Positions 1-46,230 of a stretch of 46,230 bases of DNA are shown here, piece after piece (position 1 is the stretch's first letter; each line of letters begins with the position of its first letter). This DNA is from a virus: the IMG/VR virus record IMGVR_UViG_3300045303_000093, positions 1-46,230 of that record, one strand, 5' to 3'. A program made the position numbers and the translations under genes. The notes beneath the pieces were generated by a model. It was given only the letters and a program-made list of their open reading frames with translations, was not told the origin of the DNA and ran no database searches.

Positions 1-127
1 GAACAAGGTGCGTTTCAATTCGCATCCGGTGGCGCTCCTGCTGCTTCGACACCAACGCCAACACCCGCGGCAGGAAGCTACGCTCCTACGAAAAGCGTGA
101 CGCTCGCGACTACTTCAGGCGGGGCGA
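1..127. repeat. Terminal direct repeat (assembly overlap), left copy
   Basis: Bases 1-127 are identical to 46104-46230. The repeat lies in the middle of a coding sequence, and the frame that starts at 44499 continues through it into 1-1359. 127 is a common largest k-mer in short-read assemblers, so the repeat most likely marks a circularly closed contig of about 46,103 bp. A physical terminal repeat would more usually lie between genes. Confidence 0.9.
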
Positions 128-1359
128 TTATCTGTTACACCATAAACGGGACGACACCAGCAACGAACGGAACGACTGGCTGCACTACCGGAACGCTCTA
201 CTCTGGAGCAATAACGGTTGCGACTACCACCACGATTAAGGCTGTTGCCGGTGGGACGGGATTTACTGATAGCTCGGTAGGTTCCTACCTGTTCACGATC
301 ACCGGAGCGGCGCTACCGACAGCCAGCCCGATTGCAGGGTCTTACGGGCCGACACAGAACGTCACGCTGTCCTCTACTGCTTTTACGGTCATCTGCTACA
401 CGACAAACGGAACCACGCCAGCGACGAACGGCGGAAGCGGCTGCACTACGGGCACGCTTTACTCGACGCCAATCTCCGTAAGCAGCTCACAGACAATCAA
501 GGCTATCGCTGGCGGTACTACTTACTTTGATTCTGCCGTAGCTTCCTTTGCTTACGTCATTAACGGAACGGCTGCGACACCCACGTATTCGCCTGTAGCA
601 GGCACTTACGCTGGAACCGTCAATGTGACGATCACTACCAGCTCCGGGCCGCTGATCATTTGCTATACGCTAGACGGTTCAACGCCGACCGCAACTACTC
701 CTGGTGTCTGTTCGCATGGAACAACTTATTCCGCACCAGTTGCGATTGCCAGTACGGCCACGCTAAAGGCTATCGCCACTTCGCCAATATGGATTAACTC
801 TGGAGTAGCTTCTGGGCTTTATACGATCACCCCGGCCGCTGATACTCCCACTTTCAGCCCGGTTGCAGGTACTTACGCAGTCGCGCAGAACGTCACAATC
901 AGCTCGACTACTTCGGGCGCCACGATCTGTTACACCACAAACGGAACGACACCAACGGCTGACGGAGCGGGGACTTGCACCAACGGCACTACTTATACTG
1001 TTCCGGTTAGCGTATCCACTTCTCTTACTTTGCAGGCGGTTGCTTCAAAGAGCGGAAACACGGATTCCAGCGTAGGAGCAGCGACTTACAACATCGGTAC
1101 AAGTCCGGTGGCACCTATTCCGATCCTGGTGTCTCTCCCGCTGCCAGCCCAGCCCATCATCAACTCAATCACCGTCGCTGCAAACTGTTCGAAGTCCTGC
1201 CCGGTTACGATTGCATGCACAGGTTGTTCGTCTAACTCAGTCGTTTTTTTTAATAAGGTTCTGACGCCAGCAGTCTATACCCCAGGCGGAATACTGACGG
1301 CGACCGTGAACGTAAGCGCTGGTGGAACTTTTAATGTGAATGTGGTGAATATCAACTGA
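1..1359 (+). CDS. 3' part of signal-peptide beta-helix / chitobiase-Ig repeat protein (continues from 44499)
   Basis: This is the C-terminal 452 residues of a 987-residue protein whose gene starts at 44499 and crosses the window ends in frame (position 1 is the first base of codon 536). It holds four tandem repeats of about 88 residues (near nt 49-312, 313-576, 577-843 and 844-1113). Each has the chitobiase/hexosaminidase C-terminal Ig-like signature ICYT-x-(N/D)-G-(T/S)-TP, then Y(S/T), then a strand such as TIKAVAGG. Each repeat has one cysteine in ICYT and one about 15-20 residues later (GC, VC or TC), so a disulfide per repeat is likely. The last 80 residues add a four-cysteine cluster (CSKSCPVTIACTGC) and end in a Val/Asn-rich strand. 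Such repeats are common in secreted carbohydrate-binding proteins. Here they probably bind the host surface or a polysaccharide (inference). The endolysin ATG follows the stop codon directly. Confidence 0.85.
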   Translation, partial: EQGAFQFASGGAPAASTPTPTPAAGSYAPTKSVTLATTSGGAIICYTINGTTPATNGTTGCTTGTLYSGAITVATTTTIKAVAGGTGFTDSSVGSYLFTITGAALPTASPIAGSYGPTQNVTLSSTAFTVICYTTNGTTPATNGGSGCTTGTLYSTPISVSSSQTIKAIAGGTTYFDSAVASFAYVINGTAATPTYSPVAGTYAGTVNVTITTSSGPLIICYTLDGSTPTATTPGVCSHGTTYSAPVAIASTATLKAIATSPIWINSGVASGLYTITPAADTPTFSPVAGTYAVAQNVTISSTTSGATICYTTNGTTPTADGAGTCTNGTTYTVPVSVSTSLTLQAVASKSGNTDSSVGAATYNIGTSPVAPIPILVSLPLPAQPIINSITVAANCSKSCPVTIACTGCSSNSVVFFNKVLTPAVYTPGGILTATVNVSAGGTFNVNVVNIN

Positions 1360-1857
1360 ATGTTTGACGCCATTTCGCAGGAGAGACTAGCGGAAGTTTA
1401 TCCCGAACTGGCGCGGCGCATGGTCCAAGCCGAACAGGTCCTGGAGACTTTTGGATTTGTGATTCGCATAACTCAGGGACTGCGAACCACTTATGAACAG
1501 CAATCACTTTATCAGCAGGGAAGAACAACACCGGGAAAGATCGTCACTTACGCAAAAGGTGGAGAGAGTTGGCACAATTACGGGCTCGCCGTGGACTTCG
1601 TACCGATGGAAAACGGTAAGCCAGTATGGGATAGAACGCATCCAGCCTACGCCAAGACAATCGAGATTGCCGAGAGTATGGAGCTTGTTTCCGGCAGTCA
1701 CTGGCCAGAGCCAAAAACAGATTTCCCGCATTTGCAATTGACGGGAACTTTTCCGGAAGCCGCACCGGATAGCTATGCACGGTTCCTCCTAACGAAAGGA
1801 CTTTCGGCGGTGTGGGACGAAGTCGATCTGCAGCTCAAGATCACATCGAAAGGTTAA
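1360..1857 (+). CDS. Endolysin, M15/VanY-type L-Ala-D-Glu or D,D-peptidase
   Basis: This 165-residue protein matches zinc peptidases of the M15 (VanY / L-alanyl-D-glutamate peptidase) family, which cut peptidoglycan cross-bridges. The zinc signature SxHxxGxAxD is complete (S70-W-H72-N-Y-G-L-A-V-D79), and a third ligand lies in DFPHLQLTG (H124). The length fits a single-domain phage endolysin with no cell-wall-binding domain. It has no signal peptide, so it would need a holin or pinholin, and several small membrane proteins follow. The ATG directly abuts the stop of the preceding gene and no strong ribosome binding site is visible, so translation is probably coupled. Confidence 0.88.
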   Translation: MFDAISQERLAEVYPELARRMVQAEQVLETFGFVIRITQGLRTTYEQQSLYQQGRTTPGKIVTYAKGGESWHNYGLAVDFVPMENGKPVWDRTHPAYAKTIEIAESMELVSGSHWPEPKTDFPHLQLTGTFPEAAPDSYARFLLTKGLSAVWDEVDLQLKITSKG

Positions 1858-1861
1858 CCCT

Positions 1862-2152
1862 GTGAGCCTGGCCCTGATTTCTCTCATTGTTTTCATCATC
1901 GGACAAGTTGTGATGGTGATTGTATATGCTGCGAGAGGCGGTTTTACAGTTGGTGCAACAAAGACGGATGTCGAGAACTTGAAAGCTGATTTTGAGGAAC
2001 TCCGCGCTGGAGCCGTAGTCAGTAACAAGATTCACAACGAAGATCATCGAGACTTGGAGAATTTAGTGTATAGAATCAAAGATGCCCTCACCTCGCATAC
2101 TGGCCGCACTATCAACGGGATCAGTTACCGCGATGAGGACGAACACCAGTAA
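1862..2152 (+). CDS. Small single-span membrane protein with coiled-coil tail
   Basis: A 96-residue protein with a GTG start behind an AAAGG ribosome binding site. The first ~25 residues form one hydrophobic helix (LALISLIVFIIGQVVMVIVY). A charged, probably helical segment follows (TDVENLKADFEELRAG to RDLENLVYRIKDAL). An N-terminal anchor plus coiled coil right behind the endolysin fits an inner-membrane spanin or holin-associated protein, but no family is recognised. Confidence 0.7.
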   Translation: MSLALISLIVFIIGQVVMVIVYAARGGFTVGATKTDVENLKADFEELRAGAVVSNKIHNEDHRDLENLVYRIKDALTSHTGRTINGISYRDEDEHQ

Positions 2153-2164
2153 AAGGAGCCCATT

Positions 2165-2356
2165 ATGTCTGGCAGTCACGGACCCGGAATCACAGTAGAC
2201 CTAAAATGCACCGGCCAAAAGAAAGGAAAAACATTCTTCGAAACAACTGAAGGAGGAGAATATTTCAAAGTGGGAACTGATTACCTCAGTACGCTCACTC
2301 CTGCTCATCGCGACGATCCTGTGGGCGGCGACGGGCAAGAACACAAAGACGGTTAA
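2165..2356 (+). CDS. Small hypothetical protein
   Basis: 63 residues, ATG behind a good AAGGAG site. Soluble and polar, rich in Gly, Asp and Lys, with no recognisable domain. Its last third overlaps, in another frame, the start of the membrane protein gene at 2262. Confidence 0.55.
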   Translation: MSGSHGPGITVDLKCTGQKKGKTFFETTEGGEYFKVGTDYLSTLTPAHRDDPVGGDGQEHKDG

Positions 2357-2855
2357 GGACTATTTTCTAGTTCAGCTGGCAACAACCGTTCTTACTGAAA
2401 TAGTACTTCACCTGTATGGCTGGCAATCAGACAATTACCGGATCGCGTACTCTGCTGCGACTGTGGCTATTCTTTTGGCCTCTTGGGGAATTGTGGCGGG
2501 TACGCGGCCGGGATGGAAAGTAATCGCAGTTTCCGCAGCGCAAGCTGTTGTCGTTTTTGTTCTCGCAATGTTCGGACTTCCTGCAGTCTCAACTGTTGAT
2601 ACATGGATTTTTGTGATAACCGGAACGCTGATTACGTTCCTTGGGGCGGCGCTAGGTCTACAGTGCCGTCAGCGGCGGGCGACATACGCTCCTCTATCGG
2701 TTCTTTGGTTGGTGCTGGGTTGCTTCTTTTTCATTGTCGCGCTGAATCAGACTTCGCACAGGCTGCTGGTGTTTGAGGATTGGTTCTCGTATTGGGCGGT
2801 TATTTCGGTGTTTGGTTGGTTCGGATTCAATCGGAAATCTATGGAGGCAACTTGA
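2262..2855 (+). CDS. Multi-span membrane protein (holin candidate) with apparent ATT start
   Basis: The frame is open from 2205 to 2855 and contains no ATG, GTG or TTG until GTG 2463. Starting there would remove two hydrophobic segments. A perfect AGGAGG at 2251-2256 lies 5 bases before an in-frame ATT at 2262, giving a 197-residue protein beginning M-SKWELITSVRSLLLIAT. It has about five to six predicted membrane segments (near residues 10-25, 38-52, 63-78, 85-105, 112-130, 142-160) with short charged loops. The position in the lysis block suggests a holin or membrane-remodelling role (inference). Alternatives are a GTG 2463 start (130 residues) or frameshifting from the 2165 gene. The stop overlaps the next start (TTGA). 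Confidence 0.6.
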   Translation: MSKWELITSVRSLLLIATILWAATGKNTKTVKDYFLVQLATTVLTEIVLHLYGWQSDNYRIAYSAATVAILLASWGIVAGTRPGWKVIAVSAAQAVVVFVLAMFGLPAVSTVDTWIFVITGTLITFLGAALGLQCRQRRATYAPLSVLWLVLGCFFFIVALNQTSHRLLVFEDWFSYWAVISVFGWFGFNRKSMEAT

Positions 2856-3139
2856 ACGCAATCATTGCTTTTATCCAGGCGCACCAAACATCTTCAGCGC
2901 TGGTGGCTTACTACATCGCTATCGCTTTCGGAGGCTCACTCCCCGCTCCGCAAGCTACTTCCAGCATGTTCTATCAGTTCGTATTCAAGTTCGTAAATAC
3001 ACTGTCTGGCAATCTTTCCCGCGCTTATTCGAGCAAGGTCGAATCTAGCCCGAACTTCCAAGCGGCGGTAAACGTTCAGACTACGCAAGCCGGTGTGGCA
3101 CCGATTGTGGTGACTCCTGTGGAGCCTGCAAAGCCATGA
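2852..3139 (+). CDS. Small phage membrane-associated protein
   Basis: 95 residues. I chose TTG 2852 because GGAGG lies just upstream and the codon overlaps the previous stop (TTGA). An upstream GTG at 2780 would give 119 residues but has no binding site and lies in the preceding gene. It has one hydrophobic stretch (ALVAYYIAIAFGGSLPAP), then an aromatic/polar helix (MFYQFVFKFVNTLSGNL), then a Val/Pro-rich tail. Function is unknown. It sits among holin and spanin candidates. Confidence 0.7.
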   Translation: MNAIIAFIQAHQTSSALVAYYIAIAFGGSLPAPQATSSMFYQFVFKFVNTLSGNLSRAYSSKVESSPNFQAAVNVQTTQAGVAPIVVTPVEPAKP

Positions 3140-3381
3140 CCGAGGCTGTAGAAATAGCCTTAATTGCGGCTATTCCACCCACAATAGTTTCACTTGGTGC
3201 CGTGGTCTTGGGCTTGATGAATCACAAGAAAATCACCACGGTAGAAATAAACACCAACAACATGCTCACTAGGGTAACGGATGAGCGCAATAAGGCCACG
3301 ACTCGCGCTGATACCGCGGAAGGCCATGCGGCAGGGCGAATCGAAGGCGTTGCAGCACAGAATTCTGAAAAGGAGAAATAG
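3136..3381 (+). CDS. N-terminally anchored coiled-coil protein (i-spanin-like)
   Basis: 81 residues, starting at an ATG that overlaps the previous stop. Residues ~6-28 form one membrane helix (ALIAAIPPTIVSLGAVVLGL). The rest is a charged helix rich in Thr, Glu, Lys and Arg (RVTDERNKATTRADTAEGHA). This layout is typical of inner-membrane spanins (Rz type), and a lipoprotein suitable as the outer-membrane partner lies two genes on (3647). There is no sequence-level proof. Confidence 0.65.
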   Translation: MTEAVEIALIAAIPPTIVSLGAVVLGLMNHKKITTVEINTNNMLTRVTDERNKATTRADTAEGHAAGRIEGVAAQNSEKEK

Positions 3382-3618
3382 ATGCTACTTGCACAGGTAC
3401 GGTACGGATTCTACGGGATACACGGTTTCTTCGGTCTGCTATTGGGCCTGGTTTTGATGATGGTGGTGCTGTGGGCACTCTGGACCATCTTCGACATCAT
3501 CGCCGCAAAGTTCAGCACGCCAGAGATGGGCTGGATGTTCCAGATTCTTAGAGTGGTTCTAATCGTGGTGACGGTCATCTACTTCGTCAATGCGATGTTC
3601 AATATATTTCCATTTTAA
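3382..3618 (+). CDS. Two-span membrane protein, holin candidate
   Basis: 78 residues, ATG 6 bases after AAGGAG. It has two long hydrophobic helices (FFGLLLGLVLMMVVLWALW and ILRVVLIVVTVIYFVNAMF) separated by a short amphipathic loop. Two spans, small size and position in the lysis block fit a class II holin, but I recognise no specific family. Confidence 0.68.
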   Translation: MLLAQVRYGFYGIHGFFGLLLGLVLMMVVLWALWTIFDIIAAKFSTPEMGWMFQILRVVLIVVTVIYFVNAMFNIFPF

Positions 3619-3646
3619 CTTCGGAGAAACAAATAGAGAGGAATCT

Positions 3647-4024
3647 ATGAGGAAAATCGTAGTGTTTTTGCTGGTAGCGACAGTAGTTTTAGCGGGTTGC
3701 ACGACCCTTGAGAGAAGCGCCTACAACACCATTGTGGCGGCGAAGGCGTTTCTGGACTCGGAGAAAGCGCAGCATCCGGAATGCTCGACCGTTCCGGGCT
3801 CTGAGGTCTGCACGGATCTGGTGAAGGCCACAGCATCGAAGGATTTGCTCATTTCAGCGCTAGAGGTCTATTGCGCTGGGCCGCAGTTTGAGACAGGTGG
3901 CGCCTGCAACGCTCCTACGAAGGGGACGGCTGCCTATGACCAAGCCGCCGCGAAGCTTCAGGCCGCAATTGCCAGCTATAACCAGGTTGCCGCTGACCTG
4001 AAGAAAGCCACAGGAGGCAAATAA
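3647..4024 (+). CDS. Outer-membrane-type lipoprotein (possible o-spanin)
   Basis: 125 residues from ATG 3647, which has GAGAGG upstream. A longer frame from 3590 has no supporting site. It carries a classic lipoprotein signal: MRKIVVFLLVATVVLAGC, with lipobox VLAGC and the lipidated cysteine at 18. The mature part is helical, Ala-rich, and has four further cysteines (PECSTVPGSEVC, YCAGPQFETGGAC) likely to pair. Near an anchored coiled-coil protein it could be the outer-membrane spanin subunit, although 108 mature residues is long for one. Confidence 0.78.
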   Translation: MRKIVVFLLVATVVLAGCTTLERSAYNTIVAAKAFLDSEKAQHPECSTVPGSEVCTDLVKATASKDLLISALEVYCAGPQFETGGACNAPTKGTAAYDQAAAKLQAAIASYNQVAADLKKATGGK

Positions 4025-4200
4025 TGTATCTCACGCTAATCGAATTAGGCATCCAGTTTCTCCTCCCGTTCCTCTCTGGCCTGAAAGGTGGCAAAGCACC
4101 GGCCGAGGTCCTGCAGGCGGTACAGGCGGCAATCGACGCCATCATCAACCACAAGCAGGACATCATCAACAGGGTCAACCTGGAGTCAATGAGAGGGTAA
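4024..4200 (+). CDS. Small amphipathic hypothetical protein
   Basis: 58 residues, ATG behind AGGAGG and overlapping the lipoprotein stop by one base. It has a hydrophobic N-terminus (MYLTLIELGIQFLLPFLSGL) followed by an Ala/Ile-rich amphipathic helix (EVLQAVQAAIDAIINHKQDI). Function unknown. It may be membrane-associated. Confidence 0.6.
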   Translation: MYLTLIELGIQFLLPFLSGLKGGKAPAEVLQAVQAAIDAIINHKQDIINRVNLESMRG

Positions 4201-4202
4201 AA

Positions 4203-4385
4203 ATGAGCCGCAAAAAACACGACCACGAGCATCACGGCGACCGCCGCCAGCTTGACCGTATCGAGCATAAAGAGGACCAAGAGCTTCAGAAGTTAAGCAA
4301 GTTGCAGCATGAAGTTGAAGACATTGAAAAGCTTCTGAAGAGCAATAAAGCAATGTCAGCGACTTTGCAGATCATCCCAAATTAG
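4203..4385 (+). CDS. Highly charged coiled-coil protein
   Basis: 60 residues with GAGAGGG just upstream. Very rich in His, Lys, Glu and Asp (HDHEHHGDRR), then a heptad-like helix (LQKLSKLQHEVEDIEKLLK). No membrane segment or known domain. Confidence 0.6.
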   Translation: MSRKKHDHEHHGDRRQLDRIEHKEDQELQKLSKLQHEVEDIEKLLKSNKAMSATLQIIPN

Positions 4386-4397
4386 AGAGGAAACACA

Positions 4398-4688
4398 ATG
4401 GCAGCTCAATTAAGCATCGGTCAGACAGCAACATCAGTATTTAAGGAGTTTACAGGCCCGAACGGGACAGGCAGTGAAATTGCCCCGGTAGGTCCGGTAA
4501 CTTTTGCATCGAGTGATCCATCGATTGCCACGGTTGACCCCACCACCGGCCTAGTAACGGCTGTGGCGGCGGGAACGGCGACAATCACGGCAACAGACGG
4601 GGGAAACGGACTAAGCGCTAGTGACTCGGTGAGCGACCAGCCACTAGTCGCGGTATCCGCAACGCTCGTAATCACAGCAAACTCATAG
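4398..4688 (+). CDS. BIG2-type bacterial Ig-like protein
   Basis: 96 residues, ATG behind GAGAGG. Residues ~28-70 match the BIG2 Ig-like pattern: VTFASSDPSIATVDP, then TGLVTAVAAGTATITATDGG. Single Ig-like domains in phages usually decorate capsids or tails and bind carbohydrate weakly (established for the fold). It is the last gene before the terminator at 4736, so it probably belongs to the end of the late transcript. It has no signal peptide, unlike the large late proteins. Confidence 0.72.
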   Translation: MAAQLSIGQTATSVFKEFTGPNGTGSEIAPVGPVTFASSDPSIATVDPTTGLVTAVAAGTATITATDGGNGLSASDSVSDQPLVAVSATLVITANS

Positions 4689-4735
4689 ACTTACCGTCAT
4701 TCCTTCTCACAAACCAAGAGAAAGGAGTCTGGCGC

Positions 4736-4778
4736 GAGCCCTGTCGTCCTTAACGGATGGCAGGGCTCATTTACTTTT
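4736..4778 (+). terminator. Intrinsic terminator ending the late operon
   Basis: GAGCCCTG (4736-4743) pairs perfectly with CAGGGCTC (4761-4768), and further partial pairing (GTCC/GGAT) extends the stem. The T-rich ATTTACTTTT follows. It separates the late block from the promoter at 4826. Confidence 0.75.
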
Positions 4779-4825
4779 AGGGCACGTTTTCCACAACTAT
4801 TTTCGTACTAGTCCGTAGATTTCTA

Positions 4826-4854
4826 TTGACAGGTATATGCTAATTGTAGACAAT
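4826..4854 (+). promoter_or_regulatory. Sigma70-like promoter for the early operon
   Basis: Consensus TTGACA at 4826-4831, a 17-base spacer, then GACAAT at 4849-4854 (4 of 6 matches to TATAAT). It lies in the ~150-base gap after the late terminator. The predicted start of transcription is about 4861, only ~3 bases before ATG 4864, so the first message may be nearly leaderless. Confidence 0.5.
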
Positions 4855-4863
4855 GGCCACGTT

Positions 4864-5028
4864 ATGAAAAACCCAAATGAAGTGGTTCTCAGCTGCCGAG
4901 TATCAAGGGATATCAAGCGCGAACTCAAGAAACTTGCTAGGGAAGAGCGCAGAACACTTGCCACTTTTACGGCAATGATGATCGAAGCAGCCCTCCAAGA
5001 ACGTCAATCCAAGGAACAGGCGGCTTAA
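4864..5028 (+). CDS. Ribbon-helix-helix (Arc/CopG-like) DNA-binding protein
   Basis: 54 residues from ATG 4864. An ATG at 4837 would fall inside the promoter and is rejected. Residues 5-45 show the RHH pattern: a beta strand (EVVLSCRVS) then two helices (DIKRELKKLAREERRTL, TFTAMMIEAALQERQ). Such proteins bind DNA as dimers and usually repress their own promoter. Being first behind the early promoter, it is a good candidate for the phage's early transcription regulator. Confidence 0.72.
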   Translation: MKNPNEVVLSCRVSRDIKRELKKLAREERRTLATFTAMMIEAALQERQSKEQAA

Positions 5029-5194
5029 TCCACCATGTTTCCTAGTTTACATAATATAACGCTGAGGACACGGAATTTTCGCTCTACTTTCGCTGTAACC
5101 CGTTTACTTTCAACACGTCTTAGCTTAAGCCTTAATGGCGCAGCTGTCCTACTGCGTCCAAATACAACACCGAAATTCCCTGGAGGGCCCGTCC

Positions 5195-5440
5195 ATGCTC
5201 AATGGAAATGCTCCATTCTTGACTCTGGAGCAAATCGAGGAAACCGCTGCGTCTTTCAAGGAAGATTTACAGCGGGAAGCGAACCGAGCGGTGCGGCGGA
5301 AGAATCCGGATCAGGCTCTGGCAGCTCTGGAAGCAATCGAGTACATCGACAAATTCATCGACACGCTCAAAATGCGTGCAGCGTCACGTATCGGAATGCC
5401 AGCACGCGCAAGGCCCATTCGTATCTTCCAGAAGAAATAA
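5195..5440 (+). CDS. Small helical hypothetical protein
   Basis: 81 residues. ATG 5195 is 7 bases after GGAGGG, while longer starts at 5135 have no site. Predicted mostly helical and charged (LTLEQIEETAASFKEDLQRE, DQALAALEAIEYIDKFIDTL) with a basic tail (ARARPIRIFQKK). The region before it (5029-5194) has no convincing gene. A terminator follows at 5466. Confidence 0.65.
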   Translation: MLNGNAPFLTLEQIEETAASFKEDLQREANRAVRRKNPDQALAALEAIEYIDKFIDTLKMRAASRIGMPARARPIRIFQKK

Positions 5441-5465
5441 CGATTTTCCCCAAGCAGCGCCGCGA

Positions 5466-5506
5466 GCCGGAACCTGCCATTCGAGACGGGTTCCGGCTTT
5501 CCTTTT
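5466..5506 (+). terminator. Intrinsic terminator/attenuator
   Basis: GCCGGAACC (5466-5474) pairs perfectly with GGTTCCGGC (5489-5497) and is followed by TTTCCTTTTT. The GGAGG of the next gene comes directly after the T-tract, so it may act as an attenuator between early genes. Confidence 0.75.
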
Positions 5507-5516
5507 TGGAGGCAGC

Positions 5517-5744
5517 ATGAGCACCGAATTCAATATTTGCGAAGAATGCGACCACCCGATGAGCGAACACGGTCCAGAAGGCTGCGACCATGACCGGCAG
5601 ATCCACGCTGACGGGATAGAAATTGACGGGCCGTGCGGCTGTAAAGGGCCGATAGAAGCTACCAAGGAAGCCAAGCGCCAAGTCGAGCGAGCGCTGTTCC
5701 AGCATAGCGGTCTGCGCAATTTCTTGACAGATCGCCGCGCATAA
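5517..5744 (+). CDS. Small Cys/His-rich putative zinc-binding protein
   Basis: 75 residues, ATG behind GGAGG. The N-terminal half has a dense Cys/His set (CEECDHPMSEHGPEGCDHD, then CGCKGP) that would suit one or two zinc sites. The C-terminal half is a charged helix (EATKEAKRQVERALFQHSG). Function unknown; possibly a nucleic-acid or protein-binding early protein. Confidence 0.65.
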   Translation: MSTEFNICEECDHPMSEHGPEGCDHDRQIHADGIEIDGPCGCKGPIEATKEAKRQVERALFQHSGLRNFLTDRRA

Positions 5745-5753
5745 AAGTTTATA
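5724..5753 (+). promoter_or_regulatory. Weak promoter candidate before the SSB gene
   Basis: A consensus TTGACA at 5724-5729 is followed, after 18 bases, by TTTATA (5748-5753), a poor -10 element. It lies at the end of the preceding gene and 25 bases before the SSB-like gene. Only the -35 is convincing. Confidence 0.25.
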
Positions 5754-5778
5754 GCACCAACTTAAAAGGAGAAACGCA

Positions 5779-6291
5779 ATGCCGATTTACGCAAGGAAGA
5801 AAGAAAATGAGTACACGACAGCTCCGGAAGGCCTGTGGCCAGCCGTATGTTGCGACGTAGTCGACCTGGGAATCGTTCAGAGCCAATTCGGGCCACAGGA
5901 AAAGATCGAGATTCGATGGCAGCTTGAGGAGGTAGACCAGAAGACCGGAAGGCGGTTTCTGATCGTGCAGCGTTATACGCCCTCATTGCACGAGAAGAGC
6001 CGCCTCCGTCCAATGCTGGAAGCATGGCGCGGCCGGAAGTTCAGCAAAGAGGAAGAAGCGCAATTCGACATCGAAAAACTGCTTGGCGCAAACTGCCAAC
6101 TCCAAATAATTCATAACGTTAAGGACGAAGGGCGCGTATACGCCAACGTGCAGGCCGTTGTCCCAATGCACAAAAACGCTGCAAAACTCCGGGTAGCTGA
6201 GGACTACATCCGCGTAGTCAACCGCCCGAAGGAATACCACAACGGGAACGGCTCTGGCGCTCCGGTAAGCGACGAATATGTGCCCTTTTGA
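5779..6291 (+). CDS. SSB-like single-stranded DNA-binding phage protein
   Basis: 170 residues, ATG behind AAGGAG. It resembles a phage family of single-strand binding-type proteins: an OB-like beta-rich core (GLWPAVCCDVVDLGIVQS, KIEIRWQLEEV, RRFLIVQRYTPSLHEKS, ANCQLQIIHNV) and an acidic/aromatic C-terminus ending DEYVPF, like the DDIPF tail by which SSBs recruit partners. It probably coats ssDNA during replication and recombination and works with the nuclease gene that follows 8 bases later. Confidence 0.75.
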   Translation: MPIYARKKENEYTTAPEGLWPAVCCDVVDLGIVQSQFGPQEKIEIRWQLEEVDQKTGRRFLIVQRYTPSLHEKSRLRPMLEAWRGRKFSKEEEAQFDIEKLLGANCQLQIIHNVKDEGRVYANVQAVVPMHKNAAKLRVAEDYIRVVNRPKEYHNGNGSGAPVSDEYVPF

Positions 6292-6299
6292 GGACAACA

Positions 6300-7100
6300 A
6301 TGAAAACCCCAACGATCCAGAACAGGAAACAGATACGCGCAGGGCGGTTCTACGAAATAGACGACTGCGGAACGTTGCCAAGCGTTACGACCATCTTGAG
6401 CGTGATTGGGAAACCAGCCCTGATCGCATGGTCAGCGAAGGTCGAGAGGGAGATGGTGACGAAAGTCTCTGCTGACCTTTACGAGGATGTCTCTAAGTCC
6501 TCACCAATGACCCGCGCTGGCTGGCTACTGACCCTTGGCAACCGCTTGGGCAAGGAAAAGGCCCATACCAAGGAACTGGCGAAGGCCGGGGACATCGGTA
6601 CTCAGGTCCACAACCTGGTCGAATGGACGCTCAAAGGCGAGCTGATGTACGACGCTGGCCCATCTCCCCGGATCGAGGACAAGGCGCAGTGGGCTTTTAT
6701 GGCCTGGCAAGACTGGCGCAAGGCCGTGAACCTCAAGCCGATAGCCATTGAACAGGTCATCTGGTCCAGAACGCACGGTTACGCCGGAACGCTCGACCTA
6801 CTGGCCGAAGTCGACGGAGTTCTGACCGTAATCGACTGGAAGACAGGCAAGGCCGTTTACCCGGAAGCACATCTGCAGAATGCCGCGTACCGGCAAGCAA
6901 TCCGCGAAATGGGCCACGGTGACCCAAAACAAGGGCTAATCGTTCGCCTACCCAAGATCGAAACTGATCCCAACTTCGAAGTAGTCGAAGCCAAACCGGA
7001 AGAACCGATGTTTTTCAAGTTCCTTAACGCCATCAGCCTATGGAAGTGGGCGCAAGAGATGGATGCCGAATATCAGGCCAGTAAGGCCGAAGCAGCTTAG
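6300..7100 (+). CDS. PD-(D/E)XK nuclease, RecB/Cas4-type exonuclease
   Basis: 266 residues from ATG 6300 (GAGG 6 bases upstream; TTG 6288 is an alternative). The catalytic core is clear: GTLDLLAEVDG (motif II Asp), VIDWKTGK (motif III D-x-K) and the downstream helix QNAAYRQAIREMG (QxxxY). An upstream DIGTQVHNLVEW supplies the conserved His. This is the RecB-like PDDEXK_1 fold used in phages as a 5'-3' exonuclease for recombination. Next to the SSB-like gene it suggests a recombination or replication pair. No annealing protein is recognised beside it. Confidence 0.83.
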   Translation: MKTPTIQNRKQIRAGRFYEIDDCGTLPSVTTILSVIGKPALIAWSAKVEREMVTKVSADLYEDVSKSSPMTRAGWLLTLGNRLGKEKAHTKELAKAGDIGTQVHNLVEWTLKGELMYDAGPSPRIEDKAQWAFMAWQDWRKAVNLKPIAIEQVIWSRTHGYAGTLDLLAEVDGVLTVIDWKTGKAVYPEAHLQNAAYRQAIREMGHGDPKQGLIVRLPKIETDPNFEVVEAKPEEPMFFKFLNAISLWKWAQEMDAEYQASKAEAA

Positions 7101-7121
7101 ATGCGAGGAGCATCTGACAAA

Positions 7122-7172
7122 AGCTTCGTCGGCAGGATGAATGGCCTTGCCAGGACGACTTCCGACGAAGCT
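7122..7172 (+). promoter_or_regulatory. Perfect 11-bp inverted repeat in leader of the 7191 gene
   Basis: AGCTTCGTCGG (7122-7132) and CCGACGAAGCT (7162-7172) are exact reverse complements around a 29-base loop. They lie in the 90-base gap before the 7191 gene, 8 bases before its AGGAG. No T-tract follows, so it is not a terminator. It could be an RNA switch or stability element, or an operator. Confidence 0.6.
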
Positions 7173-7190
7173 AAGAATTTAGGAGAAAAG

Positions 7191-7469
7191 ATGAGTGTAG
7201 CAATCCAAATGAAATTGCGCGGGCTTCAATTGGCCCAGAACGCCCATAAGGAATCCTTTACGGCCGCGTGCTGGATAGCTGAGCTGCTTGGCAACCAGCA
7301 AGCCACGGTGTGCATGGATGACGTGACGCGCTACATATCGCCGGATGCTCTTGGGAACGCGGCTGGCGGTGTATTCCGCGGTGAGCAATGGGAACTAGTC
7401 ACTGTGATGCCTTCGGTGCGCGAAGGCCGCCGGGGTGGGTACCAAGGCCATTGGAGTCTGAAGAAATAA
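7191..7469 (+). CDS. Hypothetical protein
   Basis: 92 residues from ATG 7191, behind AGGAG. An upstream in-frame ATG at 7101 would translate through the inverted repeat and lacks a site. It has an N-terminal helix (MKLRGLQLAQNAHKESFTAA) and a C-terminal half rich in Gly and Arg (REGRRGGYQGHWSLKK). No recognisable family. Confidence 0.6.
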   Translation: MSVAIQMKLRGLQLAQNAHKESFTAACWIAELLGNQQATVCMDDVTRYISPDALGNAAGGVFRGEQWELVTVMPSVREGRRGGYQGHWSLKK

Positions 7470-7482
7470 GTCAGGAGGAAAG

Positions 7483-7692
7483 ATGAACGCCCAGGATCGA
7501 GCGCAGTACGAAGAATACCTTGAAGAAGAGCGGCAGAGACGAAAGCAAGCTTCAGAGAAGTTCGACGAGGTTTATGGTCAGCCTGGGATTTCTCGCGAAA
7601 CACTTCTAATCGCCTGCTTAATCGCTGGTTTGATGGCAACAATCGGTGGAGCTTTTATTTACGCGGTATTTTTTCTTCCGTTCGGGAAGTAA
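7483..7692 (+). CDS. Tail-anchored small membrane protein
   Basis: 69 residues, ATG behind CAGGAGG. The first 35 residues are highly charged and helical (YEEYLEEERQRRKQASEKF). A single hydrophobic segment follows (LLIACLIAGLMATIGGAFIY) and the end is short. Function unknown. It is one of several tiny membrane proteins in the early region. Confidence 0.62.
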   Translation: MNAQDRAQYEEYLEEERQRRKQASEKFDEVYGQPGISRETLLIACLIAGLMATIGGAFIYAVFFLPFGK

Positions 7693-7703
7693 GGAGTTCT
7701 TTT

Positions 7704-7862
7704 ATGAATGGACTTGGCAAGAAAATATTTTATTACTCGCTTCTGGGATTGACGCTGGGAGCCTCAGTTCAGATTTGCCAGCATTGGCCTAATTTCTCAA
7801 TCGTAGGCGTAAGTATCGCTTACACATTGGGGATTTATTTTGGAGCTGCAAAGCCTGTTTAA
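7704..7862 (+). CDS. Tiny two-span membrane protein
   Basis: 52 residues, ATG behind AAGGAG. Two hydrophobic stretches (YYSLLGLTLGASVQIC and FSIVGVSIAYTLGIYFGAA). No known family. It follows the previous membrane gene by 11 bases. Confidence 0.55.
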   Translation: MNGLGKKIFYYSLLGLTLGASVQICQHWPNFSIVGVSIAYTLGIYFGAAKPV

Positions 7863-8153
7863 CTTTCAACCGGTCTGATGCCGTCACTCCGTGTCGCTTG
7901 GCGACTAAATGAAGGGCGCAGTAGAAGTGATTTGTGCTCGATCCAAAATGCCTTCCCTGTCCGCCCTGACAACTGGCGACCTACAGGTTGAGCGCAAATG
8001 TTAGGCCTCATTGGTCAGGTGCTGTTTTTTTCTCGTAAGTCTGGCCCGTACTGCTTTTAAGCAGACGACACGCCTTCGGAACGGGAAAGACGCAGCGGCC
8101 AACTGGATACGTGTTGAGAAAACCTACTGCTGTAGGAAAAAGAGGGTGTGCCG
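7863..8153. other. ~290-base stretch without a convincing gene
   Basis: No frame here combines a ribosome binding site with coding character. Short frames exist (7878, 7999, TTG 8011) but look spurious. The stretch contains a structured segment ending in seven T residues (see 7965-8031) and then ~120 bases leading to the AGAGGG site at 8141. It may encode a small RNA or hold a replication or regulatory site. Confidence 0.4.
7965..8031 (+). terminator. Possible terminator or small-RNA 3' end
   Basis: CCTGACAA (7965-7972) can pair with TTGGTCAGG (8011-8019) with one bulge. The loop contains the smaller inverted repeat ACCT..AGGT. TTTTTTT lies at 8025-8031. The long loop makes it a weak call. 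Confidence 0.3.
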
Positions 8154-8399
8154 ATGGGAGAGTTTGAAGAATTCTGGCGCGAATATCCGAGAAAAGTAGG
8201 GAAGCTTAAAGCTTCTCAGCTTTGGAAGCGGTTAAAGCCTCCAGAAAGAGCCGATGCGATGAAGGGTTTGAGGCTCTGGAAGCAGACAGTTCAGTGGCAA
8301 AGCAACCAGGGAGTTTACATCCCATACGGGAGCACCTTTCTTTGCCAGCGACGGTGGGAGGACGAGCCCTGGACCGGAGCATTTGAGGAGAAAACATGA
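8154..8399 (+). CDS. Stand-alone replisome-organiser-type C-terminal domain
   Basis: 81 residues from ATG 8154 (AGAGGG 7 bases upstream; GTG 8148 possible). The sequence FEEFWREYPRKVGKLKASQ, with ...VYIPYGSTFLCQRRWEDEP near the end, is the module normally found at the C-terminus of phage/prophage replication-initiation (O/DnaT/DnaD-like) proteins. Here it stands alone, without the DNA-binding N-terminal half. It may help load host replication proteins (inference). Confidence 0.68.
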   Translation: MGEFEEFWREYPRKVGKLKASQLWKRLKPPERADAMKGLRLWKQTVQWQSNQGVYIPYGSTFLCQRRWEDEPWTGAFEEKT

Positions 8400-8659
8400 T
8401 GCCTAGCAAGACAAAAGCCGCGATGAGGCGATATATGCGGGAATGGCGGAAAAAGCATCCCGACTACCACCGCGATTGGATGCGAAAGCAGAGAGGGCCA
8501 TCACGCTGGGGAGTTCCTGGTCGGTCTGCTGTTCGCCGCGGTCGGGCAACTGGACCGTTCTATTACACATGGGGAGATTTGTACGACAAAGCGCTACGGC
8601 CAGAAATTCACGAGCGCTGGATAGCAGGAAAGCAGCAGCGTAGCGCCCCTCCGCGCTAA
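8396..8659 (+). CDS. Small very basic protein
   Basis: 87 residues, ATG 5 bases after GAGGAG and overlapping the previous stop. Strongly basic and aromatic (RRYMREWRKKHPDYHRDWMR), which resembles the Arg-rich lead-in of HNH proteins, but no HNH motif follows. Probably nucleic-acid binding. Confidence 0.58.
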   Translation: MMPSKTKAAMRRYMREWRKKHPDYHRDWMRKQRGPSRWGVPGRSAVRRGRATGPFYYTWGDLYDKALRPEIHERWIAGKQQRSAPPR

Positions 8660-8684
8660 GGCGGGGGAACAAAAGGAGAATGAG

Positions 8685-8921
8685 ATGGGACGAGAATATA
8701 TCGAAACGCTGGAAAAGATTTTTTCTGTTGCGCAGCCGTCAGCAGAAGAAGTCGTTGAGGCGAATAACAGCAATCAGCGGCAAGTAGCTTATGCCCGATG
8801 CTGTGAAGTGATTCGCAATTTGAAATGGCCGGTAACGCGCAAGGCTGTTCTAGCGGCGCTCAACGAAGTCGCTAACAAAGATACGGCTTGGCGGAATTGG
8901 GAGAAGTTCTCAGCAAAATAG
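8685..8921 (+). CDS. Small helical hypothetical protein
   Basis: 78 residues with AAGGAG upstream. Helical, mixed charge, no cysteine cluster. The C-terminal half (WPVTRKAVLAALNEVANKDT) could form a small helical bundle. No family recognised. Confidence 0.6.
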   Translation: MGREYIETLEKIFSVAQPSAEEVVEANNSNQRQVAYARCCEVIRNLKWPVTRKAVLAALNEVANKDTAWRNWEKFSAK

Positions 8922-8948
8922 GCGGGGGAAGGAAGGATCGGGAGAAAA

Positions 8949-9089
8949 ATGGCTGTGAAGCGCAAAACAATACCTTGTGGCGGGAAAGCGGCAGCAAGTC
9001 GTTCTAAGCCGTGCAGGTTGTGCGGGAGTCTGCATTGCTTTCCGGTGGCTGCTGCGCCGCGACCAGCGCGGAAGAGGAAAACAAAGTGA
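8949..9089 (+). CDS. 46-residue basic Cys-rich peptide
   Basis: ATG 8949 with GGAG upstream; the end overlaps the next start (GTGA). It is basic (MAVKRKT, RPARKRKTK) and has a possible zinc knuckle (PCGG..., PCRLCGSLHC). Too small to assign. Confidence 0.45.
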   Translation: MAVKRKTIPCGGKAAASRSKPCRLCGSLHCFPVAAAPRPARKRKTK

Positions 9090-9997
9090 GCAAGGAACAG
9101 CTACAGGAAGTGTTGGAGCTAGTTGAGCGCAGAGCCGCAGGTTGGGCTGGCGATATGAAATTTGCTGATGCCGATTCTAGGATGCAAGAGGCCAACGATA
9201 TTGCTGCTGAGATTCGTGGACTCCTTGCCGCCGCTGCACCCGTCAAGTCGCAAGACAGCCAAGAGGCATGGGAAATGGGTGCGGGATGTGTGTCTACTGG
9301 GTTTTATAATCCTGCACCCGGAGCGCCGCAGGACAAGTTGCTACAGGTCGCTACTTTGTGGGCAGAGATTAAGCCATTTAACACGGGAACGGTGATAAGC
9401 GAAAAGTTAATGGTAGCGACTATTGACGCGCTGATGCCATTTTATGATTCCGCACAAGTTCCTGATATGTGGCCGAAGGATTTGACCATATGCCAGCGCT
9501 GCAAACGAGATATGCTAGAAGGCAATCACGCATTGGATTATTGGGGGAAAGTAGTTTGTCTAAAATCCCGCTCCATAGAGCCAGCGCCAGCACCGATTGA
9601 GGAAGTGTTGCGCGAGATGAAACCGTATCACACGCCGCTAAGCGAGAAAGCCAAGGAAGCTATGAGCGAGTTCGACAAAGGGTTTCCTTACGATGGCAGC
9701 GCAGAGCCAGCTCCACAGGAGCCGCAGCCGCCACCAGACCACATGAGGGGATTCAGCTTATGGCTATGCCGTGAGGATTGGGGATTTGTGACCGATGGTC
9801 TGATGCTTGAGCGCGAGAAATCATTGCGCCGAAAATCTGACAACAGTGAGAGTACAAGCGATGAACGTGCAGATGCTTGTGCGGCTGTGATTATAAAAAT
9901 AAATCAACAATGTGCTGGCCTAGACGGATTGAACCGCTTAATTGCTATTGCCGCAGCTACCCAGCAACAGGCAGCGCCGAGCGAGGAGAAGAAATGA
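9086..9997 (+). CDS. Mosaic hypothetical protein with Cys knuckle and Pro linkers
   Basis: 303 residues from GTG 9086, which overlaps the previous stop and has AGAGG upstream. A longer frame from 9011 overlaps a small gene and has no site. Order: an N-terminal helical segment (EQLQEVLELVERRAAGW), a helix-rich middle (KLLQVATLWAEIKPF), a CQRCKRDMLEG...VVCLK zinc-knuckle-like motif near 155-180, two Pro/Ala linkers (EPAPAPIEE, EPAPQEPQPPP), and a C-terminal helix. Its patchwork build resembles accessory early phage proteins. Function unknown. Confidence 0.6.
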   Translation: MSKEQLQEVLELVERRAAGWAGDMKFADADSRMQEANDIAAEIRGLLAAAAPVKSQDSQEAWEMGAGCVSTGFYNPAPGAPQDKLLQVATLWAEIKPFNTGTVISEKLMVATIDALMPFYDSAQVPDMWPKDLTICQRCKRDMLEGNHALDYWGKVVCLKSRSIEPAPAPIEEVLREMKPYHTPLSEKAKEAMSEFDKGFPYDGSAEPAPQEPQPPPDHMRGFSLWLCREDWGFVTDGLMLEREKSLRRKSDNSESTSDERADACAAVIIKINQQCAGLDGLNRLIAIAAATQQQAAPSEEKK

Positions 9998-10803
9998 AGA
10001 AACTGACTAAACAGGAATGCTGGGAAGCGTGGTCTCGCTCACAGGGCGATTGGGAAGTAATGGCAAGCATTTTGAATAATCGGCTGGCCGCGCAGACCAT
10101 AGAGGGAGGGGACATTGAAATGCTGCGCCAATACGTTGAGCACATGGGTAGCATGCACGATGAAGACTGCCCGCTTGACGATACGTGCAATTGCTCTGCG
10201 AAGCCCATCCATGATGCCGTAAACAGGATTTGCAGTTATACGAGCATCTCGCCAAGGGAGGGAGGGGAGCAGGAAACGCTTGTACCAGCACAGCACAATA
10301 CGCTTGTATCGGCACAGGGAGGGGAGCGCGAGACGCATTTACGGCATTGCAACAAAGGCGAGTACGTTGGCTCCTGCAAATATCACGAAGCCGATTGCCC
10401 TGCGATAGAGGGAGGGCCAAAAGAAAATCTTCCCGATGGATGGATGCACATTAAGAAGAGTTTTTATGAAGAGTTATTGGCCGGTCAGGAGGGAGGGGAG
10501 CGCGAGACGCCGCAGGTGCCTTACTGCGAAGGATATTTCTCGCAGAACAATCCGAAGGTCGTAGGTTTCGGCCATTACGCTTGCTCGACGTGTGGCGAGA
10601 TATTAGGCGATTTGCCGATAGACGAGATTGATGCGGCATTCGCAGACCATAAGCGTGACTGGCGCGAGCGCGTAATAGCGTTTTTCAAGTGTGCCGCCGC
10701 GACCAGCGACCCGCAAACCCTCCCACAGAAGCTACCACATGGTTCGATATTAAATGGTGAGATATATCCTGGTCAGCAAAGCATCCCACAGGATCCTAAA
10801 TGA
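9994..10803 (+). CDS. Modular Cys-rich protein with repeated EGG linkers
   Basis: 269 residues, ATG behind GAGGAG and overlapping the previous stop. Short modules are separated by near-identical linkers: IEGGDIEM, REGGEQET, QGGERET, IEGGPKEN, QEGGERET. The modules carry Cys/His clusters (HDEDCPLDDTCNC; HCNKGEYVGSCKYHEADC; YCEGYFS...HYACSTCGE), which suggests several small zinc sites. The linkers are encoded by G-rich direct repeats (see 10102-10510). It follows the other mosaic gene and could be an early host-takeover protein, but no known family fits. Confidence 0.6.
   Translation: MKKLTKQECWEAWSRSQGDWEVMASILNNRLAAQTIEGGDIEMLRQYVEHMGSMHDEDCPLDDTCNCSAKPIHDAVNRICSYTSISPREGGEQETLVPAQHNTLVSAQGGERETHLRHCNKGEYVGSCKYHEADCPAIEGGPKENLPDGWMHIKKSFYEELLAGQEGGERETPQVPYCEGYFSQNNPKVVGFGHYACSTCGEILGDLPIDEIDAAFADHKRDWRERVIAFFKCAAATSDPQTLPQKLPHGSILNGEIYPGQQSIPQDPK
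10102..10510. repeat. Five G-rich direct repeats inside a gene
   Basis: Copies: GAGGGAGGGGAC at 10102-10113; GGGAGGGGAGCAGGAAACGC at 10260-10279; GGGAGGGGAGCGCGAGACGC at 10317-10336 and again, identically, at 10491-10510; GAGGGAGGGCC at 10408-10418. All are in the same reading frame and encode the EGG-type linkers of the gene at 9994. The runs of G could also form quadruplex-like structures. Confidence 0.75.
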
Positions 10804-11015
10804 ACTGGCAAAGATCGCTTGGAATAACGTGGATTTCTCTATTCGCAGCAATTAACGCTCGATTGTTCTACCTAGATACCTATAGCGGAGGAACGCTTAC
10901 CAAGCAATTCGATTACTGGATGAATGTTCTATTTCTGTATTTCTTCGTTTCTATTATCTGCTTCATGGTAGCCCTAGTAATTTGGTTAACCAAAAAGGGG
11001 CGTTTTACGACATGA
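10800..11015 (+). CDS. Small two-span membrane protein
   Basis: 71 residues, ATG overlapping the previous stop. Hydrophobic segments near residues 7-25 (GITWISLFAAINARLFYL) and 42-64 (VLFLYFFVSIICFMVALVIW). Function unknown. Confidence 0.6.
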   Translation: MNWQRSLGITWISLFAAINARLFYLDTYSGGTLTKQFDYWMNVLFLYFFVSIICFMVALVIWLTKKGRFTT

Positions 11016-11311
11016 ACACGTTTCCTAGCGATATGGATACGCTGAAAATCTTTTTTCTAATGATCGTGTCTTTCGCTAGCGGCTACTTAATTTGCTGGGC
11101 GAAAAGAACTTCCGTCACGTCGCAAAGATTCAGCATAGGTGATCGCGTAGTGATGGGCAGAGCGGAGTGGACAGTTACAGCAGTACGGCGAGACGACACT
11201 TGGCCTGGCGGCTACGCTTATACGCTGAATGATGAGTGTGAATGCTTTGGGGATCAGCTTAGGAAAGTTTCAGCGCAACCTGCGCTAGAAAGCGATGGTG
11301 ATGCCACTTGA
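11012..11311 (+). CDS. Membrane-anchored protein with small beta domain
   Basis: 99 residues from ATG 11012, overlapping the previous stop; the longer start at 10982 is not needed. One membrane helix (LKIFFLMIVSFASGYLICWA), then a compact, possibly SH3-like domain (FSIGDRVVMGRAEWTVTAV, YAYTLNDECECFGDQL). Function unknown. Confidence 0.58.
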   Translation: MNTFPSDMDTLKIFFLMIVSFASGYLICWAKRTSVTSQRFSIGDRVVMGRAEWTVTAVRRDDTWPGGYAYTLNDECECFGDQLRKVSAQPALESDGDAT

Positions 11312-11552
11312 TAACAACCTCACTTGCGAAGGCGAGGGCTTTAAGCTGTATGGCGGGGAATGCCTTAAAATTACGTATGATCCAGAGTTTTCACCAGCTT
11401 TTCAGTTCAGTCAGGAGCTTAAGCATTACACAAAAGAAGGCGCTGATTGTACTCATACCACTATGGTGTCTCCCGGTTCAGAAGTATGCACAAAGCCAGC
11501 CAAACGCAGTGAATTACGTGGCTCACTGACGCCGATAGGTGAGAGCCGTTAG
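11301..11552 (+). CDS. Hypothetical protein
   Basis: 83 residues from ATG 11301 (GTG 11295 also possible), overlapping the end of the previous gene by 11 bases. A soluble beta-type start (LTCEGEGFKLYGGECLKITY), then polar sequence with two more cysteines. The second half overlaps another frame with membrane character (see 11425), so where the real coding switches is uncertain. Confidence 0.42.
   Translation: MPLDNNLTCEGEGFKLYGGECLKITYDPEFSPAFQFSQELKHYTKEGADCTHTTMVSPGSEVCTKPAKRSELRGSLTPIGESR
11425..11529 (+). CDS. Possible tiny membrane peptide with ATT start
   Basis: AGGAG at 11413-11417 lies 7 bases before ATT 11425, which opens a 34-residue frame beginning (M)TQKKALIVLIPLWCLPVQ. That is a signal-anchor-like segment followed by a short polar tail. 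The frame continues upstream to a TTG at 11308 (73 residues), which overlaps the previous stop and is the alternative start. Speculative. Confidence 0.3.
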   Translation: MTQKKALIVLIPLWCLPVQKYAQSQPNAVNYVAH

Positions 11553-11611
11553 GTATCGGCAATTTTGGTGGCGTGGAAGGTGCGAGCGGAGGAGCCAAAG
11601 GAGAAGCGGTA

Positions 11612-11755
11612 ATGCTAATCGCACTGGTTATTTGCTTTCTGTTGATAGCTGTCCTGTTCTGCTGGGTGGGGATCATAACTTTCGTGATGTCTGAATCGCT
11701 GCGAGCTACAGTAAACAAAGAGTTTAAGCGTGGGGAGAGGAAGGACAGCAAATGA
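11612..11755 (+). CDS. Tiny single-span membrane protein
   Basis: 47 residues from ATG 11612 with AAAGGAG upstream; a GTG at 11573 is less likely. N-terminal hydrophobic helix (LIALVICFLLIAVLFCWVG), then a basic tail (NKEFKRGERKDSK). Overlaps the next start. Confidence 0.6.
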   Translation: MLIALVICFLLIAVLFCWVGIITFVMSESLRATVNKEFKRGERKDSK

Positions 11756-11943
11756 ATGAGTATAACCTAAGTCTAGAAACGATTCGCGGTTTTCTGTGGT
11801 TCTTTATTGCTCTTTTCGCTGTTGTGGCAGTCGGGAAAAGCAAACTACCAGTCCGCGTTGGCGACATAGCATACGGAATATCAATTGGTATGCTGGCGGT
11901 AACGTGTTTATACGCCGTTCTGGCAAGAGGGGCTAATCGATGA
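11752..11943 (+). CDS. Small two-span membrane protein
   Basis: 63 residues, ATG overlapping the previous stop. Membrane segments near 12-28 (GFLWFFIALFAVVAVG) and 40-58 (YGISIGMLAVTCLYAVLA). No recognised family. Confidence 0.6.
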   Translation: MNEYNLSLETIRGFLWFFIALFAVVAVGKSKLPVRVGDIAYGISIGMLAVTCLYAVLARGANR

Positions 11944-12260
11944 GCGCACGTCTGAGCGAGCCTCAAATCTGGCTGCTGGACTATTTGCGTGAGAGATTCC
12001 CAGCATTCCAAGTGGACCCTGAATATCAGTTCTGTGAGCACCGCAAATGGCGTTTCGACGCTGCTGTGGTTGGGCTAAAAGTAGGATTCGAGATAGAAGG
12101 CGGGATCTACATAAGAGGAGCCCACACTCGCGGGCAGCATTACGAAAGCGACATGGAGAAATACAACACGGCCGCAGCGCTGGGCTGGAAAGTATGGAGA
12201 TTTACGCCTAAACAGGTGCTCCGCGGCGAGGCGAAAGCTTTCATTGAGAGGTACCTTTGA
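11940..12260 (+). CDS. Small PD-(D/E)XK (Vsr/DUF559-like) endonuclease
   Basis: 106 residues, ATG overlapping the previous stop. Core: RKWRFDAAVVGLKVGFEIEG, giving the Asp and the E-x-E of a PD-(D/E)XK site. HTRGQHYESDMEKYNTAAAL and GWKVWRFTPKQVL follow. The order is the same as in small phage very-short-patch-repair-like or resolvase-like nucleases. It may act on branched or damaged DNA during replication or packaging (inference). The stop overlaps the TTG of the next gene. Confidence 0.78.
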   Translation: MSARLSEPQIWLLDYLRERFPAFQVDPEYQFCEHRKWRFDAAVVGLKVGFEIEGGIYIRGAHTRGQHYESDMEKYNTAAALGWKVWRFTPKQVLRGEAKAFIERYL

Positions 12261-12409
12261 TCGACAAGCGTAAGAAGCTCACAGCAGAGCAGGTACAGCG
12301 GATACGCGAGGCGAAAGCGGATGGCAAGAGCTTACGGGAAATAGCCAAAGTGTTTCACATCTCGAATAGTCATGTTTGCAATGTTGTAGCGGGGAAATAC
12401 TGGAAATAA
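12257..12409 (+). CDS. Small helix-turn-helix protein
   Basis: 50 residues from TTG 12257 overlapping the nuclease stop (TTGA). A clear resolvase/Hin-type HTH: LTAEQVQRIREAKADG, then SLREIAKVFHISNSHVCNVV. The last gene of the early block, so it may regulate the late region that starts across the following gap (inference). Confidence 0.68.
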   Translation: MIDKRKKLTAEQVQRIREAKADGKSLREIAKVFHISNSHVCNVVAGKYWK

Positions 12410-12410
12410 G

Positions 12411-12520
12411 CAGAGCGCTCTGTATTCTCAAGTTGACACTGCACTAATCGGCGTACACACTGAGGACCGCAACACCCGACGCCGGGGCTAACTCGCTGTT
12501 GCGGCGGCACTTAGGAAAGC
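12411..12520 (+). promoter_or_regulatory. Early/late intergenic control region
   Basis: The first clear gap after the early genes. A perfect 12-bp palindrome CAGAGCGCTCTG (12411-12422) is followed by consensus TTGACA at 12433-12438. The best -10 candidates (TACACA at 12454 or CACACT at 12456) are poor, so a phage activator may be needed. A small GC-rich inverted repeat (CCCGACGCCGGG near 12476) follows. A plausible promoter/operator for the packaging and head genes. Confidence 0.4.
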
Positions 12521-12775
12521 ATCGCCATCCCTAAAAAAGACTTCGAAGTTATCCCTTCCTCAGGCAGTCCTTATTTCGAAACCAAACAGCAAGCCCAATC
12601 CCTCGTCGCTAAAGGTGACGCCAAATGGGATGGGCCCAAACGCGTCAGATGTAAAGCCGACGCCTCAAAACGCAGCACCTGGGCTGTGATCGGCCGCTCA
12701 GCAATGTATGTGCGCGATGAGGCTGGCAGAGCGGTGGGCATCGGGCCGAAGTTCTGCTCGCTGCAACTCGTATGA
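12521..12775 (+). CDS. Hypothetical protein with apparent ATC start
   Basis: The frame opens after a TAG at 12512 and clearly codes to 12775, but has no ATG, GTG or TTG until late in the gene. ATC 12521 lies 4 bases after AGGA (12513-12516) and would give (M)AIPKKDFEVIPSS, exactly what an ATG start would look like; ATC 12527 is 10 bases away. 84 residues, basic, with a C-terminal beta-type segment (STWAVIGRSAMYVRDEAG). Function unknown. Either a near-cognate start or a mutated ATG. Confidence 0.55.
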   Translation: MAIPKKDFEVIPSSGSPYFETKQQAQSLVAKGDAKWDGPKRVRCKADASKRSTWAVIGRSAMYVRDEAGRAVGIGPKFCSLQLV

Positions 12776-12963
12776 TGCCCCATAAAGTCTTGCACGTGCT
12801 GGCAGCCATCAAACAGGAGCTGCTTTCCAGCGCTTCGACACCGCCGTCCACCTCAAAAGAGAAGCCGACAAAGCGTCCTAGGCTGTCAGCATGTGCAAAA
12901 ATGAGACATGCCCGCAATAAGAACGGATCGTGGCAGAACTACATGCGTACAGGTGGCTGGTGA
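12772..12963 (+). CDS. Possible small basic protein
   Basis: 63 residues, ATGATG overlapping the previous stop. A helical start (HKVLHVLAAIKQELLSS) then a Lys/Arg/Ser-rich tail. The second half overlaps the next gene by 34 bases. A competing frame in the same stretch also looks coding-like, so this is a weak call. Confidence 0.35.
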   Translation: MMPHKVLHVLAAIKQELLSSASTPPSTSKEKPTKRPRLSACAKMRHARNKNGSWQNYMRTGGW

Positions 12964-13502
12964 GCTGGATCAACTCTGAGCGCTTGCAAAAGCTGCTGGC
13001 AATAGAGAATGCCCGCGACAATAAGCTTCTCGTAAACGGCATCCACGAACTTTCCGAGCATGAAAGCTGGCAAGCTACTCATTCAGCACAGCTTAACGGA
13101 TTAAAAGAGTCTCAAGAGCGTATTGAGGAGGTCGTAAATGAGCTAGGGTCGGCACAAGCGCGCAACCACGAATTTATTGTGACCGTGGTGGGCTCTCTAG
13201 AAGAGCGCATTATGGAAATGCAGCGTAGCCAAGTGCGCTGGATCGAGATGTATGAAAAGCAATTGGCGGTACTTTTGGGCCGAACAGAGACAATCCCATG
13301 GACAGCGGAGCAAATAGCGCTGATTCAAACGCGCTTAGACGGTATTCATGGGACTCTCCGAGCGGAAGAACTGTCTGAGCAGGCGCAGACAGCGGACGTG
13401 GCAATCGTGCCACCAGCGCAAAACGTTAGCGCTGCTTACCTAAGGCCAAAAGCCCCAGAAGCGCACGCTCGGAAGAATCGCCTGCGAAAGAAAAAGAGCT
13501 AG
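12930..13502 (+). CDS. Long coiled-coil protein
   Basis: 190 residues from GTG 12930 (an in-frame stop lies just upstream). Almost entirely helical with heptad character (LQKLLAIENARDNKLLVNGI, LKESQERIEEVVNELGSAQ, EERIMEMQRSQVRWIEMYEK) and a basic end (HARKNRLRKKKS). It precedes the terminase small subunit and may be a packaging or morphogenesis cofactor. Family not recognised. Confidence 0.65.
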   Translation: MAELHAYRWLVSWINSERLQKLLAIENARDNKLLVNGIHELSEHESWQATHSAQLNGLKESQERIEEVVNELGSAQARNHEFIVTVVGSLEERIMEMQRSQVRWIEMYEKQLAVLLGRTETIPWTAEQIALIQTRLDGIHGTLRAEELSEQAQTADVAIVPPAQNVSAAYLRPKAPEAHARKNRLRKKKS

Positions 13503-13518
13503 TAATAGTACTAACAAA

Positions 13519-13848
13519 ATGAACAAAAATGGACAGCTGAGCGCAGACGATAAAGATAACCTAAGGGCCTTCGCCCAGCGTGTCGAAAGACACATTTGCA
13601 AGGCTGGTGGCGATGAAGCAATGGAACGTTTGATCTGCCGCTTACTAAGCAATAAAAAACAGCCGCAAGTCGCAGGCTCCATGGCCGGTAAGTGGGTGGA
13701 ATGGCGCTATGGTAAAGCCAAGGAAACGTTGCAGATAGAAGGGCATATTGAGCACACCGTATTCGACGCCTCAAAGCTCACCGATGAACAACTCGCCCAA
13801 GCTGAGCAACTTGTTGAATCGGCAAGCTCTGGAAGCGATCAGGGATGA
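13519..13848 (+). CDS. Terminase small subunit (putative)
   Basis: 109 residues. The central helical region (EAMERLICRLLSNKK, AGSMAGKWVEWRYGKAKETL) follows the helix-loop-helix pattern of small terminase subunits that recognise the packaging site, ending in an acidic C-terminal helix (TDEQLAQAEQLVESA). Its position directly before the large-subunit gene supports the call. No strong ribosome binding site is seen before ATG 13519. Confidence 0.65.
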   Translation: MNKNGQLSADDKDNLRAFAQRVERHICKAGGDEAMERLICRLLSNKKQPQVAGSMAGKWVEWRYGKAKETLQIEGHIEHTVFDASKLTDEQLAQAEQLVESASSGSDQG

Positions 13849-14425
13849 GCGTTGCAAGCGTGATCCACTGTATTGGGCACAGAACTGGACCAAGACTGAG
13901 AATCCGCATTACGAGTATCAAGGCCGCGATTACTGCGATCATTTCCCCAAGAAATCTTATTTCCAGCCTCTATTCAAGGCCTTTGCATCCGAGTCACGCT
14001 TATTCATCCCAAAGACTCGTGAAATGCTCACATCATGGTCGGTGATGGTGTGGGCGACACACCAGGCACAGTGGCGCAAGGCGGAAGTGATTGTGCAGAC
14101 CGACTCCGAAGAGAAAGCCAAGCAGTTGGTGGGCTATGCGGAGACGCTTTACCGCAACCAAGCGCCTTGGCTCAAATCGCTCCATGCCTTAGCAGCCGAA
14201 CCATCCCAATTAGCAATGGAGTGGAAAACTGGCGGCTTGGTGTTTGGTATTCCTAAGGGCGAGCACAAGATTCGCATGTTCCACCCCACAATTTACATAA
14301 TGGACGAGGCGGCATTTCTTCCTGAAGCTGAGCAGTGCTATAACGCGGCGCAGCCGGTGGCCCGTCAAATTATAGCGATTTCCTCTGCTGGACCTGGTTG
14401 GTTTGGAGATGAGTGTTCGACTTGA
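13784..14425 (+). CDS. Terminase large subunit, N-terminal ATPase half (split gene)
   Basis: About 213 residues, overlapping the small-subunit gene. TTG 13811 is an equally possible start, and no binding site decides. It carries the packaging ATPase: a P-loop region LFIPKTREMLTSWSVMVWA (a degenerate Walker A, as in other large terminases), Walker B TIYIMDEAAFLPE with the catalytic Glu, and coupling motif IIAISSAGPGWFGDE. It stops right after the ATPase part, where an intact terminase would run on into the nuclease domain. That domain is found at 16490-17461, about 2 kb away. Confidence 0.82.
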   Translation: MNNSPKLSNLLNRQALEAIRDERCKRDPLYWAQNWTKTENPHYEYQGRDYCDHFPKKSYFQPLFKAFASESRLFIPKTREMLTSWSVMVWATHQAQWRKAEVIVQTDSEEKAKQLVGYAETLYRNQAPWLKSLHALAAEPSQLAMEWKTGGLVFGIPKGEHKIRMFHPTIYIMDEAAFLPEAEQCYNAAQPVARQIIAISSAGPGWFGDECST

Positions 14426-14766
14426 GAAACGAACGAGAGTATCAGCGGGAATATTATTCTAAGAATGCTCCTAGGCTCAGGGCGCGTTTTAAGAAGTGGC
14501 GCGAAAAGAACATAGATCGAGAGCGTGAACGAGCCAAGCTGCAGACTCGCAAGGATAGAGAACGTAAGCGCCTCAATCTTGCGGGACGTGAGCGCCCAGC
14601 CCATTGCGAGATATGTGGAGACTCCGGTCCAGTAGTTTGGGAGCACGACCACACAACTGGGAAGTTTCGTGGTTGGACCTGTGGGCATTGCAATCGGCTC
14701 TTGGGTGCAGCGCGGGACAACATCGACATTCTCAAGCGGGCAATCGATTACCTTGCTCACCATTAG
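14413..14766 (+). CDS. HNH endonuclease (endonuclease VII-like), probable homing enzyme
   Basis: 117 residues from GTG 14413, overlapping the end of the terminase half by 13 bases. An Arg-rich lead-in (EYQREYYSKNAPRLRARFKK, DRERERAKLQTRKDR) is followed by the recombination endonuclease VII zinc/HNH core: HCEICGDSG, VWEHDHTTGKFRGWTCGHCN, RLLGAARDN. Four zinc cysteines and the EHDH catalytic motif are intact. Its location at the break in the terminase gene is typical of homing endonucleases that target conserved phage genes. Confidence 0.85.
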   Translation: MFDLRNEREYQREYYSKNAPRLRARFKKWREKNIDRERERAKLQTRKDRERKRLNLAGRERPAHCEICGDSGPVVWEHDHTTGKFRGWTCGHCNRLLGAARDNIDILKRAIDYLAHH

Positions 14767-15271
14767 CCCCACATTTGATGGCAAGCGCACCATTCCCAGT
14801 GAGCAAGTACGCGCTATTGTATTGGATCTATTGCACTTAGGGCCATCTGACAAGGTATTAGAGATCGGCACAGGCTCAGGCACGATGACCAGCGACTTCG
14901 GCAAGACTGGCGCTGAGGTGCATTCGATTGAGCTGGAGCCGTGGGTCGACAGCACTGTGATCACCGGGGATTACGTGTTTCTGCACTCCGGGGATGGTGT
15001 GAAGGGGCTGCCACAGTTTGCGCCATTCACAGCGATTGTGGCCACGTGTGGGATTGAAGGGATACCGAAGGCCTGGGCGGACCAATTAGCGCCAAACGGG
15101 AGACTGATAGCGCCAATTGGCGATTCGAAGTCACAGCGCCTCGTATTGTTCCGCAAGATCGAAGGCGATTTGCTGCCTATGAGGGTAGCAGCGTATTGCC
15201 GGTTCAGCATGATGCGCGAGAAGCCAAGCCCGAAACCTCCGAAGTACCAACCCAGCGAGGCCCAGCCATGA
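14753..15271 (+). CDS. Protein-L-isoaspartate methyltransferase-like protein
   Basis: About 172 residues. TTG 14753 overlaps the HNH gene by 14 bases; the exact start is unsure. Matches the PCMT group: TFDGKRTIPSEQVRAIVLDL, SAM motif I KVLEIGTGSGTMTSDFGK, GAEVHSIELEP, VFLHSGDGVKG, FTAIVATCGIEGIPKAWADQ and NGRLIAPIG. PCMTs methylate isoaspartyl residues to repair or mark proteins. In a phage this may repair virion proteins or have been redirected to another substrate (inference). It is part of the 2.1 kb that separates the terminase halves. Confidence 0.8.
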   Translation: MLTISPTFDGKRTIPSEQVRAIVLDLLHLGPSDKVLEIGTGSGTMTSDFGKTGAEVHSIELEPWVDSTVITGDYVFLHSGDGVKGLPQFAPFTAIVATCGIEGIPKAWADQLAPNGRLIAPIGDSKSQRLVLFRKIEGDLLPMRVAAYCRFSMMREKPSPKPPKYQPSEAQP

Positions 15272-15441
15272 ACATCTACCACGTGATTTACGCTTCATCC
15301 AACGCGGAAAGCGAAGAAGTCTATGTAATTGCCACGACGCAACAGAACGCGGCAGATGCAGCGCAAGCGGCTGATACAGGCTGGCAGCAACTCATCAGCA
15401 TCCGGCAAATCGCCAGTGGAACAGTGATTCAAGGGAGCTAA
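15268..15441 (+). CDS. Small 'NVYxVxY' family protein (copy 1)
   Basis: 57 residues, ATG overlapping the methyltransferase stop. N-terminus MNIYHVIYAS, then a strand EVYVIATTQQNAADAAQAA and a C-terminal hairpin. It shares its start and layout with the proteins at 16305 (MATTNVYQVDYHF) and 24217 (MAKTNVYRVSYLF), so the genome has three members of one small family. Function unknown. Confidence 0.58.
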   Translation: MNIYHVIYASSNAESEEVYVIATTQQNAADAAQAADTGWQQLISIRQIASGTVIQGS

Positions 15442-15442
15442 C

Positions 15443-15616
15443 ATGATTTCTCTTTCTTTAGGTAAGCCGGTTCGTTTCCTTGGTTTCAGAGTCATCGACA
15501 TAGTTTGCAAGAATCCTATTACTCCTTGGTATCACTTTTCGATGCGACTGACTCACGATGGAGCTTTAGGAATAGTCCTAGGGAACCATACCTTGATTAT
15601 CAGCTACGGAGAATGA
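15443..15616 (+). CDS. Small hypothetical protein
   Basis: 57 residues, ATG with AAGGGAG upstream. A beta-rich pattern (GKPVRFLGFRVIDIVCKN, GALGIVLGNHTLIISYGE). No family recognised. Confidence 0.5.
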   Translation: MISLSLGKPVRFLGFRVIDIVCKNPITPWYHFSMRLTHDGALGIVLGNHTLIISYGE

Positions 15617-15619
15617 CAC

Positions 15620-16018
15620 ATGAAGAAACAAGGCAAGATGCCCATTACTGGTGGCAAGACAGCGATGAAGCCGAAACCGCCGGTACTCACAGACGCGAAT
15701 ACGCCATCGTCTGATGCTGAGCGGATGATCAAACGCCCGCCAATGCCGTTCCAGAGCAAGCAAGCAATCGCGAATCTGCCGGTGCATGCGCAAAAGGAGT
15801 CACGAGGCACGGATTTCACTGGCCCGGGCAAGTCGGCTCGAGGCACAGCAATGGGTGGCGCCAAGGGGCTGCCTCCAGGTGGCCCGGTCGGTCAGAAGCG
15901 GCCAATCGACAATTCGAAGCAGATAGGTGGGAACAAAGGCTGGCCACCGCCTAAGCGCAAAGCTGGGCCACAGAACTTGGGCAAGTCACGTCGCCACGCA
16001 AGCTTTTACGGAGAGTGA
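15620..16018 (+). CDS. Basic Pro/Gly-rich disordered protein ending in FYGE
   Basis: 132 residues, ATG behind GGAG. Low complexity, very basic, rich in Lys, Pro and Gly with no predicted fold (MKKQGKMPITGGKTAMKPKP, GWPPPKRKAGPQNLGKS), ending RRHASFYGE. The next gene codes a second protein of the same style, with the same C-terminal FYGE motif. Such proteins could bind DNA or act as capsid cement or packaging cofactors (inference). Confidence 0.58.
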   Translation: MKKQGKMPITGGKTAMKPKPPVLTDANTPSSDAERMIKRPPMPFQSKQAIANLPVHAQKESRGTDFTGPGKSARGTAMGGAKGLPPGGPVGQKRPIDNSKQIGGNKGWPPPKRKAGPQNLGKSRRHASFYGE

Positions 16019-16019
16019 G

Positions 16020-16304
16020 ATGAGCAAAATCAGCCAGAAGATCAGTAAGCCGGGATCGATCAAGATGCCGCAAGGGCCTATGCATACAGACGGCATCCAG
16101 AAGGGTAGCCACGGGCGTGGTGGGCAACTGGCGAATCCTGGGCGCTCTGTGCCGATGGGGAACAGCCTTAATCGATTGCCGATACAGAGCCCGAAAGCAA
16201 ACCTGAACGGGAAGAAGATTGGCCAGCCAAATCCAGATACATCGGCTGCAGCCACGAAGAAGCCCAACCGCAAGGGTGGGTCAGCCTTTTATGGGGAGAG
16301 CTAA
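16020..16304 (+). CDS. Second basic disordered protein ending in FYGES
   Basis: 94 residues from ATG 16020, one base after the previous stop. Rich in Lys, Gly, Pro, Ser and Asn (KPGSIKMPQGPMHTDG, KKPNRKGGSAFYGES). It looks like a diverged tandem relative of the 15620 product. Confidence 0.55.
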   Translation: MSKISQKISKPGSIKMPQGPMHTDGIQKGSHGRGGQLANPGRSVPMGNSLNRLPIQSPKANLNGKKIGQPNPDTSAAATKKPNRKGGSAFYGES

Positions 16305-16523
16305 ATGGCGACAACGAACGTTTACCAGGTGGATTATCACTTTGAGAATCTGGGCAAGATTACTGGGCCACCGTCATATCAGGCAATCGTCAGTGCAGCC
16401 GCGAATGATTACAACACTATTCGAGGAGTGCTGAGCAGTAATGGACTCCTGTTGGGCTCGGGCACGCTGGTAATTGACAACGTGTCTGCATGCCCATCCG
16501 GTGCGCAGACGATCCTGACGTGA
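16305..16523 (+). CDS. Small 'NVYxVxY' family protein (copy 2)
   Basis: 72 residues, ATG immediately after the previous stop. Starts MATTNVYQVDYHFENLGK and is related to the 24217 and 15268 products. The stop overlaps an in-frame GTG (16520) of the second terminase part. Confidence 0.58.
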   Translation: MATTNVYQVDYHFENLGKITGPPSYQAIVSAAANDYNTIRGVLSSNGLLLGSGTLVIDNVSACPSGAQTILT

Positions 16524-17461
16524 ACATCGAATTTCCACATCAGGGAGTGTCGACGTGGCGCAATCCGCATGGGATACAGATATTCAGGTTGCATTACTCA
16601 GCGGACGAGGAAAAGACACCAGAATGGGCAGCGAAGCAACGCGCCGCGATGACCAATCCGGCAGATTACGAGCAGGAATATGAAATCAATTTCAGCGCAA
16701 AGCTCGGCACGCTCGTCTATCAGCTTCATGAAGAAGCCACTCTTGAGAATAGCTTCTCAATCCCTAAAGAGTGGACGCGATACTTCGCACTCGATCCCCA
16801 TCCTGTTGTGCCACACGCATCATTGTGGGTGGCAGTCGATCCTTGGGGAGACTTCTGGGCCTATCGTGAATTATGGCCTTCGAAAGTGTATGGCCAGCGC
16901 GGCAATGTCCCAGAAGATGACAACCGATACAGCATCAAGCAATACGTCGAAACGGTCCAATGGCTAGAGTCTGATGAGAACCCCGAGAACGAGCACAAAG
17001 CTGAGGACATTCACACCAGAGTGATTGACTACGCGGCTCGGGCTATGGGGCAGGGCTTCTTCGATGAGAAGCCGGAATACAACTTCCAGAAGCGCTTCGA
17101 AGAGCTTGGCGGGTGGAGCTTCAAAGACTGCATTAAGGACAACCAGGCAGGCCCGGAAAAGGTCAATGAGTGGCTCAAGCCGCGTGACGTTGAGCAGGTC
17201 GACGGCTCGTTCAAGAAGAAATCGAAGCTGCATATCTTTCAGGATCGGTGTCCTGAACTGATTTACGAGCTGCAGAACAATCGCTTCCAGCAACAGACGC
17301 CAATCATGGCCGAGCGGCAAGATCCAACAGGCAAAGCGATGGCCAAGCGGAACCACATCACGGATTGCCTCAAGTATCTGGCTATGGCGGAGATTGAGTA
17401 CGTTCCTAATCGCAAGCTAACGAGCAACTGGAAACCTATCGCGCAAGGTGTGAACTACTAA
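16490..17461 (+). CDS. Terminase large subunit, C-terminal nuclease half (split gene)
   Basis: 323 residues from ATG 16490; GTG 16520, overlapping the previous stop, would give 313. No good binding site decides. The sequence GVSTWRNPHGIQIFRLHYSA, then DYEQEYEINFSAKLGTLVYQ, is typical of the linker after the ATPase. The RNase H-like nuclease follows: FALDPHPVVPHASLWVAVDP (first Asp), WAYRELW, and a later RVIDYAARAMGQG segment. Together with 13784-14425 it makes a normal ~530-residue terminase. It must either be rejoined by splicing or work as two polypeptides. Confidence 0.8.
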   Translation: MPIRCADDPDVNIEFPHQGVSTWRNPHGIQIFRLHYSADEEKTPEWAAKQRAAMTNPADYEQEYEINFSAKLGTLVYQLHEEATLENSFSIPKEWTRYFALDPHPVVPHASLWVAVDPWGDFWAYRELWPSKVYGQRGNVPEDDNRYSIKQYVETVQWLESDENPENEHKAEDIHTRVIDYAARAMGQGFFDEKPEYNFQKRFEELGGWSFKDCIKDNQAGPEKVNEWLKPRDVEQVDGSFKKKSKLHIFQDRCPELIYELQNNRFQQQTPIMAERQDPTGKAMAKRNHITDCLKYLAMAEIEYVPNRKLTSNWKPIAQGVNY

Positions 17462-17462
17462 A

Positions 17463-19319
17463 ATGAGAAAACTTCTTCTGCTGTTGTTGTTACTGCCTAT
17501 TGGTGTGTTTGGCCAAGATCCCGTAAAAGGGCTGTTCGGTTCCGGTACGCCTAATCCCAATCTCGCTGGCGTAATCAACACGATCTATACGGACATCAGC
17601 TCAAACACGGTTTATATCTGCACAAACGTGACGCTCACGCCGACCACGCGGAGCTGCACGTGGACCCCTTCCAGCCTTTCTGTAGGCGTAATAAAAGCCA
17701 ATACAATTAGCGCTACAGATTACGGCGTAGTGGCCGATACCAAGTGGGATACCAACGCTACACTCACGAATGGCAGCGGAGCGGTTACGCTGAGCGCTAC
17801 ATCTCCACCAGCAGCAGTGAGCGACGTTGGCAAAGTATGCTTTGCGACCAGTTGGCAAGGTGGGACAGGCGGTTACGCGGCGAACGTTCTACGTATTTCG
17901 GCTGGAACAGTTTCCTCGGTTACAGATGCCACGCATTTGACTTGCTCTACCAACTCCAATTCTAACTGCGCAGCTCTTTGTTCCTTCATATGGGGAACTG
18001 ACGATACGACCGCTTTATCGAATGCCTGGAACGCAGCAGCCAACAATTCTTCGAATCGTTGTATAAGCCTAGTGCTTCCATCGGGCGGGATGCTCACTTC
18101 CACAGGACAGTTTAATACTTCCACCTGCAATACCCGCATCGTAGTTCCCGGTGACTTCCCCATGCTGATAAGTGGGCAAGGGATGCGTGTTACTTACATT
18201 ATTCCCATTGGAGGGACTTTCAGTTTTAACCACTCGACTTCCTGTAATGGTGCAGCCGGGTCTGGTACTTCCTGCTTTGCGGGCATCAATGGTTTGAGCA
18301 TTCGCGATCTTTCTATCAGCGGATTTGGCTGGGATAACACCGCTGCACCGGCATCGACCAATATCGGGCTAATCTCTACTGACGGATATTGGACGAACAT
18401 AGACCTGGAGCAATTTGGGGCCAGCGATGCCAACCTTTGTGGGTATTACTTATCCTCAGGCGGGGCCATCGGTCAGAACATCAACAGCAATGGTGGAGGA
18501 AGTCATTCCCTATGTGGTGGCAGTGCAAACGGTGCCTTGATCACCAATAGTTATTTTTGCTGCGGTTTATTCGGAGCCTATGCTCCGGTTCCTAATGCTA
18601 CCGCGCAGTTCAAACTGACCGGGTTTCAAGGATTTGGCTGCAGTGATGTTGTTCTGAACGTAACGGCATCTGGCGCAACATTGAATTTGGATAACGTTTT
18701 CGCGCAGACCACTTGCAACTCAGGCAGCGTTAGCATCATCAATGTCGGAGCTACTGGAAGAGTGAACTTTAATACCTCCATCGCTGGAATTGGAGGTGGC
18801 GGAAATGAGAACGGAGTCTTTCTCAGCGCTTCCGGAGCTCAGATGTATGCAAACGATGTAACATTTGTAGGCTCAGGAACAGGAACGCCAGTAACTGCGG
18901 TAGCGGGATCGAAGTTCTATGATCGTGGCGGCAATACTTATACCGGTGGCACGGCAGTATCATTTGCGGCAGGCACATTCCGCAAGCCAGCACCTGAGGG
19001 AAATTGCGGGGCAGTCGGGTCGGCTGCTAGTCCGTCTGTTGCAGCTTGCGGTTCGGATGGGGCCGGTTCTGTTTCTTGCTCTACGAGCGCGGTATCGACT
19101 TGCACTGTAAATACAACAGCAGTAAACGCGAACAGTCAGATCATGGTGCAGCAACGTACCGACACCGGAACAGGGACGCGGCTATCAGTAACTTGCAACA
19201 CTACATTGAGCGCGATTCAGCCTGCAATAACTGCGATAGTGGCTGGGACCAGTTTCAGTTTTGGTTTGACGCAACCTGTTACGAATCCGAATTGCTACGC
19301 ATATTCAGTCATCAACTAA
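17463..19319 (+). CDS. Signal-peptide beta-helix protein between terminase and portal
   Basis: 618 residues. N-terminus MRKLLLLLLLLPIGVFGQDP is a strong Sec signal peptide with cleavage near G17-Q18. An ATDYGVVADTKWDTNA stretch (near residue 85) is the pectate-lyase/phage P22-tailspike type entry into a right-handed beta-helix. The middle is Gly/Ser/Asn-rich with many paired cysteines (SFNHSTSCNGAAGSGTSCFA). The last ~100 residues form a Cys-containing beta domain (SVSCSTSAVSTCTVNTTAV ... PNCYAYSVIN). Probably a polysaccharide-binding or -cutting protein acting outside the cytoplasm. Its place between packaging and portal genes, and the signal peptide, are unusual for a tailspike. Confidence 0.75.
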   Translation: MRKLLLLLLLLPIGVFGQDPVKGLFGSGTPNPNLAGVINTIYTDISSNTVYICTNVTLTPTTRSCTWTPSSLSVGVIKANTISATDYGVVADTKWDTNATLTNGSGAVTLSATSPPAAVSDVGKVCFATSWQGGTGGYAANVLRISAGTVSSVTDATHLTCSTNSNSNCAALCSFIWGTDDTTALSNAWNAAANNSSNRCISLVLPSGGMLTSTGQFNTSTCNTRIVVPGDFPMLISGQGMRVTYIIPIGGTFSFNHSTSCNGAAGSGTSCFAGINGLSIRDLSISGFGWDNTAAPASTNIGLISTDGYWTNIDLEQFGASDANLCGYYLSSGGAIGQNINSNGGGSHSLCGGSANGALITNSYFCCGLFGAYAPVPNATAQFKLTGFQGFGCSDVVLNVTASGATLNLDNVFAQTTCNSGSVSIINVGATGRVNFNTSIAGIGGGGNENGVFLSASGAQMYANDVTFVGSGTGTPVTAVAGSKFYDRGGNTYTGGTAVSFAAGTFRKPAPEGNCGAVGSAASPSVAACGSDGAGSVSCSTSAVSTCTVNTTAVNANSQIMVQQRTDTGTGTRLSVTCNTTLSAIQPAITAIVAGTSFSFGLTQPVTNPNCYAYSVIN

Positions 19320-21569
19320 ATGGCGCAAGAAATCCCCGGACAATCCCAAGCACTTCCAGAACAGCCAAAGCCTAAGCGCAAAAAGCGTACTCCAGGTGAG
19401 GTGTCTGACATCCTCGACCGGCGCAACGAATCCCGCCGTTATATGCAGATTAACTATTGGGATTCCTGGGAGGACATTTACCGGGCTTCGAAGTGCCGCA
19501 CCAAGCCGATCATGGTGACGGATAAGACTGGTAACCAGGTTGAGGACAAGACGCGCACTAACGTTGCAATGCCGGAACTGAGTTTGATTGTTCGGCGAAA
19601 GACTGCCCGACTGACCGCAAATCCACCGCAAATCAACTATACGGTAGGTGAAGGCGGGGATACCGGGCTAGCTGACAAGCTTACGGCGTGGGCGTACCAG
19701 CAGTTTGATCGATCTGGAGAAGCGCAAGAGCATCGCAAGCTCGTCCAGTCCTCGCAAATCTTCGGTTATGGAGTGTCAAAGCTCTATTGGGACACGGTAG
19801 AGACGACCAAGAAGTTTTTTCAGCCGGTAGCAGACCTTAGCAGGAGAGATTTACAGACGCTCAATGGACCTGACCCGAACGATGGAGAGGGCGGCGAGAG
19901 CGCCGGGGATACTGAAGATCCTCTGAGCGACGACGAGAAGGCTAATGCGATCGCGAAGTACGGAAACACCACGCAAGTCCCCAAAACTACCAGCCAGTTT
20001 GAAGGGCCAGTATCGAAGAATGTGTTTGTTGGCGACTTTTTCATCGAGCCCGGAGCCGCAAACCTGAATGTTTCCGGCTGGGCGATAGAAAACTACTTCG
20101 AATCAGACGTTTGGCTCAAAAAGATGGGCGCAAAGACGTTCATTGACCCGGAGACTGGGGAAGAACAGCCCATTTTCGATCCGAAGGTTATGGAAGAACT
20201 GGCCGACATGCCGACTTGGCAGCCGATTTACCAGCAACAGCCATTTGATTTGCGTTCCCGGCTAAGAACGAGCGCAATGGGCCAGACTTTACCGCTCTGG
20301 CCGACCAAACTGCTCAAAGGCAAGCGCTACGACATCCTCGAGTGCCACACGAAGGATAAAGACGGGCAATTCTGGATTGAATACGTAGGAAACGAGAAAG
20401 TCTATCTCGGAAAGATGCCGTATCCGTGGGATCTGTATGGAAAGTACTGCTACACGGAATTAGTGCCTATGTTTGACCTGCTTTCAGCCTATGGTGACTC
20501 GACTCCGCAACTTCTACGGCATTTGTGGTTATTGCACAACGCAATTGTTGGTTCGCGCCGCGATTTGGTGGCAAATATTCTTCGGCCGCTAATGAAGATG
20601 AAGGCGGGCTCAGACGTTCCCGATGAGCAGATCGATCGGGCACTGTTCCGCGTGATTCAGATGCGCAACCCGGAAGATTTGCAGCCGATGATCGAGAATA
20701 TGGCGCAGATTTCAGCGGCAATCGGTGGAGCGTCTGAAGAAGAAGCGCAGAACATGCGCATGATGGCTCTGGCTGAGCCGAACCTGACGAACGTGGAGAC
20801 TGGTACGGATACGAATCCTACCGCGGGAAAGACAGCCACGACTGCGGTACTAGCCGCGAAGTCTGCCGATGCTTTGACGCAGTTCGAGCTCGACTCGCTC
20901 AACTGGTATCTGAAGGAGTCGGGCGAAAAGAAATTGGCGATGCTGCAGCAGACCGAACCAAAACAGGACGATCAGGGCAGCTACCAGCCCTATCAGATTG
21001 CCGGGAAATATACGGATAAGGTGCAAGGGCTTACGGAGCGATACGGAAAGGCTTCAGCAGCTAGTCTTGATTTCATGGAACTGCAGCAAGAGATCCAGGT
21101 TGAGCCTGCCGCGATGTCGATGCTTAGCGTTGACGATGACTTACGCAGGAATGCAGCGCAGCAACTGGTGGAAATGGCTAGCCAGATGCCGAATATCGTT
21201 GATCCGTACTATGCCGCGCACTTCTACGCCTCAACCATTCGCGGGATCGATCCTGACAAGGCTGTTCCGCCGCCAAAGCCGCCAGTTCCGCCGCCGCCGA
21301 AGGTTTCTGTCACGGTTGCTGCGAAGCTCCCAGAGATGCCCGGACCAGTGCAGATTCAAATATTTGAAGCCATCACTGGCCAGCCAGTTTCTCCAGAAGT
21401 CCAACAGGAAGTGCAGATTGGTGACACTTTGAAGGGCATCGAGAAGCTTTCCGGCGCCGCAGACCATGCCGACAATTTGATGAGCACGAGCAGTGTGGAT
21501 GACGTGAAAGACACCCCAATGAGCAAGGGAGTCGGAAATTCCAGTCCAAGCAAACCTAAGGCTCAATGA
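19320..21569 (+). CDS. Portal protein
   Basis: 749 residues, ATG directly after the previous stop. Large helical protein with the look of podovirus-type portals: VSDILDRRNESRRYMQINYW near the start, a mixed clip/stem region, and a long C-terminal part with DFMELQQEIQVEP. The Gln/Pro-rich end (VPPPKPPVPPPPKVSV) and acidic tail match long portal barrels. It forms the 12-fold DNA gate and docks the terminase. Gene order (terminase, portal, scaffold, capsid) supports the call. The end overlaps the small gene that follows. Confidence 0.8.
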   Translation: MAQEIPGQSQALPEQPKPKRKKRTPGEVSDILDRRNESRRYMQINYWDSWEDIYRASKCRTKPIMVTDKTGNQVEDKTRTNVAMPELSLIVRRKTARLTANPPQINYTVGEGGDTGLADKLTAWAYQQFDRSGEAQEHRKLVQSSQIFGYGVSKLYWDTVETTKKFFQPVADLSRRDLQTLNGPDPNDGEGGESAGDTEDPLSDDEKANAIAKYGNTTQVPKTTSQFEGPVSKNVFVGDFFIEPGAANLNVSGWAIENYFESDVWLKKMGAKTFIDPETGEEQPIFDPKVMEELADMPTWQPIYQQQPFDLRSRLRTSAMGQTLPLWPTKLLKGKRYDILECHTKDKDGQFWIEYVGNEKVYLGKMPYPWDLYGKYCYTELVPMFDLLSAYGDSTPQLLRHLWLLHNAIVGSRRDLVANILRPLMKMKAGSDVPDEQIDRALFRVIQMRNPEDLQPMIENMAQISAAIGGASEEEAQNMRMMALAEPNLTNVETGTDTNPTAGKTATTAVLAAKSADALTQFELDSLNWYLKESGEKKLAMLQQTEPKQDDQGSYQPYQIAGKYTDKVQGLTERYGKASAASLDFMELQQEIQVEPAAMSMLSVDDDLRRNAAQQLVEMASQMPNIVDPYYAAHFYASTIRGIDPDKAVPPPKPPVPPPPKVSVTVAAKLPEMPGPVQIQIFEAITGQPVSPEVQQEVQIGDTLKGIEKLSGAADHADNLMSTSSVDDVKDTPMSKGVGNSSPSKPKAQ

Positions 21570-21801
21570 GGCTCAGCAGCTTCTAGATGCCGTAGGTGAT
21601 CCACTGCTCAGACCGGCCTTGCAAGCGTTTTTCGATGAGCAGAAACGGGAGCATGTAGAACGGCTGCTATCAGCGGTGCGTAAGCCGGTGCGCGACACGA
21701 TGAAAGAAGCTCAATTGGCGGGAAAAGTCGAAGCGTACGAGCAAATCTTTCCTGACCTTGAACGATTTGCGGAAGAAGCAATGAGAAACGCTTCCCAATG
21801 A
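21538..21801 (+). CDS. Small helical head protein with apparent ATT start
   Basis: The coding frame runs through the end of the portal gene, but the only canonical start is TTG 21619. That would discard the well-formed helix NEAQQLLDAVGDPLLRPALQ. AAGGGAG at 21525-21531 lies 6 bases before ATT 21538, giving 87 residues starting (M)PVQANLRLNEAQQ. All-helical and charged (KREHVERLLSAVRKPVRDTM). Function unknown, probably a minor head or scaffold-associated protein. Confidence 0.55.
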   Translation: MPVQANLRLNEAQQLLDAVGDPLLRPALQAFFDEQKREHVERLLSAVRKPVRDTMKEAQLAGKVEAYEQIFPDLERFAEEAMRNASQ

Positions 21802-21854
21802 TTTCCACGGACCAACCGTGTGCATCTGGAACCAACCCAGAGAAGGAGCAGTAA

Positions 21855-22943
21855 ATGGCAGACGTAAGTACAGCACCAGAACAAGCGGAGATTGCAGAAT
21901 CCCTGCTTGGCCCGGAGGATCAGCAACAAACTGTTGAGCAACCCGAAACCGAGCAACAGGAAGTTGCCGAGCCTTTAGAGCAAACCGAAGAGCAACCACT
22001 AGAACAAGACGAGGAAGTAGCCGAGGATTGGCTCCCAAGCGACCAAGACAAGGTATTTCCCGACGAAGTCTATGCGCGTTACGCTCAACGGTACAATTTG
22101 ACGCCGGAACAGGCGCAAGAACCCATCTTGCGGCAACTGCTCCACGACAAAATCAATTCCGATATTTACATTCAGCAGCAACGCGAGCAAGCCGAACAGG
22201 AACCGGCAGAGCCGGAAGTTGCGGAACCTACCCGCAGCGAACCGCAACTCAGCCGCGAGCAGTATTTCCAGAATCTTGACCGAGTGATTGCGGAGCGTAC
22301 CGACCCGGAAGTTGCCAAATCCTTTCATAAGGATTTCTTAAGTGTCTGGCAACGGCCGGAAGCGGAACAGCCGCAAGCATTCACTCAGATGACCTCGAAA
22401 TACATGCTCAATCTTGTTCAGACGTATCTACCGGATTTGCTGCAGGCTCAGCTGTCGCAACAGTTGAATCAGGTATTTCCGGGCTTTGGTGAGATGCACG
22501 AGCGCAGCGCTATGGCAATGGCCTGGGACCGCGTTCGCAACTCAGACGCAGGATTCGCACAGTTGCCCGCCTACGGTACGAAGGAATTTAGTTCCACGTT
22601 ACGCGAGGCGGCAGCACGCATTCCGGGGTTTGATGAGATGCAATTCACCGATGGGCAGGGCAGGGCATTGCCTCCGCAACAGAACGCGGAGCGCAAATAC
22701 GCCATGCTGGCCAAAATGGCCTCAGGCCAAAACGTCGATCCGGCTTTGCTGCAACGTGCTGCTGCATCAGGCGCAAGAAACGCCCGACGGGCGGAAGTCC
22801 GTCGCAGTGCAGGGAATCTCGGCTCCGGGCAATCGAAAGCCGCTGCAGGCGCTACTAAAGGTTCGAGTAAGTTCGAAACGAACGATGATCTGTTCGATGA
22901 CGAAACCATGGCACTTTACTCGAAACAGCATGGGCGCTTGTAA
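21855..22943 (+). CDS. Scaffold-like head assembly protein
   Basis: 362 residues, ATG behind AAGGAG. The N-terminal 70 residues are extremely rich in Glu and Gln (EQPETEQQEVAEPLEQTEEQ). The middle is helical, and the C-terminus is basic (RNARRAEVRRSAGN) before a final acidic turn. Acidic disordered start plus basic helical end, directly before the capsid gene, is the usual build of internal scaffolding proteins. No protease domain is seen. Confidence 0.7.
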   Translation: MADVSTAPEQAEIAESLLGPEDQQQTVEQPETEQQEVAEPLEQTEEQPLEQDEEVAEDWLPSDQDKVFPDEVYARYAQRYNLTPEQAQEPILRQLLHDKINSDIYIQQQREQAEQEPAEPEVAEPTRSEPQLSREQYFQNLDRVIAERTDPEVAKSFHKDFLSVWQRPEAEQPQAFTQMTSKYMLNLVQTYLPDLLQAQLSQQLNQVFPGFGEMHERSAMAMAWDRVRNSDAGFAQLPAYGTKEFSSTLREAAARIPGFDEMQFTDGQGRALPPQQNAERKYAMLAKMASGQNVDPALLQRAAASGARNARRAEVRRSAGNLGSGQSKAAAGATKGSSKFETNDDLFDDETMALYSKQHGRL

Positions 22944-22958
22944 GCAGAAGGAGCATAA

Positions 22959-24170
22959 GTGGCTCTACAAGTAGCACGCAGTTTCAACCAGATGGTTACG
23001 GACACCACCAACGTCCGCGACGTTTCTGAGCAGATGGTTTTGCTCGAACCGGATGCGGCGCCGCTGTTTGTCCTGACCAATTCTGCCAAGAGAAAACAGC
23101 CGACCATCGGCCCACGCTTTGAATGGGTTGAGGACACGGAAGTTTCGCTCTGGGGCCAGTCTAGCGCAGCCGCTGACTGGAGTTCCGCGGCAACTAACAT
23201 TCTGGTGGCGGATGGAACGCTATTCGGCGTGGGAGACATCGTGGCCGTGCCAAAAGCACAGTCATCGTCTGCCGCCCCGGAAGTTTTCCTGGTAACCGCC
23301 ATTTCCACCAACACTCTGACCATCACCCGAGGTATTGGTAGCTCCGGCGCGGACACAGTTTCCGCTACCGGCTCGCTCCGCATCCTCGCATCGGCGTTCA
23401 AGGAAGATGACAACATCGGGCAGCAACGCTACACGGCAAAAACCGTGCAGATCAGCTATGCCCAAATCTTCAAGACGCCGGTTAAGGTCACTCACACTGC
23501 AGCTTCCACCAAACAATATGGCGCACCGCAAGGCGAGCGGAAGTATCAGCTCGTTAAAGCGTTGATTCGCCATCGTTCGGAAATCGAAGCTGCTGGTCTG
23601 TGGGGGCGCGCATCGGAAAGTCTTAACTCTCCATCTTCGCGGTGGACGAGCATGGGCTTCCTGTCGCGCATCGCCACCAACAAAACGGACGCCAACTCTA
23701 CCGCGACGATCACCACTTGGAACACATTCTCTGAAACGGCATTCCGTTATGGAGAAAAGCAAAAGCTGTTGCTGTGCGCTCCCAAGGTGATTTCCGCGCT
23801 TAACTTCTACTCGCAAAACAAGCTGTTGACGCGAGTGGGAGACACGGTATTCGGCGTGAAGATTGCCCGTTTTGAAATGGCACTCGGTGAATTCCTGCTC
23901 GCTAACGACTACCGTTTGGGGACTGCTGACATTGGCTTCCCGGGCGGCAACTCGTTCGCAACCCATGCGTATTCCATCGACCTGCCATCTGTTGCCATGC
24001 GCTATTTGCAGGGCGGCGGTGACAACCTCATTGGCGATACCAAACTGTTCGAAAACATCCTGCCTGACGGCTCGACCACTCGAACGGATGAATATCGCAG
24101 TCAGCTTGGCTGGGAAATCCGGCATGAGAGAAAACATGCCTGGATCTTCGACCTGTCGAGCTACAGCTAA
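22959..24170 (+). CDS. Major capsid protein (SU10/DUF5309-like, HK97 fold)
   Basis: 403 residues from GTG 22959 with AAGGAG upstream. Resembles the SU10-type capsid family: N-terminal VRDVSEQMVLLEPDAAPLF, RFEWVEDTEV, an inserted beta-barrel (ILVADGTLFGVGDIVAVP, FLVTAISTNTLTITRGIGSS), then IRHRSEIEAAGLWGR and the P-domain core. It ends YRSQLGWEIRHERKHAWIF. The strong hairpin terminator directly downstream fits a highly expressed coat gene. Confidence 0.85.
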   Translation: MALQVARSFNQMVTDTTNVRDVSEQMVLLEPDAAPLFVLTNSAKRKQPTIGPRFEWVEDTEVSLWGQSSAAADWSSAATNILVADGTLFGVGDIVAVPKAQSSSAAPEVFLVTAISTNTLTITRGIGSSGADTVSATGSLRILASAFKEDDNIGQQRYTAKTVQISYAQIFKTPVKVTHTAASTKQYGAPQGERKYQLVKALIRHRSEIEAAGLWGRASESLNSPSSRWTSMGFLSRIATNKTDANSTATITTWNTFSETAFRYGEKQKLLLCAPKVISALNFYSQNKLLTRVGDTVFGVKIARFEMALGEFLLANDYRLGTADIGFPGGNSFATHAYSIDLPSVAMRYLQGGGDNLIGDTKLFENILPDGSTTRTDEYRSQLGWEIRHERKHAWIFDLSSYS

Positions 24171-24177
24171 TACAACC

Positions 24178-24205
24178 GGGGCGGGGGAAACCTCGCCCCA
24201 CTTTT
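24178..24205 (+). terminator. Intrinsic terminator after the capsid gene
   Basis: GGGGCGGGG (24178-24186) pairs with CCTCGCCCC (24191-24199) around a GAAA tetraloop, with one G-U pair. ACTTTT follows. A partial stop here would keep capsid expression above the genes that follow. Confidence 0.8.
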
Positions 24206-24216
24206 AAGGAGAAGAA

Positions 24217-24621
24217 ATGGCAAAAACGAATGTGTATCGGGTCAGCTATCTGTTCCGACCCAGCAAAGATGCAAACCCGCAAGAGAAAGTAGTTTTTGTG
24301 GTTGCGGATACGGATGTACAGGCAGTCGGCTATGTGAATTCACTGCTTGGATTTGAAGTGACCGGAGCGAGCGAGCACGTAAAGAACGCGATGCTTGTAT
24401 CAACGCCAATCGGCAAGGTATTCGAAGAACGCCGCGTCGGCAAACCGGATACTCGTCCAATGCCACGGGCGGAACGCCGTCACGGAGCGCCAGATACTCG
24501 CGTTGCAGAAACGCCAGCATTGAAACCAGCGGTTGCACCGAAGCCCGCCGTTGTTCCTCCGAAACCTGCTGTTGTTCCGGCGCCTGTAGCGAAGCCAGTT
24601 GTTCCTCCGGTGAAGCCGTGA
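24217..24621 (+). CDS. 'NVYxVxY' family protein with Pro-rich tail (copy 3)
   Basis: 134 residues, ATG behind AAGGAG. The first ~70 residues (MAKTNVYRVSYLFRP, EKVVFVVADTDVQAVGYVN) match the small proteins at 15268 and 16305. A basic stretch and a long Pro/Val/Lys/Ala tail (VAPKPAVVPPKPAVVPAPVA) follow. Being right after the capsid gene, it may be a capsid decoration or head protein with a flexible tail (inference). Confidence 0.65.
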   Translation: MAKTNVYRVSYLFRPSKDANPQEKVVFVVADTDVQAVGYVNSLLGFEVTGASEHVKNAMLVSTPIGKVFEERRVGKPDTRPMPRAERRHGAPDTRVAETPALKPAVAPKPAVVPPKPAVVPAPVAKPVVPPVKP

Positions 24622-25094
24622 GTCTGCCGGTCTGGAAGTGCAACGTTTGCGGCAAGAAATTCAGCGTAGGCGAATGGACCTGCGCTGATGGCCAGTCAAA
24701 TCACGTAGTCGAGATGAAAGAATATCTCTTGGCCGATGCTCCGACCGACCCCGGCCATCCGGCTAACGGTGGAGTCGACTCGCTGCGTGACGGCCGGACA
24801 CGCATCTGCAATATCCCACCGGATAAGCAGATTGTTCGGAATGGTGAAGTGTCCATTATTCCCGGTGGCTACGTGGAATTCATTCGCGGCCGCTTTTCTT
24901 CCGATAACCCGGAAATCCAATACTGCCTTGACAAGAAAAAGGGCTGGTGCTCGGAAGAGCAATGGAATACCGCATGGCTATCGCAGAATCAGCGCCTCGA
25001 CATCAAAACCATGCAGCTTCAGGCGTTAGAACAGCGTTTGGAGAATCAGCAGAACGAACTGTTGGCCCAACAGAAGGCGAAAGTCAGCGCCTGA
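24618..25094 (+). CDS. Head-region protein with N-terminal zinc ribbon
   Basis: 158 residues from GTG 24618, overlapping the previous stop (GTGA). N-terminus has WKCNVCGKKFSVGEWTCADG, a zinc-ribbon start. A beta-rich middle (SIIPGGYVEFIRGRFSSDNP) is followed by CLDKKKGWCSEE and a long Gln-rich coiled coil (LQALEQRLENQQNELLAQQ). A family often found beside phage capsid genes, of unknown role. Confidence 0.65.
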   Translation: MSLPVWKCNVCGKKFSVGEWTCADGQSNHVVEMKEYLLADAPTDPGHPANGGVDSLRDGRTRICNIPPDKQIVRNGEVSIIPGGYVEFIRGRFSSDNPEIQYCLDKKKGWCSEEQWNTAWLSQNQRLDIKTMQLQALEQRLENQQNELLAQQKAKVSA

Positions 25095-25492
25095 TGGCAA
25101 TCTGTTCAAACTGTGGAGCGGAAGGTCCGCGAGTCCGCTCCCGCTGGAATGATAAAGAGCAGTTACCGGACATTTGCCCGTCCTGCTCGCCCAGTTCTTT
25201 CGAGAAGTTCACTGCTCCCAGCGAAAAGAAGATCTGGATGGGCTACGAAGCTCACCCGAATGAGTATGTAAAGGCCGAAGATGGTGGATTTGACCGCAAA
25301 CCGGAATACCGTGTCGAACAAGAAGAAAAACTCACGCAAGAGACTGCCGAAGAAAGAGACGCTCGCATTAAGGCGGAAGATAACAAAAGGAAAACTCGAA
25401 GAACTCTACCAATGGATGAAGCGGAACTTTCCGGAGCTCTCAGAAAGGCCGAAGAAATAGTTTCTTGGATGACCGGAACCAATGTCAACTAA
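25094..25492 (+). CDS. Zinc-ribbon protein
   Basis: 132 residues, ATG overlapping the previous stop. CSNCGAEGP ... ICPSCSPSSF gives a four-Cys zinc ribbon. The rest is highly charged and helical (YRVEQEEKLTQETAEERDAR). Function unknown. The end overlaps the glycosyltransferase gene by 11 bases. Confidence 0.62.
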   Translation: MAICSNCGAEGPRVRSRWNDKEQLPDICPSCSPSSFEKFTAPSEKKIWMGYEAHPNEYVKAEDGGFDRKPEYRVEQEEKLTQETAEERDARIKAEDNKRKTRRTLPMDEAELSGALRKAEEIVSWMTGTNVN

Positions 25493-26423
25493 CCATCACT
25501 GGGAAAAAGCAGCGAAGAAACTGTTACTCAAGCCGGAAGGGCGAGCGGCACTAAAGAAGTTCGGAATCGATGTGGAAGTAGTAGGACAGAAAAACGGCCA
25601 TGTGGAAGAAAAAGCGACCGTGGTGGTCCTTTGCCCGACTTATCGAGCGCCTGAACCGCAGATGCAAGATTCTCTTCGGGCGATGGTAGGAGCAACGGAC
25701 GCAATCGTCTATTCCGGTCCGCCGATTCAGTCCTCGGTCGTTCATTGGAGCCGCAACGCGATGTTTGGCGAGCAACTGAAGAGCGGAAAACCGTGGACAC
25801 ACGCTCTTCTGATTGATGACGATATGGTGCCTGAGCCTGGTGATTTGAATAAGTTGCTAAGCCATAAGAAAGACATCGTTGCAGGGCTTTGCACTCGCAG
25901 AAGCGACCCGCCAATTCCAACGATTCGCTACTATGACGATGAAACCGGAGCATTCGAGCAAATCTGGGAGTGGCCAGAAAATAAACTGGTGGAAGTAGGC
26001 GGAATCGGCACTGGATTCATGCTGGTTTCAAAACACGCTGTCGAGCAAGTCGCCCAAGCATATTTTGACTGTCTATGGGAAAAGGATTTCTACGGAGTTT
26101 CTGATGAATGGGTGAACGTCAACCGCGATCGCCGACTGAAACATTTTGACGAAACGCGAATCGCTTACTGGTTCCGGTTTGCACCATCACTGAAACTGGC
26201 AATCGAACAGGGCGAAGACATGCACTTCTGCATGATGGCCAGAAAGTATTGCGGCATCCCGGTGTTCTGCGACACATCTGTTCAGCCGGGACATATCGGG
26301 CAGTATCCGTTCGGCGTAAAGGATTTTCTGCCGTATCGAGATGCGTGCATTCAGATTGCGAAGGAAAAAGGCACCTACAAGACGCAGCCGAAGATTGAAG
26401 CGGAGATTGAGATTGTCAGCTAG
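25482..26423 (+). CDS. GT-A-type glycosyltransferase-like protein
   Basis: 313 residues. ATVVVLCPTYRAPEPQMQDS, then NAMFGEQLKSG, then ALLIDDDMVPEPGDLNKLL: the DDD is the metal/sugar-nucleotide (DxD) motif of GT-A enzymes. GIGTGFMLVSKHAV and GEDMHFCMMARKYCG follow, like the acceptor/catalytic region. First of four sugar-related genes within the virion-assembly block. It likely transfers a sugar to a virion or host surface component (inference). Confidence 0.72.
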   Translation: MSTNHHWEKAAKKLLLKPEGRAALKKFGIDVEVVGQKNGHVEEKATVVVLCPTYRAPEPQMQDSLRAMVGATDAIVYSGPPIQSSVVHWSRNAMFGEQLKSGKPWTHALLIDDDMVPEPGDLNKLLSHKKDIVAGLCTRRSDPPIPTIRYYDDETGAFEQIWEWPENKLVEVGGIGTGFMLVSKHAVEQVAQAYFDCLWEKDFYGVSDEWVNVNRDRRLKHFDETRIAYWFRFAPSLKLAIEQGEDMHFCMMARKYCGIPVFCDTSVQPGHIGQYPFGVKDFLPYRDACIQIAKEKGTYKTQPKIEAEIEIVS

Positions 26424-26910
26424 GCCTAAATATGAATTCCACCTTAAGACTTGGTCAGACATTCAGGATCACTTACCAAGACTTTACGCAGCAGCCAAAG
26501 GCAATTGCATGGAGATCGGAGTTCGACATGGCTGCTCCACATCCGCTCTACTGGCGGGAATTGAAGAGCGCGGAGGCCACCTTTTCAGTGTGGACCTTAA
26601 CGGCTGTTATATCTTCACCGGCCATCCACAATGGACTTTCTTCCGGGCAGATACACTGAAGAACCTGATGGCCCTGAAACAATTGTTGCATCAGGAGTGG
26701 GAAGTGCTGTTTGTTGATGGGGATCATACTTACGAGGGAGCTTTGTCGGATTTGACGAACTTTGGAGACAGGGCAAAGCGCATCTTCGTGCATGATACCG
26801 ACGCTCCTGATTTCCCCGGAGTGAAACAGGCAGTAGAGGAATTCGTCAAGCAGGGCAAGCGGAAAGTGACATATCACCCAGGGAGTTTCGGAATGGCGGA
26901 AATCGTTTGA
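26413..26910 (+). CDS. Class I SAM-dependent methyltransferase (Methyltransf_24-like)
   Basis: 165 residues from TTG 26413, 7 bases after GGAG and overlapping the previous gene; the longer frame from 26341 is not supported. NCMEIGVRHGCSTSALLAGI is SAM motif I, and HLFSVDLNG and VLFVDGDHTYEGALSDL follow. The HDTDAPDFPGVKQAV segment is typical of the CmcI/FkbM-like sugar or natural-product methyltransferases. Probably methylates a sugar made by its neighbours. Confidence 0.75.
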   Translation: MSARPKYEFHLKTWSDIQDHLPRLYAAAKGNCMEIGVRHGCSTSALLAGIEERGGHLFSVDLNGCYIFTGHPQWTFFRADTLKNLMALKQLLHQEWEVLFVDGDHTYEGALSDLTNFGDRAKRIFVHDTDAPDFPGVKQAVEEFVKQGKRKVTYHPGSFGMAEIV

Positions 26911-27833
26911 AGATCGCAGCGTTCTACTCAGATAGCCCTTTTGCCGGTTGGGTGCAAGCGGAAGGCTTCGTGGACGTACTGAAACGAATGGGTCACGAAG
27001 TGGTAGGAATCGGCGTACCGCCCGTCACGCAAATCACGCAAGCGATGGCCGACAAAGTGAACAAGCCTATTGATGATTGCGACCTGATTATCGTTTCTGG
27101 CCCGGAATGGCTGCGGAAATGGATTCTGGCTTTCTATCCAAATTGGGGAAAGCTAAAAGCACCGAAAGTTGCGTGGTATCACGAAAGTTTTGTACGCGAC
27201 GACTTCACCATTAATTACGGCGATTACGAGAAGATGTACGACTTTCATTTCTTTCCTGACAGATCAGATGCAGAGAAATACAAGGGAGAATTTCTTCCTT
27301 TGGGCGTCGATACAGAAATATTTAACACGTTCAGCTCCTATACACGACCGCCCCGAGAAATTGAAATAGGTTTTATCGGCCTTATGTATCCGAAGCGTGC
27401 GGCGTTTGTTAACGAACTGACTCCACATCTTGGCGACATCAAGATTAAGTATATGACTGCTTGTCAGTCAGAGCGCGGACTGATTCCTGCAATCGGCGTA
27501 TGGGATGCAGACGGCTTCAATATCCGTCGATCAATGGAACTACTTGCCGAGACGTACCGCCGAATCAAAGTGTTTGTTACATTCCCATCTCTGTCCAATG
27601 TGCTAGTGGCAAAAGTTCTAGAATCCATGGCGTGTGGCTGCAAGCTAGTCGCTCCCAAGCAGCCAATTCACATTGACGGATACTTTCCTTACGAAGGTGC
27701 CTATCAATGCGCTGAGCAGATACGTTCCGCATTGAAAACAGATTTGATTGACTACGATTTTATTTCCGAGCACCGCATGGAGAACCGTTTCGATCAAATC
27801 TTTGCAAAGGTCGGCGTATGCGTATCCTTGTAG
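26907..27833 (+). CDS. GT-B-type (GT4-like) glycosyltransferase
   Basis: 308 residues from TTG 26907, overlapping the previous stop. N-terminal Rossmann-like half (KIAAFYSDSPFAGWVQAEGF, CDLIIVSGPEW). The C-terminal half carries the nucleotide-sugar binding pattern LSNVLVAKVLESMACGCKLV, equivalent to the GT4 E-x7-E/PxxxxEAMACGxPV site, in a reduced form. Companion of the GT-A enzyme in the sugar cassette. Confidence 0.75.
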   Translation: MKIAAFYSDSPFAGWVQAEGFVDVLKRMGHEVVGIGVPPVTQITQAMADKVNKPIDDCDLIIVSGPEWLRKWILAFYPNWGKLKAPKVAWYHESFVRDDFTINYGDYEKMYDFHFFPDRSDAEKYKGEFLPLGVDTEIFNTFSSYTRPPREIEIGFIGLMYPKRAAFVNELTPHLGDIKIKYMTACQSERGLIPAIGVWDADGFNIRRSMELLAETYRRIKVFVTFPSLSNVLVAKVLESMACGCKLVAPKQPIHIDGYFPYEGAYQCAEQIRSALKTDLIDYDFISEHRMENRFDQIFAKVGVCVSL

Positions 27834-28672
27834 CCGGTTCAGAAGGCATGATCGGATCGAATGTGGTGCGCTTGCTGCGGGAGCGCGGCGAATCGCCTGA
27901 TCTGTGCGATAAGAAATCAGGCTGGGATGCTCGAGACGTTCGAGACTTCTACGACATCATTTACGATTGCGCATCGCCCACCAGGGGAATCGGCAGCCAT
28001 GATTTTCTTGAAACTGCGCAAATCCCGCTGAATCTGGTGCAGCAGACCGCGCACATCGTTTATCTCTCAAGCTCCTGCGTCTATCCCGACAATGCCACGA
28101 TTCCCACGCCAGAGAGCGAAGGATTTTTGGGAGAACCGGAAGAAGCGAATCGCGGATATGGCTGGGCGAAGCGGGCGGGAGAGCTGGCGTGCCGATATTC
28201 AAATGCGAAATACACGATCCTACGCTTGGGGAATATCTACGGACCTTCCTACGACTGGACCAATCCGGTAAAGCACGTGATCCCTTCGCTGATTGAAAGA
28301 ATTCTGTCTGGAGAAAATCCTCTGGTGGTTTGGGGCAGCGGAAATCAGACGCGCTCGTTCATGTACGAGGAGAGTTGTGCTCGAATAATTCTGGAAATGT
28401 CAGACCGTGCAGGCAATAGAGGAGTATTCAACGCTGGTGGACAAGAGACCTCGATACATGAACTGGTTGAAACGATTGCGGAGATTGTTGGCTACGAAGG
28501 GAAAATCGTTTTCGATACCACAAAGCCGGAAGGTCCATTACGCAAAGCGCAAGACACTAACAAAATGGATTCAATAGTTAGAGCACATCTTTCACTTCAT
28601 ACGGGACTGGAGAGAACAATCAGTGCAGCGCGACGAAATTATCGAGTTAGCGAATCAGCTCTCCGAGCGTAA
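27818..28672 (+). CDS. NAD(P)-dependent sugar epimerase/reductase (extended SDR)
   Basis: 284 residues. RILVAGSEGMIGSNVVRLL gives the GxxGxxG NAD site. SSSCVYPDNATIPTPESE and YGWAKRAGEL (YxxxK) give the catalytic Ser-Tyr-Lys. The SSSCVYP form is like GDP-L-fucose synthase and related epimerases. NIYGPSYDW and GSGNQTRSFMYEE follow. It would make a deoxy- or epimerised NDP-sugar for the neighbouring transferases. The last 50 bases overlap the next gene. Confidence 0.82.
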   Translation: MRILVAGSEGMIGSNVVRLLRERGESPDLCDKKSGWDARDVRDFYDIIYDCASPTRGIGSHDFLETAQIPLNLVQQTAHIVYLSSSCVYPDNATIPTPESEGFLGEPEEANRGYGWAKRAGELACRYSNAKYTILRLGNIYGPSYDWTNPVKHVIPSLIERILSGENPLVVWGSGNQTRSFMYEESCARIILEMSDRAGNRGVFNAGGQETSIHELVETIAEIVGYEGKIVFDTTKPEGPLRKAQDTNKMDSIVRAHLSLHTGLERTISAARRNYRVSESALRA

Positions 28673-29309
28673 AGGCGAGCGTGTTCTCAATCTTCAGACG
28701 CTGTACCGCTTTGTGGTGCAGGATATCTGCAAGCGGCAACGTTTCTGGTGGAGACGTGTGCAGGTTACTTTCAATCTGACCATCGGAACACCTACTTACG
28801 ATCTAACAGATATAACGCTATTCCCGGACCTGTTCGAAATCGCTCTCGATGAAATCACCAAGTTCACGCTCATCACTTCACCGAATCCACTGCAAGTAGC
28901 GGAACTTGTTCCGGTGTTTGACCCGGAAACGCTGATCGAAATGAAGAACAACGTTTCTACACAGCAGCCCGGCCGCTACACCATGGACGCAGGAGACTAT
29001 AAAGTTTTGCGAGTGGACATGCCGGACGCGGCTTATCAGGCATATATCGTTGGATGGGGAATGGCGAATCCAGGATCAGACACCTTTACAACGAAGGTTC
29101 CGCTCATTCCTACCTGGGGCCATAACACAATTGTTATGGGAATCGTTGCGAAAGTTTTCAAGTTTGCTTATGGCTCAGAGAATCCTAAGACGATGGATGC
29201 AATCGCGGAATACGAGCAAGGTTTGCAGGATTTGATGCAGCGGAAACAGTTTGACCCGAATTACAAATTGCAAATGAGCTTGAATGAATCCGCGGTGCGC
29301 TCGACGTAA
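28623..29309 (+). CDS. Head-tail adaptor / tail tubular A-like protein
   Basis: 228 residues from GTG 28623. Starts with a helical part (RDEIIELANQLSERKGERVL, LYRFVVQDICKRQRFWWRR) then alternating strands and helices, ending NYKLQMSLNESAVRST. This size, and the position between head genes and the large tail-tube gene, fit the podovirus gp4/gp11-like adaptor that closes the portal. Similarity is structural in style, not a firm family match. Confidence 0.58.
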   Translation: MQRDEIIELANQLSERKGERVLNLQTLYRFVVQDICKRQRFWWRRVQVTFNLTIGTPTYDLTDITLFPDLFEIALDEITKFTLITSPNPLQVAELVPVFDPETLIEMKNNVSTQQPGRYTMDAGDYKVLRVDMPDAAYQAYIVGWGMANPGSDTFTTKVPLIPTWGHNTIVMGIVAKVFKFAYGSENPKTMDAIAEYEQGLQDLMQRKQFDPNYKLQMSLNESAVRST

Positions 29310-31864
29310 TGGCAAAGCTCCTCCCGTTCGAACAAATAGATGCCGGTGGAGTAGACAGCAGAAGCAATCCGATCAATCTCCCGCGAAACCGGGCGCTGCG
29401 ATGCCATAACTGGGTACCAAAACAGGCCGGATTCTGGGAACTTCGCTGGGGATACTCCAGTGTTTCGATGAGTACGGTCACAGCTACTGCGATTCACAGC
29501 ATCTTTCCATATCGCACCTGGGACGGAAACAAATTCGTGCTTTTCATGCAAGGAACAACGCTAAAAACGCTCAATGCAGGTTCGGGAATCGTCACCACTC
29601 CGCCAGTGCGCGGCGCGGCCATGGTTTCTTCGGCGAAAGGTGCAGGATTCTTTGCGAATAACCGTTTCAAGTATGGAAATGGCACAGACCAGAAATGGTA
29701 TGACGGAACTACTTGGCGGGATGATGGACTTCCGGCGCTGACTCTGACGCAAGTGCAGAATGTCCTGATCACGGAAGGCGTGCGGGAACTGACTATTGCT
29801 CAGGCGTCGAGTATTACGCTAACCGCAGCGGCTGGGGGAACTTTCCCGGCTGACACTCGTACCGGGCACCTGATTTATGTGGCGATTTTCGATCCCACCA
29901 CCAATGAAATTGGTCCAGCAACGATTTCCACGGCAACTGGCAGAGTTACGGTAGCGCTCAACCAGAAAATAACTGTAGCGGTGATGCCTAATCTATCCGC
30001 TGTCAATGCGAATTGGGTGAAGCTCATCGGGGGGACGGCTGACGGTGGAAACGTGGCATCTTTTTTCACCAACACATCTACAAGTCTGACTTCCTGTTCG
30101 CGAGTCGGCACCACGCTGACCGTAGTAGCAACTGCGCATGGACTGACGACAGCTAACATCGTAATTATCGCGGGAACGACTAATTTTGACGGGGTTTACT
30201 CCGTGACTGTGGTGGACCCGAATACTTTCACGGTTACTCTTCCTGCGGCAAACATCAACACCGATACTGGGGCGATTGGAACGGTAAAACGGATTGTTTC
30301 GGCAGGGAATGCTGCGACCTCAGTCGATGTCCTAGGTCCTGCGCAAGACACCAGTTATCAGGTCAATCAGAATCTTGGGTTGCCAGCGTCTACGGTCGGA
30401 AACGCGCAACCCGGCTACCAGTTTTTCGCCTCAATCTATAATGTGAATGGCGGTGGCCATGTCGGAAACAGAATCGCAATTGGCCAGCGAGTGCTTCAGA
30501 CGCTATATCGCTCAAACTGGCATATTACTGGACTGCCCGATCTGTCAGGCATTGATACTGAGTGGAACATCCTCATCGGCCGGACTGAGGATGGAGCTTT
30601 GGTGCCTTATGCAGTCGCCGACGATGCACTCAACTGGCTCTACGCACGACCTGGACAAACCTCGCTAACCGTTTCCGATGCTGGAATCGACGGAACAAAC
30701 GAACTACCAACACGCAACGGAATCATTCCATCGCAGTGCAATATGTTCTGTCTGGCGGGAGACTTCGCGTATGCCGCAGATACCGGATCACCGTTTCTGA
30801 GAAGGTCAGGCTCTTTCAACGATGACCGAGCCGGAATCTTTACCGGTCGCCCAGAACAGAGCTGGGCTCCGAACGACCTTGATACCTTTCCTACCGCTGA
30901 AGCGATGACCGGAATTTTTGAAGTCGATCAGGAAGTGCTTTGCGGAACGCAGCATGATTCTGCCATCTCCACCAACCTAGCTGGAATTCAGCAATGGGTA
31001 GGGCCGTGGCCGGTGGGAATTGCTGGGAAACGTGCAGGGACGAAGTGCGGTGCTTACGGATTCTTTTGGGTGACCGGCGAAAAAGAGATTGCGATGCTGG
31101 CGAATGGCGTTCCGGTAGTAGTTTCAGAAGAGTACGAGCAGGCGGAACTTGCGCAGATTGGCGATCAGTTTCTTTCAAGTGTTGAGGCTGTGTATTTTCG
31201 CAATGCCGCAAAGAGCAAAGACGAACTGCGAATCGAGGCGCGAAAAGCCGATGGCACTCCCTACACGATTATTCACGACTTCAAACTCAGGGAATCGTAC
31301 TCGCCGCCGGGCTCGGTCTATGGGCAGGGCTACAGCTCGCAATTCGTCGGGCCACTGGCCACCGCCTTCACTTCTGCTCTCGTCAGAGATGGAAACGGAG
31401 CGTTGCAAATCTTCGCAGGAGCTTCGGATGGGCATCTATATCAACTCTATACCGGAGCAGACGACCTTGGAAACCAATACACCGCAGACCTGATTATGCT
31501 CATCAACGGCGGACCTGACCGGGTAAACGTTCCGTTCCTCGACTACTACGGAGACGCGAATATCAAGATCACTATGGGCCGTAACCTAATGAGTTCTATC
31601 GCTGATGGCGCTCAATGGGGATTTGGGCCACCGAATATTGGCGATAACGACTTTGCGACGGCAGTACCGGGATCTGAACAGGACTTCCGTTTCCGCGTAA
31701 ATCTAGTGCCACCGGAAGTGCAGAGAGTCTATGTGCGATTCAAGCTTGATTCTCACTCAGCAGATGGAAACCTGAACCTAAATTCTCCTGTTCACGTTCC
31801 GCTTGAGGATTATGGGCGGCTGTATGAACTCATTCCGGTTGCTGGAGATACACGGGATATATGA
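29309..31864 (+). CDS. Tail tubular B / packaged-DNA stabilisation-type protein
   Basis: 851 residues, ATG overlapping the previous stop. GGVDSRSNPINLPRNRALRC near the start, then WVPKQAGFWELRWGYSS, is the usual opening of podovirus tail-tube nozzle / DNA-stabilisation proteins (T7 gp12 or P22 gp10-like). The rest is beta-rich with an inserted Ig-like section near residues 250-330 (TLTVVATAHGLTTANIVIIA). It ends in a jelly-roll-like part. Probably forms the tail nozzle beyond the adaptor. Confidence 0.72.
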   Translation: MAKLLPFEQIDAGGVDSRSNPINLPRNRALRCHNWVPKQAGFWELRWGYSSVSMSTVTATAIHSIFPYRTWDGNKFVLFMQGTTLKTLNAGSGIVTTPPVRGAAMVSSAKGAGFFANNRFKYGNGTDQKWYDGTTWRDDGLPALTLTQVQNVLITEGVRELTIAQASSITLTAAAGGTFPADTRTGHLIYVAIFDPTTNEIGPATISTATGRVTVALNQKITVAVMPNLSAVNANWVKLIGGTADGGNVASFFTNTSTSLTSCSRVGTTLTVVATAHGLTTANIVIIAGTTNFDGVYSVTVVDPNTFTVTLPAANINTDTGAIGTVKRIVSAGNAATSVDVLGPAQDTSYQVNQNLGLPASTVGNAQPGYQFFASIYNVNGGGHVGNRIAIGQRVLQTLYRSNWHITGLPDLSGIDTEWNILIGRTEDGALVPYAVADDALNWLYARPGQTSLTVSDAGIDGTNELPTRNGIIPSQCNMFCLAGDFAYAADTGSPFLRRSGSFNDDRAGIFTGRPEQSWAPNDLDTFPTAEAMTGIFEVDQEVLCGTQHDSAISTNLAGIQQWVGPWPVGIAGKRAGTKCGAYGFFWVTGEKEIAMLANGVPVVVSEEYEQAELAQIGDQFLSSVEAVYFRNAAKSKDELRIEARKADGTPYTIIHDFKLRESYSPPGSVYGQGYSSQFVGPLATAFTSALVRDGNGALQIFAGASDGHLYQLYTGADDLGNQYTADLIMLINGGPDRVNVPFLDYYGDANIKITMGRNLMSSIADGAQWGFGPPNIGDNDFATAVPGSEQDFRFRVNLVPPEVQRVYVRFKLDSHSADGNLNLNSPVHVPLEDYGRLYELIPVAGDTRDI

Positions 31865-32367
31865 AAGCCATCCTTCGTGGTTATGGAATTCGAATGACTA
31901 CGGAACAAAGGCAAATCGCCCGCTCGCAGGCCAGTGACACCACATTGACACGGGGAACGGCACAAGTCCCCCAGCCGCCGCGTGACCCTATTGCTCAGTC
32001 TGGACCTAGGGGACTTCTGGTTACCTGGAACCTGCCAGCCGGTTTCAATTCTGATATTCAGCGCTGGCGAGTCTATAAAGACGATGAAGCTACGCTCTAC
32101 CAGGAAATCAATGATCGGGGAACGCGGCAATGCTTCGTTGAAACGACAGCAGGCTCCACGCCTCCGGTGACGAATATCTTTGTTTCTTCGCTGAACTCTT
32201 TGGGGATCGAATCGCGGAAGGTTCACACGCAAGGCAAGGCGACAGTCGAAGCTGGTGCCCCGCCAATGCCTTCTGTACCACCCGGGTACAACAATACGGC
32301 TTCTGGTGGCGGGAATACGGGCACGAATTATAACCAGGGTCCGGGGAGAGGGAAAGTCGGACTTTGA
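31861..32367 (+). CDS. FN3-domain tail protein
   Basis: 168 residues, ATG overlapping the previous stop. One fibronectin III-like domain (GLLVTWNLPAGFNSDIQRWR, VYKDDEATLYQEI, TNIFVSSLNSLGIES) and then a disordered Gly/Asn/Pro tail (GGGNTGTNYNQGPGRGKVGL). A likely virion surface or tail accessory protein. Confidence 0.7.
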   Translation: MKAILRGYGIRMTTEQRQIARSQASDTTLTRGTAQVPQPPRDPIAQSGPRGLLVTWNLPAGFNSDIQRWRVYKDDEATLYQEINDRGTRQCFVETTAGSTPPVTNIFVSSLNSLGIESRKVHTQGKATVEAGAPPMPSVPPGYNNTASGGGNTGTNYNQGPGRGKVGL

Positions 32368-32780
32368 TAGAGATTATACCGCTCGACTTCATGGGGCAGG
32401 GAGCATTGCTGCAGCCGGTTAACCAAAAACTTCACGACATGGCTATCGAATATTCGGCAAGGGAACTGGTAGGCGGCAAGGATTTGAACCTTTCCAAACT
32501 AGCAAAAGTGTGGGTGGGGCTGAAAGATGGCGAGGTATTCGGCCTGACGGGGTATGTGCTGAAGCCTGATATTCCAGTGCTACGCGCTACGGATGCGGAC
32601 GTACTCCGAGCTCTTGCGCACCGATTGAATGACTATTTCGCGGATAACGGAGCCCGGGGGAATGAGGCACTTGTGCATATCGGGGACGAGAAACCAGAGC
32701 AGCGCTGCCCGGAATGGAAGCAAGTCATGGTTGAGTTTGGCGCGAAGTCAGCGAATCGATTCATTTTCGAGGTGAAATAA
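32364..32780 (+). CDS. Acetyltransferase-fold (GNAT-like) virion-region protein
   Basis: 138 residues from TTG 32364, overlapping the previous stop. The pattern KVWVGLKDGEVFGLTGYVL followed by ADVLRALAHRLNDYFADNGA is like the GNAT strands and helix in small phage proteins of the T7 gp13 kind. No clear acetyl-CoA loop is visible. It sits at the start of the internal-protein block. Confidence 0.45.
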   Translation: MIEIIPLDFMGQGALLQPVNQKLHDMAIEYSARELVGGKDLNLSKLAKVWVGLKDGEVFGLTGYVLKPDIPVLRATDADVLRALAHRLNDYFADNGARGNEALVHIGDEKPEQRCPEWKQVMVEFGAKSANRFIFEVK

Positions 32781-33325
32781 TGGGCGGCGGACCGAGCAGC
32801 CAGCAAACAGCAGCCGCGAATTCACAAACGGCTCTAAATAATCAACTTAGCCAAGTGTTTGGCAAACAAGAGGCGTTCTCAGAAGCGCAACAGGGCAAGG
32901 CTAACCCCTTCTACACCAGCACTTTGAACAATGGGCTGCCCTACTACGCCAACCTCACCGACGCGGAATCTGGCAACAACGCGGCCGCCTTCGCTCCTGC
33001 TAAAGCTCAACTTGAAAAATCACTCGGGCAGAGTGCGAACGCGCTGCCTTCGGGATTTGCCACCGGCGCGAGAACGGATTTGGCATCGAATCAGGCTCGG
33101 TCATTCGATCAGGACTTGCAAGCCGCGCAAGGCGCTCAGTTCCAGGCTAAACAGCAGGGCGCGGCGGGGCTTTTGGGGCAGGCTCAAATTGCCAACCCGA
33201 CCGCCTATTCAGGGCAGGCGACAGCAGGGAATTCCTCGGTGATGAATGCTCCTCTGGCGAAGCCGGGTTTGGGTGGGCTCCTCGGTGGATTGGCGGGCGG
33301 ATTGGCTAGTGCAATTCCTTTCTAG
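32780..33325 (+). CDS. Ala/Gln-rich internal virion protein
   Basis: 181 residues, ATG overlapping the previous stop. Rich in Gln, Ala, Ser and Asn (NNQLSQVFGKQEAFSEAQQG, AQGAQFQAKQQGAAGLLGQA), ending in a Gly-zipper hydrophobic patch (GLGGLLGGLAGGLASAIPF). Such proteins are usually ejected with the DNA and insert into the host membrane. Confidence 0.62.
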   Translation: MGGGPSSQQTAAANSQTALNNQLSQVFGKQEAFSEAQQGKANPFYTSTLNNGLPYYANLTDAESGNNAAAFAPAKAQLEKSLGQSANALPSGFATGARTDLASNQARSFDQDLQAAQGAQFQAKQQGAAGLLGQAQIANPTAYSGQATAGNSSVMNAPLAKPGLGGLLGGLAGGLASAIPF

Positions 33326-33333
33326 GTGACGAT

Positions 33334-33606
33334 ATGGGACAAACAGCAGCCGGTATCTTCAATCCGAACGTAGCAGATCCCCGTCAGGCTCAATGGGGGG
33401 ATCTGGACGGAAGTGAGAAGGCTTCACGCCTGCTCGCTGGAGGGCTGAAGGTAGCCGGTTCAGGCATTGCGGGAATGGGGCAACAGCAACCGCAACAACA
33501 GGGTGGTGGAGCGATGCAGGTTCCCATGCCCCAACAGTCACAGGTGCAGTTGCCGGGAATGGACCCGCAAAAGAAAAATAACCTGGCATTCTTTGGTGGA
33601 CAATAA
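33334..33606 (+). CDS. Small Gln-rich virion protein
   Basis: 90 residues. A short hydrophobic Gly-rich stretch (RLLAGGLKVAGSGIAGMG), then long Gln/Gly/Pro low-complexity (GQQQPQQQGGGAMQVPMPQQ), ending NNLAFFGGQ. Probably a minor internal protein. No binding site is prominent before ATG 33334. Confidence 0.55.
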   Translation: MGQTAAGIFNPNVADPRQAQWGDLDGSEKASRLLAGGLKVAGSGIAGMGQQQPQQQGGGAMQVPMPQQSQVQLPGMDPQKKNNLAFFGGQ

Positions 33607-35189
33607 TGGGCCAAGTATTTAGCCAGCTGACAAAAACCGGCATCCAGGATCAGGGCGGGAATACCCAATGGGTACCGCAGGATCAGGCTGCCAAGACGCT
33701 CGTTGACGCCAACCGGGGAGCGGTTCAGCCGTCGACGGCACAGTATGATAACAGCGGGAATACGACCGGATTCACTCAGCCGACGCCGACCTTCGCAAAG
33801 GCCGTAACTCCTTCCTATCAACAGGCTGCATCGCTCGGGGCTACGCCGGGAGGCGGGAACGCCACATCTCCAGCGCTGACTAAAGCGGGCAAGTTGGGAG
33901 TTCTTCTGACTTCTGGCCTACAGGGAGCACTCGCTGGGCGGGCAAAGTCAGAAGAAACGGTAGCGGCAACGGGCGGGCGACGGGCGGGCGGCGCCGGGAT
34001 GGGGTTTGAGGCTGGATTCACCCTTCCGTGGCAGCGGCAAGCCCAACAGAACCAACTAGCCCAACAGGAAGCGCAGATTGAGGCTACGAAGGCACAGTCC
34101 CAGATGATTCAGACGCCATATGGGCTTATGCCAGCTTCGATTGCCCGATTCATCCTTCCGGCTCAGATTCGCGGGGAAGCAACAGAGGGAGCCGCTGGTA
34201 CTAGGGCCGGTGCTTCACGTGATGTGGCGGCGACTAACGCTAAGGCTCGTACGGATGCGGCTCAAATCGGCCAGAAATTCAAAGCTGTTCCGGGTGTTGG
34301 ACTGTTCGATACCCAGAGTCGTCAGGTCATCCCCGGAACTCAGCAAGGCGTTACGATCACTCCAGAAATGGCTAAGGACTTCGATTTGCCGGATGAGTTT
34401 GTCGGCAAGCCGATGAAGATTTCCGACCTGAACGGTATCCATCGCAATGAGAATCAGCAACTTACCACCGTACAAGGTGCAGGCGGTCCGGCCGTAGTCA
34501 ACAAAAAGACGAAAGAAACAACCTCCCTTGGATTGGGCGCTCCGTCCCTCGGCTCTCCGCGAGAGTTTGCCGACGTAAACAATCCCGGACAGACCATCAT
34601 CGGTACAGGTGCGCAAGCCATCGGGCAACCTGGAGTGCAATCCGCCAGCGTGCAAGTTCCCAAGACTGCTTTGAAGGCGGAAGTACCGACCAAGATTGGC
34701 GATTTGAAAGTAGCTTTCACCACAATGGACCAACATGCCGACTTGCTGAGGAAAGCAGTCAAGGCTGTCGGCAATAATGACAATCAAACGCTGAACTCAT
34801 TGAAGAACTCTTTCAAGAATGAATTCGGTTACTCTGGCCCGATCACCGCCGCCGCCATCGCAGATGCATACAAAGGCGAAGTAAGCAACGTAATTAACAA
34901 GGGCCACATCACGGATACCGGCAACGAGAAAATTGCCCATACGCTCGACCCCAGCAAGCAGAGTCCAGCACAGATGGAAGCCGTTTTGGCCGCCTATCAG
35001 GGACTGGCACAAAGCAAGATGAAAATGCTGCAGCAGCAGCAAAATGCGGCAGTTGCCAAATCACAGCCCAAGTCCAAGACACCAGCAGCGGCTCCGCCGA
35101 CTGGAGCGACCCATATCGTTCCGGGACCTGACGGGAAGAATCACTACACCAATGCCCAGGGAACAGTTGATTTGGGGGTTGCGCCTTGA
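33606..35189 (+). CDS. Large internal (ejection-type) virion protein
   Basis: 527 residues, ATG overlapping the previous stop. A disordered Thr/Gln/Gly-rich N-terminus, a Gly/Ala/Arg segment (GGRRAGGAGMGFEAGF), then a long helix (QQNQLAQQEAQIEATKAQSQ) and a Lys/Ala/Gln-rich C-terminus (KMKMLQQQQNAAVAKSQPKS). Build and position match podovirus internal core or ejection proteins. No lytic transglycosylase motif seen. Confidence 0.62.
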   Translation: MGQVFSQLTKTGIQDQGGNTQWVPQDQAAKTLVDANRGAVQPSTAQYDNSGNTTGFTQPTPTFAKAVTPSYQQAASLGATPGGGNATSPALTKAGKLGVLLTSGLQGALAGRAKSEETVAATGGRRAGGAGMGFEAGFTLPWQRQAQQNQLAQQEAQIEATKAQSQMIQTPYGLMPASIARFILPAQIRGEATEGAAGTRAGASRDVAATNAKARTDAAQIGQKFKAVPGVGLFDTQSRQVIPGTQQGVTITPEMAKDFDLPDEFVGKPMKISDLNGIHRNENQQLTTVQGAGGPAVVNKKTKETTSLGLGAPSLGSPREFADVNNPGQTIIGTGAQAIGQPGVQSASVQVPKTALKAEVPTKIGDLKVAFTTMDQHADLLRKAVKAVGNNDNQTLNSLKNSFKNEFGYSGPITAAAIADAYKGEVSNVINKGHITDTGNEKIAHTLDPSKQSPAQMEAVLAAYQGLAQSKMKMLQQQQNAAVAKSQPKSKTPAAAPPTGATHIVPGPDGKNHYTNAQGTVDLGVAP

Positions 35190-36349
35190 GTACGGCATCC
35201 CAGCCCCTTTTTGATATGAGCAAGGCGCGGCCTATTTTTGATATGTCTAAGGCCACGCCGATTGGTGGTTCTGCCGAGGAATCCGCTGATGCTCCTGAAC
35301 AGGAAGTGCCTGATGCTGTTGCGCAGAGCAGGGCATCAATTGCAAGCAGAGTTCAGCCTAATAATTTGATGAATGTACTGGCAGGAAAGCCTCTCACCGG
35401 CATGGAGTCTGGTTTATCTTCTCCTGCTCAGACTCCAGAAAATGCTGAGGCAATGGCCACCGGAGCAGCGATTGGGGCACCCATCGAGGGATTGGCTGTC
35501 GGTGGTGCGCGAGCAATTCCGGCAATTGCTAGGAGCCTTGTAGGGGCGACTGCCGGTTCGGCCATCGGTGGGTATGGTGGCAAGGAAGTCGGCGGTCTGG
35601 TGGGACATCCTGAGGCCGGGGCTAAAGTCGGCGCGGCAATTGGCGGCTTGGCTGGGGGATACACAGGCGCACGCGGCGGAGCTGTACCAACAAAAAACGC
35701 CTTCTTAAACAAGATCATGGGGCTGGAAGAAGCGGCACCGGAATACGTGCTGGCTTCGAAGTCTCCCGGCCCTTATCGCGGTCCCAAATCGGTTCCCAAG
35801 CCTGTAACGCCACAACCGGAACTTGGCAGCCCTGAGAATCCTGCCTACAGTTCCAAACTTCCTACGGGAAGAAATTCTATGCCGAAACCGGAGAAGCCGG
35901 TACGGCAACCAATCGCAGAAGTTCAGTCTGCGGAGGGCGTGCCCGGATCGCTGCCAAAGCCCAGCGGGAGACTGGTACTTTTACCAGAAGAGGCATCGGC
36001 CACTGAGCAATTGAACACGATTGCTAAAAAGCGGGCGAGCGAGCACGGAATGCAGTACGCGGCAGGAATGCGACCAGCGGGCGGCGGGAGAGTTCCGCTT
36101 ACTCCTACCAAAACTTTTACCCCGGAGGCTCCGGTACCAAAAGGAAATGTGACTCCTTTTCCGACTGCACCTGGGGTGAAGCTTCAGACTGATGGCTTGG
36201 GACTAAAATGGGCAATTGCTGATGATGGTGTTCGGGTAACGATACCTCGTGGGATTCCTGATTCGCAGGCTCTGGAATATGCGGGACCGGAGCTTGAGAA
36301 GCAGCGGCAGGGGATACAGAACTTGCCTTGGATGAAGAAGCAGCAATAG
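35186..36349 (+). CDS. Internal virion protein with Gly-zipper membrane patch and N-terminal repeat
   Basis: 387 residues from TTG 35186, overlapping the previous stop. The start carries a short tandem repeat, LFDMSKARPI then IFDMSKATPIGG. Residues ~95-170 are an Ala/Gly-rich hydrophobic region (GATAGSAIGGYGGKEVGG, GAAIGGLAGGYTGARGG) like pore-forming Gly zippers. The rest is Pro-rich and disordered. Probably ejected into the host envelope with the genome. Confidence 0.6.
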   Translation: MSTASQPLFDMSKARPIFDMSKATPIGGSAEESADAPEQEVPDAVAQSRASIASRVQPNNLMNVLAGKPLTGMESGLSSPAQTPENAEAMATGAAIGAPIEGLAVGGARAIPAIARSLVGATAGSAIGGYGGKEVGGLVGHPEAGAKVGAAIGGLAGGYTGARGGAVPTKNAFLNKIMGLEEAAPEYVLASKSPGPYRGPKSVPKPVTPQPELGSPENPAYSSKLPTGRNSMPKPEKPVRQPIAEVQSAEGVPGSLPKPSGRLVLLPEEASATEQLNTIAKKRASEHGMQYAAGMRPAGGGRVPLTPTKTFTPEAPVPKGNVTPFPTAPGVKLQTDGLGLKWAIADDGVRVTIPRGIPDSQALEYAGPELEKQRQGIQNLPWMKKQQ

Positions 36350-36463
36350 CCCAGCGGCAGCAAAGAACAATTATTAGCGCAACGATGGGTAAGGGCAAGT
36401 ACTCCATGCCCCGAATTCTGCACTTGTGTTTTGCGGCTGTATAGACGAAGGGAAGGCGAAGAA

Positions 36464-39142
36464 GTGGGACAAGTTCCGGCCAAATACTTTACTCCTAGCG
36501 CACCTTACGGCAGTTCCCAAGCGGCTAATACGGTCAACCAGGCCAATCCGGCCGCTGTGAATCCGCAGACGCCGTTGCTACCACCGAATTTCACCGATCC
36601 GGGCAAGATGCAGACCGCAGGAGTGGCAAACCCGGTTACCGGTCAAGGCACAAGTGGAGGCAGTCTCTTGAAAAACAATCCAGTTTCTAAACTCTACGGT
36701 CTAGTGCTGCTGATGCTTTTGTTCCCTTGCTTGGCTTCTGGTGTAACCACTGTAAATGGCAAGGTTCAGAACCTCGGAACCGGCAATATGACCAACGGCG
36801 TATTCGCCCGGTTCTGGCTGAGAGGCTGTGCAGGGAATCAGCCTCGCGTCAACGGAAGTGCGGTTATTGGGCCATCACAGGGAGGCGTTTTCTTCTTTGA
36901 CTTGCCAACCAATTCCGTTGGAAACGTTACCGGCACACTCTATTCCACGCGGGACAGTACCGGAACTGGCGGAGGTGACATTGAGTGCGGAGGATCAAAA
37001 ACCGCTGTGTGGTACGGAATGCAAATCTTCGTCTCTGGTAAAGGTGGCCCGGAAATGCCCATCCACGCCAAGAGCGGAGGGATTCTCGACATCACGCAAG
37101 TCATTCCGATCACCACGAGCCCGGTAGTTCAAGCTCCCGCTGGGGATGTCACCTATCTGCGTTTGGACGCTGCGAATAGTCCCGTCACCGGAAATTTGCA
37201 AGTCGTTGGGAAAGTCATCGTAGCGGGAATCAACGGCGACGTGTATATGGACGGCTCGAAATATCCAAGCCTCTCTGAAGCTGTAGCGGCGCTTCCTTCC
37301 GGAGGAACACTCCGCATCAGTGCTGGAACTTACACCATTCCTGCCACGCTGAACATGGTTTCTAACCTCGACATCGAATGCTCCCCGAATAATTCCACAA
37401 TCTTGCAAGCCAGCACTGCCTTGTCTGATCCAGTAGTCCAAGCCAATGGCATTAATCATTTTCGCATCGCTGGATGCGTGATCGACGGCAACCGGGGAGT
37501 CAACACCAATCAGGTCAAGCTCGTTCATATCATCGGGTCATCGTATGGCGATGTTACCGACAATCACATTCAGAATGCCAACACCCGATGCGTCTACGTT
37601 ACAAATGGCAGTTCGTATATTCGAGTTCGCAACAATGAAATCAGCAATTGCGGGCAGCCGCTACCTGCGACGAACGGCAACGAAGGGGTTGCGGTAGGAA
37701 TCGACGGGGCCGGGGACAGCGTTTCTCATGTCGATGTCGCATTAAACACCATTCACGACACCAGCATGGGAATCGGCATTTACAACGGCACAACCAACGC
37801 ACTCTTCGACATCAATGTAACTGGTAATCGAGTTTATGCCGTATCGAATGACGGCATCTTGGCGTTCAGTATCGGTCCCGGCGCTCCCATTCAGAATGTG
37901 CGCGTAGAAAACAACGAAGTCTATTGCACTGGATGGCCAGCTAACGGAACTGGTTTCAGCCCGAATTGCACGCCGGGACTTTTCCAGACGGGCTCAACGG
38001 TATCGTCAGGCGGTGTCGGCATCAACATGAATTCTCCGCTGCTTGATCGTCCTATCGTCATGGGAAATTCTTCCCACGACAATTTCTATGAAGGCATCGA
38101 TATGGTGGCGCAAACCATCACTACGGTCAGCACTTCAGGAACGACAGTTACCTGGGTAAGTGGCGATCCGTTCAGCACTACATGGGTAGCGGGGCAAGCC
38201 CTTCGCATCAATGGAGTGAACTATCCGCTTGTTTCGGTGGCCGGTGCCAACACCACGCTGACTCTCGGCAGTAGCGCGGGAACGCAGAGCAATGTCCCAT
38301 TTACGGGAATCGGCTATATGCGCGGAACGATTGTGGGAAACACGACCTACAACAATGGTATGGGAAATGTTGGGGTTTCCGGCTCCGGTTTCAGCGATTC
38401 AGCTTACGGAAATAGTTGGTCGGGAAACGTGGCTTACAACAATCAGGCCTACGGATTTATCGATCAGCTTTCTGTCGATGTGACGCACAACGGAGATAAA
38501 GCATACAACAACGACCAACGCTCAGGCGCTACCGGATTCATTTCCCAGGACACTCTGCGTGGTACATGGCTGAGTATCACCGCAGATGATAGCCAAGCCG
38601 TTCCCACACAAATATCTGATTTCGTTTTCTCTGGACTGTCAAAAGACAATTACGTCGAATCCGCCAGCATCAATGCCACTCGCGTTACTGATTCCGGCAC
38701 CGGAAATAGCTGGAAGATCGGTAAGACGTTTCTCGGGACTCCGGTCTGTATCGCAACAACCGGCTCTGGCGGTTCGTATTGCGTAACAGGTTCGCTGGCT
38801 GGCGGAGCATTTACGATGAAGCTGCCTGCCTCAAACGGAACGCTTTCTCCTCTCGGTGTGCAGGATTGCGGAACAACCAGCACTTGCGCCGCAACAGACA
38901 TCAGCGCTACCGCTCACATCGTAAAAGGCAGTGTCGCTCTGGTTTCAGGAACTCCCAGCACCGCAACGGTTACGGGATTCTCTCCGTTTTTCAGTTCTAC
39001 CAGCAGTTTCGTTTGCACGGCGAGCAATGCAACCACTCAAACGAATGCAATCAAAGTCGTAAACGCTTCGACTAGCTCTATCACTCTTACAGGACCGAAT
39101 ACTGTAACTGACACGGTGAATTACAGCTGCATCGGTAACTAA
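36464..39142 (+). CDS. Beta-helix protein with internal signal peptide (two possible starts)
   Basis: 892 residues from GTG 36464, which has AAGG/GAAGAA upstream. A TTG at 36431 is in frame but unlikely. The first 68 residues are soluble and Pro/Asn-rich (SAPYGSSQAANTVNQANPAA). Then comes a complete signal peptide KLYGLVLLMLLFPCLASG behind an internal TTG at 36668, with GGAGG at 36656-36660. A short form of 824 residues is therefore likely. Later: KYPSLSEAVAALPSGGTLRI (near residue 265), a pectate-lyase-type beta-helix entry, and helix rungs such as YIRVRNNEISNCG. A C-terminal Cys-containing beta domain (SSTSSFVCTASNATTQTNA) ends NYSCIGN. Probably acts on surface polysaccharide. Confidence 0.72.
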   Translation: MGQVPAKYFTPSAPYGSSQAANTVNQANPAAVNPQTPLLPPNFTDPGKMQTAGVANPVTGQGTSGGSLLKNNPVSKLYGLVLLMLLFPCLASGVTTVNGKVQNLGTGNMTNGVFARFWLRGCAGNQPRVNGSAVIGPSQGGVFFFDLPTNSVGNVTGTLYSTRDSTGTGGGDIECGGSKTAVWYGMQIFVSGKGGPEMPIHAKSGGILDITQVIPITTSPVVQAPAGDVTYLRLDAANSPVTGNLQVVGKVIVAGINGDVYMDGSKYPSLSEAVAALPSGGTLRISAGTYTIPATLNMVSNLDIECSPNNSTILQASTALSDPVVQANGINHFRIAGCVIDGNRGVNTNQVKLVHIIGSSYGDVTDNHIQNANTRCVYVTNGSSYIRVRNNEISNCGQPLPATNGNEGVAVGIDGAGDSVSHVDVALNTIHDTSMGIGIYNGTTNALFDINVTGNRVYAVSNDGILAFSIGPGAPIQNVRVENNEVYCTGWPANGTGFSPNCTPGLFQTGSTVSSGGVGINMNSPLLDRPIVMGNSSHDNFYEGIDMVAQTITTVSTSGTTVTWVSGDPFSTTWVAGQALRINGVNYPLVSVAGANTTLTLGSSAGTQSNVPFTGIGYMRGTIVGNTTYNNGMGNVGVSGSGFSDSAYGNSWSGNVAYNNQAYGFIDQLSVDVTHNGDKAYNNDQRSGATGFISQDTLRGTWLSITADDSQAVPTQISDFVFSGLSKDNYVESASINATRVTDSGTGNSWKIGKTFLGTPVCIATTGSGGSYCVTGSLAGGAFTMKLPASNGTLSPLGVQDCGTTSTCAATDISATAHIVKGSVALVSGTPSTATVTGFSPFFSSTSSFVCTASNATTQTNAIKVVNASTSSITLTGPNTVTDTVNYSCIGN

Positions 39143-39146
39143 ACTA

Positions 39147-42100
39147 ATGAAAATCAAACTGTTGTTTTTCTCGCTGGTTTTTCTGGCGATGGGCGGGAGC
39201 CTGTCTGCTCAGAGTTGGTCCGGCCAATCTTCCGGTACTAGCCGTGTCGTCCCTCCCTATCTTTTTTGCGTGGGTGAGGATAATGGCAAGGATGTTTGCC
39301 TAAGCCAGACTCAAGCAAACGTGATGAAGGTCACGAATGGGTCCCTCGATTTCGTTCTAACTTCTCGCACGGTAGCCACTCTGCCTCCAGCATCACTAAA
39401 TGCGGGCCGCGTCTATCGCGTCATAGACGGAACGAGCACTGCGGATTGCACAGCAGGCGGCGGGCTATTTAACTCGATTTGCACTTCTGACGGAACCATC
39501 TGGACTCCCTTGGGCGGTGGTGGAGGCGGCGGAGGCGGTAGTGGAACGGTTCTGGCAGTCGGAGCTACTGCACCGTTAGTAGGTGGACCGATCACAGTTA
39601 GTGGCACTCTTAGTTGCCCAACTTGTGTTATTTCTCCCATCGCTTTGCCGAGCGGCCGGTTGCTGATAGGTGGAGGGTTGCAGGCTATATCACCGGGGAA
39701 TTTGACTGGAGACTGTACCACTGCAGGAAACGCAATCACCAATTGCACCAAGACAAATGGTGTTCCCTTTGCCACTTCAGCCACGACTGATACTACGAAC
39801 GCTTCGAACATTTCTAGCGGGACGCTGAACCATGCTCGGTTGCCTGCCCTAGTTTCTGGCGACATTCCAAACAACGCAGCGAACACCTCCGGAAGTGCCG
39901 GAACCGCAGCGGCTCTAACTTCACTTCCTACGAATTGCGGCGTGAACGTAGCAGCTACCGGAATTCTGGCAAACGGAAATGCTACGGGATGTTTTGTTCC
40001 CGGTCTCAATCCAGCGGTGGGACCAGTCGGAACAGTACAGACCAGCGATGGAGCCGGAAATCTATCTGCATCTGGAGTAAAAGACGACGGAGCAAGCCTT
40101 ACTGTAGATCGGGACGCCACTTTCCTTGGCCCTAATCCGACAATCGATTTGACAAGATGGCATGTCCGCGCAATCAGTGCCACGATTGCCACGACCGGAA
40201 GTATCAATTCAGGAACGAATGCTCTTACTGTTGCCAATGGCGGTCAATTAATAAACGGTGACGGAATCGTAGTGCGCGGCGCTGGAGCGAATTGCACGGT
40301 GGCTACTCCAGACCCGCCTACGGTTACAGCTTCCAACGCCTCGAACATGCTCAATACCGGGCTGACAGTGGCCAATCCGGGGGCAACAACTTATCAGTAT
40401 CAAGTCGTAGCAGTTTCCGTGAATGGTTGCTACACGCCAGCAAGTACAGTAACGGTTATTACTAACGGGCAAGCCACGCTCGGAACGCAGACTGTCAATA
40501 TTTCCAGCTGGACCCGCGCAAACAACGTAGTGACCGTAACAACGTCCTCTGCTCACACGCTGGTAACAGGATCGATGGTATGGATTACGGCTGGATTCAT
40601 TGACGGCTTCTATCAGGTAACAGGCAGCGCGGATAACACACATTTTACGGTTAACGAAGGGCAAGACACCCGCAACGGTGCGGCGGCTTCTGGCGGTGCT
40701 GGTGGGACGGTCTCCTATTGGGTAGGCAATCACATTAGCTGGGTTTCCAAAGCCGGGACCATGAAGTACCTCATCTATGGGCGTACTTCTGGAAGCATGG
40801 CGCTGATTGGCGTTTCTCTGCCTGATTCAAATAACTTCGGAGCGCCAATTATAACTGTTGACCCGCTCTATAACACATTTGACGACTGGGGGAGTACGAT
40901 CACCAAAACCCCAACTGTTCCTGATTACTACCCGACTACTCCTCCAGGCTCCGGAAAGAACAACGATCTTATAACCACGATTGCCTCAGGCGGCGGGACC
41001 AACAACATTGTCACGACTGACGCGGCGACAAACACCGTAGCTGGAGTAGTCGTCAAATTCGACAATACTGCGCCACTTCTAGCTGCAATCACCGCTACCT
41101 ATGGAGGAGCGACACAAGGTGGGGTGCTGCGTTTTCCGACTACGGCCGCCTTCTACGTTTTCAATTCCATGTTTGTGCTGGGAGCTTTCCCTTCCACCAT
41201 TGCCGTACAACAGGACGGGCCTATAGCACTTGGCGACACCATTATCATGCAGGCTGTGGAATGGAACGGCGGAAACCCTATAAGTCTCGGTACGCAATTC
41301 GGATTCTCCAAACACGCTTCGATTACTTCCGGAACAGCACATCCGATGCTCTATACGGCTAATCAGAACGTACATTTCTCGAATATTTCCATCGCCGGAT
41401 CTAGTAATTCTCAGAATCTTTGGGTGTTAGATGCTGGGGCAATTCCTGCTAGTTCCTGGTATGACGTGAACTTCGGTAACGCCGTTACCGACTGGGCTGG
41501 GCAAGGTCTCATTATCCGCAACAACATCAACGGTGCGAGTGATTTTGACTTCAAAAACGTTTCTTTCGGTGCCGGTCCGGCAATCACAGACAAAGATCCT
41601 ACCCCGCTATTCCAAGTGACGCAGGGATTGCCTCCATTCAACTTCGACAGAGTGTTTTTAAATCGTCGCGGCATGTACCTAGGCTCTAACACCAACGGAA
41701 CACAAGGAAACATCAACAATATCTACTGTCAGGGCTGCATCATGCCCAAGATCACGCTCAACAACACTACCGCAGGCGTTACGGTAGTTGGATTGACTGT
41801 AAATAACTCCATCGATGATACGGTTCCAACTGCGGTTCCGATTCTTGCCTATTTTGGTAACCAGCTAGGAACAATTAATTTTTCCAATGCCAACGGCTTA
41901 GGAACCGGCAGTCAGATGTTCAACGGCAATGGCAGCGTTGCTTTGAACTTAAGAGGAGTCGGGCAGGCTTCGCAAAGCATAGGCCAAAGCGTCTTCGTGA
42001 ATAACATCCCGTCGGCGGCGACAGCTGTTTCCGGTACTTATTCCAGTGCCCGTACTGCGTATCCATTGATGCAGTCGGATATGGCGGTAGCGGTAGGCGC

Positions 42101-44498
42101 TCCGTTCAGTATCTATGTCAATTCCCTGAAACAACCAGCACCGACTTGCAGTAATACGGGTGCCGGAACTGTTCCGGCTGCTTCATACACCTTCAAAGTA
42201 GCTCCTGTATTTGCCAGTGGCGGAGAAGGACCGATCAGCGATCCTTCCTCGGCTTGCAGCTCTAACGGAAGTCAGCAGATAACAATTAATTGGACGCTGG
42301 CAACCGGGGCTATCGGTTACGACCTATACGCAAATGGATTCAGTTTTCAATGCGCCGCGCCGTGGGTTAGCGGCGGTTCTACGCTAAGTTACATCTGGAC
42401 CGGTGCGGTAACTTGCGGACAATCAAATGCAACGAATCCCGGAGCTGGCCCTTCCGGAATCTCCAGCGGTTCTATTTTCTCTCCGCAATTTACCGTTCCT
42501 GCTATTGATGGCGGTGGATTCGGGGCGATGACTGCTCCTCACCTTTCCTCTAACCCGGCATGGTCAATGCCTGATAACGGTGGAGTCGGGATCTTTGCAA
42601 CCAACCCGACTACGCCCACAGGCGTGGCGTTTGTTCCGGTATTCATTCCCGGCACGACTCCCGCAAACTCTTCCGCCGCTTATGCCATGCAAGGAATCGT
42701 TCCGAACGCTCAGAGTGGCGCGACTTATACGATTCTGGCGACTGACCGATCAAAAATCGTTACGTTCAGCAACGCTGCTGAAACTTACGTGACCATTCCG
42801 CAATCCGGAACTGCCGGATTCACCAGCAACATCGTGTACAGGCTATTCAATCGCGGAACAGGACTGGTGGTTCTGACGCCTACGACTTCTACAATCAACG
42901 GCTTACCGAAAATCACCATGCAGACCAATATGTTCTGCACGATTCTTTCCGATAATACGAACTACCTCGCGAATTGCGAGACGTACACTCCATTTAATAT
43001 CGATAACTACGGTGCGGTGGGCGACTTAACCGCGATGACGGGTGTATCGCTAACCGCAGCGGGAACTACGCTGACCTGTACCTCTTGCGCATTTACTTCT
43101 AACGATATCGGCAAGACGGTTCTGGTGCAGGGTGGCGGGGCAAGCGCACTTCTAGCCTACACCGATACAGTTGCAACCATAACGGATGGGACGCACGTTA
43201 CGCTCACCACGCATACCTCAGGAACTACGGTCAGTGGTGGAACGGGAACTTACGGCACCGACAACGGAACCGCCATCGCTGCGACTCTTACGGCGGCAGG
43301 AAATGCTACCGCGCCAGGAAGTTCTCTGGTGGTTATCCCATCGAGCGGAGAATACCTAACCCGGACAGCCCTCACGATCCCGGGAAATGTGTCTATTCAA
43401 CTTGACGGATACCTGCAAGGTGCAAATGGCGTTGCTGCGGTGCTGCAGACTACGACTAATACCTCAGCACCATTCTGGGAACACCAGCGCATCTTCGGTG
43501 GTGGAGTCCTAGATCTCGGTAGCTCAGCCTTCCGTGGAATCTGGATGCACCAAGGGCGGCATAACGATATCTCGGGGATCAACGTTCGCGGGATGGGACA
43601 AACGAACTCGGTTGGTATTCAAGTCGGGGACCCAACGGCCGGACAGGTGGGTGGATACGAGACGATTATCTTCCACGTTTCGTTCGGGACGCACAATGTT
43701 TCCGGAGGATCTAACTCCCGCTGCGTATCATTTGACAATACGACAAACGGAAAATTCACTGACTCGCAGACAGATGCGCTTGTTGGTAACGGATGCGCCC
43801 TGGGAATCTTCGACGGCCAAGGCGGAGATAGGAATTCCAATGGCCACTTTTGGGGTCCTTCCCTTGCCACGGCATTCAGCGGGGCTGGCGATTTCTGGGT
43901 TGACATGGAAGCGGATACGCCCAGCTCAGTGGGATTTGAGGTTTCAGCTAACGAGCAAATTTCAAATGCACGTTGCTTCTTCAGCACCACCGGCACCGAC
44001 AATACCGCGACTTGCATACACTCGGCTACAACGGAACCGAGCGTAGTAATCACAGGTCTGCGTGTTCAGGGTGTTGATGGCTCGCATCGCTGGGCTTCAG
44101 ACAGCAACTTGCTCAGGACCAATCTATCGACATCCAGTATTCTCGGAGTGCAAAGCACGAACGTCGTAACTCAGAATATCTCTGGGAATCCTTTCCTGCC
44201 CGGTGTGCCGATTCGCATTGCTTCAGGAACTTCGGCGCTTAATACCGGCGCAATTACTTCCGGAACCTGTGACACGGCAGTCACAACTGCAGCAACCGGA
44301 ACAGCTACAACCGACACAATCACATACGGCTTTAACGGTGATCCAACGGGGGTTACTGGCTATACGCCGGTAACCACCGGTCGACTAGACATCATGGCGT
44401 ATCCAACTGCAAACAACGTTAATTTCAAAGTGTGCAATCGGACCAGCTCATCTATCACACCGGGCGCAATCACACTGAATTGGCAGGTTATCCGATAA
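39147..44498 (+). CDS. Giant 1783-residue signal-peptide beta-helix/fibre protein
   Basis: The largest gene. N-terminus MKIKLLFFSLVFLAMGGSLS + AQS is a Sec signal peptide. Order: a nine-Gly hinge near residue 125; fibre-like repeats (ALTSLPTNCGVNVAATGILA); beta-rich middle with first beta-helix (DNTAPLLAAITATYGGA...); an FN3-like domain around residues 990-1050 (APVFASGGEGPISDPSSACS); a second pectate-lyase-type entry, NIDNYGAVGD, near residue 1283; and a C-terminal Cys-containing beta cap (TSGTCDTAVTTAATGTATTD ... NWQVIR). Many Cys pairs suggest oxidative folding outside the cytoplasm. Likely a receptor-binding or polysaccharide-degrading fibre, or a secreted enzyme. No binding site as strong as its neighbours'. 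Confidence 0.75.
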   Translation: MKIKLLFFSLVFLAMGGSLSAQSWSGQSSGTSRVVPPYLFCVGEDNGKDVCLSQTQANVMKVTNGSLDFVLTSRTVATLPPASLNAGRVYRVIDGTSTADCTAGGGLFNSICTSDGTIWTPLGGGGGGGGGSGTVLAVGATAPLVGGPITVSGTLSCPTCVISPIALPSGRLLIGGGLQAISPGNLTGDCTTAGNAITNCTKTNGVPFATSATTDTTNASNISSGTLNHARLPALVSGDIPNNAANTSGSAGTAAALTSLPTNCGVNVAATGILANGNATGCFVPGLNPAVGPVGTVQTSDGAGNLSASGVKDDGASLTVDRDATFLGPNPTIDLTRWHVRAISATIATTGSINSGTNALTVANGGQLINGDGIVVRGAGANCTVATPDPPTVTASNASNMLNTGLTVANPGATTYQYQVVAVSVNGCYTPASTVTVITNGQATLGTQTVNISSWTRANNVVTVTTSSAHTLVTGSMVWITAGFIDGFYQVTGSADNTHFTVNEGQDTRNGAAASGGAGGTVSYWVGNHISWVSKAGTMKYLIYGRTSGSMALIGVSLPDSNNFGAPIITVDPLYNTFDDWGSTITKTPTVPDYYPTTPPGSGKNNDLITTIASGGGTNNIVTTDAATNTVAGVVVKFDNTAPLLAAITATYGGATQGGVLRFPTTAAFYVFNSMFVLGAFPSTIAVQQDGPIALGDTIIMQAVEWNGGNPISLGTQFGFSKHASITSGTAHPMLYTANQNVHFSNISIAGSSNSQNLWVLDAGAIPASSWYDVNFGNAVTDWAGQGLIIRNNINGASDFDFKNVSFGAGPAITDKDPTPLFQVTQGLPPFNFDRVFLNRRGMYLGSNTNGTQGNINNIYCQGCIMPKITLNNTTAGVTVVGLTVNNSIDDTVPTAVPILAYFGNQLGTINFSNANGLGTGSQMFNGNGSVALNLRGVGQASQSIGQSVFVNNIPSAATAVSGTYSSARTAYPLMQSDMAVAVGAPFSIYVNSLKQPAPTCSNTGAGTVPAASYTFKVAPVFASGGEGPISDPSSACSSNGSQQITINWTLATGAIGYDLYANGFSFQCAAPWVSGGSTLSYIWTGAVTCGQSNATNPGAGPSGISSGSIFSPQFTVPAIDGGGFGAMTAPHLSSNPAWSMPDNGGVGIFATNPTTPTGVAFVPVFIPGTTPANSSAAYAMQGIVPNAQSGATYTILATDRSKIVTFSNAAETYVTIPQSGTAGFTSNIVYRLFNRGTGLVVLTPTTSTINGLPKITMQTNMFCTILSDNTNYLANCETYTPFNIDNYGAVGDLTAMTGVSLTAAGTTLTCTSCAFTSNDIGKTVLVQGGGASALLAYTDTVATITDGTHVTLTTHTSGTTVSGGTGTYGTDNGTAIAATLTAAGNATAPGSSLVVIPSSGEYLTRTALTIPGNVSIQLDGYLQGANGVAAVLQTTTNTSAPFWEHQRIFGGGVLDLGSSAFRGIWMHQGRHNDISGINVRGMGQTNSVGIQVGDPTAGQVGGYETIIFHVSFGTHNVSGGSNSRCVSFDNTTNGKFTDSQTDALVGNGCALGIFDGQGGDRNSNGHFWGPSLATAFSGAGDFWVDMEADTPSSVGFEVSANEQISNARCFFSTTGTDNTATCIHSATTEPSVVITGLRVQGVDGSHRWASDSNLLRTNLSTSSILGVQSTNVVTQNISGNPFLPGVPIRIASGTSALNTGAITSGTCDTAVTTAATGTATTDTITYGFNGDPTGVTGYTPVTTGRLDIMAYPTANNVNFKVCNRTSSSITPGAITLNWQVIR

Positions 44499-46230
44499 AT
44501 GAGAAAACTACTTTTCCTTTTTCTACTTTTCGCGGCTCCTGCCTACGGGGCAAACTCCGTATTTCTTACGCAATCTGGCGGCGGAGCAGGAACGTCTTGC
44601 GGCTCTCCACAGTCCTTTGCTTATTTCAATAATGCTGCAAATTGGTCCGCAACTCCTACTGGCGTACAGATTGGGCCAGATACCACGGTGCATATCTGCT
44701 CAGGGACTTACACGGCGACAATCAGTACTACGCTCCTCACATTTCAGGGCAATGGAACGAGCGGGCATCCGGTAACACTGCTATTCGACTCAGGAGCGGT
44801 GCTTTCCAGCCCGAAATTCCAGAATAGTTTCAATGGCTCGCCTTGCGGCGGAGCAATCTCCATCTGCGGGCGCTCCTTCGTCACCATCGACGGCGGAACT
44901 AACGGAACGATTCAGAACACTGCCAACGGAGACTTGCTGGCAAACCAGGCAGGCACTACGGCGGTTGACTTCTACTCCGCTAGCAACATCAAGATTCTCC
45001 GCCTGACTGTCAACAATATGTACGTCCACTTGCAGAACAACACCACTCTGGGCGGTGGAAACTATTCCGATATGCGGGTATTTTCCGGCTCCGGTTCTAA
45101 CAACGAAATTGCCTTTAATACCGTAGATCAATGCGGCTGGTGCTTCTACTATCAGTATGCGAACGGCGATACCACCAACCGGATTCACGATAACTTCATC
45201 GGTCATTATGCCCACGCCATCATGTACGCGACTACGGGCCACGGCTCGCACGGGCAAGACATCTTTATCTACAACAATCACTTCCAGACAACGCGCAACT
45301 GGTCTGTGAATCCTCCATCTTGTCCTGGTCACCAGGACGGCATTCATATGTTTGGCAAAAATACTACTGGTGGCGCTCAGTCCACGATGGATGGGCAGTA
45401 CATCTACAACAATCTTTTCGACGGTCAAATGGGCGGCGGGTGCGATACCGGAAACATCTTCATTGAGGCTGGGTCGCTGACTACCGGAACACCGTCAACC
45501 GCTACTTCGACCTACGTTTGGAACAACATTTTCGATGCTAGTGGTTCCATTGTCGGCGGTGGTGGAACAGGCACCGGCTGGTGTTCGATCTTCGGGCACA
45601 ACGAAACTGGCGGTTCTGGTACGCATGTCTGGAATAACACGCTGATTTACAACGGCGACGTAGACAACGGGCAAGGCTACAACATCGGTTCCGTCGATAA
45701 CCTGTTCTTTCAAGGTAACGTCTCTTGGAAGATTTCAATGGGAGCGAACATCGGCACGCTGACGAATACGCCCGCCTCGCAGATTGACTACAACACTTAT
45801 GCAGGCGCTTGCACCGGAAATTGTTTCATTCAAAACGGCTCTTTTAAGTCTACCTTCGCTGCATGGAAATCGGGGCTTGGTTGGGACACTCACTCTCAGG
45901 CTCCTACTAACGCTGCCGTGCTGCTGAATGCAGATGGTTCTCCTCAGGCCGGTTCTCTCGTCATCAAGCAGAGTATTAACTTAAATTCCCTAGCTACCGG
46001 GAACCTCTCGACACTTTCTAGCGATACGACTAAAGGCGGTTCGAGAACTCCACTTACCAGGCCAAGCGGAACCTGCACCTCACAAGGAATCGCTACGTGT
46101 CCAGAACAAGGTGCGTTTCAATTCGCATCCGGTGGCGCTCCTGCTGCTTCGACACCAACGCCAACACCCGCGGCAGGAAGCTACGCTCCTACGAAAAGCG
46201 TGACGCTCGCGACTACTTCAGGCGGGGCGA
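44499..46230 (+). CDS. 5' part of signal-peptide beta-helix / chitobiase-Ig repeat protein (continues at 1)
   Basis: N-terminal 535 residues before the overlap; bases 46104-46230 are the same as 1-127, after which the protein continues to 1359 (987 residues in all). MRKLLFLFLLFAAPAYGANS is a Sec signal peptide, almost the same as that at 17463. Then CSGTYTATISTTLL and VTIDGGTNGTIQNT open a right-handed parallel beta-helix with NN-x-(F/I)-x-(G/N) rungs (NNEIAFNTVDQCGWCF, RIHDNFIGHYAHAIMY, IYNNHFQTTRNW, YIYNNLFDGQMGGG). ATG follows the preceding stop directly. The helix plus the C-terminal chitobiase-type Ig repeats suggest a secreted or surface-bound polysaccharide-active protein. Confidence 0.85.
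   Translation, partial: MRKLLFLFLLFAAPAYGANSVFLTQSGGGAGTSCGSPQSFAYFNNAANWSATPTGVQIGPDTTVHICSGTYTATISTTLLTFQGNGTSGHPVTLLFDSGAVLSSPKFQNSFNGSPCGGAISICGRSFVTIDGGTNGTIQNTANGDLLANQAGTTAVDFYSASNIKILRLTVNNMYVHLQNNTTLGGGNYSDMRVFSGSGSNNEIAFNTVDQCGWCFYYQYANGDTTNRIHDNFIGHYAHAIMYATTGHGSHGQDIFIYNNHFQTTRNWSVNPPSCPGHQDGIHMFGKNTTGGAQSTMDGQYIYNNLFDGQMGGGCDTGNIFIEAGSLTTGTPSTATSTYVWNNIFDASGSIVGGGGTGTGWCSIFGHNETGGSGTHVWNNTLIYNGDVDNGQGYNIGSVDNLFFQGNVSWKISMGANIGTLTNTPASQIDYNTYAGACTGNCFIQNGSFKSTFAAWKSGLGWDTHSQAPTNAAVLLNADGSPQAGSLVIKQSINLNSLATGNLSTLSSDTTKGGSRTPLTRPSGTCTSQGIATCPEQGAFQFASGGAPAASTPTPTPAAGSYAPTKSVTLATTSGGA
46104..46230. repeat. Terminal direct repeat (assembly overlap), right copy
   Basis: Identical to bases 1-127; see the left copy. 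The unit genome ends at 46103. Confidence 0.9.

Follow-up and report, generated by a model that had tools for sequence, protein, structure and literature searches.

Four giant proteins encoded by the phage genome analysed here, designated A, B, C and D, were confirmed by sequence analysis to carry signal peptides of the Sec/signal peptidase I type, with predicted cleavage, and we propose that they are tail-fibre- or tailspike-type proteins sent through Sec by the infected cell. Export through Sec is in itself well supported, since the signals receive independent support from even cysteine counts, from conservation in relatives and from recurrence in unrelated phages. In the whole reading, which we hold to be evenly poised between right and wrong, A–D would be Sec-exported, disulphide-bonded fibres or spikes, folded in the periplasm and added to virions at about the time of lysis. 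The stretch of DNA under study (the window, 46,230 nucleotides) represents one circular phage genome of ~46,103 bp, with a 127-bp overlap between the contig ends. The genes for A–D sum to 12.65 kb, or 27.4% of this genome (27.9% if B starts at 36464), which agrees with the share of about 28% given to them in a first-pass annotation of the same DNA.

The window phage is most likely short-tailed, because its major capsid protein (22959–24170, + strand; PF17236, E 1e-30), which fixes the phage type, and its head-tail adaptor (28623–29309, + strand; PF24175, E 1.6e-9) match SU10-type families, and it thereby possesses the two proteins by which the SU10-like podovirus family is recognised. The likeness to SU10-type (Kuravirus-like) podoviruses lies in these two families, whereas neither the portal of the window phage nor the N-terminal domain of B has a relative among 50,697 deposited phages. 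Within IMG/VR, 14 portal-based relatives were retrieved (60–76% identity), and an extra relative is a 31-kb contig within an Acidobacteriota metagenome-assembled genome, with a portal 70% and a capsid 90% identical to those of the window. We take this to be a soil phage, probably with an Acidobacteriota host, the hint to that host coming solely from binning, and the 31-kb contig may be a phage that was co-binned. Across the clade, identity in head and neck genes is 37–92%, and signal-bearing A-type, C-type and other proteins have been gained and lost within it, such extras occupying four sites (after B, between the terminase pieces, in the terminase–portal gap and in the portal–scaffold gap). 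The B, C, D and endolysin genes are arranged head to tail and tightly packed, which fits their late expression together with lysis. No signal-less fibre candidate was recognised within the window, and PHROGs contained no family for any of A–D.

Signals were detected with one explicit rule of our own making, rather than with SignalP, and this rule was run on every gene. The rule was positive for 4/4 of the giant proteins and, among the proteins recognised as portal, scaffold, capsid, adaptor or tail, for none, which upholds the earlier proposal that all four bear Sec signals; only two other genes of the window were positive, encoding a lipoprotein (3590–4024) and a small protein (at 10982). The same multi-start scan applied to antisense ORFs returned ~6–7% positives. 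The predicted signals are MRKLLLLLLLLPIGVFG in A (cleaved before Q), MKNNPVSKLYGLVLLMLLFPCLASG in B (before V), MKIKLLFFSLVFLAMGGSLSA in C (before Q) and MRKLLFLFLLFAAPAYG in D (before A), each with a short positive n-region, an uncharged and strongly hydrophobic core and small residues at −3 and −1. These signals contain neither a twin-arginine motif (RR) nor a lipobox, and A–D have no second hydrophobic segment: no later 19-residue window equals the signal, and the maximum KD19 of the mature proteins is at most 1.50.

Cysteines provide an independent test of export, as even numbers of them prevail in exported proteins with disulphides (PMC7678975). The mature forms of A, B, C and D contain 22, 14, 28 and 25 cysteines, respectively, even in all except D, which is in line with the many paired cysteines noticed in the first reading. 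The window clade and three unrelated phages together encode 36 complete signal-bearing proteins of 200 residues or more, and 33/36 are even in cysteine number (binomial p 1.1e-7), compared with 85/155 of the clade's proteins without signals (Fisher p 1.3e-5); the odd counts belong to D (25), to a G008 protein of 206 aa (3) and to a single G414 protein (17). Parity was first seen in the clade and afterwards checked in the other phages (13/14 even), and the cases are not fully independent because of a two-cysteine domain common to the B homologues. Cysteine density is 1.98 per 100 aa in signal-bearing proteins versus 0.26 in signal-less control fibres, and counts that are both high and even are hard to reconcile with folding in a reducing cytoplasm. 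A small fibre bead motif that occurs in signal-bearing and signal-less proteins alike has a cysteine at its YxC position in 5/7 signal-bearing copies, a small sample. A further copy with this cysteine belongs to the A protein of G009, in which the rule missed a signal that is present by eye (MRKLTLILAFLLAGRAFAQ); with G009 counted as signal-bearing on that reading, none of the remaining signal-less copies has a cysteine at the YxC position.

Profiles and relatives divide B (36668–39142, + strand) into a signal peptide, an N-terminal domain, a beta-helix-like body and a C-terminal beta domain. Its signal sits ~80 residues into an ORF beginning at 36464 and had for that reason been described as internal, which is accurate for the longest ORF but not for the start that we favour: a TTG at 36668 has GTGGAGGC upstream at good spacing, and an ordinary signal peptide begins there (Shine-Dalgarno GGAGG plus TTG at 36654–36670, + strand, context ...agtggaggcagtctcTTGaaaaac...). 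The stretch ahead of it (36464–36667, + strand) encodes u, which comparison with relatives identifies as a conserved, proline-rich small protein, here in frame with B. In G007 and G013, u (an upstream peptide of 60–80 residues) and B are separate, coupled genes with an ATGA overlap at the ATG of B, and in G015 u is likewise a separate ORF. The window genome, G005, G008 and G009 have u in frame with B and no stop between, and the Shine-Dalgarno of the inner start is present in two of these four. A truly internal signal was set aside on account of the TTG/GGAGG start and of the separate u and B genes in relatives. Genomes with an in-frame u may also make a fused, membrane-spanning u-B, and the room that these four leave for such a form counts against the reading of B as a virion fibre.

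The order of signal and N-terminal domain (36743–37255, + strand; two invariant cysteines, 53–70% identity in 7/7 relatives) is retained in 8/8 genomes whose sequence spans the locus (G000, G005, G007, G008, G009, G013, G015 and G016), with good A-x-A-type cleavage sites that are conserved and followed by Q, T or A. Beyond this domain, the body and C-terminus are essentially unalignable across relatives, apart from 29% identity over one fifth of the body in G015. B thus has the conserved N-terminal domain and variable body by which a tail fibre or tailspike (a receptor-binding protein) is recognised. Conservation of the one beside hypervariability of the other is the usual evolution of virion-anchored receptor-binding proteins and, together with the repeated occurrence of signal-bearing fibres at the canonical fibre locus, favours B as a virion fibre.

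Protein A (17463–19319, + strand; 618 aa) comprises a signal (residues 1–17), a bead domain with a cysteine pair (~24–73), a tailspike/pectate-lyase-like body and a cysteine-rich C-terminal domain. Its gene begins 1 nt downstream of the second terminase piece and lies immediately upstream of the portal gene, so that A occupies the terminase-portal gap whereas B, C and D follow the tail block. The C-terminal domain stays below the cut-off for K1-lyase_C (PF24146; E 0.012, 16.5 bits against 27) and shows 52% identity with a section of a fibre-like gene, frameshifted and with a signal and tail-fibre repeats, on an Acidobacteriota chromosome. Protein C (39147–44498, + strand; 1783 aa) combines a signal peptide, an N-terminal domain with the motif FCVGEDxGxDxC, tail-fibre-like segments and its 28 cysteines; in G015, a homologue of its signal and N-terminal domain adjoins B. 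The N-terminal domain is shared with other proteins in A, with G015 only in C, and not at all in D.

Protein D (~988 aa) wraps the contig end, its first part (44499–46230, + strand) comprising a signal peptide and a beta-helix, polysaccharide-lyase-like body, and its end (1–1359, + strand) four CHB_HEX_C_1/Fn3_assoc repeats (PF13290, E 1.2e-50) with one cysteine pair each, plus a four-cysteine tail; bases 1–127 duplicate the contig end, and the endolysin gene follows directly from 1360. The body is 30–33% identical to a signal-bearing protein encoded between glycosyltransferase and polysaccharide genes, in an exopolysaccharide cluster, on an Acidobacteriota chromosome. Such likeness to a secreted protein from a bacterial gene cluster for exopolysaccharide speaks for D as a polysaccharide lyase, probably a secreted one captured from a cell. 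The closest relative found for D is accordingly cellular and non-phage, an observation that counts against a virion fibre.

The first-pass annotation had taken all four proteins for beta-helices and had proposed structure prediction as a check, which we carried out for A and D. The models, built from shallow alignments, are of low confidence (mean pLDDT 35 for A and 40 for D); that of D gave weak Foldseek matches to PL6 lyases, the HK620 tailspike and the biofilm lyase RbmB (best E 0.004), and that of A gave nothing significant; we take both fold searches as no more than suggestive. In B a right-handed beta-helix is sub-threshold in Pfam Beta_helix, and its homologues in G015 and G007 score above the cut-off (PF12708/PF13229). 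The proposal of four beta-helices is thus supported in part: the assignment is good for the family of B, weak for A and D, and finds no match in C. A PDB sequence search yielded nothing for A, B and D and only insignificant matches for C, and IMG/VR searches with A, D and the N-terminal domain of C yielded no relatives.

A search of IMG/VR with fibre repeats returned 80 fibre ORFs, 79 of them with a start inside the contig, and signals were detected on 6/79, plus two borderline cases. Nearly all positives matched another part of the query than the common repeat, so that signal-bearing fibres make up a group of their own; among fibre-repeat proteins of other phages, signals occur in about 1/70. 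With baseplate, sheath and tail-tip genes named by eye from sequence and gene order rather than by profile searches, the signal-bearing fibres of the contractile-tailed G412 and G416 come immediately after baseplate genes, and in the siphovirus-like G415 4/4 large proteins downstream of the tail-tip gene bear signals. G413 has signal-bearing fibres near its sheath gene and fibres without signals at its tail locus, a pattern expected if signal-bearing proteins were extra secreted proteins; we weighed it as a counter-example to the fibre reading and retained it as one. On Acidobacteriota chromosomes, the prophage G388 encodes a signal-bearing protein of 1,059 aa directly after its tail-tip gene, and the element G241 a signal-bearing fibre-repeat protein of 1,148 aa. 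The fibre candidates of the Acidobacteriota prophages G123 and G371, which have G415-like capsids, are without signals, an observation that goes against the virion-fibre reading and for which we rejected the trait as common to all Acidobacteriota phages. Signal-bearing fibres recur in Acidobacteriota phages but are not universal to them.

From the Sec-type signals and paired cysteines we infer that signal peptidase I would cleave the signals and that A–D would reach their fold in the periplasm, where oxidising conditions would join their cysteines in disulphides. B would be the core receptor-binding protein, its conserved N-terminal domain presumably docking to the virion or to some partner that is itself conserved, with the variable body recognising, or possibly cutting, surface polysaccharide; A, C and D would be swappable extra fibres or depolymerases. 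Since filling of the capsid is a cytoplasmic step, fibres would meet virions only once holin and endolysin open the envelope, and virions would be completed at or after lysis. That periplasmic fibres would need such a route to the tail weighs against the virion-fibre reading. It is quite possible that the set is mixed, B being carried by virions, A and C perhaps as well, and D being free. More broadly, some phages of Acidobacteriota, and perhaps of other diderm soil bacteria, may finish their tailed virions outside the cytoplasm with periplasmic fibres, a habit that would have emerged or been passed on among podo-, sipho- and contractile-tailed phages; we put this forward tentatively, as somewhat less probable than its opposite.

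Secreted enzymes, surface anchoring and completion of virions after export had all been offered as explanations of the signals, and the sequence separates them only in part, with B favouring a virion fibre, D a lyase, and anchoring finding no support, as neither a lipobox nor a second transmembrane segment was found. The main rival to exported virion fibres is that A–D are free secreted depolymerases or lyases that are no part of the virion and thin the exopolysaccharide of the infected cell and its neighbours, aiding the escape or spread of progeny. It fits D best, through the signal-bearing cellular homologue among polysaccharide genes and the weak structural hits on PL6 lyases and RbmB, and it gains from the cargo-like positions of A and similar genes among head genes and from the exported WceF of Pantoea, a tailspike fold encoded in an exopolysaccharide cluster (PMC7949094). 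It fits B worst, leaving unexplained why the N-terminal domain is conserved alongside virion genes while the body turns over and why the canonical fibre locus of several phage types should house proteins of this kind, and it would deprive the window phage of a recognisable receptor-binding protein; we give free enzymes a real but clearly minor share of the probability.

We regard as improbable that the hydrophobic N-termini escape cleavage and keep the proteins anchored in the membrane, where they would mask or destroy receptors (superinfection exclusion) or act as signal-anchors like those of SAR endolysins. Uncleaved SAR signals are known in phage endolysins (PMC6116005), and u in frame before the signal in four genomes allows a membrane-spanning u-B fusion; however, the conserved cleavage sites of good A-x-A type, followed by Q, T or A, speak for cleavage, and in G007, G013 and G015 B is encoded by itself and has a short signal of the ordinary kind. 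Chance hydrophobic N-termini on ordinary cytoplasmic fibres seem very improbable indeed: our rule does fire on some antisense ORFs, yet every B homologue bears a signal, few control fibre ORFs do (6/79 only), and chance would hardly produce the high and even cysteine counts in a reducing cytoplasm.

Exported fibres, if real, would add a compartment to the assembly of tailed phages and explain why these fibres are rich in cysteine, and would change practice in the expression and annotation of such proteins, which annotators may misfile as auxiliary or as contaminating cellular secreted enzymes. Tail fibres set the host range of a phage, and the question also bears on how Acidobacteriota phages attack polysaccharide-coated soil cells, and it points to a possible bias in labelling soil viral carbohydrate-active genes 'auxiliary'; a paper on a soil viral chitosanase does not mention signals. 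In the open-access literature we found no published account of tail fibres with signal peptides, in keeping with the earlier remark that no such phage system had been described.

In the usual view, both the synthesis of tail fibres and their attachment take place in the cytoplasm, and the known podovirus tailspikes and fibres fold there and have no signal peptides. A–D-type proteins resemble those of P22, HK620 and the K1 endosialidase type (bodies of PF12708/PF13229) in the conserved N-terminal domain, the variable and often beta-helical body, the late position behind tail genes and the fibre modules, namely the bead domain and, in other signal-bearing members, NLSD/TARTNLGLG repeats, and differ in being rich in paired cysteines where control fibres are nearly cysteine-free. 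The coat proteins pIII and pVIII of filamentous phages bear Sec signals and their virions are completed outside the cytoplasm; the likeness is in virion proteins with Sec signals, the difference in that filaments are extruded, not tailed capsids released by lysis. Exported endolysins (fOg44 Lys44 and the SAR endolysins of P1 and phage 21) are likewise late proteins of tailed phages that pass through the host Sec (PMC6116005), though lysis enzymes rather than fibres. The exported exopolysaccharide enzymes WceF of Pantoea stewartii, which has a tailspike fold and is exported via Tat (PMC7949094), and RbmB of Vibrio cholerae have the beta-helix fold that is likely for the family of B and weakly supported for D, WceF has an export signal as A–D do, and the homologue of D lies in an exopolysaccharide cluster, but both are cellular proteins without phage fibre modules, and WceF uses Tat, not Sec.

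The terminase large subunit of the window phage is encoded in two pieces, an ATPase piece at 13748–14425, whose last residues are ISSAGPGWFGD, and a second piece at 16490–17461 that constitutes the nuclease part. This two-piece arrangement was found in 10 of the 10 genomes examined (the window phage and its relatives G002, G005, G007–G010, G012, G013 and G016), with other genes occupying the 1.6–5.4 kb between the pieces. In the window, the gap contains one gene resembling endonuclease VII and another for a PCMT-type methyltransferase, and no Rfam intron was found within the window.

Within the head-tail gene block, the stretch 25482–28672 holds glycosyltransferase-like genes together with an NAD-dependent epimerase gene and one that resembles methyltransferases; one glycosyltransferase-like gene is kept in all relatives compared (45–61%). 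By eye only, a small protein at 4398–4688 was seen to carry bacterial Ig-like (Big_2-type) sequence.

Immediately upstream of the signal-bearing, fibre-like protein B (36668–39142) is u (36464–36667), a conserved proline-rich gene also present in relatives. It is fused in frame with B in four genomes and is a gene of its own in G007, G013 (ATGA overlap) and G015. Runs of four consecutive signal-peptide genes, mostly small, were observed downstream of B in G007 (1224–4495) and in the portal-scaffold gap of G016 (11251–13652).

One Acidobacteriota chromosome contains an integrated element (G241 contig C1, around 711000–722000) within which no capsid or tail genes were recognised. This element encodes a 1,148-aa fibre-repeat protein with a signal, plus a resolvase and an integrase-like gene.
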